From assembly GCF_016900775.1 (NCBI RefSeq), contig NZ_JACJKN010000017.1, positions 1-56,287 of the forward strand: DNA of 56,287 nucleotides. Reading direction: 5' to 3'. This DNA is from Olsenella uli (GTDB taxonomy: Bacteria > Actinomycetota > Coriobacteriia > Coriobacteriales > Atopobiaceae). Positions 1 to 56,287 of this stretch are shown in pieces (the first letter of the stretch is position 1; each line of letters begins with the position of its first letter). The notes under the pieces are model-generated. The model was given only the letters and a program-made list of their open reading frames with translations. It did not search any database and was not told the origin of the DNA. A program made the position numbers and the translations under genes.

Positions 1-19
1 AGATGTGTATAAGAGACAG
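1..19. other. Tn5/Nextera mosaic-end adapter (artefact)
   Basis: The first 19 bases, AGATGTGTATAAGAGACAG, are identical to the Tn5 transposase mosaic end used in tagmentation libraries. This is untrimmed adapter, not genome sequence, so the real insert starts at about base 20. Residues translated from these bases do not belong to the flanking gene. Confidence 0.97.
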
Positions 20-257
20 GCGCCGGAGCGGCCGGGCGGGGCCGCGGCGCGGCCGCACGGCCCGTCGCGGGGGGCCGGAACGCCTTGGCGGGCTTGGGGG
101 CCTTGGGCCTGGGCGCCTTGGCGGGCCTGGGGGCCTTCGTGCGCCGCGGCGCGCCGCCCGTCCTTCTCGCAGCCCCGCCGCGGGGCTGCCCGGAGGGCGC
201 GGGGGCTATCGGGGACTTCTGGCGCGGCGTCGGCCGCATGCCCGGGTTTCTCGCCAT
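20..257 (-). CDS. Probable FtsQ/DivIB-type division protein, N-terminal fragment
   Basis: An open frame starts at ATG 257, 9 nt after the murB stop, and runs off the contig start without a stop. The roughly 79 visible residues are a proline, alanine, arginine and lysine-rich tail with repeated KAPRPAK/PKAPKPAK blocks and no membrane segment yet. In many Gram-positive and actinobacterial dcw clusters the gene after murB is ftsQ/divIB, whose product has a basic, disordered cytoplasmic N-terminus before a single membrane helix and POTRA domain. Name and function are inferred from position and composition only, because the diagnostic domains lie off the contig. An internal ATG at 239 is an alternative start. 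Confidence 0.5.
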
Positions 258-266
258 CTCTTTGCC

Positions 267-1181
267 CTACGCCCCAAAGCCGAGGAGCTTGACCTCGCAG
301 GAGAGGTCCACCCCGTAGCGGGCGAGGACCTCGTCGTGCGCGCGGCCGATAAGCGTCACGACGTCGGCCGCCGTGGCGCCGCCGCGGTTGACGATGAAGT
401 TGGCGTGCTCGGGCGAGATCTGCGCGCCGCCGCACGTGGCCCCCTTGAGCCCGCACGACTCGATGAGGATGCCGGCGGAGCGTTCGGGCGGGTTGCGGAA
501 GACCGACCCGCAGCTCGGCGCGCCGAGCGGCTGGGCCTCCCGGCGGCGGCGCAGGCGCGCCTCCGTGTCCGCGGTGATCTCGGCGCGCGAGCCCGGCTCG
601 AGCGCGAGCGTGGCCTCGAGGATGATCTCCGAGGTGGGGATCGAGGTCGAGCGGTAGCCCCACTCGATGTCGGACCCCTCGTAGCGGTGCAGGCCCTCCC
701 CCGGGCGCAGGACCACGAGGTCGCGGACGCGCCGGCCGATCCACTCGTGCCGCGTTCCGGCGTCCATGGAGACCGCCCCGCCCACCGTGCCGGGGATGCC
801 CACGCAGAACTCGAGGCCCGAGAGGCCCGCCTTGAGGGCCTCGTTGACCACCTTGGAGAGCGCGGCGCCGGCGCCGGCGGTGACGGTGCCGTCCTCCCCG
901 ATCGCGACGCGGGAGAACTCGTCGTCGAGCGTGATGACGCAGCCGTCGTAGCCCCGGTCGGCAACGAGCAGGTTGGAGCCCTTGCCCACGATGACCCAGT
1001 CGACGTGCTCGGCCTTGAGAACCGCCACCGTGCGCGCGAGCGCGGCGTAGCTGTGGGCGGCGACGAACAGGGCCGCCGGCCCGCCGATGCGGTAGGTGGT
1101 CCGGCGCGAGAGGCGCTCGTCGCGCCGGACGTCGGCGTCGATGGCGCCCGAGAGGGTCATGTACGCGTTGAAGACGCTCAC
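267..1181 (-). CDS. murB: UDP-N-acetylenolpyruvoylglucosamine reductase MurB
   Basis: MurB is the FAD- and NADPH-dependent reductase that converts UDP-GlcNAc-enolpyruvate to UDP-MurNAc, the second committed step of cytoplasmic peptidoglycan precursor synthesis. The 304-residue product shows the FAD-binding signatures RIGGPA, VGKGSNLLV and GIPGTVGGAV, the catalytic-serine block CGSVFRNP, and SPEHANFIVN. A Glu in the C-terminal CEVKLLG segment matches the family's second catalytic residue. The chosen GTG start overlaps the murC stop by four bases (GTGA), which suggests translational coupling; an ATG seven codons inside (1160) is possible. Length is normal for the family. Confidence 0.95.
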   Translation of the reverse strand: MSVFNAYMTLSGAIDADVRRDERLSRRTTYRIGGPAALFVAAHSYAALARTVAVLKAEHVDWVIVGKGSNLLVADRGYDGCVITLDDEFSRVAIGEDGTVTAGAGAALSKVVNEALKAGLSGLEFCVGIPGTVGGAVSMDAGTRHEWIGRRVRDLVVLRPGEGLHRYEGSDIEWGYRSTSIPTSEIILEATLALEPGSRAEITADTEARLRRRREAQPLGAPSCGSVFRNPPERSAGILIESCGLKGATCGGAQISPEHANFIVNRGGATAADVVTLIGRAHDEVLARYGVDLSCEVKLLGFGA

Positions 1182-2590
1182 GAGGCGCGACCGCCCTCCC
1201 GCTCGCGCATGGCCTCGATGAAGGCAGGGCCCATCGAGGTGACGTCCCCCGCGCCCTGCGTGATGAGCAGGTCGCCGGGGCGGACGAGGTCGCAGAGCTC
1301 CTCGACGAGCTGGCGGCGGTTGGGAACGTAGGCCACGTCCGCCACGTGCCCGTTGCGCTGCACCGAGGAGACGATCGTCTTGCCGGAGACCCCGGGGATG
1401 GGCATCTCGCCGGCGGAGAAGACGTCCATGACGCGCAGGACGTCGGCGTGGTCGAAGGCGGAGCCGAACTCCTCGGCGAGGTTCTGGGTGCGCGTGTAGC
1501 GGTGCGGCTGGAAGACGCAGACGATGCGCTCGAACGGCAGGTCGGCAGCTGCGGAGAGGGTCGCCGCCACCTCGGTGGGGTGGTGGCCGTAGTCGTCCAC
1601 GACGGTCACGCCGGCGACGTCGCCCACGTGGGTGAAGCGGCGGCGCGCCCCCTTGAACTGGGAGAGCGCTGCGGCGGCGGCATGCTCGTCGAGGCCCAGG
1701 ACCGAGGCCACGGCGATGGCCGCGGTGGCGTTGGCCATGTTGTGGCGCCCGGGGTTGGCGCTGATGGTCACCGCGACCTCGCCGCCGGAGGGCAGGCGCA
1801 CGGAGAAGGAGCTCTCCAGGTGGTGAGCCGCCTCGCCGGGCACGCAGACGAAGTCGCACGCGGGGTCGAAGCCGTAGGTCACCACGCGCCTGCCGGTCGA
1901 GCGCGCGAGCTCGACGACGTGCGCCACGTCGCCGTTCACCACGACCGTCCCCTCCTCGCCCACGAGGCCCATGAAGGTGCAGAAGGTCCGCTCGAGGTTC
2001 TCGAGGGTGCCGTAGTGGTCGAGGTGGTCCGCCTCGATGTTGGTGACCACCACGACGCTGGGGTTGAGGTAGAGGAAGGAGCCGTCGGACTCGTCCGCCT
2101 CGCACACGAAGTGCTCGCCCGCGCCGTTGCGGCCGTTGGTGTCATAGCCCTCCACGACGCCGCCGATGAGGAAGGACGGGTCGAGGCCCATCTTGTCGAG
2201 CATCGTGGCCACCATCGAGGAGGTCGTCGTCTTGCCGTGCGTCCCGGCCACGGCGACGGTGCGCTGGGTGCCCGAGAGCCACGAGAGCATCTTGGCGCGC
2301 GGCCAGATGGGGATGCCCAGCTCGCGGGCGCGGACGACCTCGGGATTGGTGTCGGGGATGGCCGTGGAGGTGACCACGACCTGCGGCGAGGCCGCGTCGA
2401 TCGTGGCGGCCGCGTGGCCCACGGTGACGTCGATGCCGGCCGCCTCGAGCTCGCGCACGTAGTGGGAGCTCTTGAGGTCGGACCCGGTGACGCGGCAGCC
2501 GCGCTCGTGCAGCACGAGCGCGATGCCGCTCATGCCGGCGCCCCCGATCCCGATGAAGTGGGCGCTCGTGACGTTCTCGATCTCTGCCAT
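1178..2590 (-). CDS. murC: UDP-N-acetylmuramate--L-alanine ligase MurC
   Basis: MurC is the ATP-dependent ligase that adds L-alanine to UDP-MurNAc and starts the stem peptide. The 470-residue protein has the N-terminal nucleotide-sugar-binding GIGGAGMSG motif, the P-loop GTHGKTTT at about 116-123, the central HNMANATAA segment and DDYGHHPTEV, all typical of MurC rather than MurD/E/F. The start is ATG 2590 behind a GGAGGG ribosome site six bases upstream; a TTG one codon earlier is unlikely. It is separated from murG by about 300 bp of repeat-rich DNA, the largest gap inside this dcw cluster. Confidence 0.97.
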   Translation of the reverse strand: MAEIENVTSAHFIGIGGAGMSGIALVLHERGCRVTGSDLKSSHYVRELEAAGIDVTVGHAAATIDAASPQVVVTSTAIPDTNPEVVRARELGIPIWPRAKMLSWLSGTQRTVAVAGTHGKTTTSSMVATMLDKMGLDPSFLIGGVVEGYDTNGRNGAGEHFVCEADESDGSFLYLNPSVVVVTNIEADHLDHYGTLENLERTFCTFMGLVGEEGTVVVNGDVAHVVELARSTGRRVVTYGFDPACDFVCVPGEAAHHLESSFSVRLPSGGEVAVTISANPGRHNMANATAAIAVASVLGLDEHAAAAALSQFKGARRRFTHVGDVAGVTVVDDYGHHPTEVAATLSAAADLPFERIVCVFQPHRYTRTQNLAEEFGSAFDHADVLRVMDVFSAGEMPIPGVSGKTIVSSVQRNGHVADVAYVPNRRQLVEELCDLVRPGDLLITQGAGDVTSMGPAFIEAMREREGGRAS

Positions 2591-2713
2591 CAAAACCCTC
2601 CGTGCTCATGGAACGGGCATCTCTCTCGACCCTCTACTGTAGCCGATGGGCGGCCCGGGGCGGGCGGCGCGCGACACTCTCCACTCCGTCTTCGGGGCGG
2701 CGGCCCCGCCCCC

Positions 2714-2725
2714 GTCCTTCTCGCC
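2714..2725 (+). repeat. Intergenic 12-mer GTCCTTCTCGCC
   Basis: This is one exact copy of the dispersed motif GTYCTTCTCGCC, found between murC and murG. It stands alone here, upstream of the 61-bp hairpin repeats. Confidence 0.8.
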
Positions 2726-2740
2726 CTGCCGGGACGAGGC

Positions 2741-2890
2741 GCGGGGCGTTCGCGACGTTCTGCGGCGCGGGACTGTCGCCGCGGCCCCGCGCGGCGGGCG
2801 TGCGGGGCGTTCGCGACGATTTACGGGGCAGAAACGTCGCGGCGGCCCCGCACAGAAACCCTGCGGGGCGTTCGCGACGTTTCACGGGGC
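2741..2890. repeat. Tandem 61-bp hairpin repeats, murG-murC gap
   Basis: GCGGGGCGTTCGCGACG occurs at 2741, 2802 and 2863, an exact 61-base period. In the first two units it is followed by a near-complementary arm ending in GGCCCCGC (for example CGTCGCGGCGGCCCCGC), so each full unit can fold into a long GC-rich hairpin. The third unit keeps only the left arm before the murG stop. The 306-base murG-murC gap (2591-2896) holds no credible gene. An mRNA-stabilising or attenuating structure, or an expanded intergenic repeat, are both possible. Confidence 0.85.
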
Positions 2891-2896
2891 GCGGCC

Positions 2897-4024
2897 TCAC
2901 GCGCGGGCGGCGGCCTCCACCTGGTCGGCGAGCGCGGCGGCGGCGCGGGCCTGCCCGAGCCCACGGGCGGCGGCGCGCATGGCGTCGCGGCGGGCCGGGT
3001 CGTCCACGAGCCCCAGGAGCTCGTCGGCAAAGACGGGCTCGTCGATGCGGGAGTCGGCGAGAAGGACGGCGGCGCCGGCGTCCACGAGGAAGCGCGCGTT
3101 GGTGGTCTGGTGGTCGGCCGTGGCGTGCGGGTAGGGCACGAGCAGGCTCGGCACGGCGAGCGCGGCGATCTCCGCGATCGAGGAGGCGCCGGCGCGCGAA
3201 AGCACGAGGTCGGCCGCGGCGAGCGCCTGCCCCATGTTGGAGATGTAGGGCATCACGCGCCAGCGCAGCTGCTCGGCGGGCGTGAGCGCGAGGGCCGCGA
3301 CCGTCTCGTCGAAGCCGTCGGCGCCCGTGGAGTGCACGACGACGAGCCCCTCGCGCGAGAGGAGCTCCCGCTTGAGGCGGCAGACGCCCTCGTTGATGTG
3401 GGCGGCGCCGAGCGAGCCGCCAAAGACGAGCAGCATCGTCTCGTCGGGCCCCACCCCAAAGGCGGCGCGCCCCTCCGCGCGGCTCGCGCTGACCACGCTC
3501 CTGCGCACGGGGTTGCCGGTGAGCACCACGGCGGGCGGGCGCCCCCCCTCGCGCTCGAAGACCGCGCGCGCGGCCGGCACCGAGATGCACACGCTCGCCG
3601 CGTGCGGGGCGAGCGCCTTGTTGGCAAGGCCCGGCACCGAGTTCTGCTCGTGCAGCACGTAGGGGACGCCCAGGCGGTGGCAGCAGGTGAGCAGGGCCAT
3701 CTCCACGTAGGCGCCAAAGCCCACGGCCACGTCCGGCGCGCCCTCCTCCGAGAAGCGCCGCGCGATCTTGGACTGCGCACGCCGCATGCGCCAGAGCGAG
3801 CTCGCGAGCGTCCAGGGGCGCGCGCGGTCGAAGCCCGAGACCACCACGGGCACGAGCTCGAAGCCCGCCTCGGGCACGAGCCGGCCCTCGAGCTTGGCCT
3901 GCTGCCCGAAGAACCTCACGTGGTGGCCGCGGTCGCGCAGCTCCTCGGCGAGCGCGAGCGCGGGGTTGATGTGGCCGGCCGTCCCGCCCGCGGCGATGGC
4001 GACCTCGAGGGTGCGCTGGGACAT
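2897..4024 (-). CDS. murG: Undecaprenyl-PP-MurNAc-pentapeptide GlcNAc transferase MurG
   Basis: MurG transfers GlcNAc from UDP-GlcNAc to lipid I, forming lipid II at the inner face of the membrane. The 375-residue GT28 protein has the N-terminal loop GGTAGHINPA, the lipid/acceptor region VGFGAYVE, HEQNSVPG, and the C-terminal donor-binding FGGSLGA and LSRAGASSIAE motifs. The ATG at 4024 has a GGAGGAG site five bases upstream. It follows ftsW after eight bases, so the two are almost certainly co-translated. Length and motifs are normal. Confidence 0.97.
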   Translation of the reverse strand: MSQRTLEVAIAAGGTAGHINPALALAEELRDRGHHVRFFGQQAKLEGRLVPEAGFELVPVVVSGFDRARPWTLASSLWRMRRAQSKIARRFSEEGAPDVAVGFGAYVEMALLTCCHRLGVPYVLHEQNSVPGLANKALAPHAASVCISVPAARAVFEREGGRPPAVVLTGNPVRRSVVSASRAEGRAAFGVGPDETMLLVFGGSLGAAHINEGVCRLKRELLSREGLVVVHSTGADGFDETVAALALTPAEQLRWRVMPYISNMGQALAAADLVLSRAGASSIAEIAALAVPSLLVPYPHATADHQTTNARFLVDAGAAVLLADSRIDEPVFADELLGLVDDPARRDAMRAAARGLGQARAAAALADQVEAAARA

Positions 4025-4032
4025 GTCTCCTC

Positions 4033-5508
4033 CTATCGTCTCCCCCTCGGGCCGCGCCGGCCGCGCAGGCGGTCCGCCGCGTCGGGCCCGAGGTCGACCC
4101 GTCTCCTGCCGCGCGCGTCGGTCGTCACCCGGCCCGCGGGGCGCTCCGCCCGGCGTCCGGCGCCCCGGCCCCGCGCGCCGCCGTCCATGACCGTGAGCCT
4201 CGGCCCCGCCCCGGGCGCCGCGGCGCGCTCCGAGCGCGGGCGCGGCTCCCCCACGAGCGAGAGCCCCGGTCCGCCGGCCGCGCCGTCCTCGACCTGCCAC
4301 GAGCGGCGCGCGCCGTCGTGGGCGGTCTCGGGCAGGTGCGAGTGGACGGAGACCGAGACGATCATGCCCACGAGCATGAGGCTCGCGATGACCGAGGAGC
4401 CGCCGTACGAGACGAGCGGGATCGGCTTTCCCGAGAGCGGGAAGATGCCGATGACGCCCGCCACGTTGAGCAGCATCTGAATCACGAGGATCGTGGTGCA
4501 GCCCGCCGCGATGAGCCGCCCCGCGAGGTCGGGGGCGTGCCGCGCGATCTGATAGCCCGCCCAGCCGAGCGCCGCGAAGCCCGCGAGCAGCCCGAGCGTG
4601 CCGAGAAGCCCGCACTCCTCGCCGATGACGGCGAAGATGAAGTCGTTGTGCGCCATGGGGAGGTAGGAGTACTTCTGCTTGGAAAAGCCAATCCCCACCC
4701 CGAAGAGCCCGCCCGTGCCGAAGGCGTAGAAGCCCTGGAGCAGCTGGTAGCCGTCCCCGAAGGGGTCCGACTCGGGGTTGAGCATCGTGAGCAGGCGCTG
4801 GCGCGAGTAGTCGTCCTTGAGCGAGAGGCCGAGGAAGGCGAGCAGGCCCAGGGCGAGAAAGCCGAGCAGGATGCGCTTGGGAACGCCGGCGAGGTAGCCC
4901 ATCGTGACGATGGTGATGCCGATGACCATCGTGGAGCCCTTGTCCGGCTGCAGGATGATGAGCACGACGGGAAGCCCCACGCCGATGCCCATGAGCTTGA
5001 CGAACTCGCCCCAGCCGAGCGTGCCCTCCTCGAAGTAGCGCTGCGCGAGGCTCGCCGCCACGAGCACGACGGAGATCTTCGCGAACTCCGAGGGCTGGAG
5101 CTGGAAGCCGCCGATGGCGATCCAGCGCGTGGCGCCGTAGGCGTCGCCGGCCGTGATGAAGACGAGCAGGAGCAGGCCTATCGTCACGGCCCAGATGAGG
5201 TTGATGAGCCGGTCGCTCCAGAAGTGGTAGTCCACCCGGGCGAGAAAGACCGCGAGCGCCACGCCCACCGCGCCGAAGAGCAGCTGGCGCTTGAGGTAGT
5301 AGGCCGCGTCCCCGAAGTCGGCGAGCGCCGTGACCGAGGAGGCGGAGTAGACCATGAGCAGGCCGAAGGCCAAGATCACGGCCGTGACGGCGATGAAGAC
5401 GAGCCGTGGCCGCATGAAGCGCTCGGGGACGCCGAAGAGGCCCTGCGCGCCGCCGCGTGCGCGCCCCTGCGCGCGCGGGGCCGGCGCGGGGCGCGCCCAG
5501 GCGGCCAC
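4033..5508 (-). CDS. ftsW: Septal peptidoglycan polymerase FtsW (SEDS)
   Basis: This SEDS-family glycosyltransferase polymerises lipid II at the septum with a class B PBP. About ten hydrophobic segments are visible, along with family signatures RWIAIGGFQLQPSEFAKI, the extracellular PESDPFGDGYQLLQ loop and SYGGSSVIASL near the C-terminus. The GTG start at 5508 lies one base after the murD stop, with an AGGGGGG site inside the end of murD. About 35 polar residues precede the first helix. A long Arg/Gly/Ala-rich tail of about 85 residues follows the last helix and looks disordered and cytoplasmic. An internal ATG near the first helix is a less likely start. Confidence 0.93.
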   Translation of the reverse strand: MAAWARPAPAPRAQGRARGGAQGLFGVPERFMRPRLVFIAVTAVILAFGLLMVYSASSVTALADFGDAAYYLKRQLLFGAVGVALAVFLARVDYHFWSDRLINLIWAVTIGLLLLVFITAGDAYGATRWIAIGGFQLQPSEFAKISVVLVAASLAQRYFEEGTLGWGEFVKLMGIGVGLPVVLIILQPDKGSTMVIGITIVTMGYLAGVPKRILLGFLALGLLAFLGLSLKDDYSRQRLLTMLNPESDPFGDGYQLLQGFYAFGTGGLFGVGIGFSKQKYSYLPMAHNDFIFAVIGEECGLLGTLGLLAGFAALGWAGYQIARHAPDLAGRLIAAGCTTILVIQMLLNVAGVIGIFPLSGKPIPLVSYGGSSVIASLMLVGMIVSVSVHSHLPETAHDGARRSWQVEDGAAGGPGLSLVGEPRPRSERAAAPGAGPRLTVMDGGARGRGAGRRAERPAGRVTTDARGRRRVDLGPDAADRLRGRRGPRGRR

Positions 5509-5509
5509 G

Positions 5510-6931
5510 CTAGGCCCCCCTCTCGCCGAGCTCGGCCACGAGCCGCTTGAAGAGGCGGCCGCGCTCGGCCATGTTGGAGAACTCGTCGAAGGACGAGCAG
5601 GCGGGCGAGAGCAGCACGACGTCGCCCGGGCGGGCGAGCCGGGCGGCCTCGGCGAAGGCCTCGCGCAGGTGCGGCGCGGAGACGACCTCGAGGCCGGCCC
5701 CGTCCTTCTCGCCGTCCTTCGCGCCCTCGAGGGCGCAGGCGATCCTGGGGCCCGCCTCGCCGAAGCAGACGGCCGCGCGGCACCGCCCACGCACCGCGGC
5801 GGCGAGCGAGGAGAGGTCGGTCATCTTGTCGTGGCCGCCGAGCAGCAGCACCACCGAGCCGGGAGAAAAGCCCGTGAGCGCCTTCTCGACGGCGTCGGTG
5901 TTGGTGGCCTTGGAGTCGTTGACGTAGCGCACCCCGGCGACGGTGCCCGCGGGCTCCAGCCGGTGCTCGATCGGCGAGAAGGACCTGAGCCCGCGGGCCA
6001 CGTCGGCGGCGGAGACGCCGAGCTCGAGCGCGACGGCCGAGGCGGCAAGCGCGTTCTCGGCGTTGTGCAGGCCAACGATCTTGAGGTCCGCCGCGCGGCA
6101 GAGCGCGCGCTCGGCGCCGTCGAGGCGCACCACGAGCTCGCCCGCGCGCAGGAAGGCGGCGCAGGGGCCGGCGGGCTCCTCGTGCACGGAGAGCCGGCAG
6201 ACGCGCAGGCCGCGCCCCTCCAGGCGCGCGGCCGCGGCGCGGCAGAGGGCGTCGTCGACGGAGACCACCGCGAGGTCGCCCGCGCCGAGGTTGGCGAAGG
6301 CGCGCTCCTTGGCGGCGGCGTAGGCCTCCATCGTGTGGTGCCACTCGAGGTGGTCGGGCGTAATGTTGAGCAGCACCGCGACGCGCGGGTGCAAAAGGCG
6401 CGTCGTGGCGAGCTGGAAGCTCGAGAGCTCGGCCACGAACCAGCCGCCCTCGGGCCGCGCGGGGAGGGCCTCGGTGGGCGGCGTGCCGATGTTGCCCACC
6501 GCCTCGGCGGGCAGACCCGCCTCGCCGAGCAGGTGCGCGGCGAGCGAGGTGGTGGTCGTCTTGCCGTTGGTGCCCGTGATGGCGACCCACCGCTCGGGGC
6601 TCTCGCGCCAGGCGAGCTCGGGCTCGCCCACGACCTCGGCTGCGCACGCGGCGGCGGAGCGGAAGAAGGCGGAGTCGACGGGGATGCCGGGCGACGCCAC
6701 GACGAGGTCGTAGCGGCCGGTCACCTCCTCGGTCCCGAGGACGCAGCGCACGCCGGCGCCCTCGAGCGCGCGCGTGCGCTCCCCCTCCGCGGACGCGGCG
6801 CCGCCGAAGAGCGTCACCGAGCGGGCGCGGAGCGGAACGAGCGACGCGAGGTAGCGGGCGGCGGACTCGCCGGTGCGGCCGAGCCCGAGCACGGCGACGT
6901 CGCCGAGATATGCCTGAGCGGTGGAACCCAT
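5510..6931 (-). CDS. murD: UDP-N-acetylmuramoylalanine--D-glutamate ligase MurD
   Basis: MurD adds D-glutamate to UDP-MurNAc-L-Ala. The 473-residue protein has the Rossmann-like LGLGRTGESAARYL N-terminus, the P-loop GTNGKTTT at 120-127, the ELSSFQL metal/ligand segment, NITPDHLEWH, and the C-terminal NDSKATNTDA and LLGGHDK motifs that distinguish MurD from its paralogues. The ATG at 6931 is used; the GGGGATGAG upstream can serve as ribosome site. It lies 13 bases after mraY in the same operon. A short charged insert (DGEKDG) is unremarkable. Confidence 0.97.
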   Translation of the reverse strand: MGSTAQAYLGDVAVLGLGRTGESAARYLASLVPLRARSVTLFGGAASAEGERTRALEGAGVRCVLGTEEVTGRYDLVVASPGIPVDSAFFRSAAACAAEVVGEPELAWRESPERWVAITGTNGKTTTTSLAAHLLGEAGLPAEAVGNIGTPPTEALPARPEGGWFVAELSSFQLATTRLLHPRVAVLLNITPDHLEWHHTMEAYAAAKERAFANLGAGDLAVVSVDDALCRAAAARLEGRGLRVCRLSVHEEPAGPCAAFLRAGELVVRLDGAERALCRAADLKIVGLHNAENALAASAVALELGVSAADVARGLRSFSPIEHRLEPAGTVAGVRYVNDSKATNTDAVEKALTGFSPGSVVLLLGGHDKMTDLSSLAAAVRGRCRAAVCFGEAGPRIACALEGAKDGEKDGAGLEVVSAPHLREAFAEAARLARPGDVVLLSPACSSFDEFSNMAERGRLFKRLVAELGERGA

Positions 6932-6944
6932 ATGAGCTCATCCC

Positions 6945-7976
6945 CTAGCCGAGCTGGAAGTACAGGGCAAAACCGAGGGCGGCGAAGGCCGCCGAGACGA
7001 TCCAGAAGCGGATGACGACCTTGTTCTCGGCCCACCCCATCTGCTCGAAGTGGTGGTGGATCGGCGTCATCAGGAAGACCCGGCGGCCGGTGAGCTTGAA
7101 GCTCGTGACCTGGATCATGACGGAGAGCGCCTCGCAGACGAACAGGCCCCCCATGATGAGCGAGGTGACCTCGGTCTTGGTGAGGACGGCGAGCGAGGCG
7201 AGCGCCGCGCCCAGGGCGAGCGAGCCGGTGTCCCCCATGAAGATGGAGGCGGGGTAGCAGTTGTGCCAGAGGAAGCCCACGCAGGCGCCCGCGATGGCGC
7301 CTGCGAAGATGGCGAGGTCGAGCTCGTTGTAGCGGTAGGCGGCCATCGCCATGAAGAGCATGACCACCATCGTGCAGCCGCCGGCGAGGCCGTCGAGGCC
7401 GTCGGTGAGGTTGACGGCGTTGGAGAGGCCCGCCATGAGCAGGAACACGAAGACGAGGTAGAGCCAGGGCACCGTCACCTCGGCGCCGCCCACGGGAAGC
7501 GTGGTGGAGAGGACGCCCAGGTCGAGCGAGAGGCCGCCCGGGAAGCGGACCTCCGGCGCGATGCCGCAGACGTTGACCGCCACGAGGCAAAACGCCACCG
7601 AGATGACGACGAGCCCCGCCATCTTCTGGGAGGGCGTGAGGCCGAGCGAGCGGCCGTGGGCCACCGACTCGATGTCGTCGAGCAGGCCGAGCGAGCCCGT
7701 GACGAGCGTCACCACGACGGCGAGCACGAGCGCCGGGGTCCACTGGGCGACGAGCCCGCAGGCGACGAGCACGCCCACGAGGATGATGATGCCGCCCATC
7801 GTGGGGGTGCCCTGCTTCACGAGGTGGCGCTGCGGGCCGTCGGCGCGGATCTGCTGGCCCACCCCCTCGTGGCGCATGAGTCGGATGAAGAGCGGCATGA
7901 GCGCGCAGGTCACCAGAGCCGCGATGCCGATGGCGAGAAATACCTGGTAGGTGGGATAGGCGGGATTTCCTATCAC
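6945..7976 (-). CDS. mraY: Phospho-MurNAc-pentapeptide transferase MraY
   Basis: MraY is the integral membrane enzyme that attaches phospho-MurNAc-pentapeptide to undecaprenyl phosphate, giving lipid I. The 343-residue protein has about ten membrane helices and the family motifs LLDDIESV with the catalytic aspartates, NLTDGLDGLAGG, MGDTGSLALG, and PIHHHFEQMGW near the C-terminus. The GTG start overlaps the murF stop by four bases (GTGA), the same coupling arrangement seen for murC/murB. No in-frame ATG gives a sensible N-terminus. Confidence 0.96.
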   Translation of the reverse strand: MIGNPAYPTYQVFLAIGIAALVTCALMPLFIRLMRHEGVGQQIRADGPQRHLVKQGTPTMGGIIILVGVLVACGLVAQWTPALVLAVVVTLVTGSLGLLDDIESVAHGRSLGLTPSQKMAGLVVISVAFCLVAVNVCGIAPEVRFPGGLSLDLGVLSTTLPVGGAEVTVPWLYLVFVFLLMAGLSNAVNLTDGLDGLAGGCTMVVMLFMAMAAYRYNELDLAIFAGAIAGACVGFLWHNCYPASIFMGDTGSLALGAALASLAVLTKTEVTSLIMGGLFVCEALSVMIQVTSFKLTGRRVFLMTPIHHHFEQMGWAENKVVIRFWIVSAAFAALGFALYFQLG

Positions 7977-9412
7977 GAGGCAAGCACCCCTTTCACGAAG
8001 CGGTCGAGGCCGGCGGCGCGGCTCGCCTTCACGAGCACGAGGTCGCCCTCGGCAAGGACGGGGCCGATGACGCGCAGGGCGTCCTCGACCGTGGCGAGGC
8101 GCTCCACGGCGTCCTCGGAGAGGCCCATCGTGCGGGCGGCCTCGGCCATCTCGTCGGCGAGCGCGCCGCCGACGAGCACGAGCAGGTCGACCCCCCTGGC
8201 GGCCGCGTAGGCGCCCACGTAGCCGTGCAGGCGCGCGGCCTCGTCGCCGAGCTCGCCCATCTCGCCGAGCACGGCGATGCGCCGGCCCGCGCACGCCATA
8301 CTCGAGAGCACGTCGAGCGAGGAGGCCATCGAGGCGGGCGCGGCGTTGTAGGAGTCGTCGATCAGGCGGGCGCCCGAGGGGGCGCGGACGACGTCGAGGC
8401 GCATGCTCGTGGGCTCCATGCGGCAGATGGCGTCCACCGCGGCGTCGCGGTCGAGGCCCGCGCGCCACAGCAGCGCGAGCGCGAGCAGGAAGTCGTCGAC
8501 GAGCCTGGCGCCCGGCAGGGAGAGCGCCACCTCGCGCGACCAGCCGTCGGCGCACGCCGCGGTGAAGCGGGCGCGGCCGGCGTCGTCGAGCGAGACGCCT
8601 GCGGCGCGCACGAGGTCGCCCTCGCCCGACCCCACGGTCATGACGTCCACGCCCGCGGGGCGGGCGAAGCCGTCGGCGATGAAGGGCGTGAAGTCGCCCG
8701 AGCTCGCGAGCGCGAGCGCGGGGCCCACCCCCTCGTGGGCGCGCATGCCGGAGACGACCTCGGCCTTGGCGCGGGCGATGTTCTCCCGGCTGCCGAGGAT
8801 GCCGATGTGGCTCGTCCCCACGTTAGTGATCGCGGCGAGCGCCGGGCGGCACGCGGCGGAGAGCCGCTCGATCTCGTGCGGGTGGTTCATGCCGAGCTCC
8901 AGGACCACGACCTCGGCGTCCTCCGGCGCGGCGAGGACCGTGAGCGGCAGGCCGATGAGGCTGTTGAGGTTGCCGCGCGTGGCGTGGGTGCGGCGCTGCG
9001 CGGCGGCGCCGGCGGCGAGCATCTCCTTCGTGGTGGTCTTGCCCACCGAGCCCGTGACGGCCAGGACGAGCCAGCCGGGGTGGAGCTCGCGCCACGCGGC
9101 GGCCAGGCGCAGGAGGAACTCCTCGCCGTCGTCGCCCGCCGCGCGCAGGACGGCGCAGCCGGCGGCGCGGGCCGCCTCGAGCGCCTCGGCCGGGGGCTCG
9201 GCGGTCGCCACGACCGCCGCGGCGCCCGCGCGGGCGGCGGCGGCGAGGTAGGCGTTGCCGTCGACGCGCTCCCCGGGGAAGGCGACGAACAGGCGCCCCT
9301 CCCCCGCCTCGCGCGAGTCGACGACGACCTCGCCCGCGACGTCGCGCGCGCCCTCGAGAAGGACGGCGGCGCCGGTCGCCCGGGCGATGTCGGAGACGGT
9401 CATGCGTAGCAT
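7973..9412 (-). CDS. murF: UDP-MurNAc-tripeptide--D-Ala-D-Ala ligase MurF
   Basis: MurF adds D-alanyl-D-alanine to complete the UDP-MurNAc-pentapeptide. The 479-residue protein carries an N-terminal Mur_ligase domain (VVDSREAGEGRLFVAFPGE), P-loop GSVGKTTTK at about 121-129, GNLNSLIGLPLT, ELGMNHPHEI, and DDSYNAAPASM, the typical MurF C-terminal motif. The start at 9412 has AAGGGAG five bases upstream; an ATG three codons inside is also possible. It follows ftsI after 43 bases and overlaps mraY. Confidence 0.96.
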   Translation of the reverse strand: MLRMTVSDIARATGAAVLLEGARDVAGEVVVDSREAGEGRLFVAFPGERVDGNAYLAAAARAGAAAVVATAEPPAEALEAARAAGCAVLRAAGDDGEEFLLRLAAAWRELHPGWLVLAVTGSVGKTTTKEMLAAGAAAQRRTHATRGNLNSLIGLPLTVLAAPEDAEVVVLELGMNHPHEIERLSAACRPALAAITNVGTSHIGILGSRENIARAKAEVVSGMRAHEGVGPALALASSGDFTPFIADGFARPAGVDVMTVGSGEGDLVRAAGVSLDDAGRARFTAACADGWSREVALSLPGARLVDDFLLALALLWRAGLDRDAAVDAICRMEPTSMRLDVVRAPSGARLIDDSYNAAPASMASSLDVLSSMACAGRRIAVLGEMGELGDEAARLHGYVGAYAAARGVDLLVLVGGALADEMAEAARTMGLSEDAVERLATVEDALRVIGPVLAEGDLVLVKASRAAGLDRFVKGVLAS

Positions 9413-9455
9413 CTGCACTCCCTTGCGTACGTTCGGGGCGGCCCCCGCCACCATT

Positions 9456-11240
9456 CTACGAGACGGGGGCGATCCCCATGATCTGGACGGTCTGCTCCAT
9501 CACGTCCCGAAAGACGTGGGCCGAGGTCTCGGCGGCGAGGTACGGAAGGCCGTTCAGGCCCACGTAGACGAGGGCCTCGGGGTCGGCCGCGTTGACGAAG
9601 CCGCACAGCGACGCCACGAACTTTCCCTCCTCGTAGCCGCCCGACTCCCCCGCCTGCTCGCCGGTGCCGGTCTTGGCCGCGATGTCGTAGCCCTCGATCT
9701 GGGCGTTTTCGGCGGTGCCCTCGCGCACCACCGTGAGGAGCATGTCGGTCTCGGCCGCGGCGGTCTCGGCCGAGCAGACGGCCTCGCCCGCGGGCCACTC
9801 CACCTCCTCGTCGCCGCGCTCCACGAGGAAGTGCGGCGTGCACGGGACGCCCCCGTTGGCGATCGCGCCATACGCCCGCACGACCTGCACGAGCGGGACG
9901 GCCACGCCCTGGCCGAACGACATCGAGCCCAGGGTGGAGCCGTCGTACTCGCCGAGCGTCTTCACGATGCCCTCGACCTCGCCGGGAAAGTCGATCCCGG
10001 TCTTGTGGCCTATCCCCCAGCGGTCGACCCCCTCGGAGAACGCCTTGGCGCCGATGACCTCCTCGGCGAGAAGCGCCATCGCGGTGTTTGACGAGCGGCG
10101 CATCATCTCGCGCACGTCCATGTCCATCTGGTAGTCGCGCAGGTCGTCGTCGCGCACGGTGTCGGAGCCCACGGTGTAGGCGGGCGGGACCGAGTAGGTG
10201 GTGTCCGGCGAGAAGAGCCCGTCGTCGATGCCGATGGCGGTCGTGATGACCTTGAAGATGGAGCCGGGCTCGAAGGAGCTCGAGACGAGCTTGAGGTTGA
10301 GCGACGAGGGGTCCGTGAGGTTCGAGAAGTCCGGCAGCGGCGTCGAGCACGCCGCGAGCACCTCGCCGGTGCGCGGCTCGATGATCATCGCCGAGCCGGA
10401 GTCGGCCATGTAGTCCTTGACGCCCTGCGCGATGGCGGTCTCGCAGGCCTCCTGGAGGTCGATGTCGATCGAGAGCACGAGGTCCGTGCCGTCCCTGGCC
10501 TCCGTCACCTGGGAGGCGCCGCCCGCGATGGGCGTCCCGTAGAGGCCGGTCTCCACGAGCATCTCGCCGTCGGTGCCCGTGAGGACGTCGTCGTACTGCT
10601 GCTCGATGCCGGAGAGGCCCTGGCCGTCCACGCCCACGTAGCCGAGCACCTGCGCGCCCACGTTGCCGTAGGGGTAGACGCGCCTGGTGTCGGCGAGGTA
10701 GTAGACGCCCGCGAGGTCCTTCTCGGCGAGCTCGCCCTTGAGGGCGTCGGCCGTCTCCTGCTCGACCTGGCGCCTGAGGTAGACGAAGGTGGTGTCCTGG
10801 GTGAGCAGGTCCATGTAGTCCTGCTTGTCGCCGCCGAGGTGCGCCACGAGCGCCGCCGCCACGCCCGAGGGGTCCGACACCTCCTCGGGGTTTGCGTAGA
10901 CGGTGCTGCACTCCTCGCTCATGGCGAGCACGTTGCCGTTGCGGTCGTAGATGGTGCCGCGCTTGGCGTGGAGCGTGATGCGGTTGGTGCGCTGGCTCTC
11001 CGCGCGCGCGGCGTAGTCGCGGGCGGCGAAGACCTGGAGGAAGGCGAGGCGCGCCGCCACGGCGGCGAACAGCGCGAGGAGCGTGCGGCGCACGACGACG
11101 AAGCCGTGCGAGTCCCCGCCCGAGCCCGAGCCCCCCGGCCGGGACGCCCTCACGCGGTAACGCGCACGAGAGGCCTCGTCATACGAGGCCTCCGGATGGT
11201 TCCTCCGCCTGCGGCGGCTCTGTCGATCTCTGTCTCTCAC
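9456..11240 (-). CDS. ftsI: Class B penicillin-binding protein, septal transpeptidase FtsI
   Basis: This is the division-specific transpeptidase that cross-links septal peptidoglycan. The 594-residue product has an Arg-rich cytoplasmic N-terminus, one membrane anchor at about 48-72, a dimerisation domain, and a transpeptidase domain with SIFK (catalytic Ser about 327), SSN (about 383) and KTGTG (about 523). No PASTA repeats follow. The GTG start at 11240 lies 11 bases after ftsL with a weak ribosome site, so translation is probably coupled. Position between ftsL and murF supports FtsI over a general PBP2. Confidence 0.94.
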   Translation of the reverse strand: MRDRDRQSRRRRRNHPEASYDEASRARYRVRASRPGGSGSGGDSHGFVVVRRTLLALFAAVAARLAFLQVFAARDYAARAESQRTNRITLHAKRGTIYDRNGNVLAMSEECSTVYANPEEVSDPSGVAAALVAHLGGDKQDYMDLLTQDTTFVYLRRQVEQETADALKGELAEKDLAGVYYLADTRRVYPYGNVGAQVLGYVGVDGQGLSGIEQQYDDVLTGTDGEMLVETGLYGTPIAGGASQVTEARDGTDLVLSIDIDLQEACETAIAQGVKDYMADSGSAMIIEPRTGEVLAACSTPLPDFSNLTDPSSLNLKLVSSSFEPGSIFKVITTAIGIDDGLFSPDTTYSVPPAYTVGSDTVRDDDLRDYQMDMDVREMMRRSSNTAMALLAEEVIGAKAFSEGVDRWGIGHKTGIDFPGEVEGIVKTLGEYDGSTLGSMSFGQGVAVPLVQVVRAYGAIANGGVPCTPHFLVERGDEEVEWPAGEAVCSAETAAAETDMLLTVVREGTAENAQIEGYDIAAKTGTGEQAGESGGYEEGKFVASLCGFVNAADPEALVYVGLNGLPYLAAETSAHVFRDVMEQTVQIMGIAPVS

Positions 11241-11251
11241 GTCAAGACAGT

Positions 11252-11770
11252 CTAGTCCACGGCGGCGTTCCCGCCCGTGGCGTCAGTCGGCTGCGCAGCT
11301 TCCCCATCAGCGGGGGCCTCGCCGGCCTCCGGAGCGCCCTGCCCCTCGGCGCCGTCGCCGAGGTCGACCGTGAGGCGCTCGGAGGGGAGCGTCATGCCGT
11401 AGTTCTGGGTCGCGATGCGGCTGATGCGCGCGTTGCTCGAGAGGACCGAGCGCTCGACCCTCAGGTCGGTGGAGAGGGTCTGCGCGGACTCGATCTGCTC
11501 GGCGAGGGAGGCGTTCTGCTCGAGGACGGCGACGGTCGCCGAGGAGAGCACCACGCGCACGAGCCCGAGGGCGATCACGAGCGCCGCGACGGCGACGGCC
11601 GCGCGGACGCGGGCGACGAACTGGGGGCTCACGCCGCGGCGGGCGCGCGCGTCGAGCCCGCCGCCGGGGACGACCTCGAAGGAGCGGAGCGGCTCCTGCG
11701 AGGCCCGCTCGCGCCTTCTCGGCTCGGTCGCCGCGTCGTATGCGTATGCCTCAGATCCCTGGTACCTCAT
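11252..11770 (-). CDS. ftsL: FtsL-like septum formation protein
   Basis: This 172-residue bitopic protein has a basic N-terminus, one membrane helix at about 54-76, a short extracytoplasmic coiled coil (VLEQNASLAEQIESA onward), then an IATQNYGMTLPSE segment of the kind seen in FtsL/DivIC proteins. The last 35 residues are acidic and Ala/Gly-rich. FtsL proteins diverge strongly in sequence, so the call rests on topology plus position directly before ftsI. In the family it scaffolds FtsQ/FtsB and activates FtsW-FtsI. The 239-base leader before it contains the direct repeats at 11827-11892. Confidence 0.8.
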   Translation of the reverse strand: MRYQGSEAYAYDAATEPRRRERASQEPLRSFEVVPGGGLDARARRGVSPQFVARVRAAVAVAALVIALGLVRVVLSSATVAVLEQNASLAEQIESAQTLSTDLRVERSVLSSNARISRIATQNYGMTLPSERLTVDLGDGAEGQGAPEAGEAPADGEAAQPTDATGGNAAVD

Positions 11771-11826
11771 CGTCGTCCTTCTCGTGAGCGGCTGGTGCCG
11801 CGCCTTACGTTCATGGCAGGTACGCT

Positions 11827-11892
11827 GGGTACTTGAGGGTTAATTGAGACTATTCCTCGAGAGTTAGTTGAGCGACCTTAAGAGTTACTTGA
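11827..11892 (-). promoter_or_regulatory. Four direct repeats TCAANTAACYC upstream of ftsL
   Basis: On the minus strand TCAAGTAACTC, TCAACTAACTC, TCAATTAACCC and TCAAGTACCC occur in the same orientation (plus-strand starts 11882, 11861, 11837, 11827). They lie in an AT-richer island of the 239-base rsmH-ftsL gap, where dcw genes are normally tightly packed. A regulator-binding array or RNA leader element is plausible. No protein is known to match it from sequence alone. Confidence 0.55.
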
Positions 11893-12009
11893 TTGTGAGT
11901 TGATAGTTCGTTGATGGTTCGAAGGTGGTGCGTTTATGCTGCGTTCTGATGCGGTTGTGCTACGTCTCTCGGTAGACGGCTCGCGCCGGCTACGTCGCTC
12001 TGGAGGCCC

Positions 12010-12981
12010 TCAGCCGGAGGCGTCGAGCTTGACCGCCACGCGCATGAGGGCGCTGCGCGACCGTGGGTTGGCCGCGACCTCCTCGTCGGTGGCGACGAGG
12101 GGCCTTCTCGTCCTGACGTCGACTATCGGCACGTGACCGCACACGCACACCGGGAGGTCCGGCGGGCAGGTGCACCCCTGGGAGAGCTCGGAGAAGACGT
12201 GCTTCACGATGCGGTCCTCAAGCGAGTGGTAGGAGATGACGCAGATCCTACCGCCCGGGTTCGCCCAGCGCGCCGCCGCCCTGAGGCCGCGGTCGAGGAC
12301 GTCGAGCTCGTGGTTCACCTCGATGCGCAGGGCCTGGAAGGTCTTGCGCGCCGGGTGGCCGCCGTGCCTGCGCGCCGCCGCGGGTATCGCCTCCTTGACG
12401 ATCTCCACGAGCTGGAGGGTCGTCTCGACGGGCGCCTTGGCGCGGCGCTCGACGATGCGACGGGCGATGCGGGACGCAAAGCGCTCGTCACCGTAGACGC
12501 GAAGGATTCGGGTGAGGTCAGCTTCGTTGTAGGTGTTGACGACCTCGGCTGCGGTTATGGTGTGGTTCCCCGAATTCATGCGCATGTCGAGCGGGGCGTC
12601 CTCGTGGTACGAGAAGCCCCTCTCCGGGATGTCGAGCTGCGGCGACGAGACGCCGAGGTCGAAGAGGAAGCAGTCCACCCCGGGGACCTCCGCCTCGACG
12701 AGCAGATCGTCGAGGTCGCCGAAGTTCCCCTTGAGCAGGCGCACGCTCGCCTCCGGGACCTCGCGCGCGAGGCGCTCCGACGCCGCCGTCAGGGCCATGT
12801 CGTCCTGGTCGATCCCCAGGGAGAGGCCATCAGGGGCGACGCGCCTCGCAAGCTCCACCGAATGCCCGGCCCCGCCGAGGGTGCAGTCGCAGACCACCTC
12901 TCCCGGCCTCGGGTCGAGCTCGGCGAGGACCTCGTCGAGCATCACGGGTACGTGCCGATATTCTCCTGTCAAGACCCTCAC
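12010..12981 (-). CDS. rsmH: 16S rRNA (cytosine1402-N4)-methyltransferase RsmH
   Basis: RsmH (MraW) is the SAM-dependent enzyme that methylates N4 of C1402 in the 16S rRNA decoding centre. The 323-residue protein begins HVPVMLDEVL, has the SAM-binding DCTLGGAGHS, FDLGVSSPQLD, the RMN segment, ARKTFQALRIEVN and ISYHSLEDRIVK, all hallmarks of the family. A Cys-rich CTCPPDLPVCVCG segment lies near the C-terminus. The GTG at 12981 is the most upstream start, but a TTG three codons inside (12972), about eight bases after AGGGGG, is better placed and gives a more typical N-terminus. Confidence 0.96.
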   Translation of the reverse strand: MRVLTGEYRHVPVMLDEVLAELDPRPGEVVCDCTLGGAGHSVELARRVAPDGLSLGIDQDDMALTAASERLAREVPEASVRLLKGNFGDLDDLLVEAEVPGVDCFLFDLGVSSPQLDIPERGFSYHEDAPLDMRMNSGNHTITAAEVVNTYNEADLTRILRVYGDERFASRIARRIVERRAKAPVETTLQLVEIVKEAIPAAARRHGGHPARKTFQALRIEVNHELDVLDRGLRAAARWANPGGRICVISYHSLEDRIVKHVFSELSQGCTCPPDLPVCVCGHVPIVDVRTRRPLVATDEEVAANPRSRSALMRVAVKLDASG

Positions 12982-12984
12982 CCC

Positions 12985-13443
12985 CTAGTCGTGGAAGAGA
13001 AGCGCGTCGAGGTCGTCCTCGAGGCTCTCCTGCGTCGCGTTCCACTTCTCGGTGTTCCAGACCTCGAAGTGGTCCCCGGCGCCCACCACCGTGACGGCAT
13101 CGGTGAGGCCGAGCTTCTCGCGCGTGCCGGACTTGGCCGCGTCGAGCCTGCCGAGGGCCACGCGACCGGCGGAGTCGATGTCGACCTCCACGGCACGCGC
13201 CCACAGCCCCGTCCTCAGGCGAACGTCATCGCGGCTGCGGGGATCGAAGTGGTGGTCGCCGTACTCGAAGAGCCCGTCGACGTACGCCTCGAACCCCTCA
13301 GGGGTGAAGCCGTTCACGCAACCGTTGAGCGGGACGAGGTATATCGTCTTCCTGTCGCCATCCACGAGCTGCTTGCGGAAGACGGCCGGCAGGGTGACGC
13401 GCGCCTTGGCATCCACGGACATCGGATACGACCCGGCGAGCAT
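12985..13443 (-). CDS. mraZ: Transcriptional regulator MraZ
   Basis: This 152-residue protein has two SpoVT/AbrB-type DNA-binding halves, each with the D-x-K/A-GRV-like core (SVDAKARVTLP and DIDSAGRVALG). MraZ forms ring oligomers and in other bacteria represses its own dcw operon by binding TGGG-type repeats upstream. It is the first gene of the cluster here, consistent with autoregulation. The ATG at 13443 has AGGGAGG five bases upstream. It abuts rsmH with only a few bases between. Confidence 0.95.
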   Translation of the reverse strand: MLAGSYPMSVDAKARVTLPAVFRKQLVDGDRKTIYLVPLNGCVNGFTPEGFEAYVDGLFEYGDHHFDPRSRDDVRLRTGLWARAVEVDIDSAGRVALGRLDAAKSGTREKLGLTDAVTVVGAGDHFEVWNTEKWNATQESLEDDLDALLFHD

Positions 13444-13493
13444 GTCACCCTCCCTTCGAGACGAGAAGCCTGCCCCGAACGGAGCGTGGGAAC

Positions 13494-13518
13494 ACTATAC
13501 GCCATCCACCCCACTTTG
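13494..13518 (-). promoter_or_regulatory. Candidate mraZ/dcw promoter and MraZ box
   Basis: On the minus strand a TATAGT -10 hexamer (13499-13494) lies about 50 bases before the mraZ start. Just upstream is GTGGGGTGGATGG, and TTCCCA, an inverted TGGGA, lies just downstream. MraZ boxes in other bacteria are GTGGGN repeats over the promoter, so these degenerate copies are candidate operators. No good -35 was found. Confidence 0.4.
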
Positions 13519-13520
13519 CG

Positions 13521-13856
13521 ACACTAGAAAACACAACGGCACACACCTCCGGTTGAATCCACCCTGCGGGCAGCCCACGCCGACACCGCGGAGCCCAAGA
13601 TGTGGTGCAGCAGGCCCGCCCCGACCACAAGCGGGGCCGTGCCTGTTCGCCTTTGGGGGAAACATAATGTGTGGGCGCCGTGAAGGCGCAGCTCAGCGGC
13701 GCAGCGGCGCGTTCTTCTCGGCAAATGCGCAGTTCGCAGGCGGTGTGGAGCCATCCCATACGCGGTGGGGCGCCGTCCCACGCCCGCCCAGCAAAAAAGA
13801 GAGTAGCGCCCAGGGGGGCCAGGCCGCACCGCGCGACGAGCGCGCGTCAGCGCAGG
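13521..13856. other. Gene-free stretch upstream of mraZ
   Basis: No convincing reading frame or known RNA was recognised. It contains one variant of the dispersed 12-mer (GTTCTTCTCGGC, 13711-13722), an A-run (AAAAAA) near 13793, and several short GC-rich self-complementary pieces. A small structured RNA cannot be excluded. Confidence 0.5.
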
Positions 13857-13930
13857 CCCCGGCCCGCCGTCCTTCTCGCCCCGCGACTTTTACGCAGCGA
13901 GGAGCGGGCGAGAAGGGCGGCGGGCCGGGG
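13857..13930. repeat. 25-bp inverted repeat 3' of xerD built on TTCTCGCC motif
   Basis: The left arm 13857-13881 begins CCCCGGCCCGCCG and ends CCTTCTCGCCC. The right arm 13906-13930 is its reverse complement with one mismatch. The loop is 24 bases. The arms contain the dispersed 12-mer. It lies 15 bases beyond the xerD stop, so it could cap or terminate the pyrG-xerD transcript, though no U-run follows on the minus strand. Confidence 0.85.
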
Positions 13931-13944
13931 CCGGTCGGCTGGGC

Positions 13945-14841
13945 CTACTCCCGCGCGCGGGGGTGCGCGGCGAGGTACACGCGCCTGATGTGGGAACGGT
14001 CGACGTGGGTGTAGAGCTGCGTGGTGGCGATGTTGGCGTGCCCGAGGAGCTCCTGCACGGCGCGCAGGTCGGCGCCGCCCTCGAGCAGGTGCGTGGCGTA
14101 GCTGTGTCGCAGGGTGTGGGGGTGCAGGCCCTCGATGCCCACCACGCGCCCGTAGCGCTCCACGATTGCATGGACCGACTGGCGCGAGAGGCGCCCGCCG
14201 CGCACGTTGAGGAAGACCGCCTGCGTGGGGCGGCGCCCCGCGAGCGCGCAGCGCCCCTGCCCGAGATAGGCCGCAAGGGCCGCGGCGGCCGTCCCCATGA
14301 CGGGGACCACCCGCTCCTTCTCCCCCTTGCCGCGGACGCGCAGCAGCCCCTCGTCGAGGGCGACGGCGCGCAGGTCGAGCCCGCAGAGCTCGCTCGCGCG
14401 CAGGCCGCAGCCGTAGAGGGTCTCCAGGATGGCGCGGTCGCGCAGGCCGGCGGGCGTCCGGGGGAAGGGCTGGTCGAGCAGGCGGGCGGCCGCCTCGACC
14501 GAGATTACGTCCGGCAGGCGGGCGGGCTTTGCGGGCAGTGGGAGGTCGGCCGTGGGGAAGGCCGAGCAGATGTCGTCGGCCACCATGAAGCGGTGGAGTC
14601 CCTTGATCGCGGAGACGGCCCGCTCCACCGAAGACGGCGCCAGGCCCACGTCCACGAGCGCGCCCACGTGCTCCTCGACGAGCTGGCGCGTCACGGCCTC
14701 GGGGTCGGTGACGCCGCGCTCGGCGAGCCAGGCCACGTAGCGGGCGAGGTCGCGGCCGTAGGAGGCGATGGTGTTCTCGGAGCTGCCCCGCTCGACGGCG
14801 AGGTAGCCGAGGTACTCCTCGAGGGCGCGGGAGAGGTCCAC
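13945..14841 (-). CDS. xerD: Tyrosine recombinase XerC/XerD
   Basis: This site-specific recombinase resolves chromosome dimers at dif. The 298-residue protein has an N-terminal SAM-like core-binding domain (LEEYLGYLAVERGSSENTI) and a C-terminal catalytic domain with GLRASEL (catalytic Arg), HPHTLRHSYATHLL (His-x-x-Arg), LGHANIATTQLYTHV (His and nucleophilic Tyr). The GTG start has GGAGGAG just upstream and lies 20 bases after pyrG, so it is co-transcribed with a housekeeping gene. That and its ordinary length argue against a phage integrase. XerD or the single Xer of the genome cannot be told apart here. Confidence 0.9.
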   Translation of the reverse strand: MDLSRALEEYLGYLAVERGSSENTIASYGRDLARYVAWLAERGVTDPEAVTRQLVEEHVGALVDVGLAPSSVERAVSAIKGLHRFMVADDICSAFPTADLPLPAKPARLPDVISVEAAARLLDQPFPRTPAGLRDRAILETLYGCGLRASELCGLDLRAVALDEGLLRVRGKGEKERVVPVMGTAAAALAAYLGQGRCALAGRRPTQAVFLNVRGGRLSRQSVHAIVERYGRVVGIEGLHPHTLRHSYATHLLEGGADLRAVQELLGHANIATTQLYTHVDRSHIRRVYLAAHPRARE

Positions 14842-14861
14842 GGCTCCTCCGTCCGCTCGTC

Positions 14862-16670
<1,809 letters not shown>

Positions 16671-17585
16671 CTAGAGGTAGCGCCTCCAGTCGTCCTCGCC
16701 CTCGTCCTCGGCGGGCTGCGCCGCGCGGGCGCGGGCGGCCTCGGCGGCGCGCTCGGCGCGGGTGCGGTACGGCGCGGGATTGGGCTCGGGGAAGGTGGCG
16801 AGCGCGTGCTCGAAGACCTCGAGGTTCTCGTCCGCGCGCCCGCGCGGGATCGCGAAGGTCACCTCGGAGGCGGCGTGCGTCCCACCCGCGAGCTCCGCGC
16901 GGAAGGCCTCCGCCACGGAGGCCGCGTCCCAGCCAAAGACGCCGCAGCCGAAGGCGCCCAGGACGAGCTTGTCGTGCCCGAGGTCGTCCGCGACGGCCAT
17001 CACCAGGCGGACGCGGTCGCGCAGGGCCGAGAGCAGGGCCTCGTCCCCCACGCGGTACTCCTCGCGGGCGCGGCGGGCGTTGGGCGCGGCGGCCACGATG
17101 ACGTCGGCGTAGGAGTGGAAGCCGTCGCGCTCGAAGCGCACGCGCGGCACCACGAGCGCGCGGTTGCGGTAGAGGTCGCAGTTGATGTTGCGCCGGCGGT
17201 TCTCCGCATACCAGGCGCGCTTCTCGGCGAGCACGTTGTAGAGGAAGCTCTCGGCGCAGAGGGACTCCTCCTGCGCCATGGTGCCCCTGTCGTAGCCGCC
17301 TCCGGGGTAGGTGAAGGAGGCGAAGTCAAGGACGGCCAGGTCGCAGGCGGAGGCGAGGCCGCGCCCGCGCGCGAGGACGGCGGCGACGGAATCCTCGTCG
17401 ACCACGCTCACGGAGGGCACGCGACCCTCGACCGCCGGGCGCGGGGCGCCGTCGTAGGCGCGCGTGTCGGCGACGGCGCGGGCTATCTCGGACGCGAAGC
17501 GCCGTGCCATCTCGCTCGTGTGGCGCTTCGCCTCGGCCGCGCGGCCGCCCCCGCGGGCGTCGCGCCGAGCGTTCTTCTCGGCCAT
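16671..17585 (-). CDS. TIGR02452-type PARG/macro-domain ADP-ribose hydrolase
   Basis: This 304-residue protein matches the microbial PARG-like group. It has an N-terminal helical region, then FASFTYPGGGYDRGTMAQEES, in which GGG (95-97) and QEE (105-107) form the GGG-x(6-8)-QEE catalytic signature of bacterial poly(ADP-ribose) glycohydrolases. The macro fold ends with VLGAFGCGVFGWD, a phosphate-loop type motif. Enzymes with this signature remove ADP-ribose from proteins or cleave ADP-ribose polymers; the substrate here is unknown. The ATG at 17585 follows AGGAG. Dispersed palindromes lie at both ends of the gene and no ADP-ribosyltransferase is adjacent. Confidence 0.85.
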   Translation of the reverse strand: MAEKNARRDARGGGRAAEAKRHTSEMARRFASEIARAVADTRAYDGAPRPAVEGRVPSVSVVDEDSVAAVLARGRGLASACDLAVLDFASFTYPGGGYDRGTMAQEESLCAESFLYNVLAEKRAWYAENRRRNINCDLYRNRALVVPRVRFERDGFHSYADVIVAAAPNARRAREEYRVGDEALLSALRDRVRLVMAVADDLGHDKLVLGAFGCGVFGWDAASVAEAFRAELAGGTHAASEVTFAIPRGRADENLEVFEHALATFPEPNPAPYRTRAERAAEAARARAAQPAEDEGEDDWRRYL

Positions 17586-17700
17586 GGGTGCTCCTATCGT
17601 CGAACCGTCGTCGAGCACCCGTCATTCTGCCACAACGCGGCGCGGACGGCGAAGGGGCGGCGCAGAGTTTGGCGACGCGTTACAGAGCGCCCGCGGGCCG

Positions 17701-17799
17701 TGATGACAGAGGTGTCAGGGTCAACTGTTGATGACAAAGGTGTCAGGGTCAACTGTTGTGAAAGGTTCATGACAGTTGACCCTGACACCTTTGTCATCA
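17701..17799. repeat. TGACAAAGGTGTCAGGGTCAACTG direct plus inverted repeat
   Basis: Two overlapping direct copies (17701-17730 and 17729-17758, one base different) of a 30-base unit beginning TGATGACARAGGTGTCAGG are followed by a perfect 28-base inverted copy (17772-17799). Copy two and the inverted copy form a 28-bp stem with a 15-base loop. The right arm ends inside the recN stop codon. It may act as a transcript end or RNA stabiliser and belongs to the same family as 16640 and 48215. Confidence 0.92.
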
Positions 17800-19440
17800 C
17801 CTGCCGGGCGTGGCGCGCTCGGAGAGCATCTCGCGGGCGAGGTCTCGGCTCGCGGCGCCGGTGTCGCCCGAGAGCATGCGCGCCACCTCGGCCACGCGCT
17901 CCTCGCCGGAGATCTCCGTGAGCGAGGTCTCGGGCACGCCGGACTCCCCCTCCGACTTGCGCACGAGGTAGTGCCGCTCGGCCGCCACCGCCACCTGAGC
18001 GAGGTGCGTGACCACGATGACCTGGTGCGTGGCCGCGAGGCGCGCCAGCACGCTCGCGAGCGCCACCGCCGTGGCGCCGCCCACGCCGGCGTCCACCTCG
18101 TCGAAGACGAGCGTCTCGCAGTCGTCCGCCTCGCCGAGGACCACCTTGCACGCGAGCATCACGCGGCTGACCTCGCCGCCCGAGGCGATCTTGCGCAGCG
18201 GCCGCGCCGTGAGCCCGGCGCCCGGGCGATAGAGGAACTCCACGCGCGAGGCCCCCGCGCGCGTCCACTCCGCGCGCGGCAGGCGCTCCTGGGACACCAC
18301 GAGCTCGGCCGAGCCCATCTCGAGAAACGCCATCTGGGCCGAGACCGCCTCGGCCAGGCGCGGGGCCGCCTCGGCGCGCACGGCGTCGAGCGCGTCGGCC
18401 GCCTCGGCGAGCGCCGCCTCGCGGCGGGCGAGCTCGTCGGCCGCGCGACGCTCGAGCTCGCCCCCGTCGCTTGCGGCCTCCACGACCTCGCGCGCCTCCT
18501 CGCGGCGGCGCAGCACGTCGGCCATGCTCGGGCCAAAGGCGCGCCTGAGCCCCTCGAGCTTGGCGAGCCGATCCTGCAGCCGCTCGAGCTCCTCGGGGTC
18601 GAAGTCCACCTCATCGGCGTAGTCGCGCAGCTCGGAGGCAACGTCCTCCACGTCGATGAGCGCGCTCTCGAGCGCCTTGGCCCAGGTGCCGAGCGCGCCG
18701 TCGTAGCGCGCCGCGTCCCCGAGGGCCCGCACGGCGTCGCCGAGCGCGTCGCAGGCGCCGCCGTCGCCGGAGAGCAGCTCGCGCGCGCCGGAGGCGGCCG
18801 CCATGAGGGCCTCGCCGTGCTCGACGCGCGGGAGCTGGGCCTCGATCTCCTCGAGCTCCCCCTCGCGCGGGTCGACCTCGTCGATCCTCCTCAGGACGAA
18901 GGTGGCCTCGTCGAGGCGCTCCCCCGTCGCCCGGCCCATCTCCCGCACGCGCTCGAGCTCGGCGGCCGCCGCCTCGGCCGCCGCGAGCGCCGCGCGGTAG
19001 GCCGCGAGGGCCTCGGTCGCCGGCGCGCCGGCCCACGAGTCGAGCATGCCCACGTGCGTCTGCACGGAGAGCAGGCGCTGGTGCTCGTGCTGCCCGCAGA
19101 GGTCCACCGTCGCGCCCACGCGCGCCGCGAGCTCGCGCACGCTCGCCATGTGGCCGTCCAGCTCCACGCGGCCGCGGCCGTCGGCGGACACGCGCCGGCG
19201 CACCACGGTGCCGTCCTCGTCGTCGCCGGGGAGGAAGAGCCTGCCCTCCACCTCGAGCGCCGGCGCGCCCTCGCGGACCATGCCGGCGTCGGCGCGCTCC
19301 CCCACGAGGAGCTTGATCGAGGAGAGCAGCGCCGTCTTGCCCGCGCCCGTCTCGCCGGTGAGGACGGTGAGGCCATGCGCCGGCTCTATGGAGGCGTCGC
19401 GGATGAGCGCAACGTTGCGCACGTGAAGCTCGTCGATCAT
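17797..19440 (-). CDS. recN: DNA repair protein RecN
   Basis: RecN is an SMC-like ATPase acting at DNA double-strand breaks. The 547-residue protein has Walker A GETGAGKT at 29-36, the CGQHEHQRLL segment, two Ala/Glu-rich coiled-coil stretches, and a C-terminal head with KIASGGEVSRVMLACK (ABC signature) and TLVFDEVDAGVGG (Walker B). The ATG at 19440 has only a weak upstream ribosome site (GGACGGACAG). It follows nadK after about 50 bases and is probably the last gene of the asp23-nusB-xseB-tlyA-nadK-recN series. Its stop codon lies in a 28-bp hairpin. Confidence 0.96.
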   Translation of the reverse strand: MIDELHVRNVALIRDASIEPAHGLTVLTGETGAGKTALLSSIKLLVGERADAGMVREGAPALEVEGRLFLPGDDEDGTVVRRRVSADGRGRVELDGHMASVRELAARVGATVDLCGQHEHQRLLSVQTHVGMLDSWAGAPATEALAAYRAALAAAEAAAAELERVREMGRATGERLDEATFVLRRIDEVDPREGELEEIEAQLPRVEHGEALMAAASGARELLSGDGGACDALGDAVRALGDAARYDGALGTWAKALESALIDVEDVASELRDYADEVDFDPEELERLQDRLAKLEGLRRAFGPSMADVLRRREEAREVVEAASDGGELERRAADELARREAALAEAADALDAVRAEAAPRLAEAVSAQMAFLEMGSAELVVSQERLPRAEWTRAGASRVEFLYRPGAGLTARPLRKIASGGEVSRVMLACKVVLGEADDCETLVFDEVDAGVGGATAVALASVLARLAATHQVIVVTHLAQVAVAAERHYLVRKSEGESGVPETSLTEISGEERVAEVARMLSGDTGAASRDLAREMLSERATPGR

Positions 19441-19492
19441 CTGTCCGTCCGCCCGCCTCTCTCGCCGCGCGCCGGGCCGCGCCCGCGCGGCG

Positions 19493-20350
19493 TCACTTTC
19501 CCACCTGGCCGTAGAACACGCGCGAGACCGAGTCGTAGAAGCTCTGCGTGCTGCGGTCGAGCAGGATGACGTCCCCCCTGCCCCGGCGGACCGTGGCGCG
19601 CACGCCCCGGCTGTGCTTCTCGCGCGGGACGGGCTGCCCGTCCACGAAGAAGTGGCGCATGGCCGGGCGCTCGGGGCTCATCTCTATCTCCACCACGTCC
19701 GAGGGCGCGGTGAGGAAGGCCCGCGCCATGATGGTGTGTGGCGCGATGGGCACGCACACCATGCCCGTGAACTCGGGCGTGACGATGGGCCCGCCGGAGG
19801 CGAGCGCGTAGCCGGTGGAGCCCGTGGCCGTGGAGACCACGAAGCCGTCCCCGCGCAGGCGGTCGATGTGCTTGCCGGAGACGGAGACGTCGAACTCGAT
19901 CATGTTGCCCGCGCCGCCCCGCGCGACGGCGAGGTCGTTCAGGGCGAAGCTGTGCCGCGCGTACGTGCTCCCGTCCGGGCGCTCGTAGGCGCACTCGACG
20001 TCGAGCGTCGCGCGGCGCGAGACGTGAAGCTCGCCCGCGAGCGCGTCCTCGACGGTCGCGACGAGGTCCTCGGGGCCGGCGGCGGTGAGAAAGCCGAGGT
20101 GGCCGAAGGAGACGCCCACGATGGGCACGCCCGCGTAGCCGACGATGTGCGCGGCGCGCAGCAGGGTGCCGTCACCGCCGAGCGAGACCACGAGGTTGCA
20201 GCCCTCGGCCGTGTCCTCGGCGTCGGGAAAGAGTCGCTGGTCGTGCGCCCAGAGCACGTCCACGCCCTGGTCGAGCAGCCAGCGCTCGAGGGAGCGGGCG
20301 CCCTCGAGGGCGTCCGCGCGAGAGAAGTTGGGAACGATGAGGACCTTCAC
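19493..20350 (-). CDS. nadK: NAD kinase
   Basis: NadK phosphorylates NAD to NADP. The 285-residue protein has the GGDGT signature at 58-62 (SLGGDGTLL), a GHLGFLTA segment, the ALNDLAVARGG region and the ATGSTGYALASGGP motif that binds NAD. The GTG start lies behind AGGAGG. The nadK-recN pairing seen here is common in Gram-positive bacteria. Length is normal. Confidence 0.96.
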   Translation of the reverse strand: MKVLIVPNFSRADALEGARSLERWLLDQGVDVLWAHDQRLFPDAEDTAEGCNLVVSLGGDGTLLRAAHIVGYAGVPIVGVSFGHLGFLTAAGPEDLVATVEDALAGELHVSRRATLDVECAYERPDGSTYARHSFALNDLAVARGGAGNMIEFDVSVSGKHIDRLRGDGFVVSTATGSTGYALASGGPIVTPEFTGMVCVPIAPHTIMARAFLTAPSDVVEIEMSPERPAMRHFFVDGQPVPREKHSRGVRATVRRGRGDVILLDRSTQSFYDSVSRVFYGQVGK

Positions 20351-20471
20351 GCGCCTGTCTCCTCCTTCATGGTCAACGTCTCAGAGTGTAGCATCCCGCG
20401 CGGCGGCAATCGGCCCCGCGTGCCCCGGGAGGCACCGGCCGGCCCGGGACGGGACGGCCGCGGGACGCCCT

Positions 20472-20692
20472 GCGCAAAAGTCTCGCTCGTGCGAAAGAAA
20501 CCCCGGCCCGTGCGCAGATTCCTCCTTGGTGCGTAGCCTTTTCCAGTCTGGCTGCCGAGCAGATTATTCTAAAATATAATTAGTAAATCTAATGCATTTA
20601 CTCATACTGATAGGGTGCCTCGAAACGCGACGCACCAAGGCGATGATTGCGCGCGGGGGCGGGGCTGCGGCGCACGAAGGCGAAACGTGCGC
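20472..20692. repeat. Four-copy 22-bp motif in mirrored 40-bp registers
   Basis: Motif CGCACSAAGGCGA-N4-TGCGC occurs at 20631-20652 and 20671-20692 on the plus strand, 40 bases apart. Degenerate copies lie at 20472-20493 and 20512-20533 on the minus strand, again 40 apart. The two pairs form a roughly 65-base imperfect inverted repeat around an AT-rich core (about 20560-20620). The 373-base gap (20351-20723) between tlyA and nadK shows no gene. A MITE-like element or operator array is possible. Confidence 0.8.
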
Positions 20693-20723
20693 CGGACAGC
20701 GCGCCGGGGCCCCTCGGCGCCCC

Positions 20724-21455
20724 CTAGGGGAGCGTCCCGCAGAGGAGGTACTCGACGTTGCCCTTGTGGCCGGTGATGGGGCTCTCGCACGACCCGCGCA
20801 CCGCGAGGCCCGCGGCCTCGAACGCCGCGCGCACCCGCTCGAGCGCGGCGACGCGGACGGCCGCGTCGCGCACCACGCCACCCTCCCCCACGTCCTCGCG
20901 CGGGGCCTCGAACTGCGGCTTCACCAGCGTGAGGAAGGTCCCTCCCGGGCGCAGGAGCTCGAGCACGGCGGGCAGCACGGCCAGGACCGAGGTGAACGAG
21001 ACGTCGCAGACGGCGAGGTCGACCACGCCCGCGCCCACGATGCCCGGAAGGTCCACGACGTTGGTCCGCTCGAGCAGGCGGACCCGCGGGTCCTGCCGGA
21101 GGTCCCACGAGAACTGGGCATAGCCCACGTCGACGGAGATGACCGAGGCTGCACCGCGCTTGAGCAGGCAGTCCGTGAAGCCGCCCGTGGAGCAGCCCAC
21201 GTCCAGGCAGGCAAGGCCCACCGGGTCCACGCCAAAGGCCTCGAGCCCGCGCTCGAGCTTGAGGCCGCCGCGGCTCACGTAGCGGGAGCGGCCGCGCACG
21301 TGCAGGGGAATGCCGGGCCGGACGCGCTCGCCGGCCGACGTCATGCGCCGGTCGCTCGTCGAGACCTCGCCCGCCATCACGGCGCGCAGGGCCTCGTCGG
21401 TCGTGGAGAAGAACCCCTGCGCGACGAGCTCCTCGTCGAGGCGTCGGCGGGGCAC
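20724..21455 (-). CDS. tlyA: TlyA-type rRNA 2'-O-methyltransferase
   Basis: TlyA-family enzymes use SAM to methylate ribose 2'-OH in rRNA; in mycobacteria this affects capreomycin sensitivity. The 243-residue protein has an N-terminal S4 RNA-binding domain (RRRLDEELVAQGFF...) and an FtsJ/RrmJ-like domain with SAM motif LDVGCSTGGFTDCLL, the YAQFSWDLRQDPRV stretch and VKPQFEAPR, all typical of TlyA. The GTG start at 21455 lies one base after the xseB stop, behind GGGGAG. The hemolysin annotation once given to this family is not supported by these motifs. Confidence 0.93.
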   Translation of the reverse strand: MPRRRLDEELVAQGFFSTTDEALRAVMAGEVSTSDRRMTSAGERVRPGIPLHVRGRSRYVSRGGLKLERGLEAFGVDPVGLACLDVGCSTGGFTDCLLKRGAASVISVDVGYAQFSWDLRQDPRVRLLERTNVVDLPGIVGAGVVDLAVCDVSFTSVLAVLPAVLELLRPGGTFLTLVKPQFEAPREDVGEGGVVRDAAVRVAALERVRAAFEAAGLAVRGSCESPITGHKGNVEYLLCGTLP

Positions 21456-21456
21456 G

Positions 21457-21747
21457 CTACTCCCCGTCGGGGGCGGTCGGCTCGGCGCCATCGCCCCTCT
21501 CGGCGGCGGGTGGGACGTCGGAGCCGGCGGAGCGGTGCTCCTCCACGAGGCGCGCCTCCTCCTCGGGCGAGAAGTCCGTGGCGTCGACGAGGCTCACGGC
21601 CTTGGAGCCGAGCGCGATGGCCTCGTCGAAGAGATCGAGCGAGCGCTCGAGGGAGACGTCCTTGTCGCGCACCTGCGCGACGATGTCGTCCAGGCGCTCG
21701 GTGATGTCGCCGAACGTCTGGTAGCGCGAGACGTCCACACGCGCCAT
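21457..21747 (-). CDS. xseB: Exodeoxyribonuclease VII small subunit
   Basis: This 96-residue protein has a two-helix region (FGDITERLDDIVAQVRD, then SLERSLDLFDEAIALGSKAVSLVD) that matches the XseB small-subunit fold, followed by an acidic Pro/Ala-rich tail. XseB forms a long complex with XseA, the catalytic subunit of single-strand exonuclease VII. No xseA is in this window, although the two are often adjacent. ATG 21747 shares one base with the nusB stop (TAATG), suggesting coupled translation. Confidence 0.85.
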   Translation of the reverse strand: MARVDVSRYQTFGDITERLDDIVAQVRDKDVSLERSLDLFDEAIALGSKAVSLVDATDFSPEEEARLVEEHRSAGSDVPPAAERGDGAEPTAPDGE

Positions 21748-22334
21748 TACGCGTCCCCCGCGGGGGCGTCGGCCCCGTCGGCATCGGCGGCGGGCTGGCC
21801 GGCATCGTCGGGAGCCGCGGCCGCGTCGCCCTCGGCCTCGTCCGCGTCCGCCTCCACGGCGGCGCGGGCCTCCTCCTCGCGGCGCGAGACCTCGGCGCGG
21901 GCCGCCGCGACGACGTCCACCCCGGCCTCGAGGTCGTCGGCCACGCGGCCGAGAAGTCCGTTCACGAAGCGCGAGGACTCGTCGGTGCCGTATGCCTTGG
22001 CCAGCTCCACGCACTCGTCGATCGTGATGGCCACGTCGACCTCGTCGACGTAGAGCATCTCGTAGATCGCGAGGCGCAGGAGGTTTCTGTCCACGCCGTT
22101 CATGCGCGTGATCGACCAGCTCGTGGAGCGGGTCGAGATGACGGCGTCGATCTCGGGGCGCGCCTCGTCGGCGCCGAGGGCGAGCCGACGGGCGTAGTCG
22201 TCGAGCGGGCCCTCGGAGAGGGCGTAGTCGCCGTCGAGGACCGAGAGGACCGCGCGTGAGTTGGCCTCCGCCTGGAACAGCAGCTGGAGGGCCTGGCTGC
22301 GGGCGAGAGTGCGCCCGCCGAAGTGAGTGCTCAA
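21747..22334 (-). CDS. nusB: Transcription antitermination factor NusB
   Basis: NusB binds boxA RNA with NusE (S10) during rRNA antitermination. The 195-residue protein has the all-helical NusB core: RTLARSQALQLLFQAE, then WSITRMNGVDRNLLRLAIYEMLYVDEVDVAITIDECVELAKAYGTDESSRFVNGLLGRV in pieces. A roughly 55-residue acidic Ala-rich tail extends beyond the usual length. The start is TTG 22334, five bases after AAGGAG, just past the Asp23 stop; no in-frame ATG gives the conserved N-terminus. Confidence 0.94.
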   Translation of the reverse strand: MSTHFGGRTLARSQALQLLFQAEANSRAVLSVLDGDYALSEGPLDDYARRLALGADEARPEIDAVISTRSTSWSITRMNGVDRNLLRLAIYEMLYVDEVDVAITIDECVELAKAYGTDESSRFVNGLLGRVADDLEAGVDVVAAARAEVSRREEEARAAVEADADEAEGDAAAAPDDAGQPAADADGADAPAGDA

Positions 22335-22335
22335 G

Positions 22336-22698
22336 TTACTCCTTGGGGAAGACGAGGCTGTCAATGCACACGTCGACGGCGGAGACGCCGACGCCGATCT
22401 GCTCCGTGACCGCATCGGCGACCGCCTGGCGGACGTCTGCGGCGAGCTTGGTGAAGGGGTAGCCGTAGAACACGGCGAGGTGCACGGTGAGGTGCAGCTC
22501 GTCGCCCTCGACCGCCGACTCGACCGCCTTCTCGGGGGCGACGCTCCTGCTCGTGAAGACCGAGATGAGGCTCGAGGCGATGTCGTTGCCGCCCACGGAG
22601 GCGACGCCCTCGACGCGGCGGGCGGCGATGGAGACGATGGTGGAGACGACATCCTTGGAGATGCCGATGCCAGAGACGTGAAGCTCGCTTTCGGCCAT
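22336..22698 (-). CDS. Asp23/Gls24 family envelope stress protein
   Basis: This 120-residue protein belongs to the Asp23/Gls24 (YqhY-like) family, with the typical ISKDVVSTIVSIAARRVEGVASVGG opening (given here in part) and LHLTVHLAVFYGYPFTKLAADVRQAVADA. Family members sit at the membrane or help regulate lipid synthesis. The position directly before nusB is the classic yqhY-nusB arrangement of Gram-positive bacteria. The ATG lies behind AGGGGGT. A TATACT -10-like hexamer is at 22740-22735 on this strand, with no clear -35. Confidence 0.88.
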   Translation of the reverse strand: MAESELHVSGIGISKDVVSTIVSIAARRVEGVASVGGNDIASSLISVFTSRSVAPEKAVESAVEGDELHLTVHLAVFYGYPFTKLAADVRQAVADAVTEQIGVGVSAVDVCIDSLVFPKE

Positions 22699-22741
22699 TG
22701 AGGACCCCCTTGTCGAACGGTTGCGTCCCACACAGTATACC

Positions 22742-22848
22742 CTCTGGCCGCGGCGGCGCGTGCCGCGACCGCGCGGGCGCGGCCAGAGTGACAGGTTTTG
22801 GACAAATGAGCCGTCACACATGGGTGGGAGACGAGTTTTGGACAAATG
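22742..22848. repeat. Hairpin and 40-bp-spaced TTTTGGACAAATG repeats
   Basis: CTCTGGCCGCG (22742-22752) and CGCGGCCAGAG (22778-22788) form an 11-bp stem. Just downstream TTTTGGACAAATG occurs at 22796-22808 and 22836-22848, exactly 40 bases apart. The region lies between the divergent Asp23 gene and the membrane-protein gene at 22986, so the repeats may be operators for either. Confidence 0.65.
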
Positions 22849-22961
22849 GGGCCCTCCCAGGCGGCCCGTTCGTTCGAAACGCGTCACTCAGGTCCGGCGC
22901 CGCCCGGAGCGGCCAACGCCGACGCGTCCCGGGCGCCCCGGAAGTGCGATACTGAGGAACA

Positions 22962-22973
22962 GGCGAGAAGAAC
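22962..22973 (-). repeat. Intergenic 12-mer GTTCTTCTCGCC
   Basis: This is an exact minus-strand copy of the dispersed motif, located 12 bases before the start codon at 22986. Confidence 0.8.
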
Positions 22974-22985
22974 GGGGGGCTTGCC

Positions 22986-23456
22986 ATGCGGTTGGAGCAG
23001 TCAAGGTCGTTCTGGGCGGCGTTCGCCCTCCTCTGCGGGGCGGGCCTGCTCGGCGTGGCAAATCCGTGCGTCGGCGTCTTCGCCCTCATCTACCTGGTCA
23101 TCGCGCTCGTTGCCTGCGCGATCTACCTCGCCCTGCGCTCGGGCGTCCGCAGGGTCTCGGGCGCCGCGGACGCCTCGTCGCGCGACGAGGCGGGCCGGAC
23201 GGTCGACGTCATGAGCCGCGCCGGCCTCGGCTTCTGCTCGATCTTCGCGGTCTTTGCCGCCGTCGGCACCTGCGTGCTCACGATGCTCGGGCTGGACCCC
23301 GAGAACGGCGGGCGGGCGCTCCTCCCCGTGCAGCTTGCCCCCTTCGACGCGGCCCTCGACCTCTGGGCGCTCTCCGCCGTCATGGCGGTCGCCGCCGCGG
23401 TGCTGCTCGTGTCGGCCGGCGCGGACGTTCGCCGCTGGCTTAGGCGCGTGCGGTAG
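22986..23456 (+). CDS. Small four-helix membrane protein, unknown function
   Basis: This 156-residue protein has about four hydrophobic segments (roughly 9-24, 29-50, 80-100 and 128-145) separated by a short polar loop rich in Arg, Ser and Asp. No family signature was recognised. It is one of only two plus-strand genes seen in the window. The ATG at 22986 follows a G-run (GGGGGG) eight bases upstream. The composition of the helices and start context make it look like a real gene. Function unknown. Confidence 0.65.
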   Translation: MRLEQSRSFWAAFALLCGAGLLGVANPCVGVFALIYLVIALVACAIYLALRSGVRRVSGAADASSRDEAGRTVDVMSRAGLGFCSIFAVFAAVGTCVLTMLGLDPENGGRALLPVQLAPFDAALDLWALSAVMAVAAAVLLVSAGADVRRWLRRVR

Positions 23457-23535
23457 CCGCAACCTCTGGGCCGACCCCCCGCGCCGCCCTGGCACCAGCC
23501 CATAGCGGGCATCTGCGCGCGACGCGAGATGGGGC

Positions 23536-23913
23536 CTACTCCCCGTCCACGCGACGGCGCAGCTGCTTCACCTGGCCGCGAGCGCGCTTGGCCTCCAGGC
23601 GGCGCCGCTTCTGCGCGGCGGAGACGCACGTCTTCTTGCGCGGGCGCGGCGGGCGGGCGCGGCGGCGGCATATCTCGAGGATCTTCTCGACGCAGCGGCG
23701 GCGGTTCTGGAGCTGGCTGCGCTCCTCGCGCGACACCACGACGATCCCGGTGGGCAGGTGGCGCATCCGCACGGCGGAGTCGGCGGTGTTGACGCCCTGC
23801 CCGCCCGGGCCCGAGGCATGAAAGGCCTGGACCTCGCAGTCGCGCGCGATCTCGTCGGCCGTCTGCCGCGCGAAGGCGGCGTAGTCGCGGTATGTGAGCC
23901 CGTTCGTCTCCAT
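23536..23913 (-). CDS. RF-1 domain protein, ArfB-like GGQ peptidyl-tRNA hydrolase
   Basis: This 125-residue protein contains [19 protein letters not shown], the universal GGQ motif that triggers peptidyl-tRNA hydrolysis, followed by a very basic C-terminal tail ([10 protein letters not shown]...[21 protein letters not shown]). It lacks the codon-recognition domain of RF1/RF2, which is the layout of ArfB/ICT1-type rescue factors that use a basic tail to sense an empty mRNA channel. The chosen ATG 23913 has a poor ribosome site. An ArfB-like rescue role is inferred; a release-factor paralogue of unknown role is the alternative. Confidence 0.82.
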
Positions 23914-24006
23914 GCGAGCATGGTAGCAGAGCCCGAGGGCACCACAGGACGCACAGCCGCATGCCGTATCATGATGGCCGTGTAAGCCTCGTGTTACGAA
24001 AGGGTC

Positions 24007-26124
24007 ATGATGCCCCTCGCCCTCATCCCGCTCGTCGCCCTCTGCGCCCTCACGGCCGGGTCGGTGCTCTTCGTCCGCCGCTCCCTCGCGAGGGGCGGCC
24101 TCCCCCGCCCGAGCGCCTTTTTCTGGCTCGCCGCGCCCGCGCTCATGCTCATCGCCGCCATCGTCTGGTGCGGGAGCGGCCTCTACCTGGGCGGCGCGCC
24201 AGAGCTTCTCACCCTCTGCGCGGCGGCGCTCGTCGCCGGGGCGGCCGCGCTCCTGCGCGACCCGCTCCTCGCCGCGCTCGACGCCCGCGCCGCCGCGGCC
24301 GGCCTCCCCCGCCGGGTGCCGCGCGCCGCGCTCGCCGCCCTGGCGATAGCGGCCGGCGTGACGCTCGGGTTTCTTGCCATGGAGCTCCCCTACGCCGAGG
24401 GCGGGATCGCCGTGGAGCCGAGGTTCGCCCTCATCGAGGCGCTCCTCGTCCTGGGCGCGCTCACGTTCCTGTACTTCCTCTTCCAGAGGCGCGGCTCGGG
24501 CATCGCGCTCGGCGTGGGGACGTGCGCGTTCATCGGCCTCACGCAGTTCTTCGTCGCCAGCTTCAAGGCGTCCGCGATCCTGCCCAACGACCTCTTCGTG
24601 CTGGGGACCGCCGCGGCCGTGAGCGGCAACTACGTCTATGCCGTCGACGGCGAGGTCCTTCTCGGCCTCTCGTGCCTGCTCGCCTCGCTCGCGCCCTGCG
24701 CGCTCGTGCTCCCCGTCCCGGCCGAGGGCCGCGCCGGCCGCGCGCGCTCCGCCGCCGCCAACCTCGCCGCCGCGTGCCTCGCCTTCGTCGCGCTCTGGGC
24801 GGGCGTCGCAGTCCCGAGCTACTTCGACGACCTCGGGGTGGGCATGGAGTACTGGTACACGCTCACCTACTACCGCAGGCAGGGCTTCCTCACGTCCTTC
24901 GTCGCCGTGGCGCAGGACCTGCCCGTCGAGGAGCCCGAGGGCTACTCCGCCTCCGCCGCGCGCGGCCTCGAGGCCTCCTACGCCGCGAGCTACGACGAGA
25001 CGCGCGGCGCCGCGGCCGGGCGAGCCGCCGCGACGGCGCAGTTCGATGAGGCCCGCCCCACCGTCATCTGCATCATGAACGAGACCTTCGCCGACCTCTC
25101 CTGCCTGGACGGGGCCAGCTGGGGCTACGAGGGGCTCGAATACCTGGGGCAGATCCCGGGGCGCATCCTCGCGGGCGACCTCTCGGTCTCCGTGATCGGC
25201 GGCGGGACCTGCAACTCCGAGTTCGAGTTCATCACGGGCATCCCGCTCGCCTACGTGGGCGACGGCAAGTACCCCTACTCGCTCTACGACCTCTCCGAGG
25301 CCCCGAGCCTCGCCCGGCAGCTCTCGGCGCTCGGCTACCGCGCCACGGCGATGCACCCCAACTACGCCACCAACTGGAACCGCGACCGCGTCTACGAGGC
25401 GCTCGGCTTCGACGAGTTCCTGACCATCGACGACTTCCCCGGGGCGGAGTGGTACCACAGCGGCGTGTCCGACGCCGAGACCTACGAGCGCATCCTACGC
25501 CTGCTCGACGAGGACGCGGGGCCGCAGCTCATCTTCGACGTGACCATGCAGAACCACTCGAGCTACGACCAGAACAACATCGGCGCGGTGGAGCAGTACC
25601 AGGTCGACGGCGTGAGCGCCTACGACAGCGCCCGCCTCTCCGAGTACCTGGGCTGCATCGCCGAGTCCGAGCGGGCGCTCGAGGGGCTCATCTCCGCGCT
25701 CGAGGGGCTCGAGCGCCCCGTGGTGGTGCTGTTCTTCGGCGACCACCAGCCCGCGCTCTCCTCCATCGTGAACGACGCGCTGTACCCGGACGAGTCCGAC
25801 GAGCTGGCCCACAACCTGAGAGTCCACGAGACCACGTACTTCGTCTGGGCCAACTACGACATCGCCGGCGCGGGAGAGCTTGACGAGGAGGCCACAAGCG
25901 TGTGCTACCTCGGGGCCCTGCTCGCCGAGAGGATCGGCGCGCCCCTCACGGACTACCAGAAGGCCCAGCTCGTCGCCTGGGAGGAGATGCCCGCGCTCAG
26001 CCTGCTTGGCGCGCGCGGCGCGGACGGCACGTGGACCCCGCTCGACGAGGCCGGCGCGCTCCCGGACGTCTATGACGACCTCGCGCAGATGAGCTACCTG
26101 GAGTTCGCGAGCAAGCTGGAGTAG
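24007..26124 (+). CDS. LTA synthase-like phosphoglycerol transferase/sulfatase
   Basis: This 705-residue membrane enzyme has about six hydrophobic helices in the first 300 residues and an extracellular alkaline-phosphatase-superfamily domain from about 350. Visible catalytic features are MNETFADLS (metal-binding Glu about 359), [11 protein letters not shown] with the probable nucleophile Thr about 401, [12 protein letters not shown], and FFGDHQPAL. These match LtaS/MdoB-type phosphoglycerol transferases that use phosphatidylglycerol to build or decorate cell-envelope polymers. It is the other plus-strand gene and is divergent from the ArfB-like gene. Start: ATG 24007, with a second ATG adjacent. 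The polymer made is not known. Confidence 0.88.
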
Positions 26125-26140
26125 CGCCGGTGCGCCCGGC

Positions 26141-26333
26141 GTTGCGGAATCGGGGGTCGTGGCAGCCTCGCCGCCGGCAGCGTTGCGGAATCTGGGGTCG
26201 AGGCAGCATTCGTCCTGCCACGACCCCAGATTCCGCAACGGGACGAGAAGAACGCCCAGTTGAGTCCAAACCGCAGCTGCCACAACCCCCAACGCGACAA
26301 CGCCACGGACGCGGGAACTGCCACGACCCCCGG
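26141..26333. repeat. Cluster of GTTGCGGAATC-type palindromic repeats
   Basis: A 25-base unit beginning GTTGCGGAATCKGGGGTCG and ending GGCAG occurs directly at 26141-26165 and 26182-26206, and inverted at 26215-26239 with one mismatch, giving a strong hairpin with an eight-base loop. More degenerate inverted copies start near 26277 and 26318. The cluster lies between the LTA synthase-like gene and tRNA-Val, whose converging transcripts may end here. No gene seen in 26125-26380. Confidence 0.88.
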
Positions 26334-26380
26334 CCCTCTCTCTGGGTCCCTGCCGCGACGGACGCGGCAGATACGAGAAC

Positions 26381-26406
26381 AGCTCAGAGCCTATATGCTC
26401 TGAGCT
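26381..26406 (-). terminator. Hairpin 3' of tRNA-Val
   Basis: AGCTCAGAGC (26381-26390) and GCTCTGAGCT (26397-26406) form a perfect 10-bp stem with a six-base loop, ten bases beyond the tRNA CCA end. On the minus strand a short U-containing stretch (GTTCTCG) follows, weaker than the other terminators here. Confidence 0.7.
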
Positions 26407-26415
26407 GCGAAAGTT

Positions 26416-26490
26416 TGGTGGGCGTTACAAGATTTGAACTTGTGACCTCTTCCGTGTCAGGGAAGCGCTCTCCCCCTGAGCTAAACGCCC
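26416..26490 (-). tRNA. tRNA-Val(GAC)
   Basis: The 75-base cloverleaf includes an encoded CCA. The acceptor arms are GGGCGTT and AACGCCC, the D arm is GCTC/GAGC, the anticodon arm is CTTCC/GGAAG with loop CTGACAC (anticodon GAC), and the T arm is ACAAG/CTTGT with TTCAAAT. It reads GUC/GUU valine codons. Confidence 0.97.
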
Positions 26491-26531
26491 TTGTGTTGTT
26501 CCGCTGCGTTGGGGACCGCAGCGCGAGGGAT

Positions 26532-26561
26532 ATATTAGCAAGGAACGCGGCCGGAGCGCAA
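26532..26561 (-). promoter_or_regulatory. tRNA-Val promoter
   Basis: On the minus strand TTGCGC (26561-26556) and TAATAT (26537-26532) are separated by 18 bases, about 40 bases before the tRNA. The -35 hexamer equals that of tRNA-Gly copy 2. Confidence 0.7.
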
Positions 26562-26643
26562 CCCCCATTTTTGACTTTTTTGCGCCCGGGCCGAATGTTC
26601 TTCTCGCGCCCCGCCCGGACGGCCGCACGAGATGCGAAGAAGC

Positions 26644-28140
26644 CTACTGCTTCGCGGCGGGTCTGCGCTTGATCTTGACGGTGATCTCGGAGCCCGCGCC
26701 CGCGGGAGCGGGCTTCTTGGCGTCGGCCTTCTCGGCGGCGCGGCGGCGCGCGGCGGCCGCCTTGCCCGCGGCGATGCGCGCCTCGATGTCCGAGGCGCCC
26801 GCGCCGGAGGGCCCGCCGGAGACGACGGCCTTCTTGGCGCCCGGCCGCACGGTGACGCCGCCGCGCGCCGCGCGCCCGCCGCCCGCGCCCGGCTTGCCGC
26901 CCATAAACCCGCGGAAGCGCTTCCAGACGCGCGTCCAGCGCCGGTTGATGGACTCGCCGCTCGTGGAGCGCATGCCCATGCACGGCGCGGCGATAAGGAC
27001 CGGAAGCAGGTACTCCACCGCACGCCAGATGACGAAGCCGGCCGTGGTGTGCACCCCGTACATCCCCTGGAAGAGGATGGCAAAGCCCACCTCGGCGCCG
27101 CCCGCGCCGCCCGGCAGCGGCACCGCGTTGATGAGGAGCTCGAGCATGGACCCCGAGGCCAGGCAGATCATGAAGTCCGCCGGCTCGCCGAAGGAGCGCA
27201 GCACGAACCACGGCAGCGCGTACATGCAGCCGAGCTGCAACAGCGTCACGAGCATCGTGAGCAGCATCTCGCGCACGTTTCTGGCCGAGCGCTTGAAGGC
27301 GGCCGAGAACTTGACCACCTGGGTGTTCACGACCTCGTAGTACTCCGCGTACTTCTCGTCCTTGAGCCAGCCGCGGCGGTTGGCAAAGCGCAGCGCCCAG
27401 TTGCCGATGGCCACCACCGGACGGGGGAACAGGCACAGGAAGAGCATGGCGCCCACCTGCACCACCTTGAAGCCAAAGAGAAAGACGCCGATGAGGGTGA
27501 CGTCGCCGAAGGTCTCGTAGAAGTAGGTGCCGCAGAACAGGAGCATGATGGCGGCAAAGACGCCCTCGCCCGCCTCGTAGAGCACGGTGCGCGTGAAGTT
27601 GAGGGCGCTCGCCTCGCCCACGGAGAGGCCGGCGCGCGTGAGGCGGTAGATCTGCGCCGGCGGGGCGCCCGCGCTGTTGGGCGTGAGGCGCATGAAGAAG
27701 ACGCCCGAGGCCTCGACGCTCATGAGGTCGCGGATGCCCACGGGGTTGTCCGGGTCGGCGATGATGGAGAGGACGTAGGCGAGCACGCCGAAGACGTAGT
27801 AGAACATGAAGCAGACCACGCCCGCCACGACCCAGGCGAGGTCCACGCCCGCAAGCGACGTCACGAACTCGTCGACCTGCCCGCTGAGGACGAGGTAGGC
27901 CGCATAGGCCACGGCAACGAGGCCCAGGAAGACGACCGTCTTTCTGACCTGCCCCAGGGACTGCTTGTCCGCCTCGCGGTCCTCGGCGGCCACGGTGCGG
28001 ACGGCCGAGACCTTCATGGCGACCCGCTTGGCGGCGCCCTTCGCCGCCCTGGGGGCGGGGGCCTGCGCCGATGCCGCCGGGGGCTCCGCCGCAGGGGCGG
28101 ACCCGCGCGCGGTCTCGGCTCTGTTCTGATCTTCTGCCAC
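26644..28140 (-). CDS. LPG_synthase_TM/UPF0104-type membrane protein
   Basis: This 498-residue integral membrane protein has about eight hydrophobic helices flanked by disordered Ala/Pro/Lys-rich ends. The PLPGGAGGAEVGFAILFQGMYG segment (quoted in part: PGGAGGAEVG), RLTPNSAGAPPAQIYR and the long hydrophobic core match the lysylphosphatidylglycerol synthetase transmembrane family (MprF N-terminal flippase, AglD/YbhN-like). No aminoacyl-transferase domain follows, so a lipid flippase or transporter role is inferred rather than lysyl-PG synthesis. The GTG start has GGGGGAG eight bases upstream. A TACACT -10-like hexamer is at 28186-28181. Confidence 0.82.
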   Translation of the reverse strand: MAEDQNRAETARGSAPAAEPPAASAQAPAPRAAKGAAKRVAMKVSAVRTVAAEDREADKQSLGQVRKTVVFLGLVAVAYAAYLVLSGQVDEFVTSLAGVDLAWVVAGVVCFMFYYVFGVLAYVLSIIADPDNPVGIRDLMSVEASGVFFMRLTPNSAGAPPAQIYRLTRAGLSVGEASALNFTRTVLYEAGEGVFAAIMLLFCGTYFYETFGDVTLIGVFLFGFKVVQVGAMLFLCLFPRPVVAIGNWALRFANRRGWLKDEKYAEYYEVVNTQVVKFSAAFKRSARNVREMLLTMLVTLLQLGCMYALPWFVLRSFGEPADFMICLASGSMLELLINAVPLPGGAGGAEVGFAILFQGMYGVHTTAGFVIWRAVEYLLPVLIAAPCMGMRSTSGESINRRWTRVWKRFRGFMGGKPGAGGGRAARGGVTVRPGAKKAVVSGGPSGAGASDIEARIAAGKAAAARRRAAEKADAKKPAPAGAGSEITVKIKRRPAAKQ

Positions 28141-28263
28141 TCGGAAGCTCCCCCTGGGCCGGCGGACGGTTCGTCAGTCTAGTGTAGCGCGGCGGCGAGA
28201 GGCGCGTCCGCTCGCCGGCAGCCGGGCGGCAGACAACAGAGAACGGCTACGCGCGCCGTCGGC

Positions 28264-28743
28264 CTACTCCCCCTCGCGCCAGCCCTTGGCCACGTCCACC
28301 CAGCCGCGCGCGCCCGAGAAGCGCTCGAGCTCGTCCAGCGTGAGCTCGATCGCGGAGTTGGAGCTGCCCGCCGCGGGCCACACGGTCTCGAAGCGCCGGA
28401 GCGACTCGTCGAGAAACACGTCCACCCCCGGCCCCACGCCGAAGGGGCACACGCCACCCACCTCGTGGCCGACGAGCTCGGCCGCCTGGTCGGGCGTGAG
28501 CATCTTGGCCTTGGTGTGGAACGTGGCCTTGAAGGCGGGGTTGTTGACGCGGGCGTCCCCGGCGAAGAGGATGAGTGTGGGGGTCTCCCCCACCATGAAG
28601 CTGAGCGTCTTGGCGATGCGCGCGGGCTCCGTGTCCGCCGCCGCCGCGGCGAGCTCCACGGTGGCGCTCGACGTCTCGAACTCCTGGATGCGCCCCTCGG
28701 CGCCGAACTGCGCGAGGTGCGCGCGGGCCCGCTCTATCGACAT
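28264..28743 (-). CDS. YbaK/EbsC-type aminoacyl-tRNA deacylase
   Basis: This 159-residue protein is a single INS/YbaK domain. It carries the conserved lysine in RIAKTLSFMV, the GDARVNNPAFKA region and VGGVCPFGVGPGVDVFLDESL, near the family's GxxPxG motif. YbaK proteins hydrolyse misacylated Cys-tRNA(Pro), while close relatives edit other tRNAs. The ATG has a modest upstream site. It follows mnmA's 3' hairpin and ends about 120 bases before the flippase-like gene. Confidence 0.88.
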   Translation of the reverse strand: MSIERARAHLAQFGAEGRIQEFETSSATVELAAAAADTEPARIAKTLSFMVGETPTLILFAGDARVNNPAFKATFHTKAKMLTPDQAAELVGHEVGGVCPFGVGPGVDVFLDESLRRFETVWPAAGSSNSAIELTLDELERFSGARGWVDVAKGWREGE

Positions 28744-28762
28744 GGCTCCCCCTCTGGGACAG

Positions 28763-28792
28763 GGGACGGAGCGGTGACAAAGCCTCCGTCCC
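28763..28792. repeat. GGGACGGAG hairpin with GTGACAAAG core
   Basis: GGGACGGAG (28763-28771) and CTCCGTCCC (28784-28792) form a nine-bp stem enclosing CGGTGACAAAGC. It resembles the TGACAAAGG repeat family and overlaps the mnmA stop codon. Confidence 0.7.
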
Positions 28793-29868
28793 TATGTCAC
28801 GATGCCGCCGCCGAGGCAGCGGAGACCATCGTAGAGCACCGCGGACTGGCCGGGGGCCACGCGGCGGACCGGTTCTTCGAAGCGCAACACGGAGCCCGCG
28901 AGCTCCGCCTCGCGCAGCTCGCCCGTGTGGCGCGTGCGCACCAGGTAGCGCCCCGCCGCGGGCGGCTCGCCGGAGATCCAGCGGACGTCGTCGAGCTCGA
29001 CCTCGCGGCAGAAGAGCGCGGGGCTCATCCGGTCCGCCGTCACGTACACCACGTTCTTCTCGACGTCCGTGGAGACCACGTAGCGGGCCGGGCCGCCGCC
29101 GAGGTCGAGCCCGCGCCGCTGCCCCACGGTGAAGAGGAACGCCCCGTCGTGGCGGCCGAGCACGCGCCCGGTCTCCCACTCCACCACGTCCCCGGCGCGC
29201 CGCTCGAGCGCGTCGAGGAGAAACGTCCGGATGCCCACCGGCCCCACGAAGCAGATGCCGTCGGAGTCCGGCTTGTTCTCCACCCCCAGGCCCCGCTCGG
29301 CGCACATGCGGCGCACCGTGGCCTTGTCGCGGACCTCCCCCACCGGCAGGAGCGCGCGGGAGAGCGCCCCCTCGCCCACGCGCCACAGAAAGTACGTCTG
29401 GTCCTTGTGCTCGTCGAGCGCCCGCAGCAGGCACACGCGGCCGCCCTCGCCGCGCTCCACGCGGCCGTAGTGGCCCGTCGCCACGAAGTCCGCCCCCTCG
29501 GCGAGGGCGCGCTCGAGGAAGGTCCCGAACTTGATCGTCTGGTTGCACATTACGTCGGGGTTGGGCGTGCGGCCGTGCGCGTAGGCGTCCACGAGGTAGT
29601 CCACGACGGTGGCCTTGTACTCGGCCTCGCAGTCCCAGACCTCGAGGTCGATCCCCAGCGTCACCGCCACGCGCTCCGCGTCGGCGAGCTCGCTCGCCCA
29701 CGGGCACCTGAAGCCGGGCAGGTCGCGCGACCAGTTGCGCATGTAGACGGCCGTGACGTCATAGCCGGCCTCCACGAGCAGCGCCGCGGCGAGCGCCGAG
29801 TCCACGCCGCCGGAGAGGCCGCAGAAGACGCGCGCGCCGCGGGCGGGCCCCAGGGGAGCGCCCCCCAT
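28792..29868 (-). CDS. mnmA: tRNA-specific 2-thiouridylase MnmA (TrmU)
   Basis: MnmA makes 2-thiouridine at tRNA wobble position 34, using sulfur relayed from a cysteine desulfurase. The 358-residue protein has the PP-loop SGGVDS at about 19-24, RTPNPDVMCNQTIKFG with the first catalytic Cys, KDQTYFLW, DSDGICFVG with the second Cys, and the C-terminal beta-barrel. ATG 29868 shares its A with the stop codon of the upstream cysteine desulfurase, so sulfur donor and user are translationally coupled. Confidence 0.96.
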   Translation of the reverse strand: MGGAPLGPARGARVFCGLSGGVDSALAAALLVEAGYDVTAVYMRNWSRDLPGFRCPWASELADAERVAVTLGIDLEVWDCEAEYKATVVDYLVDAYAHGRTPNPDVMCNQTIKFGTFLERALAEGADFVATGHYGRVERGEGGRVCLLRALDEHKDQTYFLWRVGEGALSRALLPVGEVRDKATVRRMCAERGLGVENKPDSDGICFVGPVGIRTFLLDALERRAGDVVEWETGRVLGRHDGAFLFTVGQRRGLDLGGGPARYVVSTDVEKNVVYVTADRMSPALFCREVELDDVRWISGEPPAAGRYLVRTRHTGELREAELAGSVLRFEEPVRRVAPGQSAVLYDGLRCLGGGIVT

Positions 29869-31103
29869 CAGCGCCACCCCGCCACGAGCTCGGCCGCTCG
29901 GGCGGCCTGGGAGGCGTCGTCGAGCCCGAGGCGGGCCATCTCGGAGCGCACCGCGCGCTCGATGGCGAGCACGGCGTAGTCGACCTCGGCCTCGGTGGTG
30001 GGGCGCCCCAGCGTGAGGCGCAGGCTCCCCTCGGCGAGCGGCCGCGGCATCCCCACGGCCTCGAGCACGTGCGAGACGCGCATGCGGCTCGCGGCGCAGG
30101 CCGAGCCCGTGCCCACCGAGACGCCCTCGCGCTCGAGGGCGATCACGAGGCGGCGCGCCTCGATCCCCGCGAAGGCCACGTGCAGAAGGCCCGGCAGGCG
30201 CCTCTTGGGGTTGCGCGGCCCGGAGACCACCGTCCACGGCAGGCGCTCGAGCAGGCCCGCGCGCAGCCGCTCGCGCAGCCCCGCGAGCCGGCGCGCCTCG
30301 CCCGCCCGGCGCTCGGAGGCGAGCTCCAGGGCGCGCGCGAGGCCCACGACGCCGGCGACGTTCTCCGTGCCGGAGCGCACGCCGCCCTCCTGCCCGCCGC
30401 CGTAGACGAGCGGGCGCAGCCGGACGTCGTCAGAGGCCCAGAGGGCGCCCACCTGCTTGGGGCCGTAGATCTTGGCCGCGGAGAGCGTGAGCAGGTCGAC
30501 GCCGAGCGAGCTCACGTTGACGGAGAGGGCGCCGGCCGCCTGCGAGGCGTCCGTATGCAGGTAGATGGGCGTGCGCTCGCCCGCCTCGAGGCGCCGCGCG
30601 CGCTCGGCGGCCACGGCGCGGGAGATCTCGCGCACGGGCTGCACGCAGCCGAGCTCCCCGTTGGCGAGCTCCACCGAGACGAGCTCGGTCTCCGGGCGGA
30701 TCGCCCGGGCCACGGCGGAGGGGTCCACGAGGCCGTCGCGCCCCACGCGCACGGTACGCCGGGCGTGGGTCCCGGCGCAGGCGAGCACGCTCTCGTGCTC
30801 GATGGCGTCCACGACCACGTGCCCCTCGACCGCCGCGAAGGCGAGGTTGTTGGCCTCCGTCGCGCCGGCCGTGAAGACGAGGTTGCCCGGGCGCGCCCCG
30901 ATGAGGCGCGCCACGGCGCCGCGGGCGCGCTCGACGTCGTCGCGCACCCCGCGCGCGAGCTCGTAGGGCGCGGACGGGTTGTAGAAGCGCCCCGTGAGGT
31001 AGGGCGTCATCGCCTCGAGCACCTCGGGGTCGAGCGGCGTCGCCGCCGCGTAGTCGAGATAGGCGCCGCCCGCAAGGGCGCCCTCGGTGGGTCCCGGCGT
31101 CAT
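29868..31103 (-). CDS. Cysteine desulfurase (NifS/IscS family)
   Basis: This PLP-dependent enzyme converts cysteine to alanine plus persulfide sulfur. The 411-residue protein has YLDYAAATP, ATEANNLAF, the HTDASQAAGAL segment, the PLP lysine in LSAAKIYGPKQ, GGGQEGGVRSGTEN and the catalytic cysteine loop GTGSACAAS. It overlaps mnmA by one base downstream and the CmpB-type gene upstream by four bases (ATGA), so it probably feeds tRNA thiolation. IscU or NifU is not adjacent, which supports a tRNA-dedicated role. Confidence 0.93.
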   Translation of the reverse strand: MTPGPTEGALAGGAYLDYAAATPLDPEVLEAMTPYLTGRFYNPSAPYELARGVRDDVERARGAVARLIGARPGNLVFTAGATEANNLAFAAVEGHVVVDAIEHESVLACAGTHARRTVRVGRDGLVDPSAVARAIRPETELVSVELANGELGCVQPVREISRAVAAERARRLEAGERTPIYLHTDASQAAGALSVNVSSLGVDLLTLSAAKIYGPKQVGALWASDDVRLRPLVYGGGQEGGVRSGTENVAGVVGLARALELASERRAGEARRLAGLRERLRAGLLERLPWTVVSGPRNPKRRLPGLLHVAFAGIEARRLVIALEREGVSVGTGSACAASRMRVSHVLEAVGMPRPLAEGSLRLTLGRPTTEAEVDYAVLAIERAVRSEMARLGLDDASQAARAAELVAGWR

Positions 31104-32080
31104 CGCGCGCCCCCCTCGTCCTGCGTCATGGTGTTGCCGTCCTCGTCAAGCACGAGGTTGCCGTCCTCGTCCACGAGGTCGCGCTCCCCGCCGATCTTGA
31201 GGTTCTGGAAGCGCGCCGAGATGAACTCGTCCGAGTAGTTCGTGTCCACCCACTGCTCGAAGGCGTTGGCGGGCGGCACGCCGGCGTCGCGCTCCGTCTT
31301 GCGGTCGAAGCACACGAGCGTCATCGCGATGTCCGCCACGAGGTAGACCGCCACGAGCGCGACGAACACCACCTGGCGCCGGGCGACGGGCATGCCGATC
31401 TGGTAGAGCAGGCGCGGCATGACGGCGCGCGACCACACGAGCCCGAGCAGCCCCCACATGGCGACGAAGCGCCACGCCACCCACTGCGTGATGTGGTCGG
31501 GCAGGTGGAGGTAGGTCCAGGACTCCGCGTCGAAGAGCTCGGACATGGCCCAGCCCGTCAGCTGCTCGAGCACCCCTCCCACGAGGGCGGAGACGAGAAA
31601 CACCTGCCAGGCCCGCGCGCCGCGGCGGCGCATCTGGAAGCAGAGCACGGTCAGAAGGACCGCACCCACCCCGTAGAGCGGCGAGAAGGGCCCCCACACG
31701 AGCCCCACGCGGCTCTCCGTGAGGCCGGCCGTGAGGAGCATGAAGACCTCCTCGATGAGAAGCCCCGCCATGCTGCCCACGAAGAAGACGAAGATCACCT
31801 GGTACCAGCCGAGCTGGAGATGGTCGAGGTACTCCTCCACCGCGGCGCCGGAGGCGCGCCAGCGCGCGAAGACGCGGCCGAGCCCATGCTGGCGCGAGGC
31901 CCGGGCGAGCTCGCGCTCGAGCGCGTCCTCGGACTCCTCGAGGGCCTCCTCGGCGAGCTCGACCTCCTCGTCTCCGAGCCTGCGCCCGCGTGAGAGCCAC
32001 TCCCAGAAGTAGACCACCGTGCGCACGAAGCCCTGTGCGACGGCAAACAGGAAGATGAGAAGCGCGATGGTGAAGAGCAT
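31100..32080 (-). CDS. CmpB/PF06541-like ABC permease-family membrane protein
   Basis: This 326-residue protein has an N-terminal membrane helix, a long acidic coiled region (EEVELAEEALEESEDALERE), then about five helices with GSMAGLLIEEVFMLL and WGPFSPLYGVGAV. The GPFxPLYGxGA motif is the hallmark of the putative ABC-transporter CmpB family (DUF1113). No ATPase partner lies nearby, and transport function is unproven. The C-terminus has a degenerate repeat (VDEDGNLVLDEDGN). It is the first gene of the unit with the desulfurase and mnmA. Confidence 0.8.
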   Translation of the reverse strand: MLFTIALLIFLFAVAQGFVRTVVYFWEWLSRGRRLGDEEVELAEEALEESEDALERELARASRQHGLGRVFARWRASGAAVEEYLDHLQLGWYQVIFVFFVGSMAGLLIEEVFMLLTAGLTESRVGLVWGPFSPLYGVGAVLLTVLCFQMRRRGARAWQVFLVSALVGGVLEQLTGWAMSELFDAESWTYLHLPDHITQWVAWRFVAMWGLLGLVWSRAVMPRLLYQIGMPVARRQVVFVALVAVYLVADIAMTLVCFDRKTERDAGVPPANAFEQWVDTNYSDEFISARFQNLKIGGERDLVDEDGNLVLDEDGNTMTQDEGGAR

Positions 32081-32124
32081 GCAAGGGTCCCCTCAGGCTC
32101 AGGCGTCCGAGTGAACAGGATAGC

Positions 32125-32150
32125 AAAAGGGCCGGTCACATGACCGGCCC
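32125..32150 (-). terminator. tRNA-Gly copy 1 terminator
   Basis: GGGCCGGTCA (32129-32138) and TGACCGGCCC (32141-32150) form a perfect ten-bp stem with a two-base loop. On the minus strand it ends in TTTT, 12 bases after the tRNA 3' end. Confidence 0.9.
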
Positions 32151-32161
32151 TCTCAGATTCA

Positions 32162-32237
32162 TGGAGCGGGCTACGGGGTTCGAACCCGCGACCTCCACCT
32201 TGGCAAGGTGGCGCGCTACCAACTGCGCTAAGCCCGC
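32162..32237 (-). tRNA. tRNA-Gly(GCC), copy 1
   Basis: This is a 76-base cloverleaf with encoded CCA: acceptor GCGGGCT/AGCCCGC, anticodon arm CCACC/GGTGG with loop TTGCCAA (anticodon GCC), and T loop TTCGAAC. Its sequence is identical to the copy at 32503-32578. Confidence 0.97.
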
Positions 32238-32250
32238 GACGCAAGGAGTA

Positions 32251-32279
32251 ATGATACGGCTTCGTCCAGAGGATTGCAA
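32251..32279 (-). promoter_or_regulatory. tRNA-Gly copy 1 promoter
   Basis: TTGCAA (32279-32274) and TATCAT (32256-32251) on the minus strand are 17 bases apart and 14 bases before the mature tRNA. Confidence 0.75.
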
Positions 32280-32307
32280 GGACAATCTTGAGAAGTTTTT
32301 CGGCCCC

Positions 32308-32340
32308 CCGTTCTTCTCGCCGCGGTGGCGAGAAGAACGG
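32308..32340. repeat. Perfect 14-bp inverted pair of the TTCTTCTCGCC motif
   Basis: CCGTTCTTCTCGCC (32308-32321) and GGCGAGAAGAACGG (32327-32340) are perfect inverted repeats with a five-base loop. This is the clearest paired instance of the dispersed 12-mer. It sits between the tRNA-Cys terminator and the tRNA-Gly promoter. Confidence 0.92.
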
Positions 32341-32352
32341 GAACTCGCGCAC

Positions 32353-32378
32353 GAAAAAGGGCACCCCGAGGGGTGCCC
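32353..32378 (-). terminator. tRNA-Cys terminator
   Basis: GGGCACCCC and GGGGTGCCC pair (32359-32378) with a minimal loop and are followed on the minus strand by TTTTTCG. Confidence 0.88.
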
Positions 32379-32387
32379 GTCACGTCC

Positions 32388-32461
32388 TGGAGGCGAAGCC
32401 CGGATTCGAACCGGGGGTCAGGGCTTTGCAGGCCCGTGCCTTACCACTTGGCCACTTCGCC
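32388..32461 (-). tRNA. tRNA-Cys(GCA)
   Basis: This is a 74-base cloverleaf with encoded CCA: acceptor GGCGAAG/CTTCGCC, anticodon loop CTGCAAA (anticodon GCA), T arm with TTCGAAT. One C-U mismatch is seen at the top of the anticodon stem. It is the only Cys tRNA in the window. Confidence 0.95.
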
Positions 32462-32466
32462 GTATG

Positions 32467-32491
32467 AAAAAGGCCGATCAAGACCGGCCTT
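32467..32491 (-). terminator. tRNA-Gly copy 2 terminator
   Basis: AAGGCCG and CGGCCTT (32470-32476, 32485-32491) pair and are followed on the minus strand by TTTTTC. The U-run lies almost against the tRNA-Cys 5' end, so tRNA-Cys may depend on read-through. Confidence 0.75.
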
Positions 32492-32502
32492 CTGAGCTCG
32501 CA

Positions 32503-32578
32503 TGGAGCGGGCTACGGGGTTCGAACCCGCGACCTCCACCTTGGCAAGGTGGCGCGCTACCAACTGCGCTAAGCCCGC
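32503..32578 (-). tRNA. tRNA-Gly(GCC), copy 2
   Basis: The sequence is identical over all 76 bases to the copy at 32162-32237. The two flank tRNA-Cys, which points to a local duplication or strong homogenisation. Confidence 0.97.
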
Positions 32579-32591
32579 AAGCGCAGGGATT

Positions 32592-32620
32592 ACTATACGG
32601 TCCCCGGCCCATCGGCGCAA
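32592..32620 (-). promoter_or_regulatory. tRNA-Gly copy 2 promoter
   Basis: TTGCGC (32620-32615) and TATAGT (32597-32592) on the minus strand are 17 bases apart, 14 bases before the tRNA. It probably drives the tRNA-Gly/Cys group. Confidence 0.8.
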
Positions 32621-32681
32621 GGGGTCAGATTGAGAACCGTGGAGAAACTGTGAATGCGGACGTCAGGATGCCCGCGGGGCG

Positions 32682-33449
32682 TCAGCCCGCGAGCGGGGCG
32701 GCGCCGTCGGGCGCGGGCGCGTCGAGCAGCTTGACGAGGCGCACGACGGTCCCCTCCCCCGTCCGCTTGCGCATGATGCTCACCGAGTCGGCGAGCATCC
32801 GCATGAGCCTGATACCGCGCCCGCGCTCGTCCTCGGGGCCCGCCTCGGGCGGCTCGTCGCCCTCCGCGAGCTCGAACCCGCAGCCGCAGTCGCTCACCTC
32901 CACGCACACGCGGTCCGGGTAGGCGGCGACCGTAGCGAGCACCCCGTCGGCGCAGGTGTGGTCGACGGCGTTGCCGAGCGCCTCGCCACAGGCGAGCCCC
33001 ATGTCGAAGAGGGCGTCGCCCGAGAGCGGGAGGCGCGAGAGGAGCTCGCCCAGCCGCTCGCGCGCCGAGGAGAGCTCATCTGCGCCCACGCGGAAGGTCG
33101 TGCGCCACCGCGGCAGGACCGAGGGGTCGAGCGCCGAGACCTCGCGGCGGGCGCCCGCGCGCGAGACGGGCATGTACTCCACGATGCGCATGAGGCTGAG
33201 CGCGCGGTAGAGCTGCGGCGAGACGTTGGAGAGCGAGAGCAGGCCGCCGAGGCGCCGGATGCGCCGCAGCTCGCCCAGGATGAAGCCCATCCCCGCCGAG
33301 TCGACGTAGCTCACGTCCCCCATGTTCATGAAGATGCGCCGCGTGCCCTCCGCGACGAGGGCGTCGAGCCGGCGGCGCGCGGCCGGGACCGACCTCACGT
33401 CGAGATCGCCCTCCACGTTGAAGATGGCTATGTCAACCGGAACGCCCAT
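32682..33449 (-). CDS. Fused anti-sigma antagonist (STAS) and HATPase kinase
   Basis: This 255-residue protein joins two partner-switching halves. Residues 1-105 are a STAS domain like SpoIIAA/RsbV, with VSYVDSAGMGF, where Ser51 aligns with the phosphorylated serine. Residues about 120-245 are a serine-kinase-type HATPase like SpoIIAB/RsbW, with N-box EALGNAVDH, the D-x-G-x-G block VSDCGCGF and GRGIRLMRMLADSV. The kinase normally binds either a sigma factor or a separate antagonist, so a covalent pair could phosphorylate itself in cis. It lies 71 bases after the PP2C phosphatase gene, which would reverse the modification. The target is not encoded nearby. Confidence 0.88.
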   Translation of the reverse strand: MGVPVDIAIFNVEGDLDVRSVPAARRRLDALVAEGTRRIFMNMGDVSYVDSAGMGFILGELRRIRRLGGLLSLSNVSPQLYRALSLMRIVEYMPVSRAGARREVSALDPSVLPRWRTTFRVGADELSSARERLGELLSRLPLSGDALFDMGLACGEALGNAVDHTCADGVLATVAAYPDRVCVEVSDCGCGFELAEGDEPPEAGPEDERGRGIRLMRMLADSVSIMRKRTGEGTVVRLVKLLDAPAPDGAAPLAG

Positions 33450-33520
33450 GACGGGATTATTCCCCGCCAAGGCGCGTCCTAACGCCCCGCCGGCGAGCGC
33501 GCGGGCGCGCGGCGGGCGCG

Positions 33521-35749
33521 TCACGCCCCGCCGGCGCGCCCGTCGAAGCGCAGGGCCAGCATGGCGACGTCGTCCTCCAGGTTCTGCCCCGTGAACCCCT
33601 CGAGGTCGGCCAGAAGCCGGCCCACGAAGCCCTCGAAGGGCTTGTCGGCGGCCGACTCGCGCATGACCGCCTCGCGCAGGCCGTCCTCCCCGAAAAAGGC
33701 GCCCTGCGGGTCGCGCGCCTCCGTCGTGCCGTCGGTGTAGAGCAAAATGACGTCCCCCGGGACGAGGCTCACGAGCCCGTCCTGGTAGTTGATGTCGTGA
33801 AAGGCCCCCACCACGCCCGACTGCACGTCGAGGATCGATATCTCGTCCGCCCCGGCGTGCACGAGCACGGCGGGCGGGTGGCCGGCCGAGCAGTACCTGA
33901 TCGTCGCGGCGTCGAGGTCCACGATGCCCACGAAGAGCGTGGCGAAGGTCTCGAGGCGCGAGAAGCCGAGAAGGAACTCGTTCAGCGAGCGCACCATCCG
34001 GGCGGGCGCCAGGCCCTCCCACGCGTAGGCGCCGAGCGCCGTCTTGACCGCCGCCGAGACCGAGGCCGCCTCGACCCCCTTGCCCGAGACGTCGCCCATG
34101 ATGACGCAGGCGCGATGCCCCGGCAGGCGGATGAGGTCGTAGAAGTCCCCTCCCACCGACGCGGCCTTGGTCGCGGAGGAGTAGACGGCCTGCGAGGTGA
34201 GCCCCTCGACCGACTGCAGCTCGTTTCTCATGCCGGTCTGGAGCGCCTGCGAGATGCGCTTGTCCTGCTCGCGCGCCTCCTCGCCCCGGGCGATGTCGCG
34301 CGCGTCGGAGGCGAGCCCCACGAGGAACTCGAGCTCGGTCTCGTCGAGGGGCTCGGCCCCGTCCGGGCGGAGCACGAGCAGGCACCGCCGCGCGCCCGAG
34401 AGGTCGCCCAGGTCGACGAGGGCGCCGACGCACGGCTCGCCCAGGTCGCGCAGCAGCGAGCAGAGCGCGGAGTCGGGGGGCACCGGGGCCACGGCCACGT
34501 CCCCCACGCGATGCGGCCCGACGAGGGCGTCGAGGTCCACGGGCAGCTCGCGCGCGCCCGTGAGCGGCAGCTCCGCCATGACGACGTGCTGCCGGTCGTT
34601 CTCGCGCACCGTGACGACGGCGGCGTCGAGCTCGTCCCCCGCCTCGACGAAGACGTCGCGGATGCGCCCGAGCGCGCCCTCGCCCGAGCCCTCCGAGGCC
34701 GAGGTGAGCAGCTCCTCGCGCAGCTCCGTCGCGAGGGAGGCGAGCCGGTCCGCCCGGCGCGCCCGCAGCGTGGCGAAGGCGCCGGCGAGCTGGATGGAGA
34801 GGTAGCGCGCGACCGAGTCCAGCAGGCGCGCGTCATCCTTGAGCAGCGGGTGCAGGCGCCGCCAGCCCACCTCGATGATCGAGATGACCCGCCCGCCGAA
34901 CCACACGGGGACCACGATGAAGCTCGTGAACGGGGGCACGGTGTCCACCCGCATCCGCACCACCTCGCCCGTCTCCTCGTTCAGCACGTCACGCCTCGTG
35001 AGCCTGCCCTGGCGCAGCGAGGCGTTGGTGGGCGCGCACACCCGCAGGCGCACCGCCCGCCCCTCGCGGATGGCGAGCCGCTCCACGCTGCGCCCGAAGG
35101 GCATGAACCGCGCGAGCCGCTCGCCGAGAAGCCCGCTCGAGATCCCGCGCAGGTGGAAGCCGTCCGCCTCGGAGAGGTACACGAGCGTGCCGTCCGCCTC
35201 CATGGTGTCGGTCAGCTCCTCGAGCGTGCGCTCGAAGAGGGTGGCGATGTCGGCGGAGTCTATCGTGTCGAGCACGATGTTGAGCGTGCCCGAAAGGCGG
35301 TGGTTGGCCCGCCTAAGGTCCGCCATCGCCCGCGCGCCCTCGCGCTCCGCCAGGGCGTCGGCGTTGACGGGCAGGGCGACGAGCAGGTAGGTCTCCCCCG
35401 GCGCGCGCACGGCGTCGCAGCGCACGCGCACGGCGTGCGCCCGCCCGTCCGCGGACCTGAGCGTGGCAAGCCCCACCGACCCGTCGACGGGGATGCCGAG
35501 CGCGCGGACGTCGAAGGGGGCCTCGGCGCCCCCCTCGCACTCGACCAGCGCCCGCACGTCAACGCCCACGAGGCCCTCGCCGAAGCCGAGGAGCTCCGCC
35601 GCCTCGTCGTTGGCGAGGAGGACCCGGCCGGAGCCGTCAAAGACGAGCACGGCCTCGCAGGTGAGCTGGAGGAGCTTGGAGAGGGCGCCGACGAGGCTGC
35701 CCTCGCCGATCCCCCCGACGCGCGTGGTGCTGAGCTCACCCTTGGGCAT
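33521..35749 (-). CDS. PAS-GAF-PP2C (SpoIIE-type) serine phosphatase
   Basis: This 742-residue protein starts with a PAS-like sensor (about 20-150, AVLVFDGSGRVLLANDEA), a linker helix, a GAF-like domain (about 170-330, SFIVVPVWFGGRVISIIEVG), a second divergent sensory region, and a PP2C/SpoIIE phosphatase domain from about 520 with VGGDFYDLI, MGDVSGKGVEAA, YCSAGHPPA, LLYTDGTTEA and LEDDVAMLAL metal-binding motifs. RsbU/RsbP-type phosphatases dephosphorylate a STAS antagonist in response to a signal; the adjacent fused STAS-kinase is the obvious substrate. The ATG at 35749 has a weak upstream site. Confidence 0.92.
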   Translation of the reverse strand: MPKGELSTTRVGGIGEGSLVGALSKLLQLTCEAVLVFDGSGRVLLANDEAAELLGFGEGLVGVDVRALVECEGGAEAPFDVRALGIPVDGSVGLATLRSADGRAHAVRVRCDAVRAPGETYLLVALPVNADALAEREGARAMADLRRANHRLSGTLNIVLDTIDSADIATLFERTLEELTDTMEADGTLVYLSEADGFHLRGISSGLLGERLARFMPFGRSVERLAIREGRAVRLRVCAPTNASLRQGRLTRRDVLNEETGEVVRMRVDTVPPFTSFIVVPVWFGGRVISIIEVGWRRLHPLLKDDARLLDSVARYLSIQLAGAFATLRARRADRLASLATELREELLTSASEGSGEGALGRIRDVFVEAGDELDAAVVTVRENDRQHVVMAELPLTGARELPVDLDALVGPHRVGDVAVAPVPPDSALCSLLRDLGEPCVGALVDLGDLSGARRCLLVLRPDGAEPLDETELEFLVGLASDARDIARGEEAREQDKRISQALQTGMRNELQSVEGLTSQAVYSSATKAASVGGDFYDLIRLPGHRACVIMGDVSGKGVEAASVSAAVKTALGAYAWEGLAPARMVRSLNEFLLGFSRLETFATLFVGIVDLDAATIRYCSAGHPPAVLVHAGADEISILDVQSGVVGAFHDINYQDGLVSLVPGDVILLYTDGTTEARDPQGAFFGEDGLREAVMRESAADKPFEGFVGRLLADLEGFTGQNLEDDVAMLALRFDGRAGGA

Positions 35750-35815
35750 GTGACCCCCTCCGTCGCGATTCCTGGCACTAGCGTAGCACGCCGCCGCGAC
35801 GCGAATCCGCATACG

Positions 35816-35838
35816 AAAACGGGCCCCTCTCGGGGCCC
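35816..35838 (-). terminator. tRNA-Leu terminator
   Basis: GGGCCCC (35821-35827) and GGGGCCC (35832-35838) pair with a four-base loop and are followed on the minus strand by GTTTTCG, 12 bases past the tRNA. Confidence 0.88.
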
Positions 35839-35849
35839 GTGCACCTTCG

Positions 35850-35940
35850 TGGTGTCGGAGGCGGGACTTGAACCCGCACGACCTTTTAGTCAGTCACTAG
35901 CACCTCAAGCTAGCGCGTCTGCCAATTCCGCCACTCCGAC
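35850..35940 (-). tRNA. tRNA-Leu(GAG)
   Basis: This is a 91-base class II tRNA with encoded CCA: acceptor GTCGGAG/CTCCGAC, anticodon arm CTAGC/GCTAG with loop TTGAGGT (anticodon GAG), a long variable arm, and T loop TTCAAGT. Confidence 0.96.
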
Positions 35941-35979
35941 TTGTCACTGCGCGTTTGGTTCTGCTTTCGCGCAAGGGAT

Positions 35980-36008
35980 AGTATGCACGAGTCCGGCTGG
36001 GGATGCAA
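35980..36008 (-). promoter_or_regulatory. tRNA-Leu candidate promoter
   Basis: TTGCAT (36008-36003) and CATACT (35985-35980) on the minus strand are 17 bases apart. The -35 has the TTGC core shared by the other tRNA promoters here. Confidence 0.55.
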
Positions 36009-36056
36009 GCCCCAATCTGAGATTTTTTTCGAGCGCGGGGCGAGCGGGCCAAAACC

Positions 36057-36210
36057 CCTGAGGCCGCACCTGCGGAGGGCACTCGCAAGTGCGGCCTCAG
36101 GAGCGTGCCGGCGGACGCGCTCGCAGGTTCTTCTCGCCCATGCGGCCGCACTCAACGCCTATCTGCCGCGAGTGCGCCCGCACTTGCGGCACGCACTCGC
36201 GAGTGCGGCC
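36057..36210. repeat. GC-rich palindrome cluster GCACTCGCRAGTGCGGCC
   Basis: The gene-free stretch 35941-36291 is dominated by palindromes. CCTGAGGCCGCAC (36057-36069) pairs with GTGCGGCCTCAGG (36089-36101), and the 18-base GCACTCGCRAGTGCGGCC occurs at 36079-36096 and 36193-36210. Partial inverted copies (GCGGCCGCACTC, GAGTGCGCCCGCAC) lie between. One exact dispersed 12-mer is at 36127-36138. Confidence 0.85.
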
Positions 36211-36226
36211 CCAGACGTCGTCGCAC

Positions 36227-36261
36227 AAAAAAGGCCGGCGAGCCCCAGGGCGTCGCCGGCC
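36227..36261 (-). terminator. secG terminator
   Basis: GGCCGGCGA (36233-36241) and TCGCCGGCC (36253-36261) form a nine-bp stem followed on the minus strand by TTTTTTG, 30 bases past the secG stop. Confidence 0.92.
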
Positions 36262-36291
36262 AAAAGACCGCTCCTTAGGATGAGGGCAGCC

Positions 36292-36543
36292 CTAGCCGAG
36301 CGTGCCCGTGGGGAACGTGAGGGCCATCACGAGGATGCTCACGATGAAGACGGTCGCGGTGATGACCGTCAGGCGGTTGAGGTTCTTCTCGAGGACGCCC
36401 GAGCCGGTCCCGGAGTTGTAGAGCGAGGAGGCGATCATATCAGAGACGCCCGTGCCCTTGCCCGAGTGCATGAGGACGAGGATGACGGTGAGGGCTCCGG
36501 AGAGGAAGAGCAGGACGGTCAGGATGATGTTGAGCGGGTTCAC
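36292..36543 (-). CDS. secG: Preprotein translocase subunit SecG
   Basis: This 83-residue protein has two membrane helices (about 3-23 and 57-77) joined by a loop with MHSGKGTGVSDMIASSLYNSG and VLEKNLNRLT, the conserved SecG pattern. SecG is an accessory SecYEG subunit that aids translocation. The GTG start has AAGGAG five bases upstream. It lies just past the gap-pgk-tpiA terminator and has its own terminator. Confidence 0.93.
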   Translation of the reverse strand: MNPLNIILTVLLFLSGALTVILVLMHSGKGTGVSDMIASSLYNSGTGSGVLEKNLNRLTVITATVFIVSILVMALTFPTGTLG

Positions 36544-36589
36544 TGAGGCTCCTTCAGGACAGATGCATAACAACTGGTCATGGTAACAC

Positions 36590-36617
36590 AAAGGGGCCCG
36601 GATCTTGTCCGGGCCCC
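36590..36617 (-). terminator. gap-pgk-tpiA terminator
   Basis: GGGGCCCGGA (36593-36602) and TCCGGGCCCC (36608-36617) form a perfect ten-bp stem with a five-base loop. On the minus strand TTTGTGTT follows. It lies between the tpiA stop and the secG start. Confidence 0.82.
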
Positions 36618-36648
36618 AGACTCCACATCTGTCGAGAAGAACGTGGCG

Positions 36649-37416
36649 CTAGGCCATCGCGCTCTTGACCATGGCCGCGAAGCTGTCGGCCTTGAGGGAG
36701 GCGCCGCCGACGAGCGCGCCGTCGACGTCCTCCTTCTCCAGGAAGCCGGCGATGTTCTCGGGCTTGGCGGAGCCGCCGTAGAGGACGCGGATGCCCTGGG
36801 CGACCTCCTCGCCGAAGATCTCGGTGAGGGTCGCGCGGATGGCGCCGCAGACCTCCTGGGCGTCATCGGCCGTGGCGGTCTTGCCGGTGCCGATGGCCCA
36901 GATGGGCTCGTAGGCGATCACGTACTTGGAGGGGTCGGTGATCTCGAGGCCCTCGGTGTCCTTCTTGATCTGGTCGACGACGAACTCGACGTGCTTGCCG
37001 GCCTCGCGGACCTCGAGGGACTCGCCGCAGCAGGAGATGGGCACGATGCCGTGAGCCATGAGGGCGCGGGCCTTCTTGTTCACGTCCTCGTCCGTCTCGC
37101 CAAAGTAGTCGCGACGCTCGGAGTGGCCGATGATGCAGTAGGTCGCGCCCACGGCCTCGAGCATGTTGGGAGCGGTCTCGCCGGTGTAGGCACCGGACTC
37201 CTCCCAGTAGACGTTCTGGGCGCCGAGCGCAAACGGGGCGGACGCCTGCTCGATGACCTCGGAGACGCCCTTGAGGTCGACGGCGGGCGGGCAGACGACG
37301 ACGTCGACGTCGCCGGTGCCGTCGGCAAGCTCGTCGGCAAGGCCCTGGGCGAGGACGACGCCCTCGCTGTAGGTCTTGTTCATCTTCCAGTTGCCAGCGA
37401 TCATCCTCTTACGCAT
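36649..37416 (-). CDS. tpiA: Triosephosphate isomerase
   Basis: TpiA interconverts dihydroxyacetone phosphate and glyceraldehyde-3-phosphate. The 255-residue barrel has AGNWKMNK, YCIIGHSERR with the catalytic His, AYEPIWAIGTGKTAT with the catalytic Glu, and the phosphate-binding VLYGGSAKPENI. The ATG at 37416, behind GGAGG, lies inside the last codons of pgk, so the genes overlap by eight bases. An ATG four codons later also exists. Confidence 0.97.
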   Translation of the reverse strand: MRKRMIAGNWKMNKTYSEGVVLAQGLADELADGTGDVDVVVCPPAVDLKGVSEVIEQASAPFALGAQNVYWEESGAYTGETAPNMLEAVGATYCIIGHSERRDYFGETDEDVNKKARALMAHGIVPISCCGESLEVREAGKHVEFVVDQIKKDTEGLEITDPSKYVIAYEPIWAIGTGKTATADDAQEVCGAIRATLTEIFGEEVAQGIRVLYGGSAKPENIAGFLEKEDVDGALVGGASLKADSFAAMVKSAMA

Positions 37417-38599
37417 CGAGAAGCGCCTCCACTCCGGGAAGGGCCTTGCCCTCGACGAGCTCCATGGAAGCGCCACCGCCGGTGGAGATCCAGCTCATCT
37501 TGTCGGCCAGGCCGAACTTGTTGATGGCCGCGACGGAGTCGCCGCCGCCGATGATCGAGGTGCAGTCGGAGTCGGCCACGGCGCGGGCGACGGCCTCGGT
37601 GCCGGCGGCGAACTGGTCCATCTCGAAGACGCCCATCGGGCCGTTCCAGAACACCGTCTTGGCGGCCTTGATGGCGTCGGCGTAGAGCTCGCGCGTCTTG
37701 GGGCCGATGTCCATGCCCATGCGGTCGTCGGGGATCTTGTCGGAGTCGACGATCTCGCCCTCGGCGTCCTCGCCAAAGTGGTCGGCGACGACGTTGTCGA
37801 TCGGGAGCAGGATCTTGACGCCCTTCTCCTCGGCCTTCTTGAGCATCTCGCCAGCGCGCTCGACCCAGTCCTCCTCCTTGAGGGATGTGCCCACGGTGTA
37901 GCCCTTGGCCAGGAAGAAGGTGTAGGCCATGCCGCCACCGATGATGAGGGTGTCAGCGGAGTCGATCAGGTGATCGAGGACGCCGATCTTGGAGGACACC
38001 TTGGAGCCGCCGACGATGGCGACGAAGGGGCGCTCGGGCTCGGCGAAGATCGACGTCAGGGTGTCGACCTCCTTCTCGAGCAGGAAGCCGGCGTAGGCGG
38101 GAAGATACGCGGCGGGGCCGACCACGGAGCCCTGGGCGCGGTGCGCGGTACCGAAGGCGTCGAGCACGAAGACGTCGCCGTAGGAGGCGAGCGTCTTGGC
38201 GATCTCGGGGTCGTTCTTCTTCTCGCGCTTGTCGAAGCGGACGTTCTCGAGGACGAGGATCTCGCCGTCCTGGAGCGCGTCCACGGCGGCCTTGGCCTTC
38301 TCGCCGTAGGTGTCGTCGACGAACTTCACGTCATAGCCGGTAAGCTCGGCGAGCTTGTCGGCGGCGGGCTTCAGGGAGAACTGGGGCTCGGGGCCGTCGC
38401 CCTTGGGGCGGCCGAGGTGGCTCATGAGGATGATCTTGGCGCCCTTGTCCTTGAGGTACTCGATCGTGGGGATGGCGGCGCGGACGCGGGTGTCGTCCGT
38501 GACGACGCCGTCCTTCAGGGGGACGTTGAAGTCCACGCGCATGAGGACGCGCTTGCCCGCGACGTCGGCGTCGCGGACGGTCTTCTTGGTGAAGGCCAT
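37409..38599 (-). CDS. pgk: Phosphoglycerate kinase
   Basis: Pgk makes ATP from 1,3-bisphosphoglycerate. The 396-residue protein has RVLMRVDFNVPL, SHLGRPKG, LENVRFDKRE, DAFGTAHRAQGS, and the C-terminal nucleotide site WNGPMGVFE and GGGDSVAAI. The ATG at 38599 has AAGGAG five bases upstream; a GTG two codons earlier is less likely. Middle gene of the gap-pgk-tpiA operon. Confidence 0.97.
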   Translation of the reverse strand: MAFTKKTVRDADVAGKRVLMRVDFNVPLKDGVVTDDTRVRAAIPTIEYLKDKGAKIILMSHLGRPKGDGPEPQFSLKPAADKLAELTGYDVKFVDDTYGEKAKAAVDALQDGEILVLENVRFDKREKKNDPEIAKTLASYGDVFVLDAFGTAHRAQGSVVGPAAYLPAYAGFLLEKEVDTLTSIFAEPERPFVAIVGGSKVSSKIGVLDHLIDSADTLIIGGGMAYTFFLAKGYTVGTSLKEEDWVERAGEMLKKAEEKGVKILLPIDNVVADHFGEDAEGEIVDSDKIPDDRMGMDIGPKTRELYADAIKAAKTVFWNGPMGVFEMDQFAAGTEAVARAVADSDCTSIIGGGDSVAAINKFGLADKMSWISTGGGASMELVEGKALPGVEALLDA

Positions 38600-38695
38600 G
38601 CTCACTCCTTTGTCTGGTTCCTACGAGAAAGGGGCGCGGCCGCGGCCCCGTGAGCTGCGACCGCACCCCCTGCGAAAAGCCGATGCGAGCGTGGG

Positions 38696-39721
38696 CTACG
38701 CGACGAACTTCTCGAAGTACTTGATGGTGCGGACCATCTGGGAGGTGTAGGAGTTCTCGTTGTCGTACCAAGAGGTGACCTGAACGAGGCTCTGGCCGTT
38801 GCCGAGGTCCTGGACCATGGTCTGGGTGGCGTCGAAGATCGAGCCGTGGGTCTCGCCGATGATGTCGGAGGAGACGATGTCGTCCTCGTTGTAGGCGAAG
38901 GTCTCGGGGATGGTCTCGGCATAGGCCTTCATAGCGGCGTTGACCTCGTCCTTGGTGACGACCTTGTCAACCACGCAGTAGAGGTTGGTGATGGAGCCGG
39001 TGGGCGTGGGAACGCGCTGGGCGGCGCCGATCAGCTTGCCGTTGAGCTCCGGGAGGACCAGGCCGATGGCCTTGGCGGCACCCGTGGAGTTGGGGACGAT
39101 GTTCTGCGCGCAGGCGCGGCTGCGACGCTTGTTGCCCTTGCGCTGCGGGCCGTCGAGCGGCATCTGGTCGCCGGTGTAGGCGTGGATGGTGGTCATGATG
39201 CCGGAGACGATCGGCGCGAAGTCGTTCAGGCCCTTGGCCATCGGGGCGAGGCAGTTGGTGGTGCAGGAGGCCGCGGAGATGATGTTGTCATCGGCGGTCA
39301 GCTGCTCGTGGTTGACGTTGTAGACGATCGTGGGGAGGTCGTTGCCCGCGGGAGCGGAGATGACGACCTTCTTGGCGCCGGCGTCGATGTGGGCCTGGGC
39401 CTTGGCCTTGGAGGTGTAGAAGCCGGTGCACTCGAGGACGACGTCAACGCCGAGCTCGCCCCAGGGGAGCTTGGAGGCGTCGGCCTCCTTGTAGATGGTG
39501 ATCTTCTTGCCGTCGACGGTGATGGAGTCCTCGCCGGCCTCGACCTTGTGGTCGCGAGCGTAGTTGCCCTGCGTGGTGTCATACTTCAGAAGGTACGCGA
39601 GCATGTCGGGGGAGGTGAGGTCGTTGATGGCGACGATCTCGGAGCCCTCGTGACCGAACATCTGACGGAAAGCCAGACGGCCGATGCGACCAAAGCCGTT
39701 GATTGCAACCTTAACTGCCAT
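38696..39721 (-). CDS. gap: Glyceraldehyde-3-phosphate dehydrogenase
   Basis: This is the NAD-dependent glycolytic GAPDH. The 341-residue protein has [16 protein letters not shown], the catalytic-cysteine motif SCTTNCLAP (Cys about 153), HAYTGDQ, and [13 protein letters not shown] near the C-terminus. The acidic residue after AIND fits NAD preference. The ATG has AAAGGAG five bases upstream. First gene of the triose-phosphate operon, followed by pgk after about 95 bases. Confidence 0.97.
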
Positions 39722-39871
39722 GCTTTCTCCTTTCACGGGGCCGCCGGGGCTTCTCCTCGGCGGACCAAAGCACCAACATGGGCTGACGCCCCTGCCATCC
39801 GATAGTGTACCCCACACGCGACGATGCGTTTCGCTAAAACTGGGCCTCGGGGGAATTTAAGCCGCGGGCGC

Positions 39872-40852
39872 TCAGATTTCGTCGGCCGACGTGGGATGGT
39901 TCCCAGCTCTCCTTTGGGGACGGGCTATTTCGGCCTCCTCGACGATCTGCTGGAGCCTGAGGACGCGGTGGTACATCGCGGACTTGGAGGCCGGCGGGTC
40001 GAGCTCGGCGCCGAGCGCGGCGAGCGAGAGCTCCGGGTGCTCCCGGCGCGCGCGGCAGAAGGCGCGCAGCGCCGGCGGCAGCGCCTGGAGCCCCACGGCC
40101 CTCTCGGCGCGCTCGATGAGGGCGAGCTGCTCGGCGGCGGCCCCCGTCGAGCGGGCCTGGTTGGCCATCTCGGCGTTGACGCGCCGGTTGACGTCGTTCT
40201 TGACGGACTTCTGCGCGCGGGCGAGCTCCACCACGCGCGCCATCCGCCGCGCCCCCATGACGCGCAGGAGCGCGATCACGTCGTCGAAGCTCTTGAGGTA
40301 GAGCGCGAAGGCGCCGCGCCGGCGGTTCAGGCGCGCCGAGACCCCGAAGGACCCCACGAGCGCCACGAGCCCGCGGGCGAAGTCCTCCCCCGTCACGGCT
40401 ATCTCCAGGTGGAAGTCGCCGCGCGGGTCGGCGATGAAGCCGCCCGCCATGAAGGCCCCGCGCACGAAGGCCGCCCGCGCCTCGCGCGTGCGCAGCAGCG
40501 CCGCCGGCACGCCCGTCGCAAGGCCGCGGCCCGGCACGAGGATCCCGAGCTCCACGAGGTCGTCGGCGAGCTCGTCCTGCTCGGGCATCTCGATGAGGTA
40601 GTTCCGCGTCTTGTGCAGGACCGAGCGGCGCACCGTGAGCGGCGTCTCCAGGTCGAAGAGCTTGTGCGTGAGCTTGATGATCGTGCGCGCGACGGCGCCC
40701 GTCTCCGTGGCGATGCGGATGGAGTAGCGCCCCGCGCCGCGGAAGGACAGCGTCCCGCACACGCGGATGAGGGCCGAGAGCTGCGCGAGCTCGGCGGCGG
40801 GCGCGCCCTCCACGCGGGAGAGCTCGTCCTTTACCCGGGCGGTGAACGACAT
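39872..40852 (-). CDS. whiA: DNA-binding regulator WhiA
   Basis: WhiA joins a degenerate LAGLIDADG homing-endonuclease fold to a C-terminal helix-turn-helix; in Streptomyces it activates sporulation division genes, and in other Gram-positives it influences division and the chromosome. The 326-residue protein has the N-terminal VKDELSRVEG, central GAFMAGGFIADPRGDFHLEI, NRRVNAEMANQARST, and LSLAALGAELDPPASKSAMYHRVLRL for the HTH. It starts one base after the rapZ stop, the conserved rapZ-whiA order. Confidence 0.95.
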   Translation of the reverse strand: MSFTARVKDELSRVEGAPAAELAQLSALIRVCGTLSFRGAGRYSIRIATETGAVARTIIKLTHKLFDLETPLTVRRSVLHKTRNYLIEMPEQDELADDLVELGILVPGRGLATGVPAALLRTREARAAFVRGAFMAGGFIADPRGDFHLEIAVTGEDFARGLVALVGSFGVSARLNRRRGAFALYLKSFDDVIALLRVMGARRMARVVELARAQKSVKNDVNRRVNAEMANQARSTGAAAEQLALIERAERAVGLQALPPALRAFCRARREHPELSLAALGAELDPPASKSAMYHRVLRLQQIVEEAEIARPQRRAGNHPTSADEI

Positions 40853-40853
40853 C

Positions 40854-41780
40854 CTAGCCCGTCCTCACGTTGGCGAGCGCCAGGTCGCGGTGCGAGAGCG
40901 TCACGTGGTAGCCGCCGTGCTCGAGGTAGGCCGCCGTGGCGCCGGCTATGGCGACGCTGCGGTGCTGCCCGCCCGTACAGCCCACGGCGATGGAGAGGTG
41001 GCTCTTGCCCTCGGCCACGTAGCCGGGCATCGCCACGTCGAGCAGGCGGTACCACGCCTCGAGGAAGCGCTCGGTGGTGGGGTTGCCGAGCACGAAGTCC
41101 CTGACGAGCCGGTCGTTGCCCGTGAGGGTGCGCATCTCCGGGTCGTAGAAGGGGTTCGGCAGGAAGCGCACGTCGATCATGAGGTCGGCCTCGACGGGCA
41201 TGCCGTGCTTGAAGCCAAAGGAGAAGACCGAGACCTCCATGAGCTGCTGGTCGGTGAGCTCGGAGAAGGCGCGGCGCAGGCGGGCGCGGAGCTCCTTGGT
41301 GGACGTGCGGCTCGTGTCGATCACGAGGTCGGCCGCCTCGCGCACGGCGGCGAGCTGCGTGCGCTCGCGCGCGATCGCGCTCGCCACGGTCTCGCCGGGG
41401 CCGGCGAGCGGGTGGCGGCGGCGGTTCTCGTCGTAGCGGCGCATGAGGACGTCGTCGTCGGTGTCGAGGAAGACGACCTTGCAGGAGATCTCGTGGTCGC
41501 GCAGCTGCGTGAGCGAGTCGCTGATCTCGTCGAAGAGGCCCTGGCTGCGCAGGTCGCAGGTGACGGCGAGGTGGCGGCCCACGCCCGAGTTGATGCCCAC
41601 GAGCTCCGCGAGCTGCAAAAGCAGGCGCGGGGGCAGGTTGTCGATGCAGAAGTAGCCCATGTCCTCGAAGACGTGCAGGGCCTGCGTGCGGCCCGAGCCG
41701 CTCATCCCCGTGATCACCACGACGTCGGGCACGCGGTCGCGCCCCTCGGCCGCGCGCATCTGCTGGCCGCTCGCACCCAT
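40854..41780 (-). CDS. rapZ: RNase adapter RapZ (YvcJ-type P-loop protein)
   Basis: This 308-residue protein has Walker A GMSGSGRT (25-32), FEDMGYFCIDNLPPRLL, FLDTDDDVLMRRYDENRRRHPL, and the C-terminal FGFKHGMPVEADLMIDVRFLPNPFY and AVGCTGGQHRSVAIA segments typical of RapZ/YvcJ. In E. coli RapZ guides RNase E to a small RNA controlling amino-sugar synthesis; the Gram-positive role is less clear. The ATG at 41780 follows GGAGGGGAG. The usual uvrC neighbour is not upstream; a PTS cluster is. Confidence 0.94.
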   Translation of the reverse strand: MGASGQQMRAAEGRDRVPDVVVITGMSGSGRTQALHVFEDMGYFCIDNLPPRLLLQLAELVGINSGVGRHLAVTCDLRSQGLFDEISDSLTQLRDHEISCKVVFLDTDDDVLMRRYDENRRRHPLAGPGETVASAIARERTQLAAVREAADLVIDTSRTSTKELRARLRRAFSELTDQQLMEVSVFSFGFKHGMPVEADLMIDVRFLPNPFYDPEMRTLTGNDRLVRDFVLGNPTTERFLEAWYRLLDVAMPGYVAEGKSHLSIAVGCTGGQHRSVAIAGATAAYLEHGGYHVTLSHRDLALANVRTG

Positions 41781-41808
41781 GGCACTCCCCTCCTCGAGGT
41801 CCTTCTCG

Positions 41809-41885
41809 CCGTCCCTCTCGCCAGTATACGGCAGCGGGCTCGGACCGCCGCGCGGCACGCCCGGGCAGGACGAGGCGAGAAGAAC
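41809..41885. repeat. Opposed 12-mer pair upstream of rapZ
   Basis: GTCCTTCTCGCC (41809-41820, plus) and GGCGAGAAGAAC (41874-41885, minus copy) flank the rapZ promoter area. A TATACT -10-like hexamer for rapZ lies at 41829-41824 without a recognisable -35. Confidence 0.7.
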
Positions 41886-41962
41886 GTGCGACCGGGCATG
41901 CCCCCGTGCACGGAATCGCGGCCCGGAAGCGGGAAACTGTGCGCGGGGGCATGCTCGAAGGG

Positions 41963-42013
41963 CCGCGCCCCGGGGCCATCCCCCGGGGCGCGGCGGCGCC
42001 GCTTCGGCGGCGC
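41963..42013 (-). terminator. fruA 3' double hairpin
   Basis: CCGCGCCCCGGGG (41963-41975) and CCCCGGGGCGCGG (41981-41993) form a 13-bp stem with a five-base loop. A second stem, GCGCCGC/GCGGCGC (41996-42013) with a tetraloop, touches the stop codon. No clear U-run follows, so the terminator assignment is tentative. Confidence 0.6.
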
Positions 42014-43988
42014 TACTTCTCGAGGCCGGACTCCTCGGGCGGGAGCGGCTTCTTCCAGAGCGACAGGATGAGGCAGGCCACGACGGCGCCCACGAGCGCC
42101 GCGACGAGCCACATGAGGCCGTTGCCGATGACCGGGGTCACCCAGGCGCCCCCGTGCGGCGCCGGCGACGTGCAGCTGAAGAGCGCCGAGAGGCCGCCCG
42201 CCACGGCGGAGCCGATGATGCAGGAGGGCAGCACGTGGCCGGGGTCGGCGGCGGCAAACGGGATCGCGCCCTCGGTGATGAAGGAGAGCCCCATGATGTA
42301 GTTCACGATGCCGGCGCTGCGGTCGGTCTTGGTCCAGCGGTTCTTGAAGATCGTGGTGGAAAGGGCGATCGCCAGCGGCGGGACCATGCCGCCCACCATG
42401 ACGGAGGCCATCATGATCTGGCCGGTGGTGCCAAGGCCGCTCGCCGGGTCGAGCGCCGCGGTGCCGAAGACGTAGGCCGCCTTGTTGAAGGGGCCGCCCA
42501 TGTCGACGGACATCATGCCGCCGAGCACGAGGCCGAGAAGGACGATGTTGCTCGTGCCGAGGCCGCGCAGGAAGCCGTTGAGGCCGGTGTTGATGAGCGC
42601 GAAGAGCGGGTTCAGGGCGAGCATGACCACGCCGATGGCGAGCACGCCGAGGATGGGGTAGATGAGCATGGGCTTGATGCCCTCGAGCGAGGCCGGCAGG
42701 TGGTCGCAGAGCCGCTCGATGCCGAGGGTCATGTAGCCGGCCGCGAAGCCCGCGAAGAGCGCCGCGATGAAGCCGCCGGAGACGAGGCTCGTGGCGTCGA
42801 GCGTGGAGAGGTAGGCGAAGTCGTAGCCCACCTTGGCGAAGATGCCGCCCACGAATCCGGGGGCGAGGCCGGGCCTGTCGGCGATGGACATGGAGATGTA
42901 GCCGGCGAGGATGGGCAACATGAAGCCGAAGGCCTCGTTGCCGATGGTCTTGAAGAGCGCCGCGGCCGGGATGGAGGAGCCGTAGGCGGCGGTGCCGAGG
43001 CCGGGCTGGTCGATGAGAAACGCGATGGCGGTGAGGATGCCGCCGCCGATGACGAACGGCAGCATGTGGGAGACGCCGTTCATGAGGTCCTTGTAGACCT
43101 TGTGCCCGATGCCCTCGCCCGAGGCGCCCGCGGCGGCGTCCGCGGCGGCGCCGGCGTGGTGGTAGACCGGCGCCTTGCCGTCCATGACGATGCCGAGAAG
43201 GACCTCGGGCTCGTTGATGCCGCGGGTGACCGGGCAGCTGTAGACGGGCATGCCGTCGAAGCGGACGAGGTCGATGTTCTTGTCGGCCGCGATGATGACG
43301 CCCTTGGCGCCCTCGATGTCCCTCTTGGTGATGACGTTCTTAGCGCCGCCGGAGCCCTGGGTCTCCACCTTGATCTTGATGCCGAGCTCGGCGGCCTTCT
43401 TCTCGAGGGCCTCGGCCGCCATGTAGGTGTGCGCGATGCCCGTGGGGCAGGCCGTGATGGCGAGCACGTCGTAGCCCGCGGCGTCGCGCGCGGCGGCGCC
43501 GGCGGCCTTGGCCTCCTCCTCGGCGTGGTGCCGGTCCTCCTCGGTGTCCACGAGGGAGCGGAACTCCTCCGGGGTCTTGGCGGCGCGCAGGGCCGCGCAG
43601 AAGTCGGCGTCCAGGAGCAGCGTGGAGAGGCGGCTCAGCACCTCGAGGTGCGTGTTGGCCTCGCCCTCGGGCGCCGCGATGAGGAAGAGCAGCGTCGCCG
43701 GCTCGCCGTCGAGCGACTGGTAGTCCACGCCCGCGGGCACGGTCATGGCCGCGAGGCCGGGCGCCGAGACGGCGGCCGTCTTGGCGTGCGGGATGGCGAT
43801 GCCGTCCCCGAGGCCCGTGGAGAACTGCGCCTCGCGCGCTCCCGCACCGCGGCGGCATAGCCCGCCTTGTCGGCGACGTTGCCGCCCTTCGCCATGAGGT
43901 CGACGAGCTCGTCGATGGCCTCGTCCTTGGATGCCGGCGCACCCCCGATCCCGATTGACTCGGGCTTGAGCAGGTCAGTGATTCTCAT
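42013..43988 (-). pseudogene. fruA: Fructose PTS EIIABC, frameshifted in EIIA
   Basis: If one 2-base insertion is removed, this encodes a 657-residue PTS permease. EIIA (1-150) has the phosphoryl His in GDGIAIPHAK (about 67). EIIB (about 190-285) has the Cys in ITACPTGIAHT. EIIC has GMMSVDMGGPFNKAA and TEGAIPFAAADP. The frame breaks at 43831-43840: minus strand GAGCGCGCGAGGCGCAG carries one extra GC unit relative to the expected Glu-Arg-Glu-Ala-Gln. The upstream frame ends 28 codons later at 43743. An internal ATG at 43746 could give an EIIBC protein lacking the EIIA His. It may be a true mutation, phase variation in a CG run, or a sequencing error. Confidence 0.88.
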
Positions 43989-44146
43989 GTCCCGTCCTTT
44001 CTTCACGTGCTTCCATCACTTTTTTCCGTTGTTCCAAGGCGGCCGCGGGCCGCCCGATGGGCGAGGCGTCGCGCCCGCGCGCGTTCTCGGGCCACCTGGC
44101 CACGAGGCCTGCGCCAGGCGAGAAGAACGCGGCGCGTCGCTGGAAG

Positions 44147-44251
44147 CCCCCGGGCCCGGCGAGAAGGACCTCGCCGCGAGTTCTGCAGCCGCGCGCCCTC
44201 CGCGCGGCGAAGCTGTCTGAGCGCCGAGGTCCTTCTCGCCGGGCCCGGGGG
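44147..44251. repeat. Perfect 27-bp inverted repeat containing the 12-mer
   Basis: Arms 44147-44173 and 44225-44251 are perfect reverse complements; the left begins CCCCCGGGCCCGGCGAGAAG and the right ends CTCGCCGGGCCCGGGGG. The loop is 51 bases. Each arm contains an exact GTCCTTCTCGCC copy, and a third copy lies at 44117-44128. It lies in the 270-base gap between fruK and fruA, so it could limit read-through or end the fruK message. Confidence 0.95.
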
Positions 44252-44258
44252 CGGACGA

Positions 44259-45161
44259 TCACGACGCCGCGAGCAGCGCCTCGACCTCCGGCCTCGTGGC
44301 CAGGTGGTCCGAGAACGCGCTGGCAGATCCCGTGGCGAGCGCCATCCGGAAGGCGGCCTCGTAGCTGCCGGTCTCCTTGAGGCCCGCGAGGAAGCCCGCC
44401 ACGGACGAGTCGCCCGCGCCCACGGAGTTGACCACGGTGCCCTTGGCGGCCGGGCTCTGGAAGACCTCGCCCGTCTCGGCCACGAGCACGCCGCCCTCCC
44501 CCGCCATCGAGACGAGCACGTTGACGGCGCCCATCTCCTGGAGCCTGCGCGCGTACGGCACGACCTCGTCGCGCGTGGCGAGCGTCACGCCGAAGATGTC
44601 CCCGAGCTCGTGGTTGTTGGGCTTCACGAGGAAGGGGCGGTACGGCAGGACGCGCGTGAGCAGGTCGCGCTCGGCGTCCACGACGACGCGGACGCCGCGG
44701 CCGTCGAGGCGCGCCATGATGCGCTCGTACATGTCGTGCGGCAGCGCGGCGGGAACGGAGCCCGAGATGACGAGCGTGTCCCCCTCGCCGAGGGCGTCGA
44801 TCCTGGAGAAGAGCGCCTCGACGTCCCCCTCGGCGATGACGGGCCCCTGCCCGTTGAGCTCGGTCTCCTCGGCGCTCTTGATCTTGGCGTTGATGCGCGT
44901 CATGCCCTCCGCGACGCGGATGAAGTCGGTCTCGACGCCCGCCTCGGCGCAGAGGCGGCAGAGCTCGTCGCCCGTGAAGCCGGCCACGAAGCCGAGGGCG
45001 CGGCTCGCGTGCCCGAGGTTGCCGAGCACGATGGAGACGTTCACGCCCTTGCCCCCGGGCAGGATCTTCTCATAGGTGGTTCGGTTGATGACGCCCAGGC
45101 GCATGTCGTCCACGCGGACGATGTAGTCGAGCGACGGGTTGAACGTGACGGTGCAGATCAT
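44259..45161 (-). CDS. fruK: 1-phosphofructokinase (PfkB family)
   Basis: This kinase phosphorylates fructose-1-phosphate, the product of the fructose PTS, to fructose-1,6-bisphosphate. The 300-residue protein has the N-terminal TFNPSLDYIV, ILPGGKGVNVSIVLGNLG and C-terminal NSVGAGDSSVAGFLAG, where the GAGD Asp is the catalytic base. The TFNPSLD opening and position beside fruA favour FruK over tagatose-6-phosphate kinase. The ATG overlaps the deoR-type regulator stop (ATGA). Confidence 0.93.
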   Translation of the reverse strand: MICTVTFNPSLDYIVRVDDMRLGVINRTTYEKILPGGKGVNVSIVLGNLGHASRALGFVAGFTGDELCRLCAEAGVETDFIRVAEGMTRINAKIKSAEETELNGQGPVIAEGDVEALFSRIDALGEGDTLVISGSVPAALPHDMYERIMARLDGRGVRVVVDAERDLLTRVLPYRPFLVKPNNHELGDIFGVTLATRDEVVPYARRLQEMGAVNVLVSMAGEGGVLVAETGEVFQSPAAKGTVVNSVGAGDSSVAGFLAGLKETGSYEAAFRMALATGSASAFSDHLATRPEVEALLAAS

Positions 45162-45907
45162 CGGGCTACCTCCACTACGTTTTCGAAGCTCCGGTACTTC
45201 TCGGGGACATCCCCGCAGGTGACGATCGTGGCAGAGTCGAAGGCGCCAAACCCCACGAGGCTCGTGTTGTCGAACTTCGTGGCGTCCGCGAGCACGTAGC
45301 GGCGCGCCGTGCGCTCCATCGTGAGCTGCTTGACCAGCGCCTCATTGCTCTCCGGCGAGGTGAATCCATGCTCGGGGGTGATGCCATTCACGCCCCAGAA
45401 GCCGATCGTGAAGTGGTAGCGCGCGAGCGTCGCCAGGGCGTCCGGCCCCACGAGCGCCTCCGTGGCGCTCTTGAGCTCGCCGCCGAGCACCGTGACGTGG
45501 AAGCCGCGGGCCGCGAGCTTCATGGCGTGGGAGACCGAGTCCGTGACGTAGCGCGCGGAGCGCTCCGCGAGGTGCCCGATGAGCTCCTCGACGGTGGAGC
45601 CGGCATCCAGGTAGACGAGGTCGTCCGGGCCCACGAGCGCGGCCGCGTGGGCGCAGATGGCGCGCTTCTCCTCGGCGTGCAGGCCGTGGCGCTCCTCGAG
45701 CGTGAGGTCGCGCGTGAGGTGAGCGGACTCGCGCGTGGTGGCGCCGCCGTGCACCTTGACCAGGTGGTGGGCCTGGTCGAGCTTGTCGAGGTCGCGGCGG
45801 ATGGTGGACTCGGAGATGTCCAGGGCCGAGGCCAGCTCGGCCACGGTGACGGTCCCCCGCCGGCGGACCATCTCGACGATGCGCGCGTGGCGCTCTTCAG
45901 CCAGCAT
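45158..45907 (-). CDS. DeoR-family transcriptional regulator (FruR-like)
   Basis: This 249-residue protein has an N-terminal DeoR helix-turn-helix (RHARIVEMVRRRGTVTVAEL, ALDISESTIRRDLDKL) and a C-terminal sugar-phosphate sensor domain (DAGSTVEELIGHL, GGELKSATEALVGPDAL, ADATKFDN). Family members sense phosphorylated sugars. Encoded between the Gfo/Idh gene and fruK, it probably represses the cluster until fructose-1-phosphate accumulates. The effector is inferred from context. The ATG lies three bases after the Gfo/Idh stop. Confidence 0.92.
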   Translation of the reverse strand: MLAEERHARIVEMVRRRGTVTVAELASALDISESTIRRDLDKLDQAHHLVKVHGGATTRESAHLTRDLTLEERHGLHAEEKRAICAHAAALVGPDDLVYLDAGSTVEELIGHLAERSARYVTDSVSHAMKLAARGFHVTVLGGELKSATEALVGPDALATLARYHFTIGFWGVNGITPEHGFTSPESNEALVKQLTMERTARRYVLADATKFDNTSLVGFGAFDSATIVTCGDVPEKYRSFENVVEVAR

Positions 45908-45910
45908 GGC

Positions 45911-46993
45911 TCACGCCTCCTCGGGATAGGTGACGCCCCAGTCGGCCCGCAGGCGCGTCATGAGGTCCATGACGTCCGCCGCGACGTCGATGAGCCCGGC
46001 GGCCGCGGCGTCGCCCGCGACGGCGCGCTCGAGGTCGGCCATCTCGTAGCACAGGGCGTAGCCCTCCACGCCGGCGCTCACGGTCTCGCGGTGGCCGTCC
46101 GCGGTCCACACGATCGTGGCGGTGTCCGCGCGCGGGTACTCCATGACCTCGACGTAGCACCTGTCGAAGCTCAGCACGGCGCGCTTGGGCTGCTTGGAGT
46201 GGAGCGTGAGCGAGACTACGCCGAGCTGGCCCTCGGCGTTGCGGCAGACGATGCCGCCCGCCTCGTCCACGCCCGTGGGGGCGAGGTTGCCGAGCGAGAC
46301 CACCTCCGCGGGCTGGCTCGCCATGAAGAGGCGCATGAGGCTGAGCGCGTAGACGCCGATGTCGAGCATCGCGCCGCCGGCGAGGCCGCGGTTGTAGAAG
46401 CGGTTGGTGAGGTCGCCGTACTCCTTGTAGGAGCCAAAGTTGAGCTGCGCGAGGTTCATGCGGCCGAACTCGCCCGCCTCCGCGCGGCGGAGGAGCTCGC
46501 GGTAGAGCGGCATGTGCAGGATCGTGGTGGCGTCCATGAGCACGACGCCGTTGGCCGCGGCGAGCGCGCGGGCCTCGGAGAGCTCGGCGGAGTTCAGCGT
46601 GATGGACTTCTCGCAGAGCACGTGCTTGCCCGCGGCGAGCGCGCCGCGCAGGTAGCGGATGTGCGTGTTGTGCGGGGTGGTGACGTAGACGGCGTCGACG
46701 TCCGGGTCGGCGTAGAGGCCCTCGACGGTGTCGTAGACCTTCGCGACGTGGTACTTCTCCGCAAAGGCGACGGCCTTCTCGCGCGTGCGGTTGGCCACGC
46801 CGGCAAGGCGGCGGCCCGCGAGCGAAAGCGAGGTGGCCATCTGGTTGGCGATGACGCCGCAGCCGATCACGGCCCAGCGGAGCTCGGGCGCGGTGAAGAC
46901 GTCGTCGGGGAACGGGCGGTTCTCGACGGCGGCGAAGGCGGCCTCGGCCGCGGCGGCGGAGTCGAGCGGGGCGCTCTTTCGGGTGTCTGACAT
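45911..46993 (-). CDS. Gfo/Idh/MocA-family oxidoreductase
   Basis: This 360-residue NAD(P)-dependent sugar or cyclitol dehydrogenase has an N-terminal Rossmann fold with AVIGCGVIANQMA (about 41-53), the VYVTTPHNTH strand, the conserved CEKS motif in HVLCEKSITLN, and a C-terminal dimerisation domain with GGAMLDIGVYALSL. An extra 38 residues precede the Rossmann fold. The start follows AAGGAGG. It is first in the transcript with the DeoR regulator and fruK, so it may process a related sugar, but the substrate cannot be named. Confidence 0.85.
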   Translation of the reverse strand: MSDTRKSAPLDSAAAAEAAFAAVENRPFPDDVFTAPELRWAVIGCGVIANQMATSLSLAGRRLAGVANRTREKAVAFAEKYHVAKVYDTVEGLYADPDVDAVYVTTPHNTHIRYLRGALAAGKHVLCEKSITLNSAELSEARALAAANGVVLMDATTILHMPLYRELLRRAEAGEFGRMNLAQLNFGSYKEYGDLTNRFYNRGLAGGAMLDIGVYALSLMRLFMASQPAEVVSLGNLAPTGVDEAGGIVCRNAEGQLGVVSLTLHSKQPKRAVLSFDRCYVEVMEYPRADTATIVWTADGHRETVSAGVEGYALCYEMADLERAVAGDAAAAGLIDVAADVMDLMTRLRADWGVTYPEEA

Positions 46994-47027
46994 GGGGTCC
47001 TCCTTACCGTGGTGTCCTACCCTGTGA

Positions 47028-47078
47028 CTCCCATTTTTGCGCAATTTCTTCCATTTGTACGCAACTTTGGGCATTGTA
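47028..47078 (-). promoter_or_regulatory. Candidate promoter and paired operators of the sugar cluster
   Basis: On the minus strand TTGCGTACAAATGGAAG and TTGCGCAAAAATGGGAG are direct repeats 20 bases apart (plus coordinates 47048-47065 and 47028-47045), in an AT-rich island before the Gfo/Idh gene. TACAAT (47078-47073) just upstream is a candidate -10. They could bind the DeoR-type regulator encoded next in the operon. Related fragments (TGCGTACTTAT, TGCGTGAAAATG) lie at 47117-47143. Confidence 0.5.
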
Positions 47079-47181
47079 GCGGTAAGCGGTATGACATTGC
47101 CCATAAACGGTTATAAGTACGCATTTTTGAGCATTTTCACGCACACCTGGATGCTCCGCGACGTCAGCAGGCGCCGCGCGG

Positions 47182-47420
47182 GGCGAGAAGGACGCGCAAT
47201 CTCGGATATCCGGACATCTGCGGTTACGCGTGACAAACTTGAAACTGCCCGATGCGCAAGCCCGAAAAAGGGGCCAGATTGGCGGCAAACCCCAAGCTGC
47301 GCGTTCTCGCGTGGATGCGGAATCGGGAGTTTGCGGACATCGCGGACTGCGCATGCGATCCTCGCGCGGCGCGACCGACGACTCGGCGGCAGGCCCAGAT
47401 GCCCGCATGGCGAGAAGAAC
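47182..47420. repeat. Repeat-rich gap between nanE and Gfo/Idh gene
   Basis: This part of the 517-base gap (46994-47510) has no gene. It holds two exact dispersed 12-mers (47182-47193, 47409-47420) and two imperfect 29-base direct repeats (47194-47222 and 47317-47345) sharing GCGNAATCNSGG and GCGGACATC- or CCGGACATC-type ends. Confidence 0.65.
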
Positions 47421-47453
47421 GGGGACGCCAGGGCGGGGACGCCGACAGAGAAA

Positions 47454-47481
47454 GCGGGCCCCGGACGAGTCCGGGGCCCGC
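47454..47481 (-). terminator. nanE operon terminator
   Basis: GCGGGCCCCGGA (47454-47465) and TCCGGGGCCCGC (47470-47481) form a perfect 12-bp stem with a four-base loop. Minus-strand TTTCTCTG follows. It lies 30 bases past the nanE stop. Confidence 0.88.
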
Positions 47482-47510
47482 GTCAACCCGGGGCGATGGG
47501 GCTCTCTCCC

Positions 47511-48197
47511 CTACTCGATCGCGGCGCGGAACCAGCTGGTGAGCGATGTGGGGTGCGTGATGCCGGTGCCTACGACGACGGCCCAGGCGCCCGCGTCGAT
47601 GGCGGTCCTGGCGTCGGCCGGGGTGTGGACGTGGCCCTCGCAGATGATCGGGTAGTCGGGGAACTCCGCGGTGGCCTGCCTGAGCAGCGGCACGTCGGGG
47701 CCGTCCTCGAGCGTGGTGTCGATGGCGGCCTTGTTGTGGGAGAGCGTGGTGGACACGAGGTCGCAGCCGCAGGCCACGCCGCGGCGGATGTCCTCGATGG
47801 TCATGCAGTCGGCCATGATGAGGACGTCGCTCTGGGCGCGGATGGCCTCGACCGTCTCCTCGAAGGTGCGGCCGTCCGGGCGCGGGCGGTCGGTGGCGTC
47901 GAGGGCCACCACGTCGGCGCCGGCGTGCACACAGGCCAGGGCGTGGCGCAGCGTGGGCGTGATGTAGACGCCCTCGTGGCCCTCCTTCCACAGGCCGATG
48001 ACGGGGATCTCCACGCGGCCCTTGATGGCGGCGATGTCGGAGAGGCCCTGGCAGCGGATGGCCGCCGCGCCGCCGAGCTCGCAGGCGCGGGCCATCTGGG
48101 CCATGGTCTCGGGGTGGCGCAGCGGCTCGCCGGGATAGGCCTGGACGGAGACGACGAGCTTCCCCCTGAGGGACTGGACGAGCGGTGAGATGGGCAT
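47511..48197 (-). CDS. nanE: N-acetylmannosamine-6-phosphate 2-epimerase NanE
   Basis: NanE converts ManNAc-6-phosphate to GlcNAc-6-phosphate in sialic acid breakdown. The 228-residue barrel has LRGKLVVSVQAYPGEPL, GAAAIRCQG, VIGLWKEG with a conserved Lys, ADVVALDATDRPRP, LIMADCMT, and VVVGTGITHPTSLTSWF, a full match to the family. The ATG at 48197 has AGGGAGG six bases upstream. It is the third nan gene, separated from the ROK kinase by a 99-base palindrome. Confidence 0.95.
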   Translation of the reverse strand: MPISPLVQSLRGKLVVSVQAYPGEPLRHPETMAQMARACELGGAAAIRCQGLSDIAAIKGRVEIPVIGLWKEGHEGVYITPTLRHALACVHAGADVVALDATDRPRPDGRTFEETVEAIRAQSDVLIMADCMTIEDIRRGVACGCDLVSTTLSHNKAAIDTTLEDGPDVPLLRQATAEFPDYPIICEGHVHTPADARTAIDAGAWAVVVGTGITHPTSLTSWFRAAIE

Positions 48198-48214
48198 GGC
48201 ATCCTCCCTTCCGA

Positions 48215-48313
48215 GAAAACCTGACAAAGGTGACAGGGCAGTTTGTCAGGTTTTGTGCAACGGTCGCGGCGGGAAAACCTGACAAACTGCCCTGTCACCT
48301 TTGTCAGGTTTTC
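48215..48313. repeat. Perfect 40-bp nested inverted repeat between nanK and nanE
   Basis: Arms 48215-48254 and 48274-48313 are perfect reverse complements around a 19-base loop; the left begins GAAAACCTGACAAAGGTGAC. Each arm is itself a smaller palindrome (AAAACCTGACAAA and TTTGTCAGGTTTT), so cruciform or alternative hairpins are possible. It belongs to the same family as 16640 and 17701. Placed inside the nan operon, it may tune nanE expression. Confidence 0.95.
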
Positions 48314-48320
48314 CGCGGGG

Positions 48321-49280
48321 CTAGTCGGAGACCTCGGCGTAGCCGGACTTCACGAAGTTCTCCGCGGCGCCGACGAGCGGGGCGTCGCCGCCGAGCTCGC
48401 CGCCCACGATGGGCGTGGTGGCCACGGGCGGCATGGCCTGGCCGCGGAAGGCCTCGGCCATGGCGTCGGACCAGTCGGGGCCGCACTGGGCCACGGAGCC
48501 GGAGAGGATGACGACGTCCGGGTCGAGCATGTTGCACATGCTGCCGAGCACCTCGCCGAGGGCGCGCCCGGCGCGGGCCTCGGCGGCCTTGGCGGCCTCG
48601 TCGCCCGCGGCGGCGCGGCGGTCGATCTCCGCGCCGTCCATCGGCGTGCCGTCGGCCGTGGCCTCGTCGCCGCCCAGGCGCACGTACTCGCGGATGATGC
48701 CGGGGCCCGCGGCGATGGGCTCGAGGTGGCCAGTGGCGCCGCAGGAGCAGGGCACGCCCGCGGCGGCCGGGCAGCAGACGTGGCCGATGTGGCCCGCCTC
48801 GTCATGGGCGCCGAGCATGATCTTGCCCCACTCGACGAAGGCGCCGCCAATGCCGGTGCCGACCGCCGCGACGAGGCAGCTCTTCTTGTCGCGGCCGCCG
48901 CCCCAGCGCGCCTCGCCCAGGGCATGGGCGTGGACGTCGTTGAGGACGCGGCACGGCAGGCCGGTCGAGGCGGTGACCTCGGCGCCGAGGTGGGTGCCGC
49001 CCCAGCCGGGCATGAGCTCGTTGGCGAAGGTGATGTCGCCGTTGCGCGGGTTCACCACGCCCGCCGAGGAGATGCCGACGCCCACGGGGGGCTCGTCGGC
49101 GCGCCCGATGGCGGCCTTCACCTGGGCGAGCACCGTGGCGAGCACGTGCTCGCCGCCCTTCATGGCATCCGTGGGGACCTTCTCGACCTTAGAGATCACG
49201 GGCGCGTCGCCACCGAGGGTGACGAGGCCGCAGGCGATCTTGGTGCCGCCGATGTCGACAGCAACGATGGTCTGGCTCAT
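48321..49280 (-). CDS. nanK: ROK-family sugar kinase, probable ManNAc kinase NanK
   Basis: This 319-residue ROK kinase has the phosphate-binding VDIGGTKIACG, GISSAGVVNP, LNDVHAHALGEA with the catalytic Asp, and AVGTGIGGAFV. Between nanA and nanE it most likely phosphorylates ManNAc. In the ROK zinc motif CxCGxxGCxE the third Cys is replaced by His (CSCGATGHLE), and a CC pair precedes it (HVCCPAAAG). Zinc may still be held by this His, or the site may be altered. Glucokinase activity cannot be excluded. Confidence 0.88.
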   Translation of the reverse strand: MSQTIVAVDIGGTKIACGLVTLGGDAPVISKVEKVPTDAMKGGEHVLATVLAQVKAAIGRADEPPVGVGISSAGVVNPRNGDITFANELMPGWGGTHLGAEVTASTGLPCRVLNDVHAHALGEARWGGGRDKKSCLVAAVGTGIGGAFVEWGKIMLGAHDEAGHIGHVCCPAAAGVPCSCGATGHLEPIAAGPGIIREYVRLGGDEATADGTPMDGAEIDRRAAAGDEAAKAAEARAGRALGEVLGSMCNMLDPDVVILSGSVAQCGPDWSDAMAEAFRGQAMPPVATTPIVGGELGGDAPLVGAAENFVKSGYAEVSD

Positions 49281-49291
49281 GGCTCTCCCCC

Positions 49292-50218
49292 CTAGCCCTC
49301 GAGAAGCCCGGTGTCCACGAGGACCTTCTTGATGGCCTCGACGTTGTCGCCCTCAAGGGCCTTGACCGGGCGCGGCATGGTGTTGGAGTCAAAGACGCCG
49401 AGGAGCCAGAGCGCGGTCTTGAAGGCGCCCACGCCGCCGGCATAGCCCTGCACGCCGGAGGTGACGTCGAAGATGTGGGAGATCTCGTTCAGGCGGTCCT
49501 GCTCGGCCCTGACCGTGGCCCAGTCGCCGGCCTGCGCGGCCTTCCACATGCGGACGTAGCCTTCGGGCTCGACGTTGGCAAGGCCTGGGACGGAGCCGTC
49601 GGCGCCGGAGAGGTACGCGCCGTCGACCACGATCTCGTGACCGGTGAGCAGCGAGAGCGGGTGACCGGCCTTCTCGTTCTCCTGGCAGAGGTAGCGGAAT
49701 GAGATGTCGTCGCCGGAGGAGTCCTTGACGCCGGCGAGCACGCCCTCCTTGCCGAGCTTGACGAGCAGCGGCCACGGGAGCTTGGTGTGCACGCACACGG
49801 GAATGTCATAGGCGAAGATGGGCAGGTCGAGCTCCTCGTGGAGGATGCGGAAGTGCTCCTCAACCTCGGCCATGCCACCGAGGGCGTAGAACGGGGCGGT
49901 GGCCACGAGGGCGTCGGCGCCAAGCTCCTGGGCGACCTTGCCGTGCTCGATGACGCGCTCGGTCTCGGTGTCGATGATGCCCACGAGCACGGGCACACGG
50001 TGGTCGACGATGCGGACGGCCTCGGAGATGATCTGGCGGCGGCGCTCGTCAGTGGAGAAGACGACCTCGCCAGAGGAGCCGAGGAAGAAGAGGCCGTCGA
50101 CGCCTGCGTCGATCATGCGGTCGATGAGGCGCTCGAAGGAGGGAACGTCGAGCTCGTGGTCGGGGGTGTCGGGGACGACGACGGGAGGGACGACGCCCGT
50201 GATCTTAAGGTCTGCCAT
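49292..50218 (-). CDS. nanA: N-acetylneuraminate lyase-like (DHDPS/NAL family)
   Basis: This 308-residue class I aldolase has GSSGEVVFST (ligand loop), FAYDIPVCVHTKL with the catalytic Tyr about 137, and GVKDSSGD with the Schiff-base Lys about 165. The superfamily includes NAL, DapA and keto-acid aldolases; the YDIP and GVKDSSGD motifs and the neighbouring nanK/nanE support sialic acid cleavage to ManNAc and pyruvate. Without a biosynthetic lysine context, DapA is unlikely. The ATG follows AAAGGAC. First gene of the nan unit after the transporter terminator. Confidence 0.85.
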   Translation of the reverse strand: MADLKITGVVPPVVVPDTPDHELDVPSFERLIDRMIDAGVDGLFFLGSSGEVVFSTDERRRQIISEAVRIVDHRVPVLVGIIDTETERVIEHGKVAQELGADALVATAPFYALGGMAEVEEHFRILHEELDLPIFAYDIPVCVHTKLPWPLLVKLGKEGVLAGVKDSSGDDISFRYLCQENEKAGHPLSLLTGHEIVVDGAYLSGADGSVPGLANVEPEGYVRMWKAAQAGDWATVRAEQDRLNEISHIFDVTSGVQGYAGGVGAFKTALWLLGVFDSNTMPRPVKALEGDNVEAIKKVLVDTGLLEG

Positions 50219-50326
50219 GCTGGTCCTTTCTTGTGTGGGGCGGGACGCTCCGCCCCGTGCGGGACAGGGGGCTCAGATGCTAGGGCAGAAGCGGCGAGAG
50301 GAACGCGCCACTCGCCGATTCGCAAA

Positions 50327-50352
50327 GCGGGCGCGCCCGAAGGCGCGCCCGC
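50327..50352 (-). terminator. Transporter-operon terminator with TTCG tetraloop
   Basis: GCGGGCGCGCC (50327-50337) and GGCGCGCCCGC (50342-50352) form an 11-bp stem. On the minus strand the loop is TTCG and TTTGCG follows. It separates the ABC transporter from nanA. Confidence 0.88.
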
Positions 50353-50368
50353 CGCAGGGCCTTGGGGA

Positions 50369-51193
50369 CTACTGACCGAGGTTGGGGTGCAGCAGCGACG
50401 GGGCCGCGCCGAGAAGCGTCTTGGTGTACGCGTCGTGCGGGTCCTCGAAGATCTGCCGTGCCGGGCCCTCCTCCATAATCTGGCCGTGGTTCATGACGAC
50501 GATGCGGTCGGAGATGTAGCGCTCCGTCTGGATGTCGTGGCTGATGAAGACCATGGCCAGGCCGAGCTCCTTCTTGAGGTCCGTGAGCAGGTTCAGAATC
50601 TGCGCGCGGACGGAGACGTCGAGGGCCGACGTGGGCTCGTCGGCGATGATGACGTCCGGCTGGAGAGAGAGGGCGCGGGCGATGGCGACGCGCTGGCGCT
50701 GGCCTCCGGAGAGCTGGCCCGGGAGGGCGTACATCGCCGAGGACGGCAGGCCGACGATGCCGAGCAGCTCGTTGATGCGCGCCTCGCGCTCGTCGTCGGA
50801 GCCGACCTTGTGGACGATCAGCGGGTCCAGCAGCTGGTCGTGGACGGACATGCGCGGGTTCAGGGCCGTGGCCGGGTTCTGGAAGACGACGGAGACCACG
50901 CGGCCGATCTTCTTGCGGAGCTCGGCGGTGCGCTTGGTGACGTCGTCGCCCTTGAAGTAGACCCGGCCGTCCGTGGGCGACTGCAGGCCGCACATGACGT
51001 TAGCGGTCGTGGACTTGCCGCAGCCGGACTCTCCCACGATGCCGATCGTCTCGCCCGGCATGAGCTTGAGCGTGAGGCCGTTCACGGCGTGCACGAGGTT
51101 GGGGTGGAAGAGCGAGCCCGTGCGGGACTTGAACGTGACCGAGATGTTGTCCAGGAAGATGATGGGGGTCTGCCCAGAGGTCTTGTCCGCCAT
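50369..51193 (-). CDS. Dpp/Opp-type ABC transporter ATPase (SatD-like)
   Basis: This 274-residue ATPase of the oligopeptide/nickel family has Walker A GIVGESGCGKST at about 52-62, a Q-loop, the LSGGQRQRVAIARAL signature, Walker B VIIADEPTSALD, and the C-terminal region conserved in DppF/OppF proteins. It abuts the permease-ATPase fusion with no gap. With that fusion it would form the ATPase pair. Substrate is inferred from the nan neighbours: sialic acid, or sialylated or peptide compounds. Confidence 0.93.
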   Translation of the reverse strand: MADKTSGQTPIIFLDNISVTFKSRTGSLFHPNLVHAVNGLTLKLMPGETIGIVGESGCGKSTTANVMCGLQSPTDGRVYFKGDDVTKRTAELRKKIGRVVSVVFQNPATALNPRMSVHDQLLDPLIVHKVGSDDEREARINELLGIVGLPSSAMYALPGQLSGGQRQRVAIARALSLQPDVIIADEPTSALDVSVRAQILNLLTDLKKELGLAMVFISHDIQTERYISDRIVVMNHGQIMEEGPARQIFEDPHDAYTKTLLGAAPSLLHPNLGQ

Positions 51194-53215
51194 CTACCTC
51201 ACCTCCAGTCGAGAGACGAGACCGTTCTTCGCGAGCTCCTCGTCCGGGATCTCCGATACGAGGTGATGGTCGGCGCCGGGAACGGGCTTGAGGATGGGAT
51301 GGACGTCGAGGCCGACCGTGGGGTGGCTCGAGCGCGGGGCGAAGCGGTCGCCCTTGGGGAAGTCCGCGGGGCTCGGGACGGAGCCGGGAACCTGGTGCAG
51401 GCGGCTGCCGTCGTGCGCCTCGATCGAGAGGACGGCGCCGAGCAGGCCCTGCGTGTACTCGTGGATCGGGTTGGTGAGGAGCTCCTTGGTGGGGGCGGAC
51501 TCGATGACCTGGCCGGCGTACATGACCGTGATCTCGGAGGCGACCTCGGCCACGAGCGCGAGGTCGTGGGACACGAAGATCATGGCGAAGCCGAGCTGCT
51601 TCTGGAGGTCGTTCAGCAGCTTGATGACCTGCTTCTGGACCGTGACGTCGAGCGCCGTGGTGGGCTCGTCGCAGATGACGAGCGAGGGGTTCCTCGTGAG
51701 GGCCATGGCGATGATGACGCGCTGGCACTGGCCGCCGGAAAGCTCGTGCGGGTAGCTCTCGAGCGTGCGCTTGGGGTCGAGGCCGACGAGCTCGAGGAGC
51801 TCCTCGGCGCTGCGGGTGCCGCCGCGGCTCGTGAGCTGCTTCATCTGGGCGGAGATGAGCATCGACGGGTTGAGCGAGGACAGGGAGTCCTGGTAGACCA
51901 TCGCAAGCTCGTGGCCCAGCAGCTTGCGGTGCTCCTCCTTGGAGAGCTTGAGCAGGTCCTTGCCCTTGTAGAGGATCTGGCCCTGGATGCGGGCGCTGTC
52001 GGGCAGGAGGTTCATGATGGTCTTGGTGGTGATGGACTTGCCGCAGCCGGACTCGCCGACGAGAGCCATGCACTGGCCCGGGCGCACGTCGAAGGAGACG
52101 TTGTCCACCACATGGACGTCACCGTGGCGCGGGAACCCGATCGAGAGGTTCTTGACCTGGAGGATCGGCTCCACGGAGTAGTCGGGGACGCGGCGGTCGG
52201 TGCGCGCGAGCTCGACCTCGCGGAGCGCCCCGAGACGGCGGGCGAGGGAGTCGGCCTGCTCCTTGTAGGCGCGAACCGGATCGGCGACGAGGAGGTCGGC
52301 CTCGCGGCGGCTCTCGGCGTTCTCGTTGCTCACGGGCGCGGACGGGGCGGCGGCCATCGCATCGGTCAGGCCCTCGGAGAGGATGTTGAGGGCGAGGCAC
52401 GTGACCATGATCGCGATGCCCGGGAAGAGCGCCTGCCACCAGCGGCCAAGCAGGACGCCGTCACGCGCGGACGAGAGGATGTTGCCCCACGTGGGCGTGG
52501 GCTCGGCGATGCCGGCGCCGATGAAGGTGAGCGACGCCTCGAAGATGATGGCGTCGGCGACGAGCGTGACCGTGAAGACCATGATCGGCGCGATGCAGTT
52601 GCGCAGGACGTGCCTCATGAGAATCCACGGGGCGCGGGCTCCGGAGACGATGACCGCGCGGACGTAGTCCTCGCCGTACTCGGACACCACGTTGGCGCGG
52701 ACAATGCGCGCGATCTGCGGCGTGTACATGAAGCCGATGGAGAAGATGATGGCCGGGACGGAGTTGCCCAGGATGAGCACCAGGATGGCGGCGAGCGCGA
52801 TGCCGGGAATCGACATGATGACGTCGAGCACGCGCATGATGACCTCTGAGACCGCCTTGCGCGCGACGGCGGCGACGGCGCCGATGATCGAGCCGAGGAC
52901 GAGCGCGAACAGCGTCGCGCCAAAGCCGATCACGAGCGAGTACTGGCCGCCGTAGAGCATGCGGGAGAGGATGTCGCGTCCGGTGTTGTCCGTGCCGAAG
53001 ACGTGCTCCGCCGAGGGCGGCTGGTAGGCCATGCCGATCTCGAGCGGGTCATGCGGGGCGATGACCGGCGCCAGGATGGCGGAGAGCGCGACCAGTATGA
53101 GGAGGACGAGAGAGATCTTGCTCGAGATGCTCATCTTCTTGAGGCCGCCGAGCTTGAGGCCCTTGGAGGCGGCGCTCTCGAGCTTCTCGGTCTGCTTTTC
53201 CCTGATCTTAGTCAT
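51194..53215 (-). CDS. ABC permease-ATPase fusion (SatC/DppC-DppD type)
   Basis: This 673-residue protein joins a DppC/OppC-like permease and a DppD/OppD-like ATPase. Residues about 30-285 hold six helices with GTDNTGRDILSRMLYG and the EAA loop VRAVIVSGARAPWILMRHVL. An acidic/Arg linker runs to about 345. The ATPase has GESGCGKS near 387-394, LSGGQCQRVIIAMAL, VICDEPTTALD, and a DppD-type C-terminal extension with a QGLLGAVLS segment. The fusion fixes one permease and one ATPase in equal numbers. The same domain order is reported for SatC of the Haemophilus ducreyi sialic acid transporter (from memory). Confidence 0.92.
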   Translation of the reverse strand: MTKIREKQTEKLESAASKGLKLGGLKKMSISSKISLVLLILVALSAILAPVIAPHDPLEIGMAYQPPSAEHVFGTDNTGRDILSRMLYGGQYSLVIGFGATLFALVLGSIIGAVAAVARKAVSEVIMRVLDVIMSIPGIALAAILVLILGNSVPAIIFSIGFMYTPQIARIVRANVVSEYGEDYVRAVIVSGARAPWILMRHVLRNCIAPIMVFTVTLVADAIIFEASLTFIGAGIAEPTPTWGNILSSARDGVLLGRWWQALFPGIAIMVTCLALNILSEGLTDAMAAAPSAPVSNENAESRREADLLVADPVRAYKEQADSLARRLGALREVELARTDRRVPDYSVEPILQVKNLSIGFPRHGDVHVVDNVSFDVRPGQCMALVGESGCGKSITTKTIMNLLPDSARIQGQILYKGKDLLKLSKEEHRKLLGHELAMVYQDSLSSLNPSMLISAQMKQLTSRGGTRSAEELLELVGLDPKRTLESYPHELSGGQCQRVIIAMALTRNPSLVICDEPTTALDVTVQKQVIKLLNDLQKQLGFAMIFVSHDLALVAEVASEITVMYAGQVIESAPTKELLTNPIHEYTQGLLGAVLSIEAHDGSRLHQVPGSVPSPADFPKGDRFAPRSSHPTVGLDVHPILKPVPGADHHLVSEIPDEELAKNGLVSRLEVR

Positions 53216-53220
53216 GTGGC

Positions 53221-54186
53221 CTACACCGTCCTAATGCGCGGGTTGATCAGCAGGTAGAGCATGTCAACCACGATGTTGATGATGACGAAGGCCAGAGCCA
53301 CGACCACGACGACGCCCTGAACGAGCATGATCTCGCCGCCGGTGATGCCCTGCTGGATGAGCGTGCCCATGCCGGGGAGCGCGAAGATGACCTCGATGAC
53401 CACGGCGCCGCCCATGAGGTAGCCGATCTTGAGGCCGAGCGTGGTGATCGGGGTGATGAGCGCGTTGCGCAGCACGTTCTTCGCGATGACCACGTTCTCG
53501 GGGATGCCGCTGCCGCGGGCCGTCTGAACATAGTCCTTGTCGAGCTCCTCGACCATCGCGGTGCGCACGATGCGCGTCATCTGGCCGATGACCGGGAACG
53601 CCAGCGCGATGGCGGGCATGATCATGCGGCCGAAGTAGCCGGCGGGGTTGGCGAAGAGGTCGGGAAGCGCGCCCGAGGACGGGAAGACGCGCGTGAGGCC
53701 GCCCAGCGTGACCGCGAGGATGAGCAGGACCGCAAGCCAGAAGGACGGCGTCGCGATTCCTGCGATGGATATCACTCGTATCACCTGGTCCGGCCACTTG
53801 TCCCTATAGAGCGCCGAAACGACGCCAAGCGTGAACGAGAAGATCGCAGCGAGAAGCAGGCCGAAGAACGTGAGCTGCATCGTGATGGGCAGCGCCGAGG
53901 CGATGGCCGTGGCCACCGGGGTCTGGCGGCTGCCGTAGGTGCCGAGGTCACCCTGGCAGAGGCCGGCGATGTAGTCCACGTAGCGGACGGGCCACGGGTC
54001 GTTCATTCCATGCTCGTCCATGTACTCCTCGACGGCCTCCGGAGACGCGCCCTCGCCGAGGACGGTGCGCGCCGGGATGGAGGGGTCGGTGAAGGACATG
54101 AGGAAGAACACGAGCAGGGTGACGCCCAGGGCCATGATCGGCAGCGCGATGAGGCGCCGACCGATGAGGCGCAGAAGGTTGTTCAT
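53221..54186 (-). CDS. Dpp/Opp-type ABC permease (SatB-like)
   Basis: This 321-residue inner-membrane permease has the N-terminal LIGRRLIALPIMALGVTLLVFFLMSFTDP (shown in part: MALGVTLLVFFLM), DLGTYGSRQTPVATAI, about six helices, and the EAA loop YVQTARGSGIPENVVIAKNVLRNAL in pieces (ARGSGIPENVV), typical of DppB. It pairs with the permease half of the fusion protein to make the channel. It starts 115 bases after the binding-protein gene across a strong hairpin. Confidence 0.94.
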   Translation of the reverse strand: MNNLLRLIGRRLIALPIMALGVTLLVFFLMSFTDPSIPARTVLGEGASPEAVEEYMDEHGMNDPWPVRYVDYIAGLCQGDLGTYGSRQTPVATAIASALPITMQLTFFGLLLAAIFSFTLGVVSALYRDKWPDQVIRVISIAGIATPSFWLAVLLILAVTLGGLTRVFPSSGALPDLFANPAGYFGRMIMPAIALAFPVIGQMTRIVRTAMVEELDKDYVQTARGSGIPENVVIAKNVLRNALITPITTLGLKIGYLMGGAVVIEVIFALPGMGTLIQQGITGGEIMLVQGVVVVVALAFVIINIVVDMLYLLINPRIRTV

Positions 54187-54218
54187 ACCCTCTCCTCTCT
54201 CTATGCCTTTGGTGAGCA

Positions 54219-54252
54219 GAGGGGCCCGAGCTCATCCGCGCCCGGGCCCCTC
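54219..54252 (-). terminator. Hairpin between binding protein and permease genes
   Basis: GAGGGGCCCG (54219-54228) and CGGGCCCCTC (54243-54252) form a ten-bp stem with a 14-base loop. No U-run follows, so it more likely stabilises or partly attenuates the message, keeping the binding protein in excess. Confidence 0.75.
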
Positions 54253-54303
54253 GAACGTCCTTATGCCCCCCACCCTTCCGTGGGGAGAGGCCTTCGGAAG
54301 AGG

Positions 54304-55914
54304 CTACGCGCTCACGGTCTTGCAGCCGATGAAGTTCATGCCCGTGGTGCCGATGCCCTCGAAGCCCTCGATGGCGATGCCGCTGGGGCTGGTGGCGGCG
54401 TCGGCCCAGGACGCGGTCACGGTCTGGACGTGGATGAGCGGGTACAGGACGCAGTTGTCGGCGATGAGGTCGTAGACCTGCTTCCAGGTGGCCTGCTGCT
54501 CGTCGCCGGACTGGCCGAGGGCCGCGGTCATGAGCTCGCGAATCTGGGCGAACTCAGCGGAGGAGCCCCAGCCGGTGCGGGTCTGCTGCCAGACGTTGTC
54601 GCCGTACCACCAGTTGAGGAGCAGGTCGGGGTCGGCGCCCCAGCAGGACGGGTCGCCGGGGGCGATCAGGATGTCGAAGTTGTCGGAGCCCCCGTCGATG
54701 GCCGCGTAGGTGGCCGCCGAGGTGTCGGTGGTGACGGTGGCGTTGAAGCCGAGGGCGGCGAGGTCCTGCTGGGCCTGGATGCCCATCTGCTCGGCCTGCG
54801 TGTTGTCCGTCGTGCGGATCACGAGGTCGCCCGGCGTCACGCCGGCGTCGCTCAGCATGCTCTTGGCCTTCTCCTGGTCGTAGGTGTAGACCGTCGCGGC
54901 CTCCTGGTAGTTGGGGAAGTCGACCGGGATGTAGGACGAGGCCGCTGCGGCGAGGCCGCTGAAGATGTTCTCGATCATCTGGTCGGTGTTGAGGGCGTAC
55001 ATGATGGCCTGACGGGCGGCCTTGTTGTCCCACGGCGCCTTCGTGGTGTTGAACATGATGAAGCGGGTGCCGAAGCCCTGGACCTTGTCGACCTTGCAGC
55101 CCGCGGACTCGATCATGTCGATGGCGTCGGCGGTGACGGACTCCATGACGAGCGTGGTCCCCTGCTGCTGGGCGGTCATGCGCGCGGTGGCGTCGACGAG
55201 GATATCGTAGTGCAGGCCGGCGTCCTCGGCGGGATAGGAGCCGTTGTAGTTGGGGTTCGGGACGAGGTCGACGGTGTTGTCCGTGATGGCGTCATACATC
55301 CAGGGGCCGGAGCCGACGGGCTGGCTCGAGAGCTCGTCGTCGGTGGTGCCGGCGGGGAAGACGCGGACGAGCGCCAGGCGCTCCTTGAGCAGCGAGAAGT
55401 TGGCGATGGCCGTGGTCACGGTGATGGTGGTGTCATCGGTGGCCTCGAGCGCGTCGATCGGGGCGAGGAATGCGGAGTAGGTGGCGTCGGCCTTGGTGCG
55501 GTCGAAGGACTCGACGATGTCGGCGGTGGTCACGGGGTTGCCGTTGGAGAACGCGGCGCCCTCGCGGACGGTGATGGTGAAGTGGGTCTCGTCGACCTGC
55601 TCCGGGTCGCCGGTGGCGAGCTCGGGGAAGGTGGAGTAGTCGTGCGGGTCGGTGCCGTAGAGGCCCTCGAGGACGTGCCAGTTGGAGCCCAGGCAGAAGG
55701 CCGAGGAGGTCTTCGTGGGGTTGTACTCGGAGGGCGCGTACGCGGAGCCCGCGGAGATGGTGTTGCCGCCGGTGGCGGAGGCATCGCCCTGGGTGTCATC
55801 GGGCGTGGTGGTGTCCCCGCCGCCGCTGCAGGCCGCCAGGCCGAGAGCGCCGGCCGCCGCCGCCCCGCCGAGGAACGTGCGACGCGACACGGCGCTGTTC
55901 ATGAGCTTCTTCAT
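54304..55914 (-). CDS. Dpp/Opp-family substrate-binding lipoprotein (SatA-like)
   Basis: This 536-residue extracellular binding protein of the peptide/nickel SBP family has a signal with twin arginines (SRRTFLGGAAAAGALGLAAC) and a lipobox ending at Cys about 29, suggesting Tat export and lipid anchoring. A Gly/Thr/Asp linker follows. Conserved SBP_bac_5 features include HWHVLEGLY-like NWHVLEGLYGTDP, FSNGNPVTTADIVESFDRT, PVGSGPW and ADIVAR-type blocks such as AARQAIMYALNTDQMI. The ATG at 55914 has AGGGAG six bases upstream. It leads the transporter operon. Confidence 0.92.
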   Translation of the reverse strand: MKKLMNSAVSRRTFLGGAAAAGALGLAACSGGGDTTTPDDTQGDASATGGNTISAGSAYAPSEYNPTKTSSAFCLGSNWHVLEGLYGTDPHDYSTFPELATGDPEQVDETHFTITVREGAAFSNGNPVTTADIVESFDRTKADATYSAFLAPIDALEATDDTTITVTTAIANFSLLKERLALVRVFPAGTTDDELSSQPVGSGPWMYDAITDNTVDLVPNPNYNGSYPAEDAGLHYDILVDATARMTAQQQGTTLVMESVTADAIDMIESAGCKVDKVQGFGTRFIMFNTTKAPWDNKAARQAIMYALNTDQMIENIFSGLAAAASSYIPVDFPNYQEAATVYTYDQEKAKSMLSDAGVTPGDLVIRTTDNTQAEQMGIQAQQDLAALGFNATVTTDTSAATYAAIDGGSDNFDILIAPGDPSCWGADPDLLLNWWYGDNVWQQTRTGWGSSAEFAQIRELMTAALGQSGDEQQATWKQVYDLIADNCVLYPLIHVQTVTASWADAATSPSGIAIEGFEGIGTTGMNFIGCKTVSA

Positions 55915-56287
55915 GTTCTCTCCCTTTCCTCCTGCGGCCGCCCCGTCTTGGGCAGCCGTCCCTTTGCCTTTCAACACTACGAAATGCGGGCGTAATCTTC
56001 CTGAAGCAAACGGCCGACGGTGCGTTTTGATACCCCAGACGGTAATCCTTCCGTAAGCTTATTGTGTATTGGTATTCTGGTTGGACCCTATTTCGCTTCT
56101 GTTTTCTATGCGATAAGATCCAATCAACTTCAAACAAATAGCTGGTGAATCAATTATTTCGACCTGATTCATGAATGACAGCCAAAGGTTCTTCTCGCCA
56201 ACTGGCATCACAATGTAGAACCACTTGTATCATGCGCGAAGCGGTATCGATTCCATATCATATGCGCGCCACCGCCCGCCCCCACCC
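55915..56287. other. AT-rich upstream region of the transporter operon
   Basis: No gene is visible in 373 bases. On the minus strand GGAAGGATTACCG (from 56041-56057) and AGGAAGATTACGC (from 55991-56006) are near-direct repeats 50 bases apart, a possible operator pair. TGAATCA (56146-56152) and TGATTCA (56165-56171) are inverted. An exact 12-mer GTTCTTCTCGCC is at 56188-56199. Base composition is far lower in GC than the rest of the window. Confidence 0.6.

Follow-up and report, generated by a model that had tools for sequence, protein, structure and literature searches.

The window analysed here, a stretch of 56,287 nucleotides from Olsenella uli (contig NZ_JACJKN010000017.1), carries 17 exact copies of the 12-mer GTYCTTCTCGCC. 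When one mismatch is allowed, the number of sites rises to 39, against a mean of 1.18 and a maximum of 6 in 100 dinucleotide shuffles, which confirms and strengthens the excess over chance proposed in an initial annotation of this DNA. That annotation had listed 14 exact copies, all of them intergenic; 14 copies do lie outside the predicted genes, but three more are found inside them. The first, at 3056..3067 (-), belongs to a murG-like gene (2897-4024, -), where it reads in sense and in frame 0 and encodes VLLA. The other two fall in a murD-like gene (5510-6931, -), both gene identities coming from Pfam: the copy at 5702..5713 (+) is antisense in frame 0 (GEKD), is directly followed by a one-mismatch tandem copy at 5714 and shows one mismatch in the genome G022, and the copy at 5973..5984 (-) is sense, in frame 2 and exact in G022.

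The sites of the window were projected onto other genomes, among them G012 (27 kb), which was used only for this projection (20 kb of it) and for one dialect comparison. An exact GTCCTTCTCGCC occurs between genes at 2714..2725 (+), followed by an intergenic copy at 13869..13880 (+) with a one-mismatch inverted partner, whose start is 13907 and not 13906 as first given, and by another intergenic one at 22962..22973 (-), of which G022 keeps the GTCC form. Between tRNA genes, which with five members are the only gathering-level Rfam matches of the window, two copies separated by 5 bp make an inverted pair: the left arm (32310..32321, +) is kept in its GTCC form by both G022 and G012, and the right arm (32327..32338, -) is kept in this form by G012 and broken in G022. 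The intergenic copy at 36127..36138 (+), located 3′ of a secG-like gene (36292-36543, -), is kept as GTCC in G012 and has two mismatches in G022. The copy previously placed at 41809 is really an exact intergenic one at 41799..41810 (+) with a tandem copy at 41811 that has one mismatch; the former lies upstream of a rapZ-like gene (40854-41780, -) at a distance of 18 bp and is kept by both G022 and G012. Intergenic copies follow at 41874..41885 (-; GTCC form in G012, departing from the motif at one position in G022), 44117..44128 (-; exact in both G022 and G001, with one or two mismatches in four further genomes), 44158..44169 (-; one mismatch in G022 and G001), 44229..44240 (+; exact in G022) and 47182..47193 (-; kept as GTTC in G022 and as GTCC in G012). 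The copy at 47409..47420 (-) is exact in G022 and G012 and occupies an intergenic position 3′ of a nanE-like gene (47511-48197, -), and the last one, at 56188..56199 (+), is exact in G022 and was taken as intergenic because no predicted gene of the window lies beyond it. Two variants carry a single mismatch, GTTCTTCTCGAC at 36631..36642 (-) and GTTCTTCTCGTC at 26242..26253 (-), the latter being the position onto which an exact copy of G022 projects; a supposed variant at 11775 has two.

The whole genome (G000; 2,475,799 bp) holds 657 copies of GTYCTTCTCGCC and 2 of the reversed word. As was claimed for the window, both strands are used, with 310 forward and 347 reverse copies. Relatives were counted as well: 30 of the 31 genomes of the same genus, which appears to be Thermophilibacter, contain 227-855 copies, and the remaining one (G026) only 40, though both comEC and cpaF are present in it. 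Among 29 relatives outside the genus the motif, whose core can be written as G-N-N-CTTCTCG-N-C, is rare; G137 (39.8 kb) is too small for judgement and L117 (982 bp of G022) was left out. With the above corrections the initial observation is real, and we regard it as partly confirmed.

The relation of the motif to genes was followed in a 453-kb sample of G000 with 117 copies, of which 62 lie between genes, at a density of 0.96 per kb, and 55 in coding sequence, at 0.14 per kb. The proposed intergenic bias therefore stands as a matter of density, but not as a matter of exclusion, since about half of the sampled copies reside in genes. The initial annotation had reasoned that copies equally common within genes would point to chance or codon bias; by density they are not, even if coding copies are many. 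Within genes, 27 copies are sense and 28 antisense, and most (47/55) keep to one frame. Sense copies in frame 0 number 23, whereas a synonymous shuffle yields 0.74, an excess of about 30-fold. The encoded peptides are inflated too: VLLA is found 40 times, whereas its 11 permutations reach 10-27, and GEK[ND] 25 times, with 0-11 for 23 permutations. With a relaxed motif the intergenic copies amount to 76 versus 0.13 expected, and an excess of sense and intergenic copies is seen again in G022, G019, G029, G007, G079 and G107, but not in G032 and G036. By inspection, the gene quintiles (13, 13, 8, 8 and 13 copies) show no clear bias towards gene ends. No copies at all occur in a 19-kb stretch whose ribosomal-protein genes were recognised by eye, and low-GC genes are poorer in them, to which base composition may contribute; both observations accord with what excerpts of PMC7811141 say about constrained genes and acquired DNA. 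The presence of both orientations in genes, the sense excess over the codon null and the inflated VLLA and GEK(N/D) peptides indicate, taken together, a force acting on a double-stranded DNA word, at work both within and between genes as in DUS and USS systems.

The recognition of DNA by means of a self-tag is known mainly from two Gram-negative families. We propose that GTYCTTCTCGCC is probably a DNA uptake sequence, that is, a self-tag favoured by the machinery of natural transformation. Copy number, strand symmetry, DNA-level coding excess, turnover by point mutation and lineage dialects make this the best supported reading, in line with the lead idea of the initial annotation, whose interpretation as a whole is partly supported. 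Conservation between related species, which the initial annotation had proposed to examine, adds to this: among aligned intergenic copies 14/24 are conserved versus 4.9 expected from flank-matched 12-mers. The effect is weaker in coding copies (14/34 versus 9.0), which counts against the proposal. The motif found here is short, non-palindromic and hundreds of times more frequent than by chance, as is characteristic of DUS and USS. In the suggested mechanism, cells would become competent and their surface receptor for DNA, possibly ComEA or a minor pilin of the Tad type, would prefer the motif; biased uptake followed by recombination would then let it accumulate wherever tolerated, as a case of molecular drive. 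The competence genes that were to be expected are found: judged by its gene content, G000 carries comEA, comEC and a Tad/Flp pilus locus, which holds the only T2SSE gene found. Still, comEC is present in 58 of 60 relatives and so is cpaF, and both counts include 27 of the 29 motif-poor ones outside the genus, so that the motif cannot be predicted from the machinery. A comparison of carriers and non-carriers, covering the Tad proteins from 7 genomes and ComEA from 8, showed no receptor feature specific to carriers.

Among the alternatives, the one that survives best is a genome-wide site for a chromosome-organising or nucleoid-associated protein, kept by selection for spacing or compaction and with dialects that follow the drift of a DNA-binding domain. 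Any sequence-specific reader of double-stranded DNA would fit a pattern that is symmetric, conserved, leaning to intergenic DNA, set at the DNA level and split into dialects. However, we know of no protein of the nucleoid-associated kind that has 12-bp sites by the hundreds and affects codon and peptide usage through them. The range of counts among 30 congeners, down to the low number of G026, also argues against such a role, as does the spacing on C1, which is not regular but random-like (coefficient of variation about 1). We consider this explanation rather unlikely, if the strongest competitor.

A polar signal for recombination or segregation, similar to Chi or KOPS, would likewise explain hundreds of copies, many of them within genes, and among the G079 copies listed, those of the exact word change strand in the course of the contig. 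This switch may be due to gene orientation, since the coding copies of G079 are mostly antisense (27 versus 13 with the relaxed motif, a lean shared by G107). In G000, on the other hand, forward and reverse copies are similarly frequent and sense equals antisense in genes, and no link to GC skew is visible by eye in C1 or in a 360-kb stretch of G022. The motif is thus polarised neither with replication nor with transcription in G000 and this part of G022, as in DUS and USS and contrary to Chi or KOPS. A strong intergenic preference is, moreover, not typical of Chi sites, and we find this alternative improbable.

Transcription terminators, RNA-processing or RNA-binding signals deserve equally little credence. 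In their favour, five inverted pairs between genes, with arms no more than 20 bp apart, fold as stable hairpins, and divergent gaps are poorer in copies (0.55 per kb) than the others (0.88-1.22 per kb). These pairs account for only 10 of the 62 intergenic sites, so that the hairpins, initially described as frequent, were overrated, and the other 52 lie outside tight pairs. None of the five pairs is followed by a clear T run, which leaves the idea of uptake sequences doubling as terminators weak. Neither is there a strand preference relative to transcription (8/9 in ++ gaps, 10/13 in -- gaps), and the abundance of copies within genes also speaks against such signals.

Remnants of a mobile repeat, either REP-like or derived from insertions, are still harder to reconcile with the data, even though the copies are many and dispersed and other palindromic repeats exist in the same genome, some adjoining the motif. 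Coding copies are mostly confined to a single frame, and of the 57 aligned sites 50 have no gap, although 7 do, which indicates a turnover mostly by substitution. Gain and loss by point mutation rather than by insertion is the behaviour of DUS and USS, whereas the palindromic unit and insertion-type gain of REP/BIME elements are lacking. The unit is non-palindromic, its flanks have almost no consensus except for a C or G preceding the motif, and IMG/VR yielded no inverted pair of it; the suggestion of fragments from an old mobile repeat is contradicted by these data. Codon bias or chance, finally, can be practically dismissed, as it is refuted for the bulk of the sites by the sense and intergenic excess, but codon usage largely explains the antisense coding part in G000, G029 and G107. 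The antisense copies (GGC GAG AAG RAC) use preferred codons, 17/24 in frame 0 are expected, and their excess after codon shuffling is modest in G000 (53 versus 31.9), while in G107 it stays within the range of the shuffles (15 versus 11.9, maximum 16).

Read as an uptake sequence, the motif can be compared with known systems. As depicted in excerpts of PMC3630211, the DUS of Neisseriaceae are also many copies of a short non-palindromic word in genes and gaps, with some inverted pairs, lineage dialects of a shared core and competence genes. They differ in sequence, their core being CTG and not CTTCTCG, and belong to bacteria with a type IV pilus and ComP, whereas here we deal with Gram-positive actinobacteria with a Tad/Flp pilus, few tight inverted pairs and a presumed uptake. 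The USS of Pasteurellaceae, according to excerpts of PMC7811141 and PMC2346458, likewise evolve by point mutation, are sparse in constrained genes and can be dominated by one orientation in reading frames, as in G079 and G107; their sequence is unrelated, and the present motif lacks an AT-rich flank, has equal orientations in the genes of G000 and shows no clear gene-end bias. A further parallel is the Flp/Tad-dependent transformation of Micrococcus luteus, described in parts of PMC4322843 and PMC6370729, an actinobacterium with comEA, comEC and tad genes, the latter being required for transformation (PMC4322843). That species has two tad clusters, against one tad ATPase gene found here, and the main text of PMC4322843 does not use the term “uptake sequence”.

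A 2020 paper (PMC7811141) attributes strong uptake preferences to species from two families, the Pasteurellaceae and the Neisseriaceae. In open-licence PMC texts, the broadest search of which was weak, we know of no prior report of uptake sequences in Olsenella, coriobacteria or Actinobacteria. On balance we lean to the view that this is a third, independently evolved system, in Gram-positive Actinomycetota, where Atopobiaceae would discriminate self DNA in Tad-pilus-driven transformation through a CTTCTCG-cored 12-13-mer, with genus-separating dialects and a reshaped codon and peptide usage. If true, such a signature in Gram-positive gut bacteria would mean that uptake guided by self-tags evolves repeatedly, also where another pilus is used and an outer membrane is missing. 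These anaerobes would likely be transformable with motif-bearing DNA, and the system would allow one to test directly if uptake bias by itself drives such motifs.

The dialects, in turn, could serve as a handle on gene flow among gut species. In samples of 100-400 kb, G026, G034, G032 and G036 showed no comparable dispersed, unstructured word of their own. Related genera, as in DUS and USS systems, use dialects of the shared core: position 13 is mostly C in three g46 genomes (A/C counts of 46/569, 37/325 and 48/329) and mostly A in five g35 genomes (65/10, 94/25, 92/30, 85/26 and 73/17).

The 12-mer GTYCTTCTCGCC occurs in 17 exact copies in the window, and 39 places match it with at most one mismatch, against a mean of 1.18 and a maximum of 6 in 100 dinucleotide shuffles. 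The 14 copies listed in the initial annotation stand as the intergenic set, save for one slipped coordinate (41799, not 41809), but its statement that all copies lie between genes overlooked three further exact copies within genes. Across the complete genome (G000; 2,475,799 bp, 66 contigs) the word was found 310 times in the forward and 347 times in the reverse orientation, versus 2 copies of its own reversed sequence.

Gene calls for 453 kb of this genome, made with our own codon-model caller and not a published tool, place 62 of 117 copies in intergenic DNA (0.96 per kb) and 55 in coding sequences (0.14 per kb). The strand of the copies showed no correspondence with that of the neighbouring genes in these 453 kb, and their density is lower in divergent gaps (0.55 per kb) than in convergent ones (1.2 per kb). 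Coding copies comprise 27 sense and 28 antisense examples, among which 23 and 24, respectively, lie in frame 0 and encode VLLA (sense) or GEK(N/D) (antisense). After shuffling synonymous codons 100 times, 18.2 coding copies were expected for the 55 observed (shuffle maximum 24), with 0.74 expected for the 23 sense frame-0 copies and 17.1 for the 24 antisense ones. The peptide VLLA itself appears 40 times and its 11 permutations 10–27 times each, while GEK[ND] appears 25 times and 23 other permutations 0–11 times each. Since VLLA and GEK(N/D) are encoded by opposite strands of a single word, the force on the motif seems to be exerted at the level of double-stranded DNA rather than of RNA or protein. 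A motif-free stretch of contig C1 (8.7–28.0 kb) holds genes whose sequences were recognised by eye as encoding ribosomal proteins. In the quartile of genes with the lowest GC there are 0.164 copies per kb, half as many as in the two highest quartiles (0.326–0.342 per kb); base composition may contribute to the low density in low-GC genes.

Comparison with the relative G022 allowed 14 of the 17 window sites to be aligned (nine exact, four gapless with mismatches and one broken), with C/T swaps at position 3 in several of them. Along 337 kb of C1, 57 of 93 sites align to G022, 50 without gaps, 27 of these being exact. Relative to random 12-mers with matched flank identity, intergenic sites are conserved in 14 of 24 cases (4.9 expected) and coding sites in 14 of 34 (9.0 expected). 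Variants with one mismatch seldom differ at G1 or at positions 4–10 and do so most often at positions 2, 11 and 12; either C or T stands at position 3, and the base ahead of the word is almost always C or G.

Each species was represented by one genome, and the analyses based on samples used 12 to 453 kb per genome. Between 227 and 855 copies of GTYCTTCTCGCC occur in 30 of 31 same-genus genomes (our own counted), the reversed control word reaching at most 5 per genome across the 31, while 3–38 copies were found in 6 genomes from other genera of the family and 0–14 in 23 genomes from other families. A search of 84,980 species genomes with the T-form inverted pair returned 28 matching stretches, 27 of them titled Olsenella, Thermophilibacter, Atopobium, Atopobiaceae or Coriobacteriaceae. 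In the remaining one (L009), the inverted motif pair lies on a contig whose title reads “Acidimicrobiia bacterium UBA2766” and whose GC is 0.53, possibly a mislabelled or mixed assembly. A family-wide T-form count (140 genomes, 109 outside the genus) revealed smaller excesses in the genera g46 (78–180, 3 genomes), g35 (33–69, 5) and g53 (13–26, 8); among the other 93 genomes, 85 have 0–8 copies and eight have 9–30 (G075, G091, G100, G101, G110, G111, G151 and G161).

The relaxed form GTYCTTCTCGNC was counted against 60 shuffles in coding DNA and a second-order Markov expectation in intergenic DNA. Observed/expected values for sense, antisense and intergenic copies were 45/2.0, 53/31.9 and 76/0.13 in G000; 30/2.0, 33/19.1 and 27/0.12 in G022; 13/0.7, 9/3.3 and 14/0.04 in G019; 8/0.2, 14/9.3 and 21/0.03 in G029; 10/1.5, 7/1.8 and 8/0.04 in G007; 7/0.5, 6/3.6 and 3/0.10 in G026; 8/0.4, 19/1.5 and 6/0.02 in G079; and 5/0.6, 15/11.9 and 9/0.03 in G107, where the antisense excess does not go beyond codon bias in the 60 shuffles. 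Sense and antisense values were 2/0.1 and 2/1.2 in G034, 0/0.0 and 1/0.4 in G032, and 0/0.7 and 1/0.1 in G036, with no intergenic copies in these three. By these counts, G026 keeps only a residue and G034 is borderline. G026, the low same-genus genome, has comEC and cpaF, candidate DNA-uptake genes, yet only 40 copies and a weak leftover excess; it is perhaps a lineage whose motif specificity was lost.

The base just after the motif, position 13, defines A- and C-preferring dialects. All 15 exact copies in a 100-kb sample of g46 precede C, and whole-genome GTYCTTCTCGNCA/GTYCTTCTCGNCC counts are 46/569, 37/325 and 48/329 in g46, 22/183 in G101 (genus g44), 226/425 in G000, near 1 in the eight g53 genomes, 65/10, 94/25, 92/30, 85/26 and 73/17 in g35, and 50/8 and 44/8 in g36. 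With G[TC][TC]CTTCTCGNC in the samples, C follows in 38/45 copies in G107 versus 91/235 in G000 (p 2e-8), and A in 28/49 in G079 versus 51/235 (p 2e-6); for intergenic copies alone, the values are 9/12 versus 34/88 for C (p 0.03) and 7/9 versus 23/88 for A (p 0.003). Composition is not the reason for the g46 preference, because the GC of G107 (0.676) almost equals that of G000 (0.684), and it explains part of the g35 preference (G079, GC 0.525). One g54 genome, G161, carries 69 A-type and 24 C-type words, the other 17 having at most 14 and 18; a separate gain or a misplacement is possible.

Candidate uptake machinery is present in G000: contig C64 encodes comEA (SLBB and helix-hairpin-helix) followed by comEC (Competence and Lactamase_B domains), and the single T2SSE-family ATPase gene found is cpaF of a Tad/Flp pilus locus (C1:273588-282260), which also encodes two T2SSF proteins, TadE and a weak Flp1-like match under the family's cut-off. 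For Micrococcus luteus, PMC4322843 reports that transformation requires tad genes and that, besides these, no genes for a type IV pilus or for type II secretion were apparent. As comEC and cpaF are each found in 58 of 60 relatives, and in 27 of 29 outside the genus, they permit the motif and do not predict it. Most likely, a putative surface DNA receptor prefers the motif, so that DNA bearing it would enter cells more often and then recombine; chance copies would thereby spread and be retained, and accumulation would be limited where gene function suffers interference. This model of uptake bias plus recombination has been put forward for Haemophilus and Neisseria, and the same source describes uptake preference in species of two families, evolution of uptake sequences by point mutation and their scarcity in constrained genes (PMC7811141).

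Other dispersed repeats also occur. Palindromes of the form CCTGACAAAGGTG...TTTGTCA, whose arms vary in step, occur in the window (16640, 48220 and 48296) and along C1 (e.g., 71605, 93368, 132397 and 144498), with CACCTTTGTCAGG present 20 times in 453 kb; we take them to resemble REP-type hairpins. A second repeat surrounds CCTTGGTGCGAA, a 12-mer with 22 copies in 453 kb, often clustered and inverted (C1 54063, 85165, 124837, 175527, 240596 and 318194), and a third one, around GGGGTTATGGCA, has 13 copies, some adjoining GTYCTTCTCGCC (C1 108211-108274 and 112823-112948). Five sampled genomes each have their own, mostly palindromic, repeat set (G022, L132-L149; G034, L049-L053; G032, L054-L058; G079, L179-L188; G137, L194-L195), with examples such as GGGGACAGTCACTTTTGCAC, CACCTGCAAGTGACATGTCACTTGCAGGTG and TGAGACAAAGGGACTGTCCCTTTGTCTCA, as if hairpin families turned over quickly within the order.
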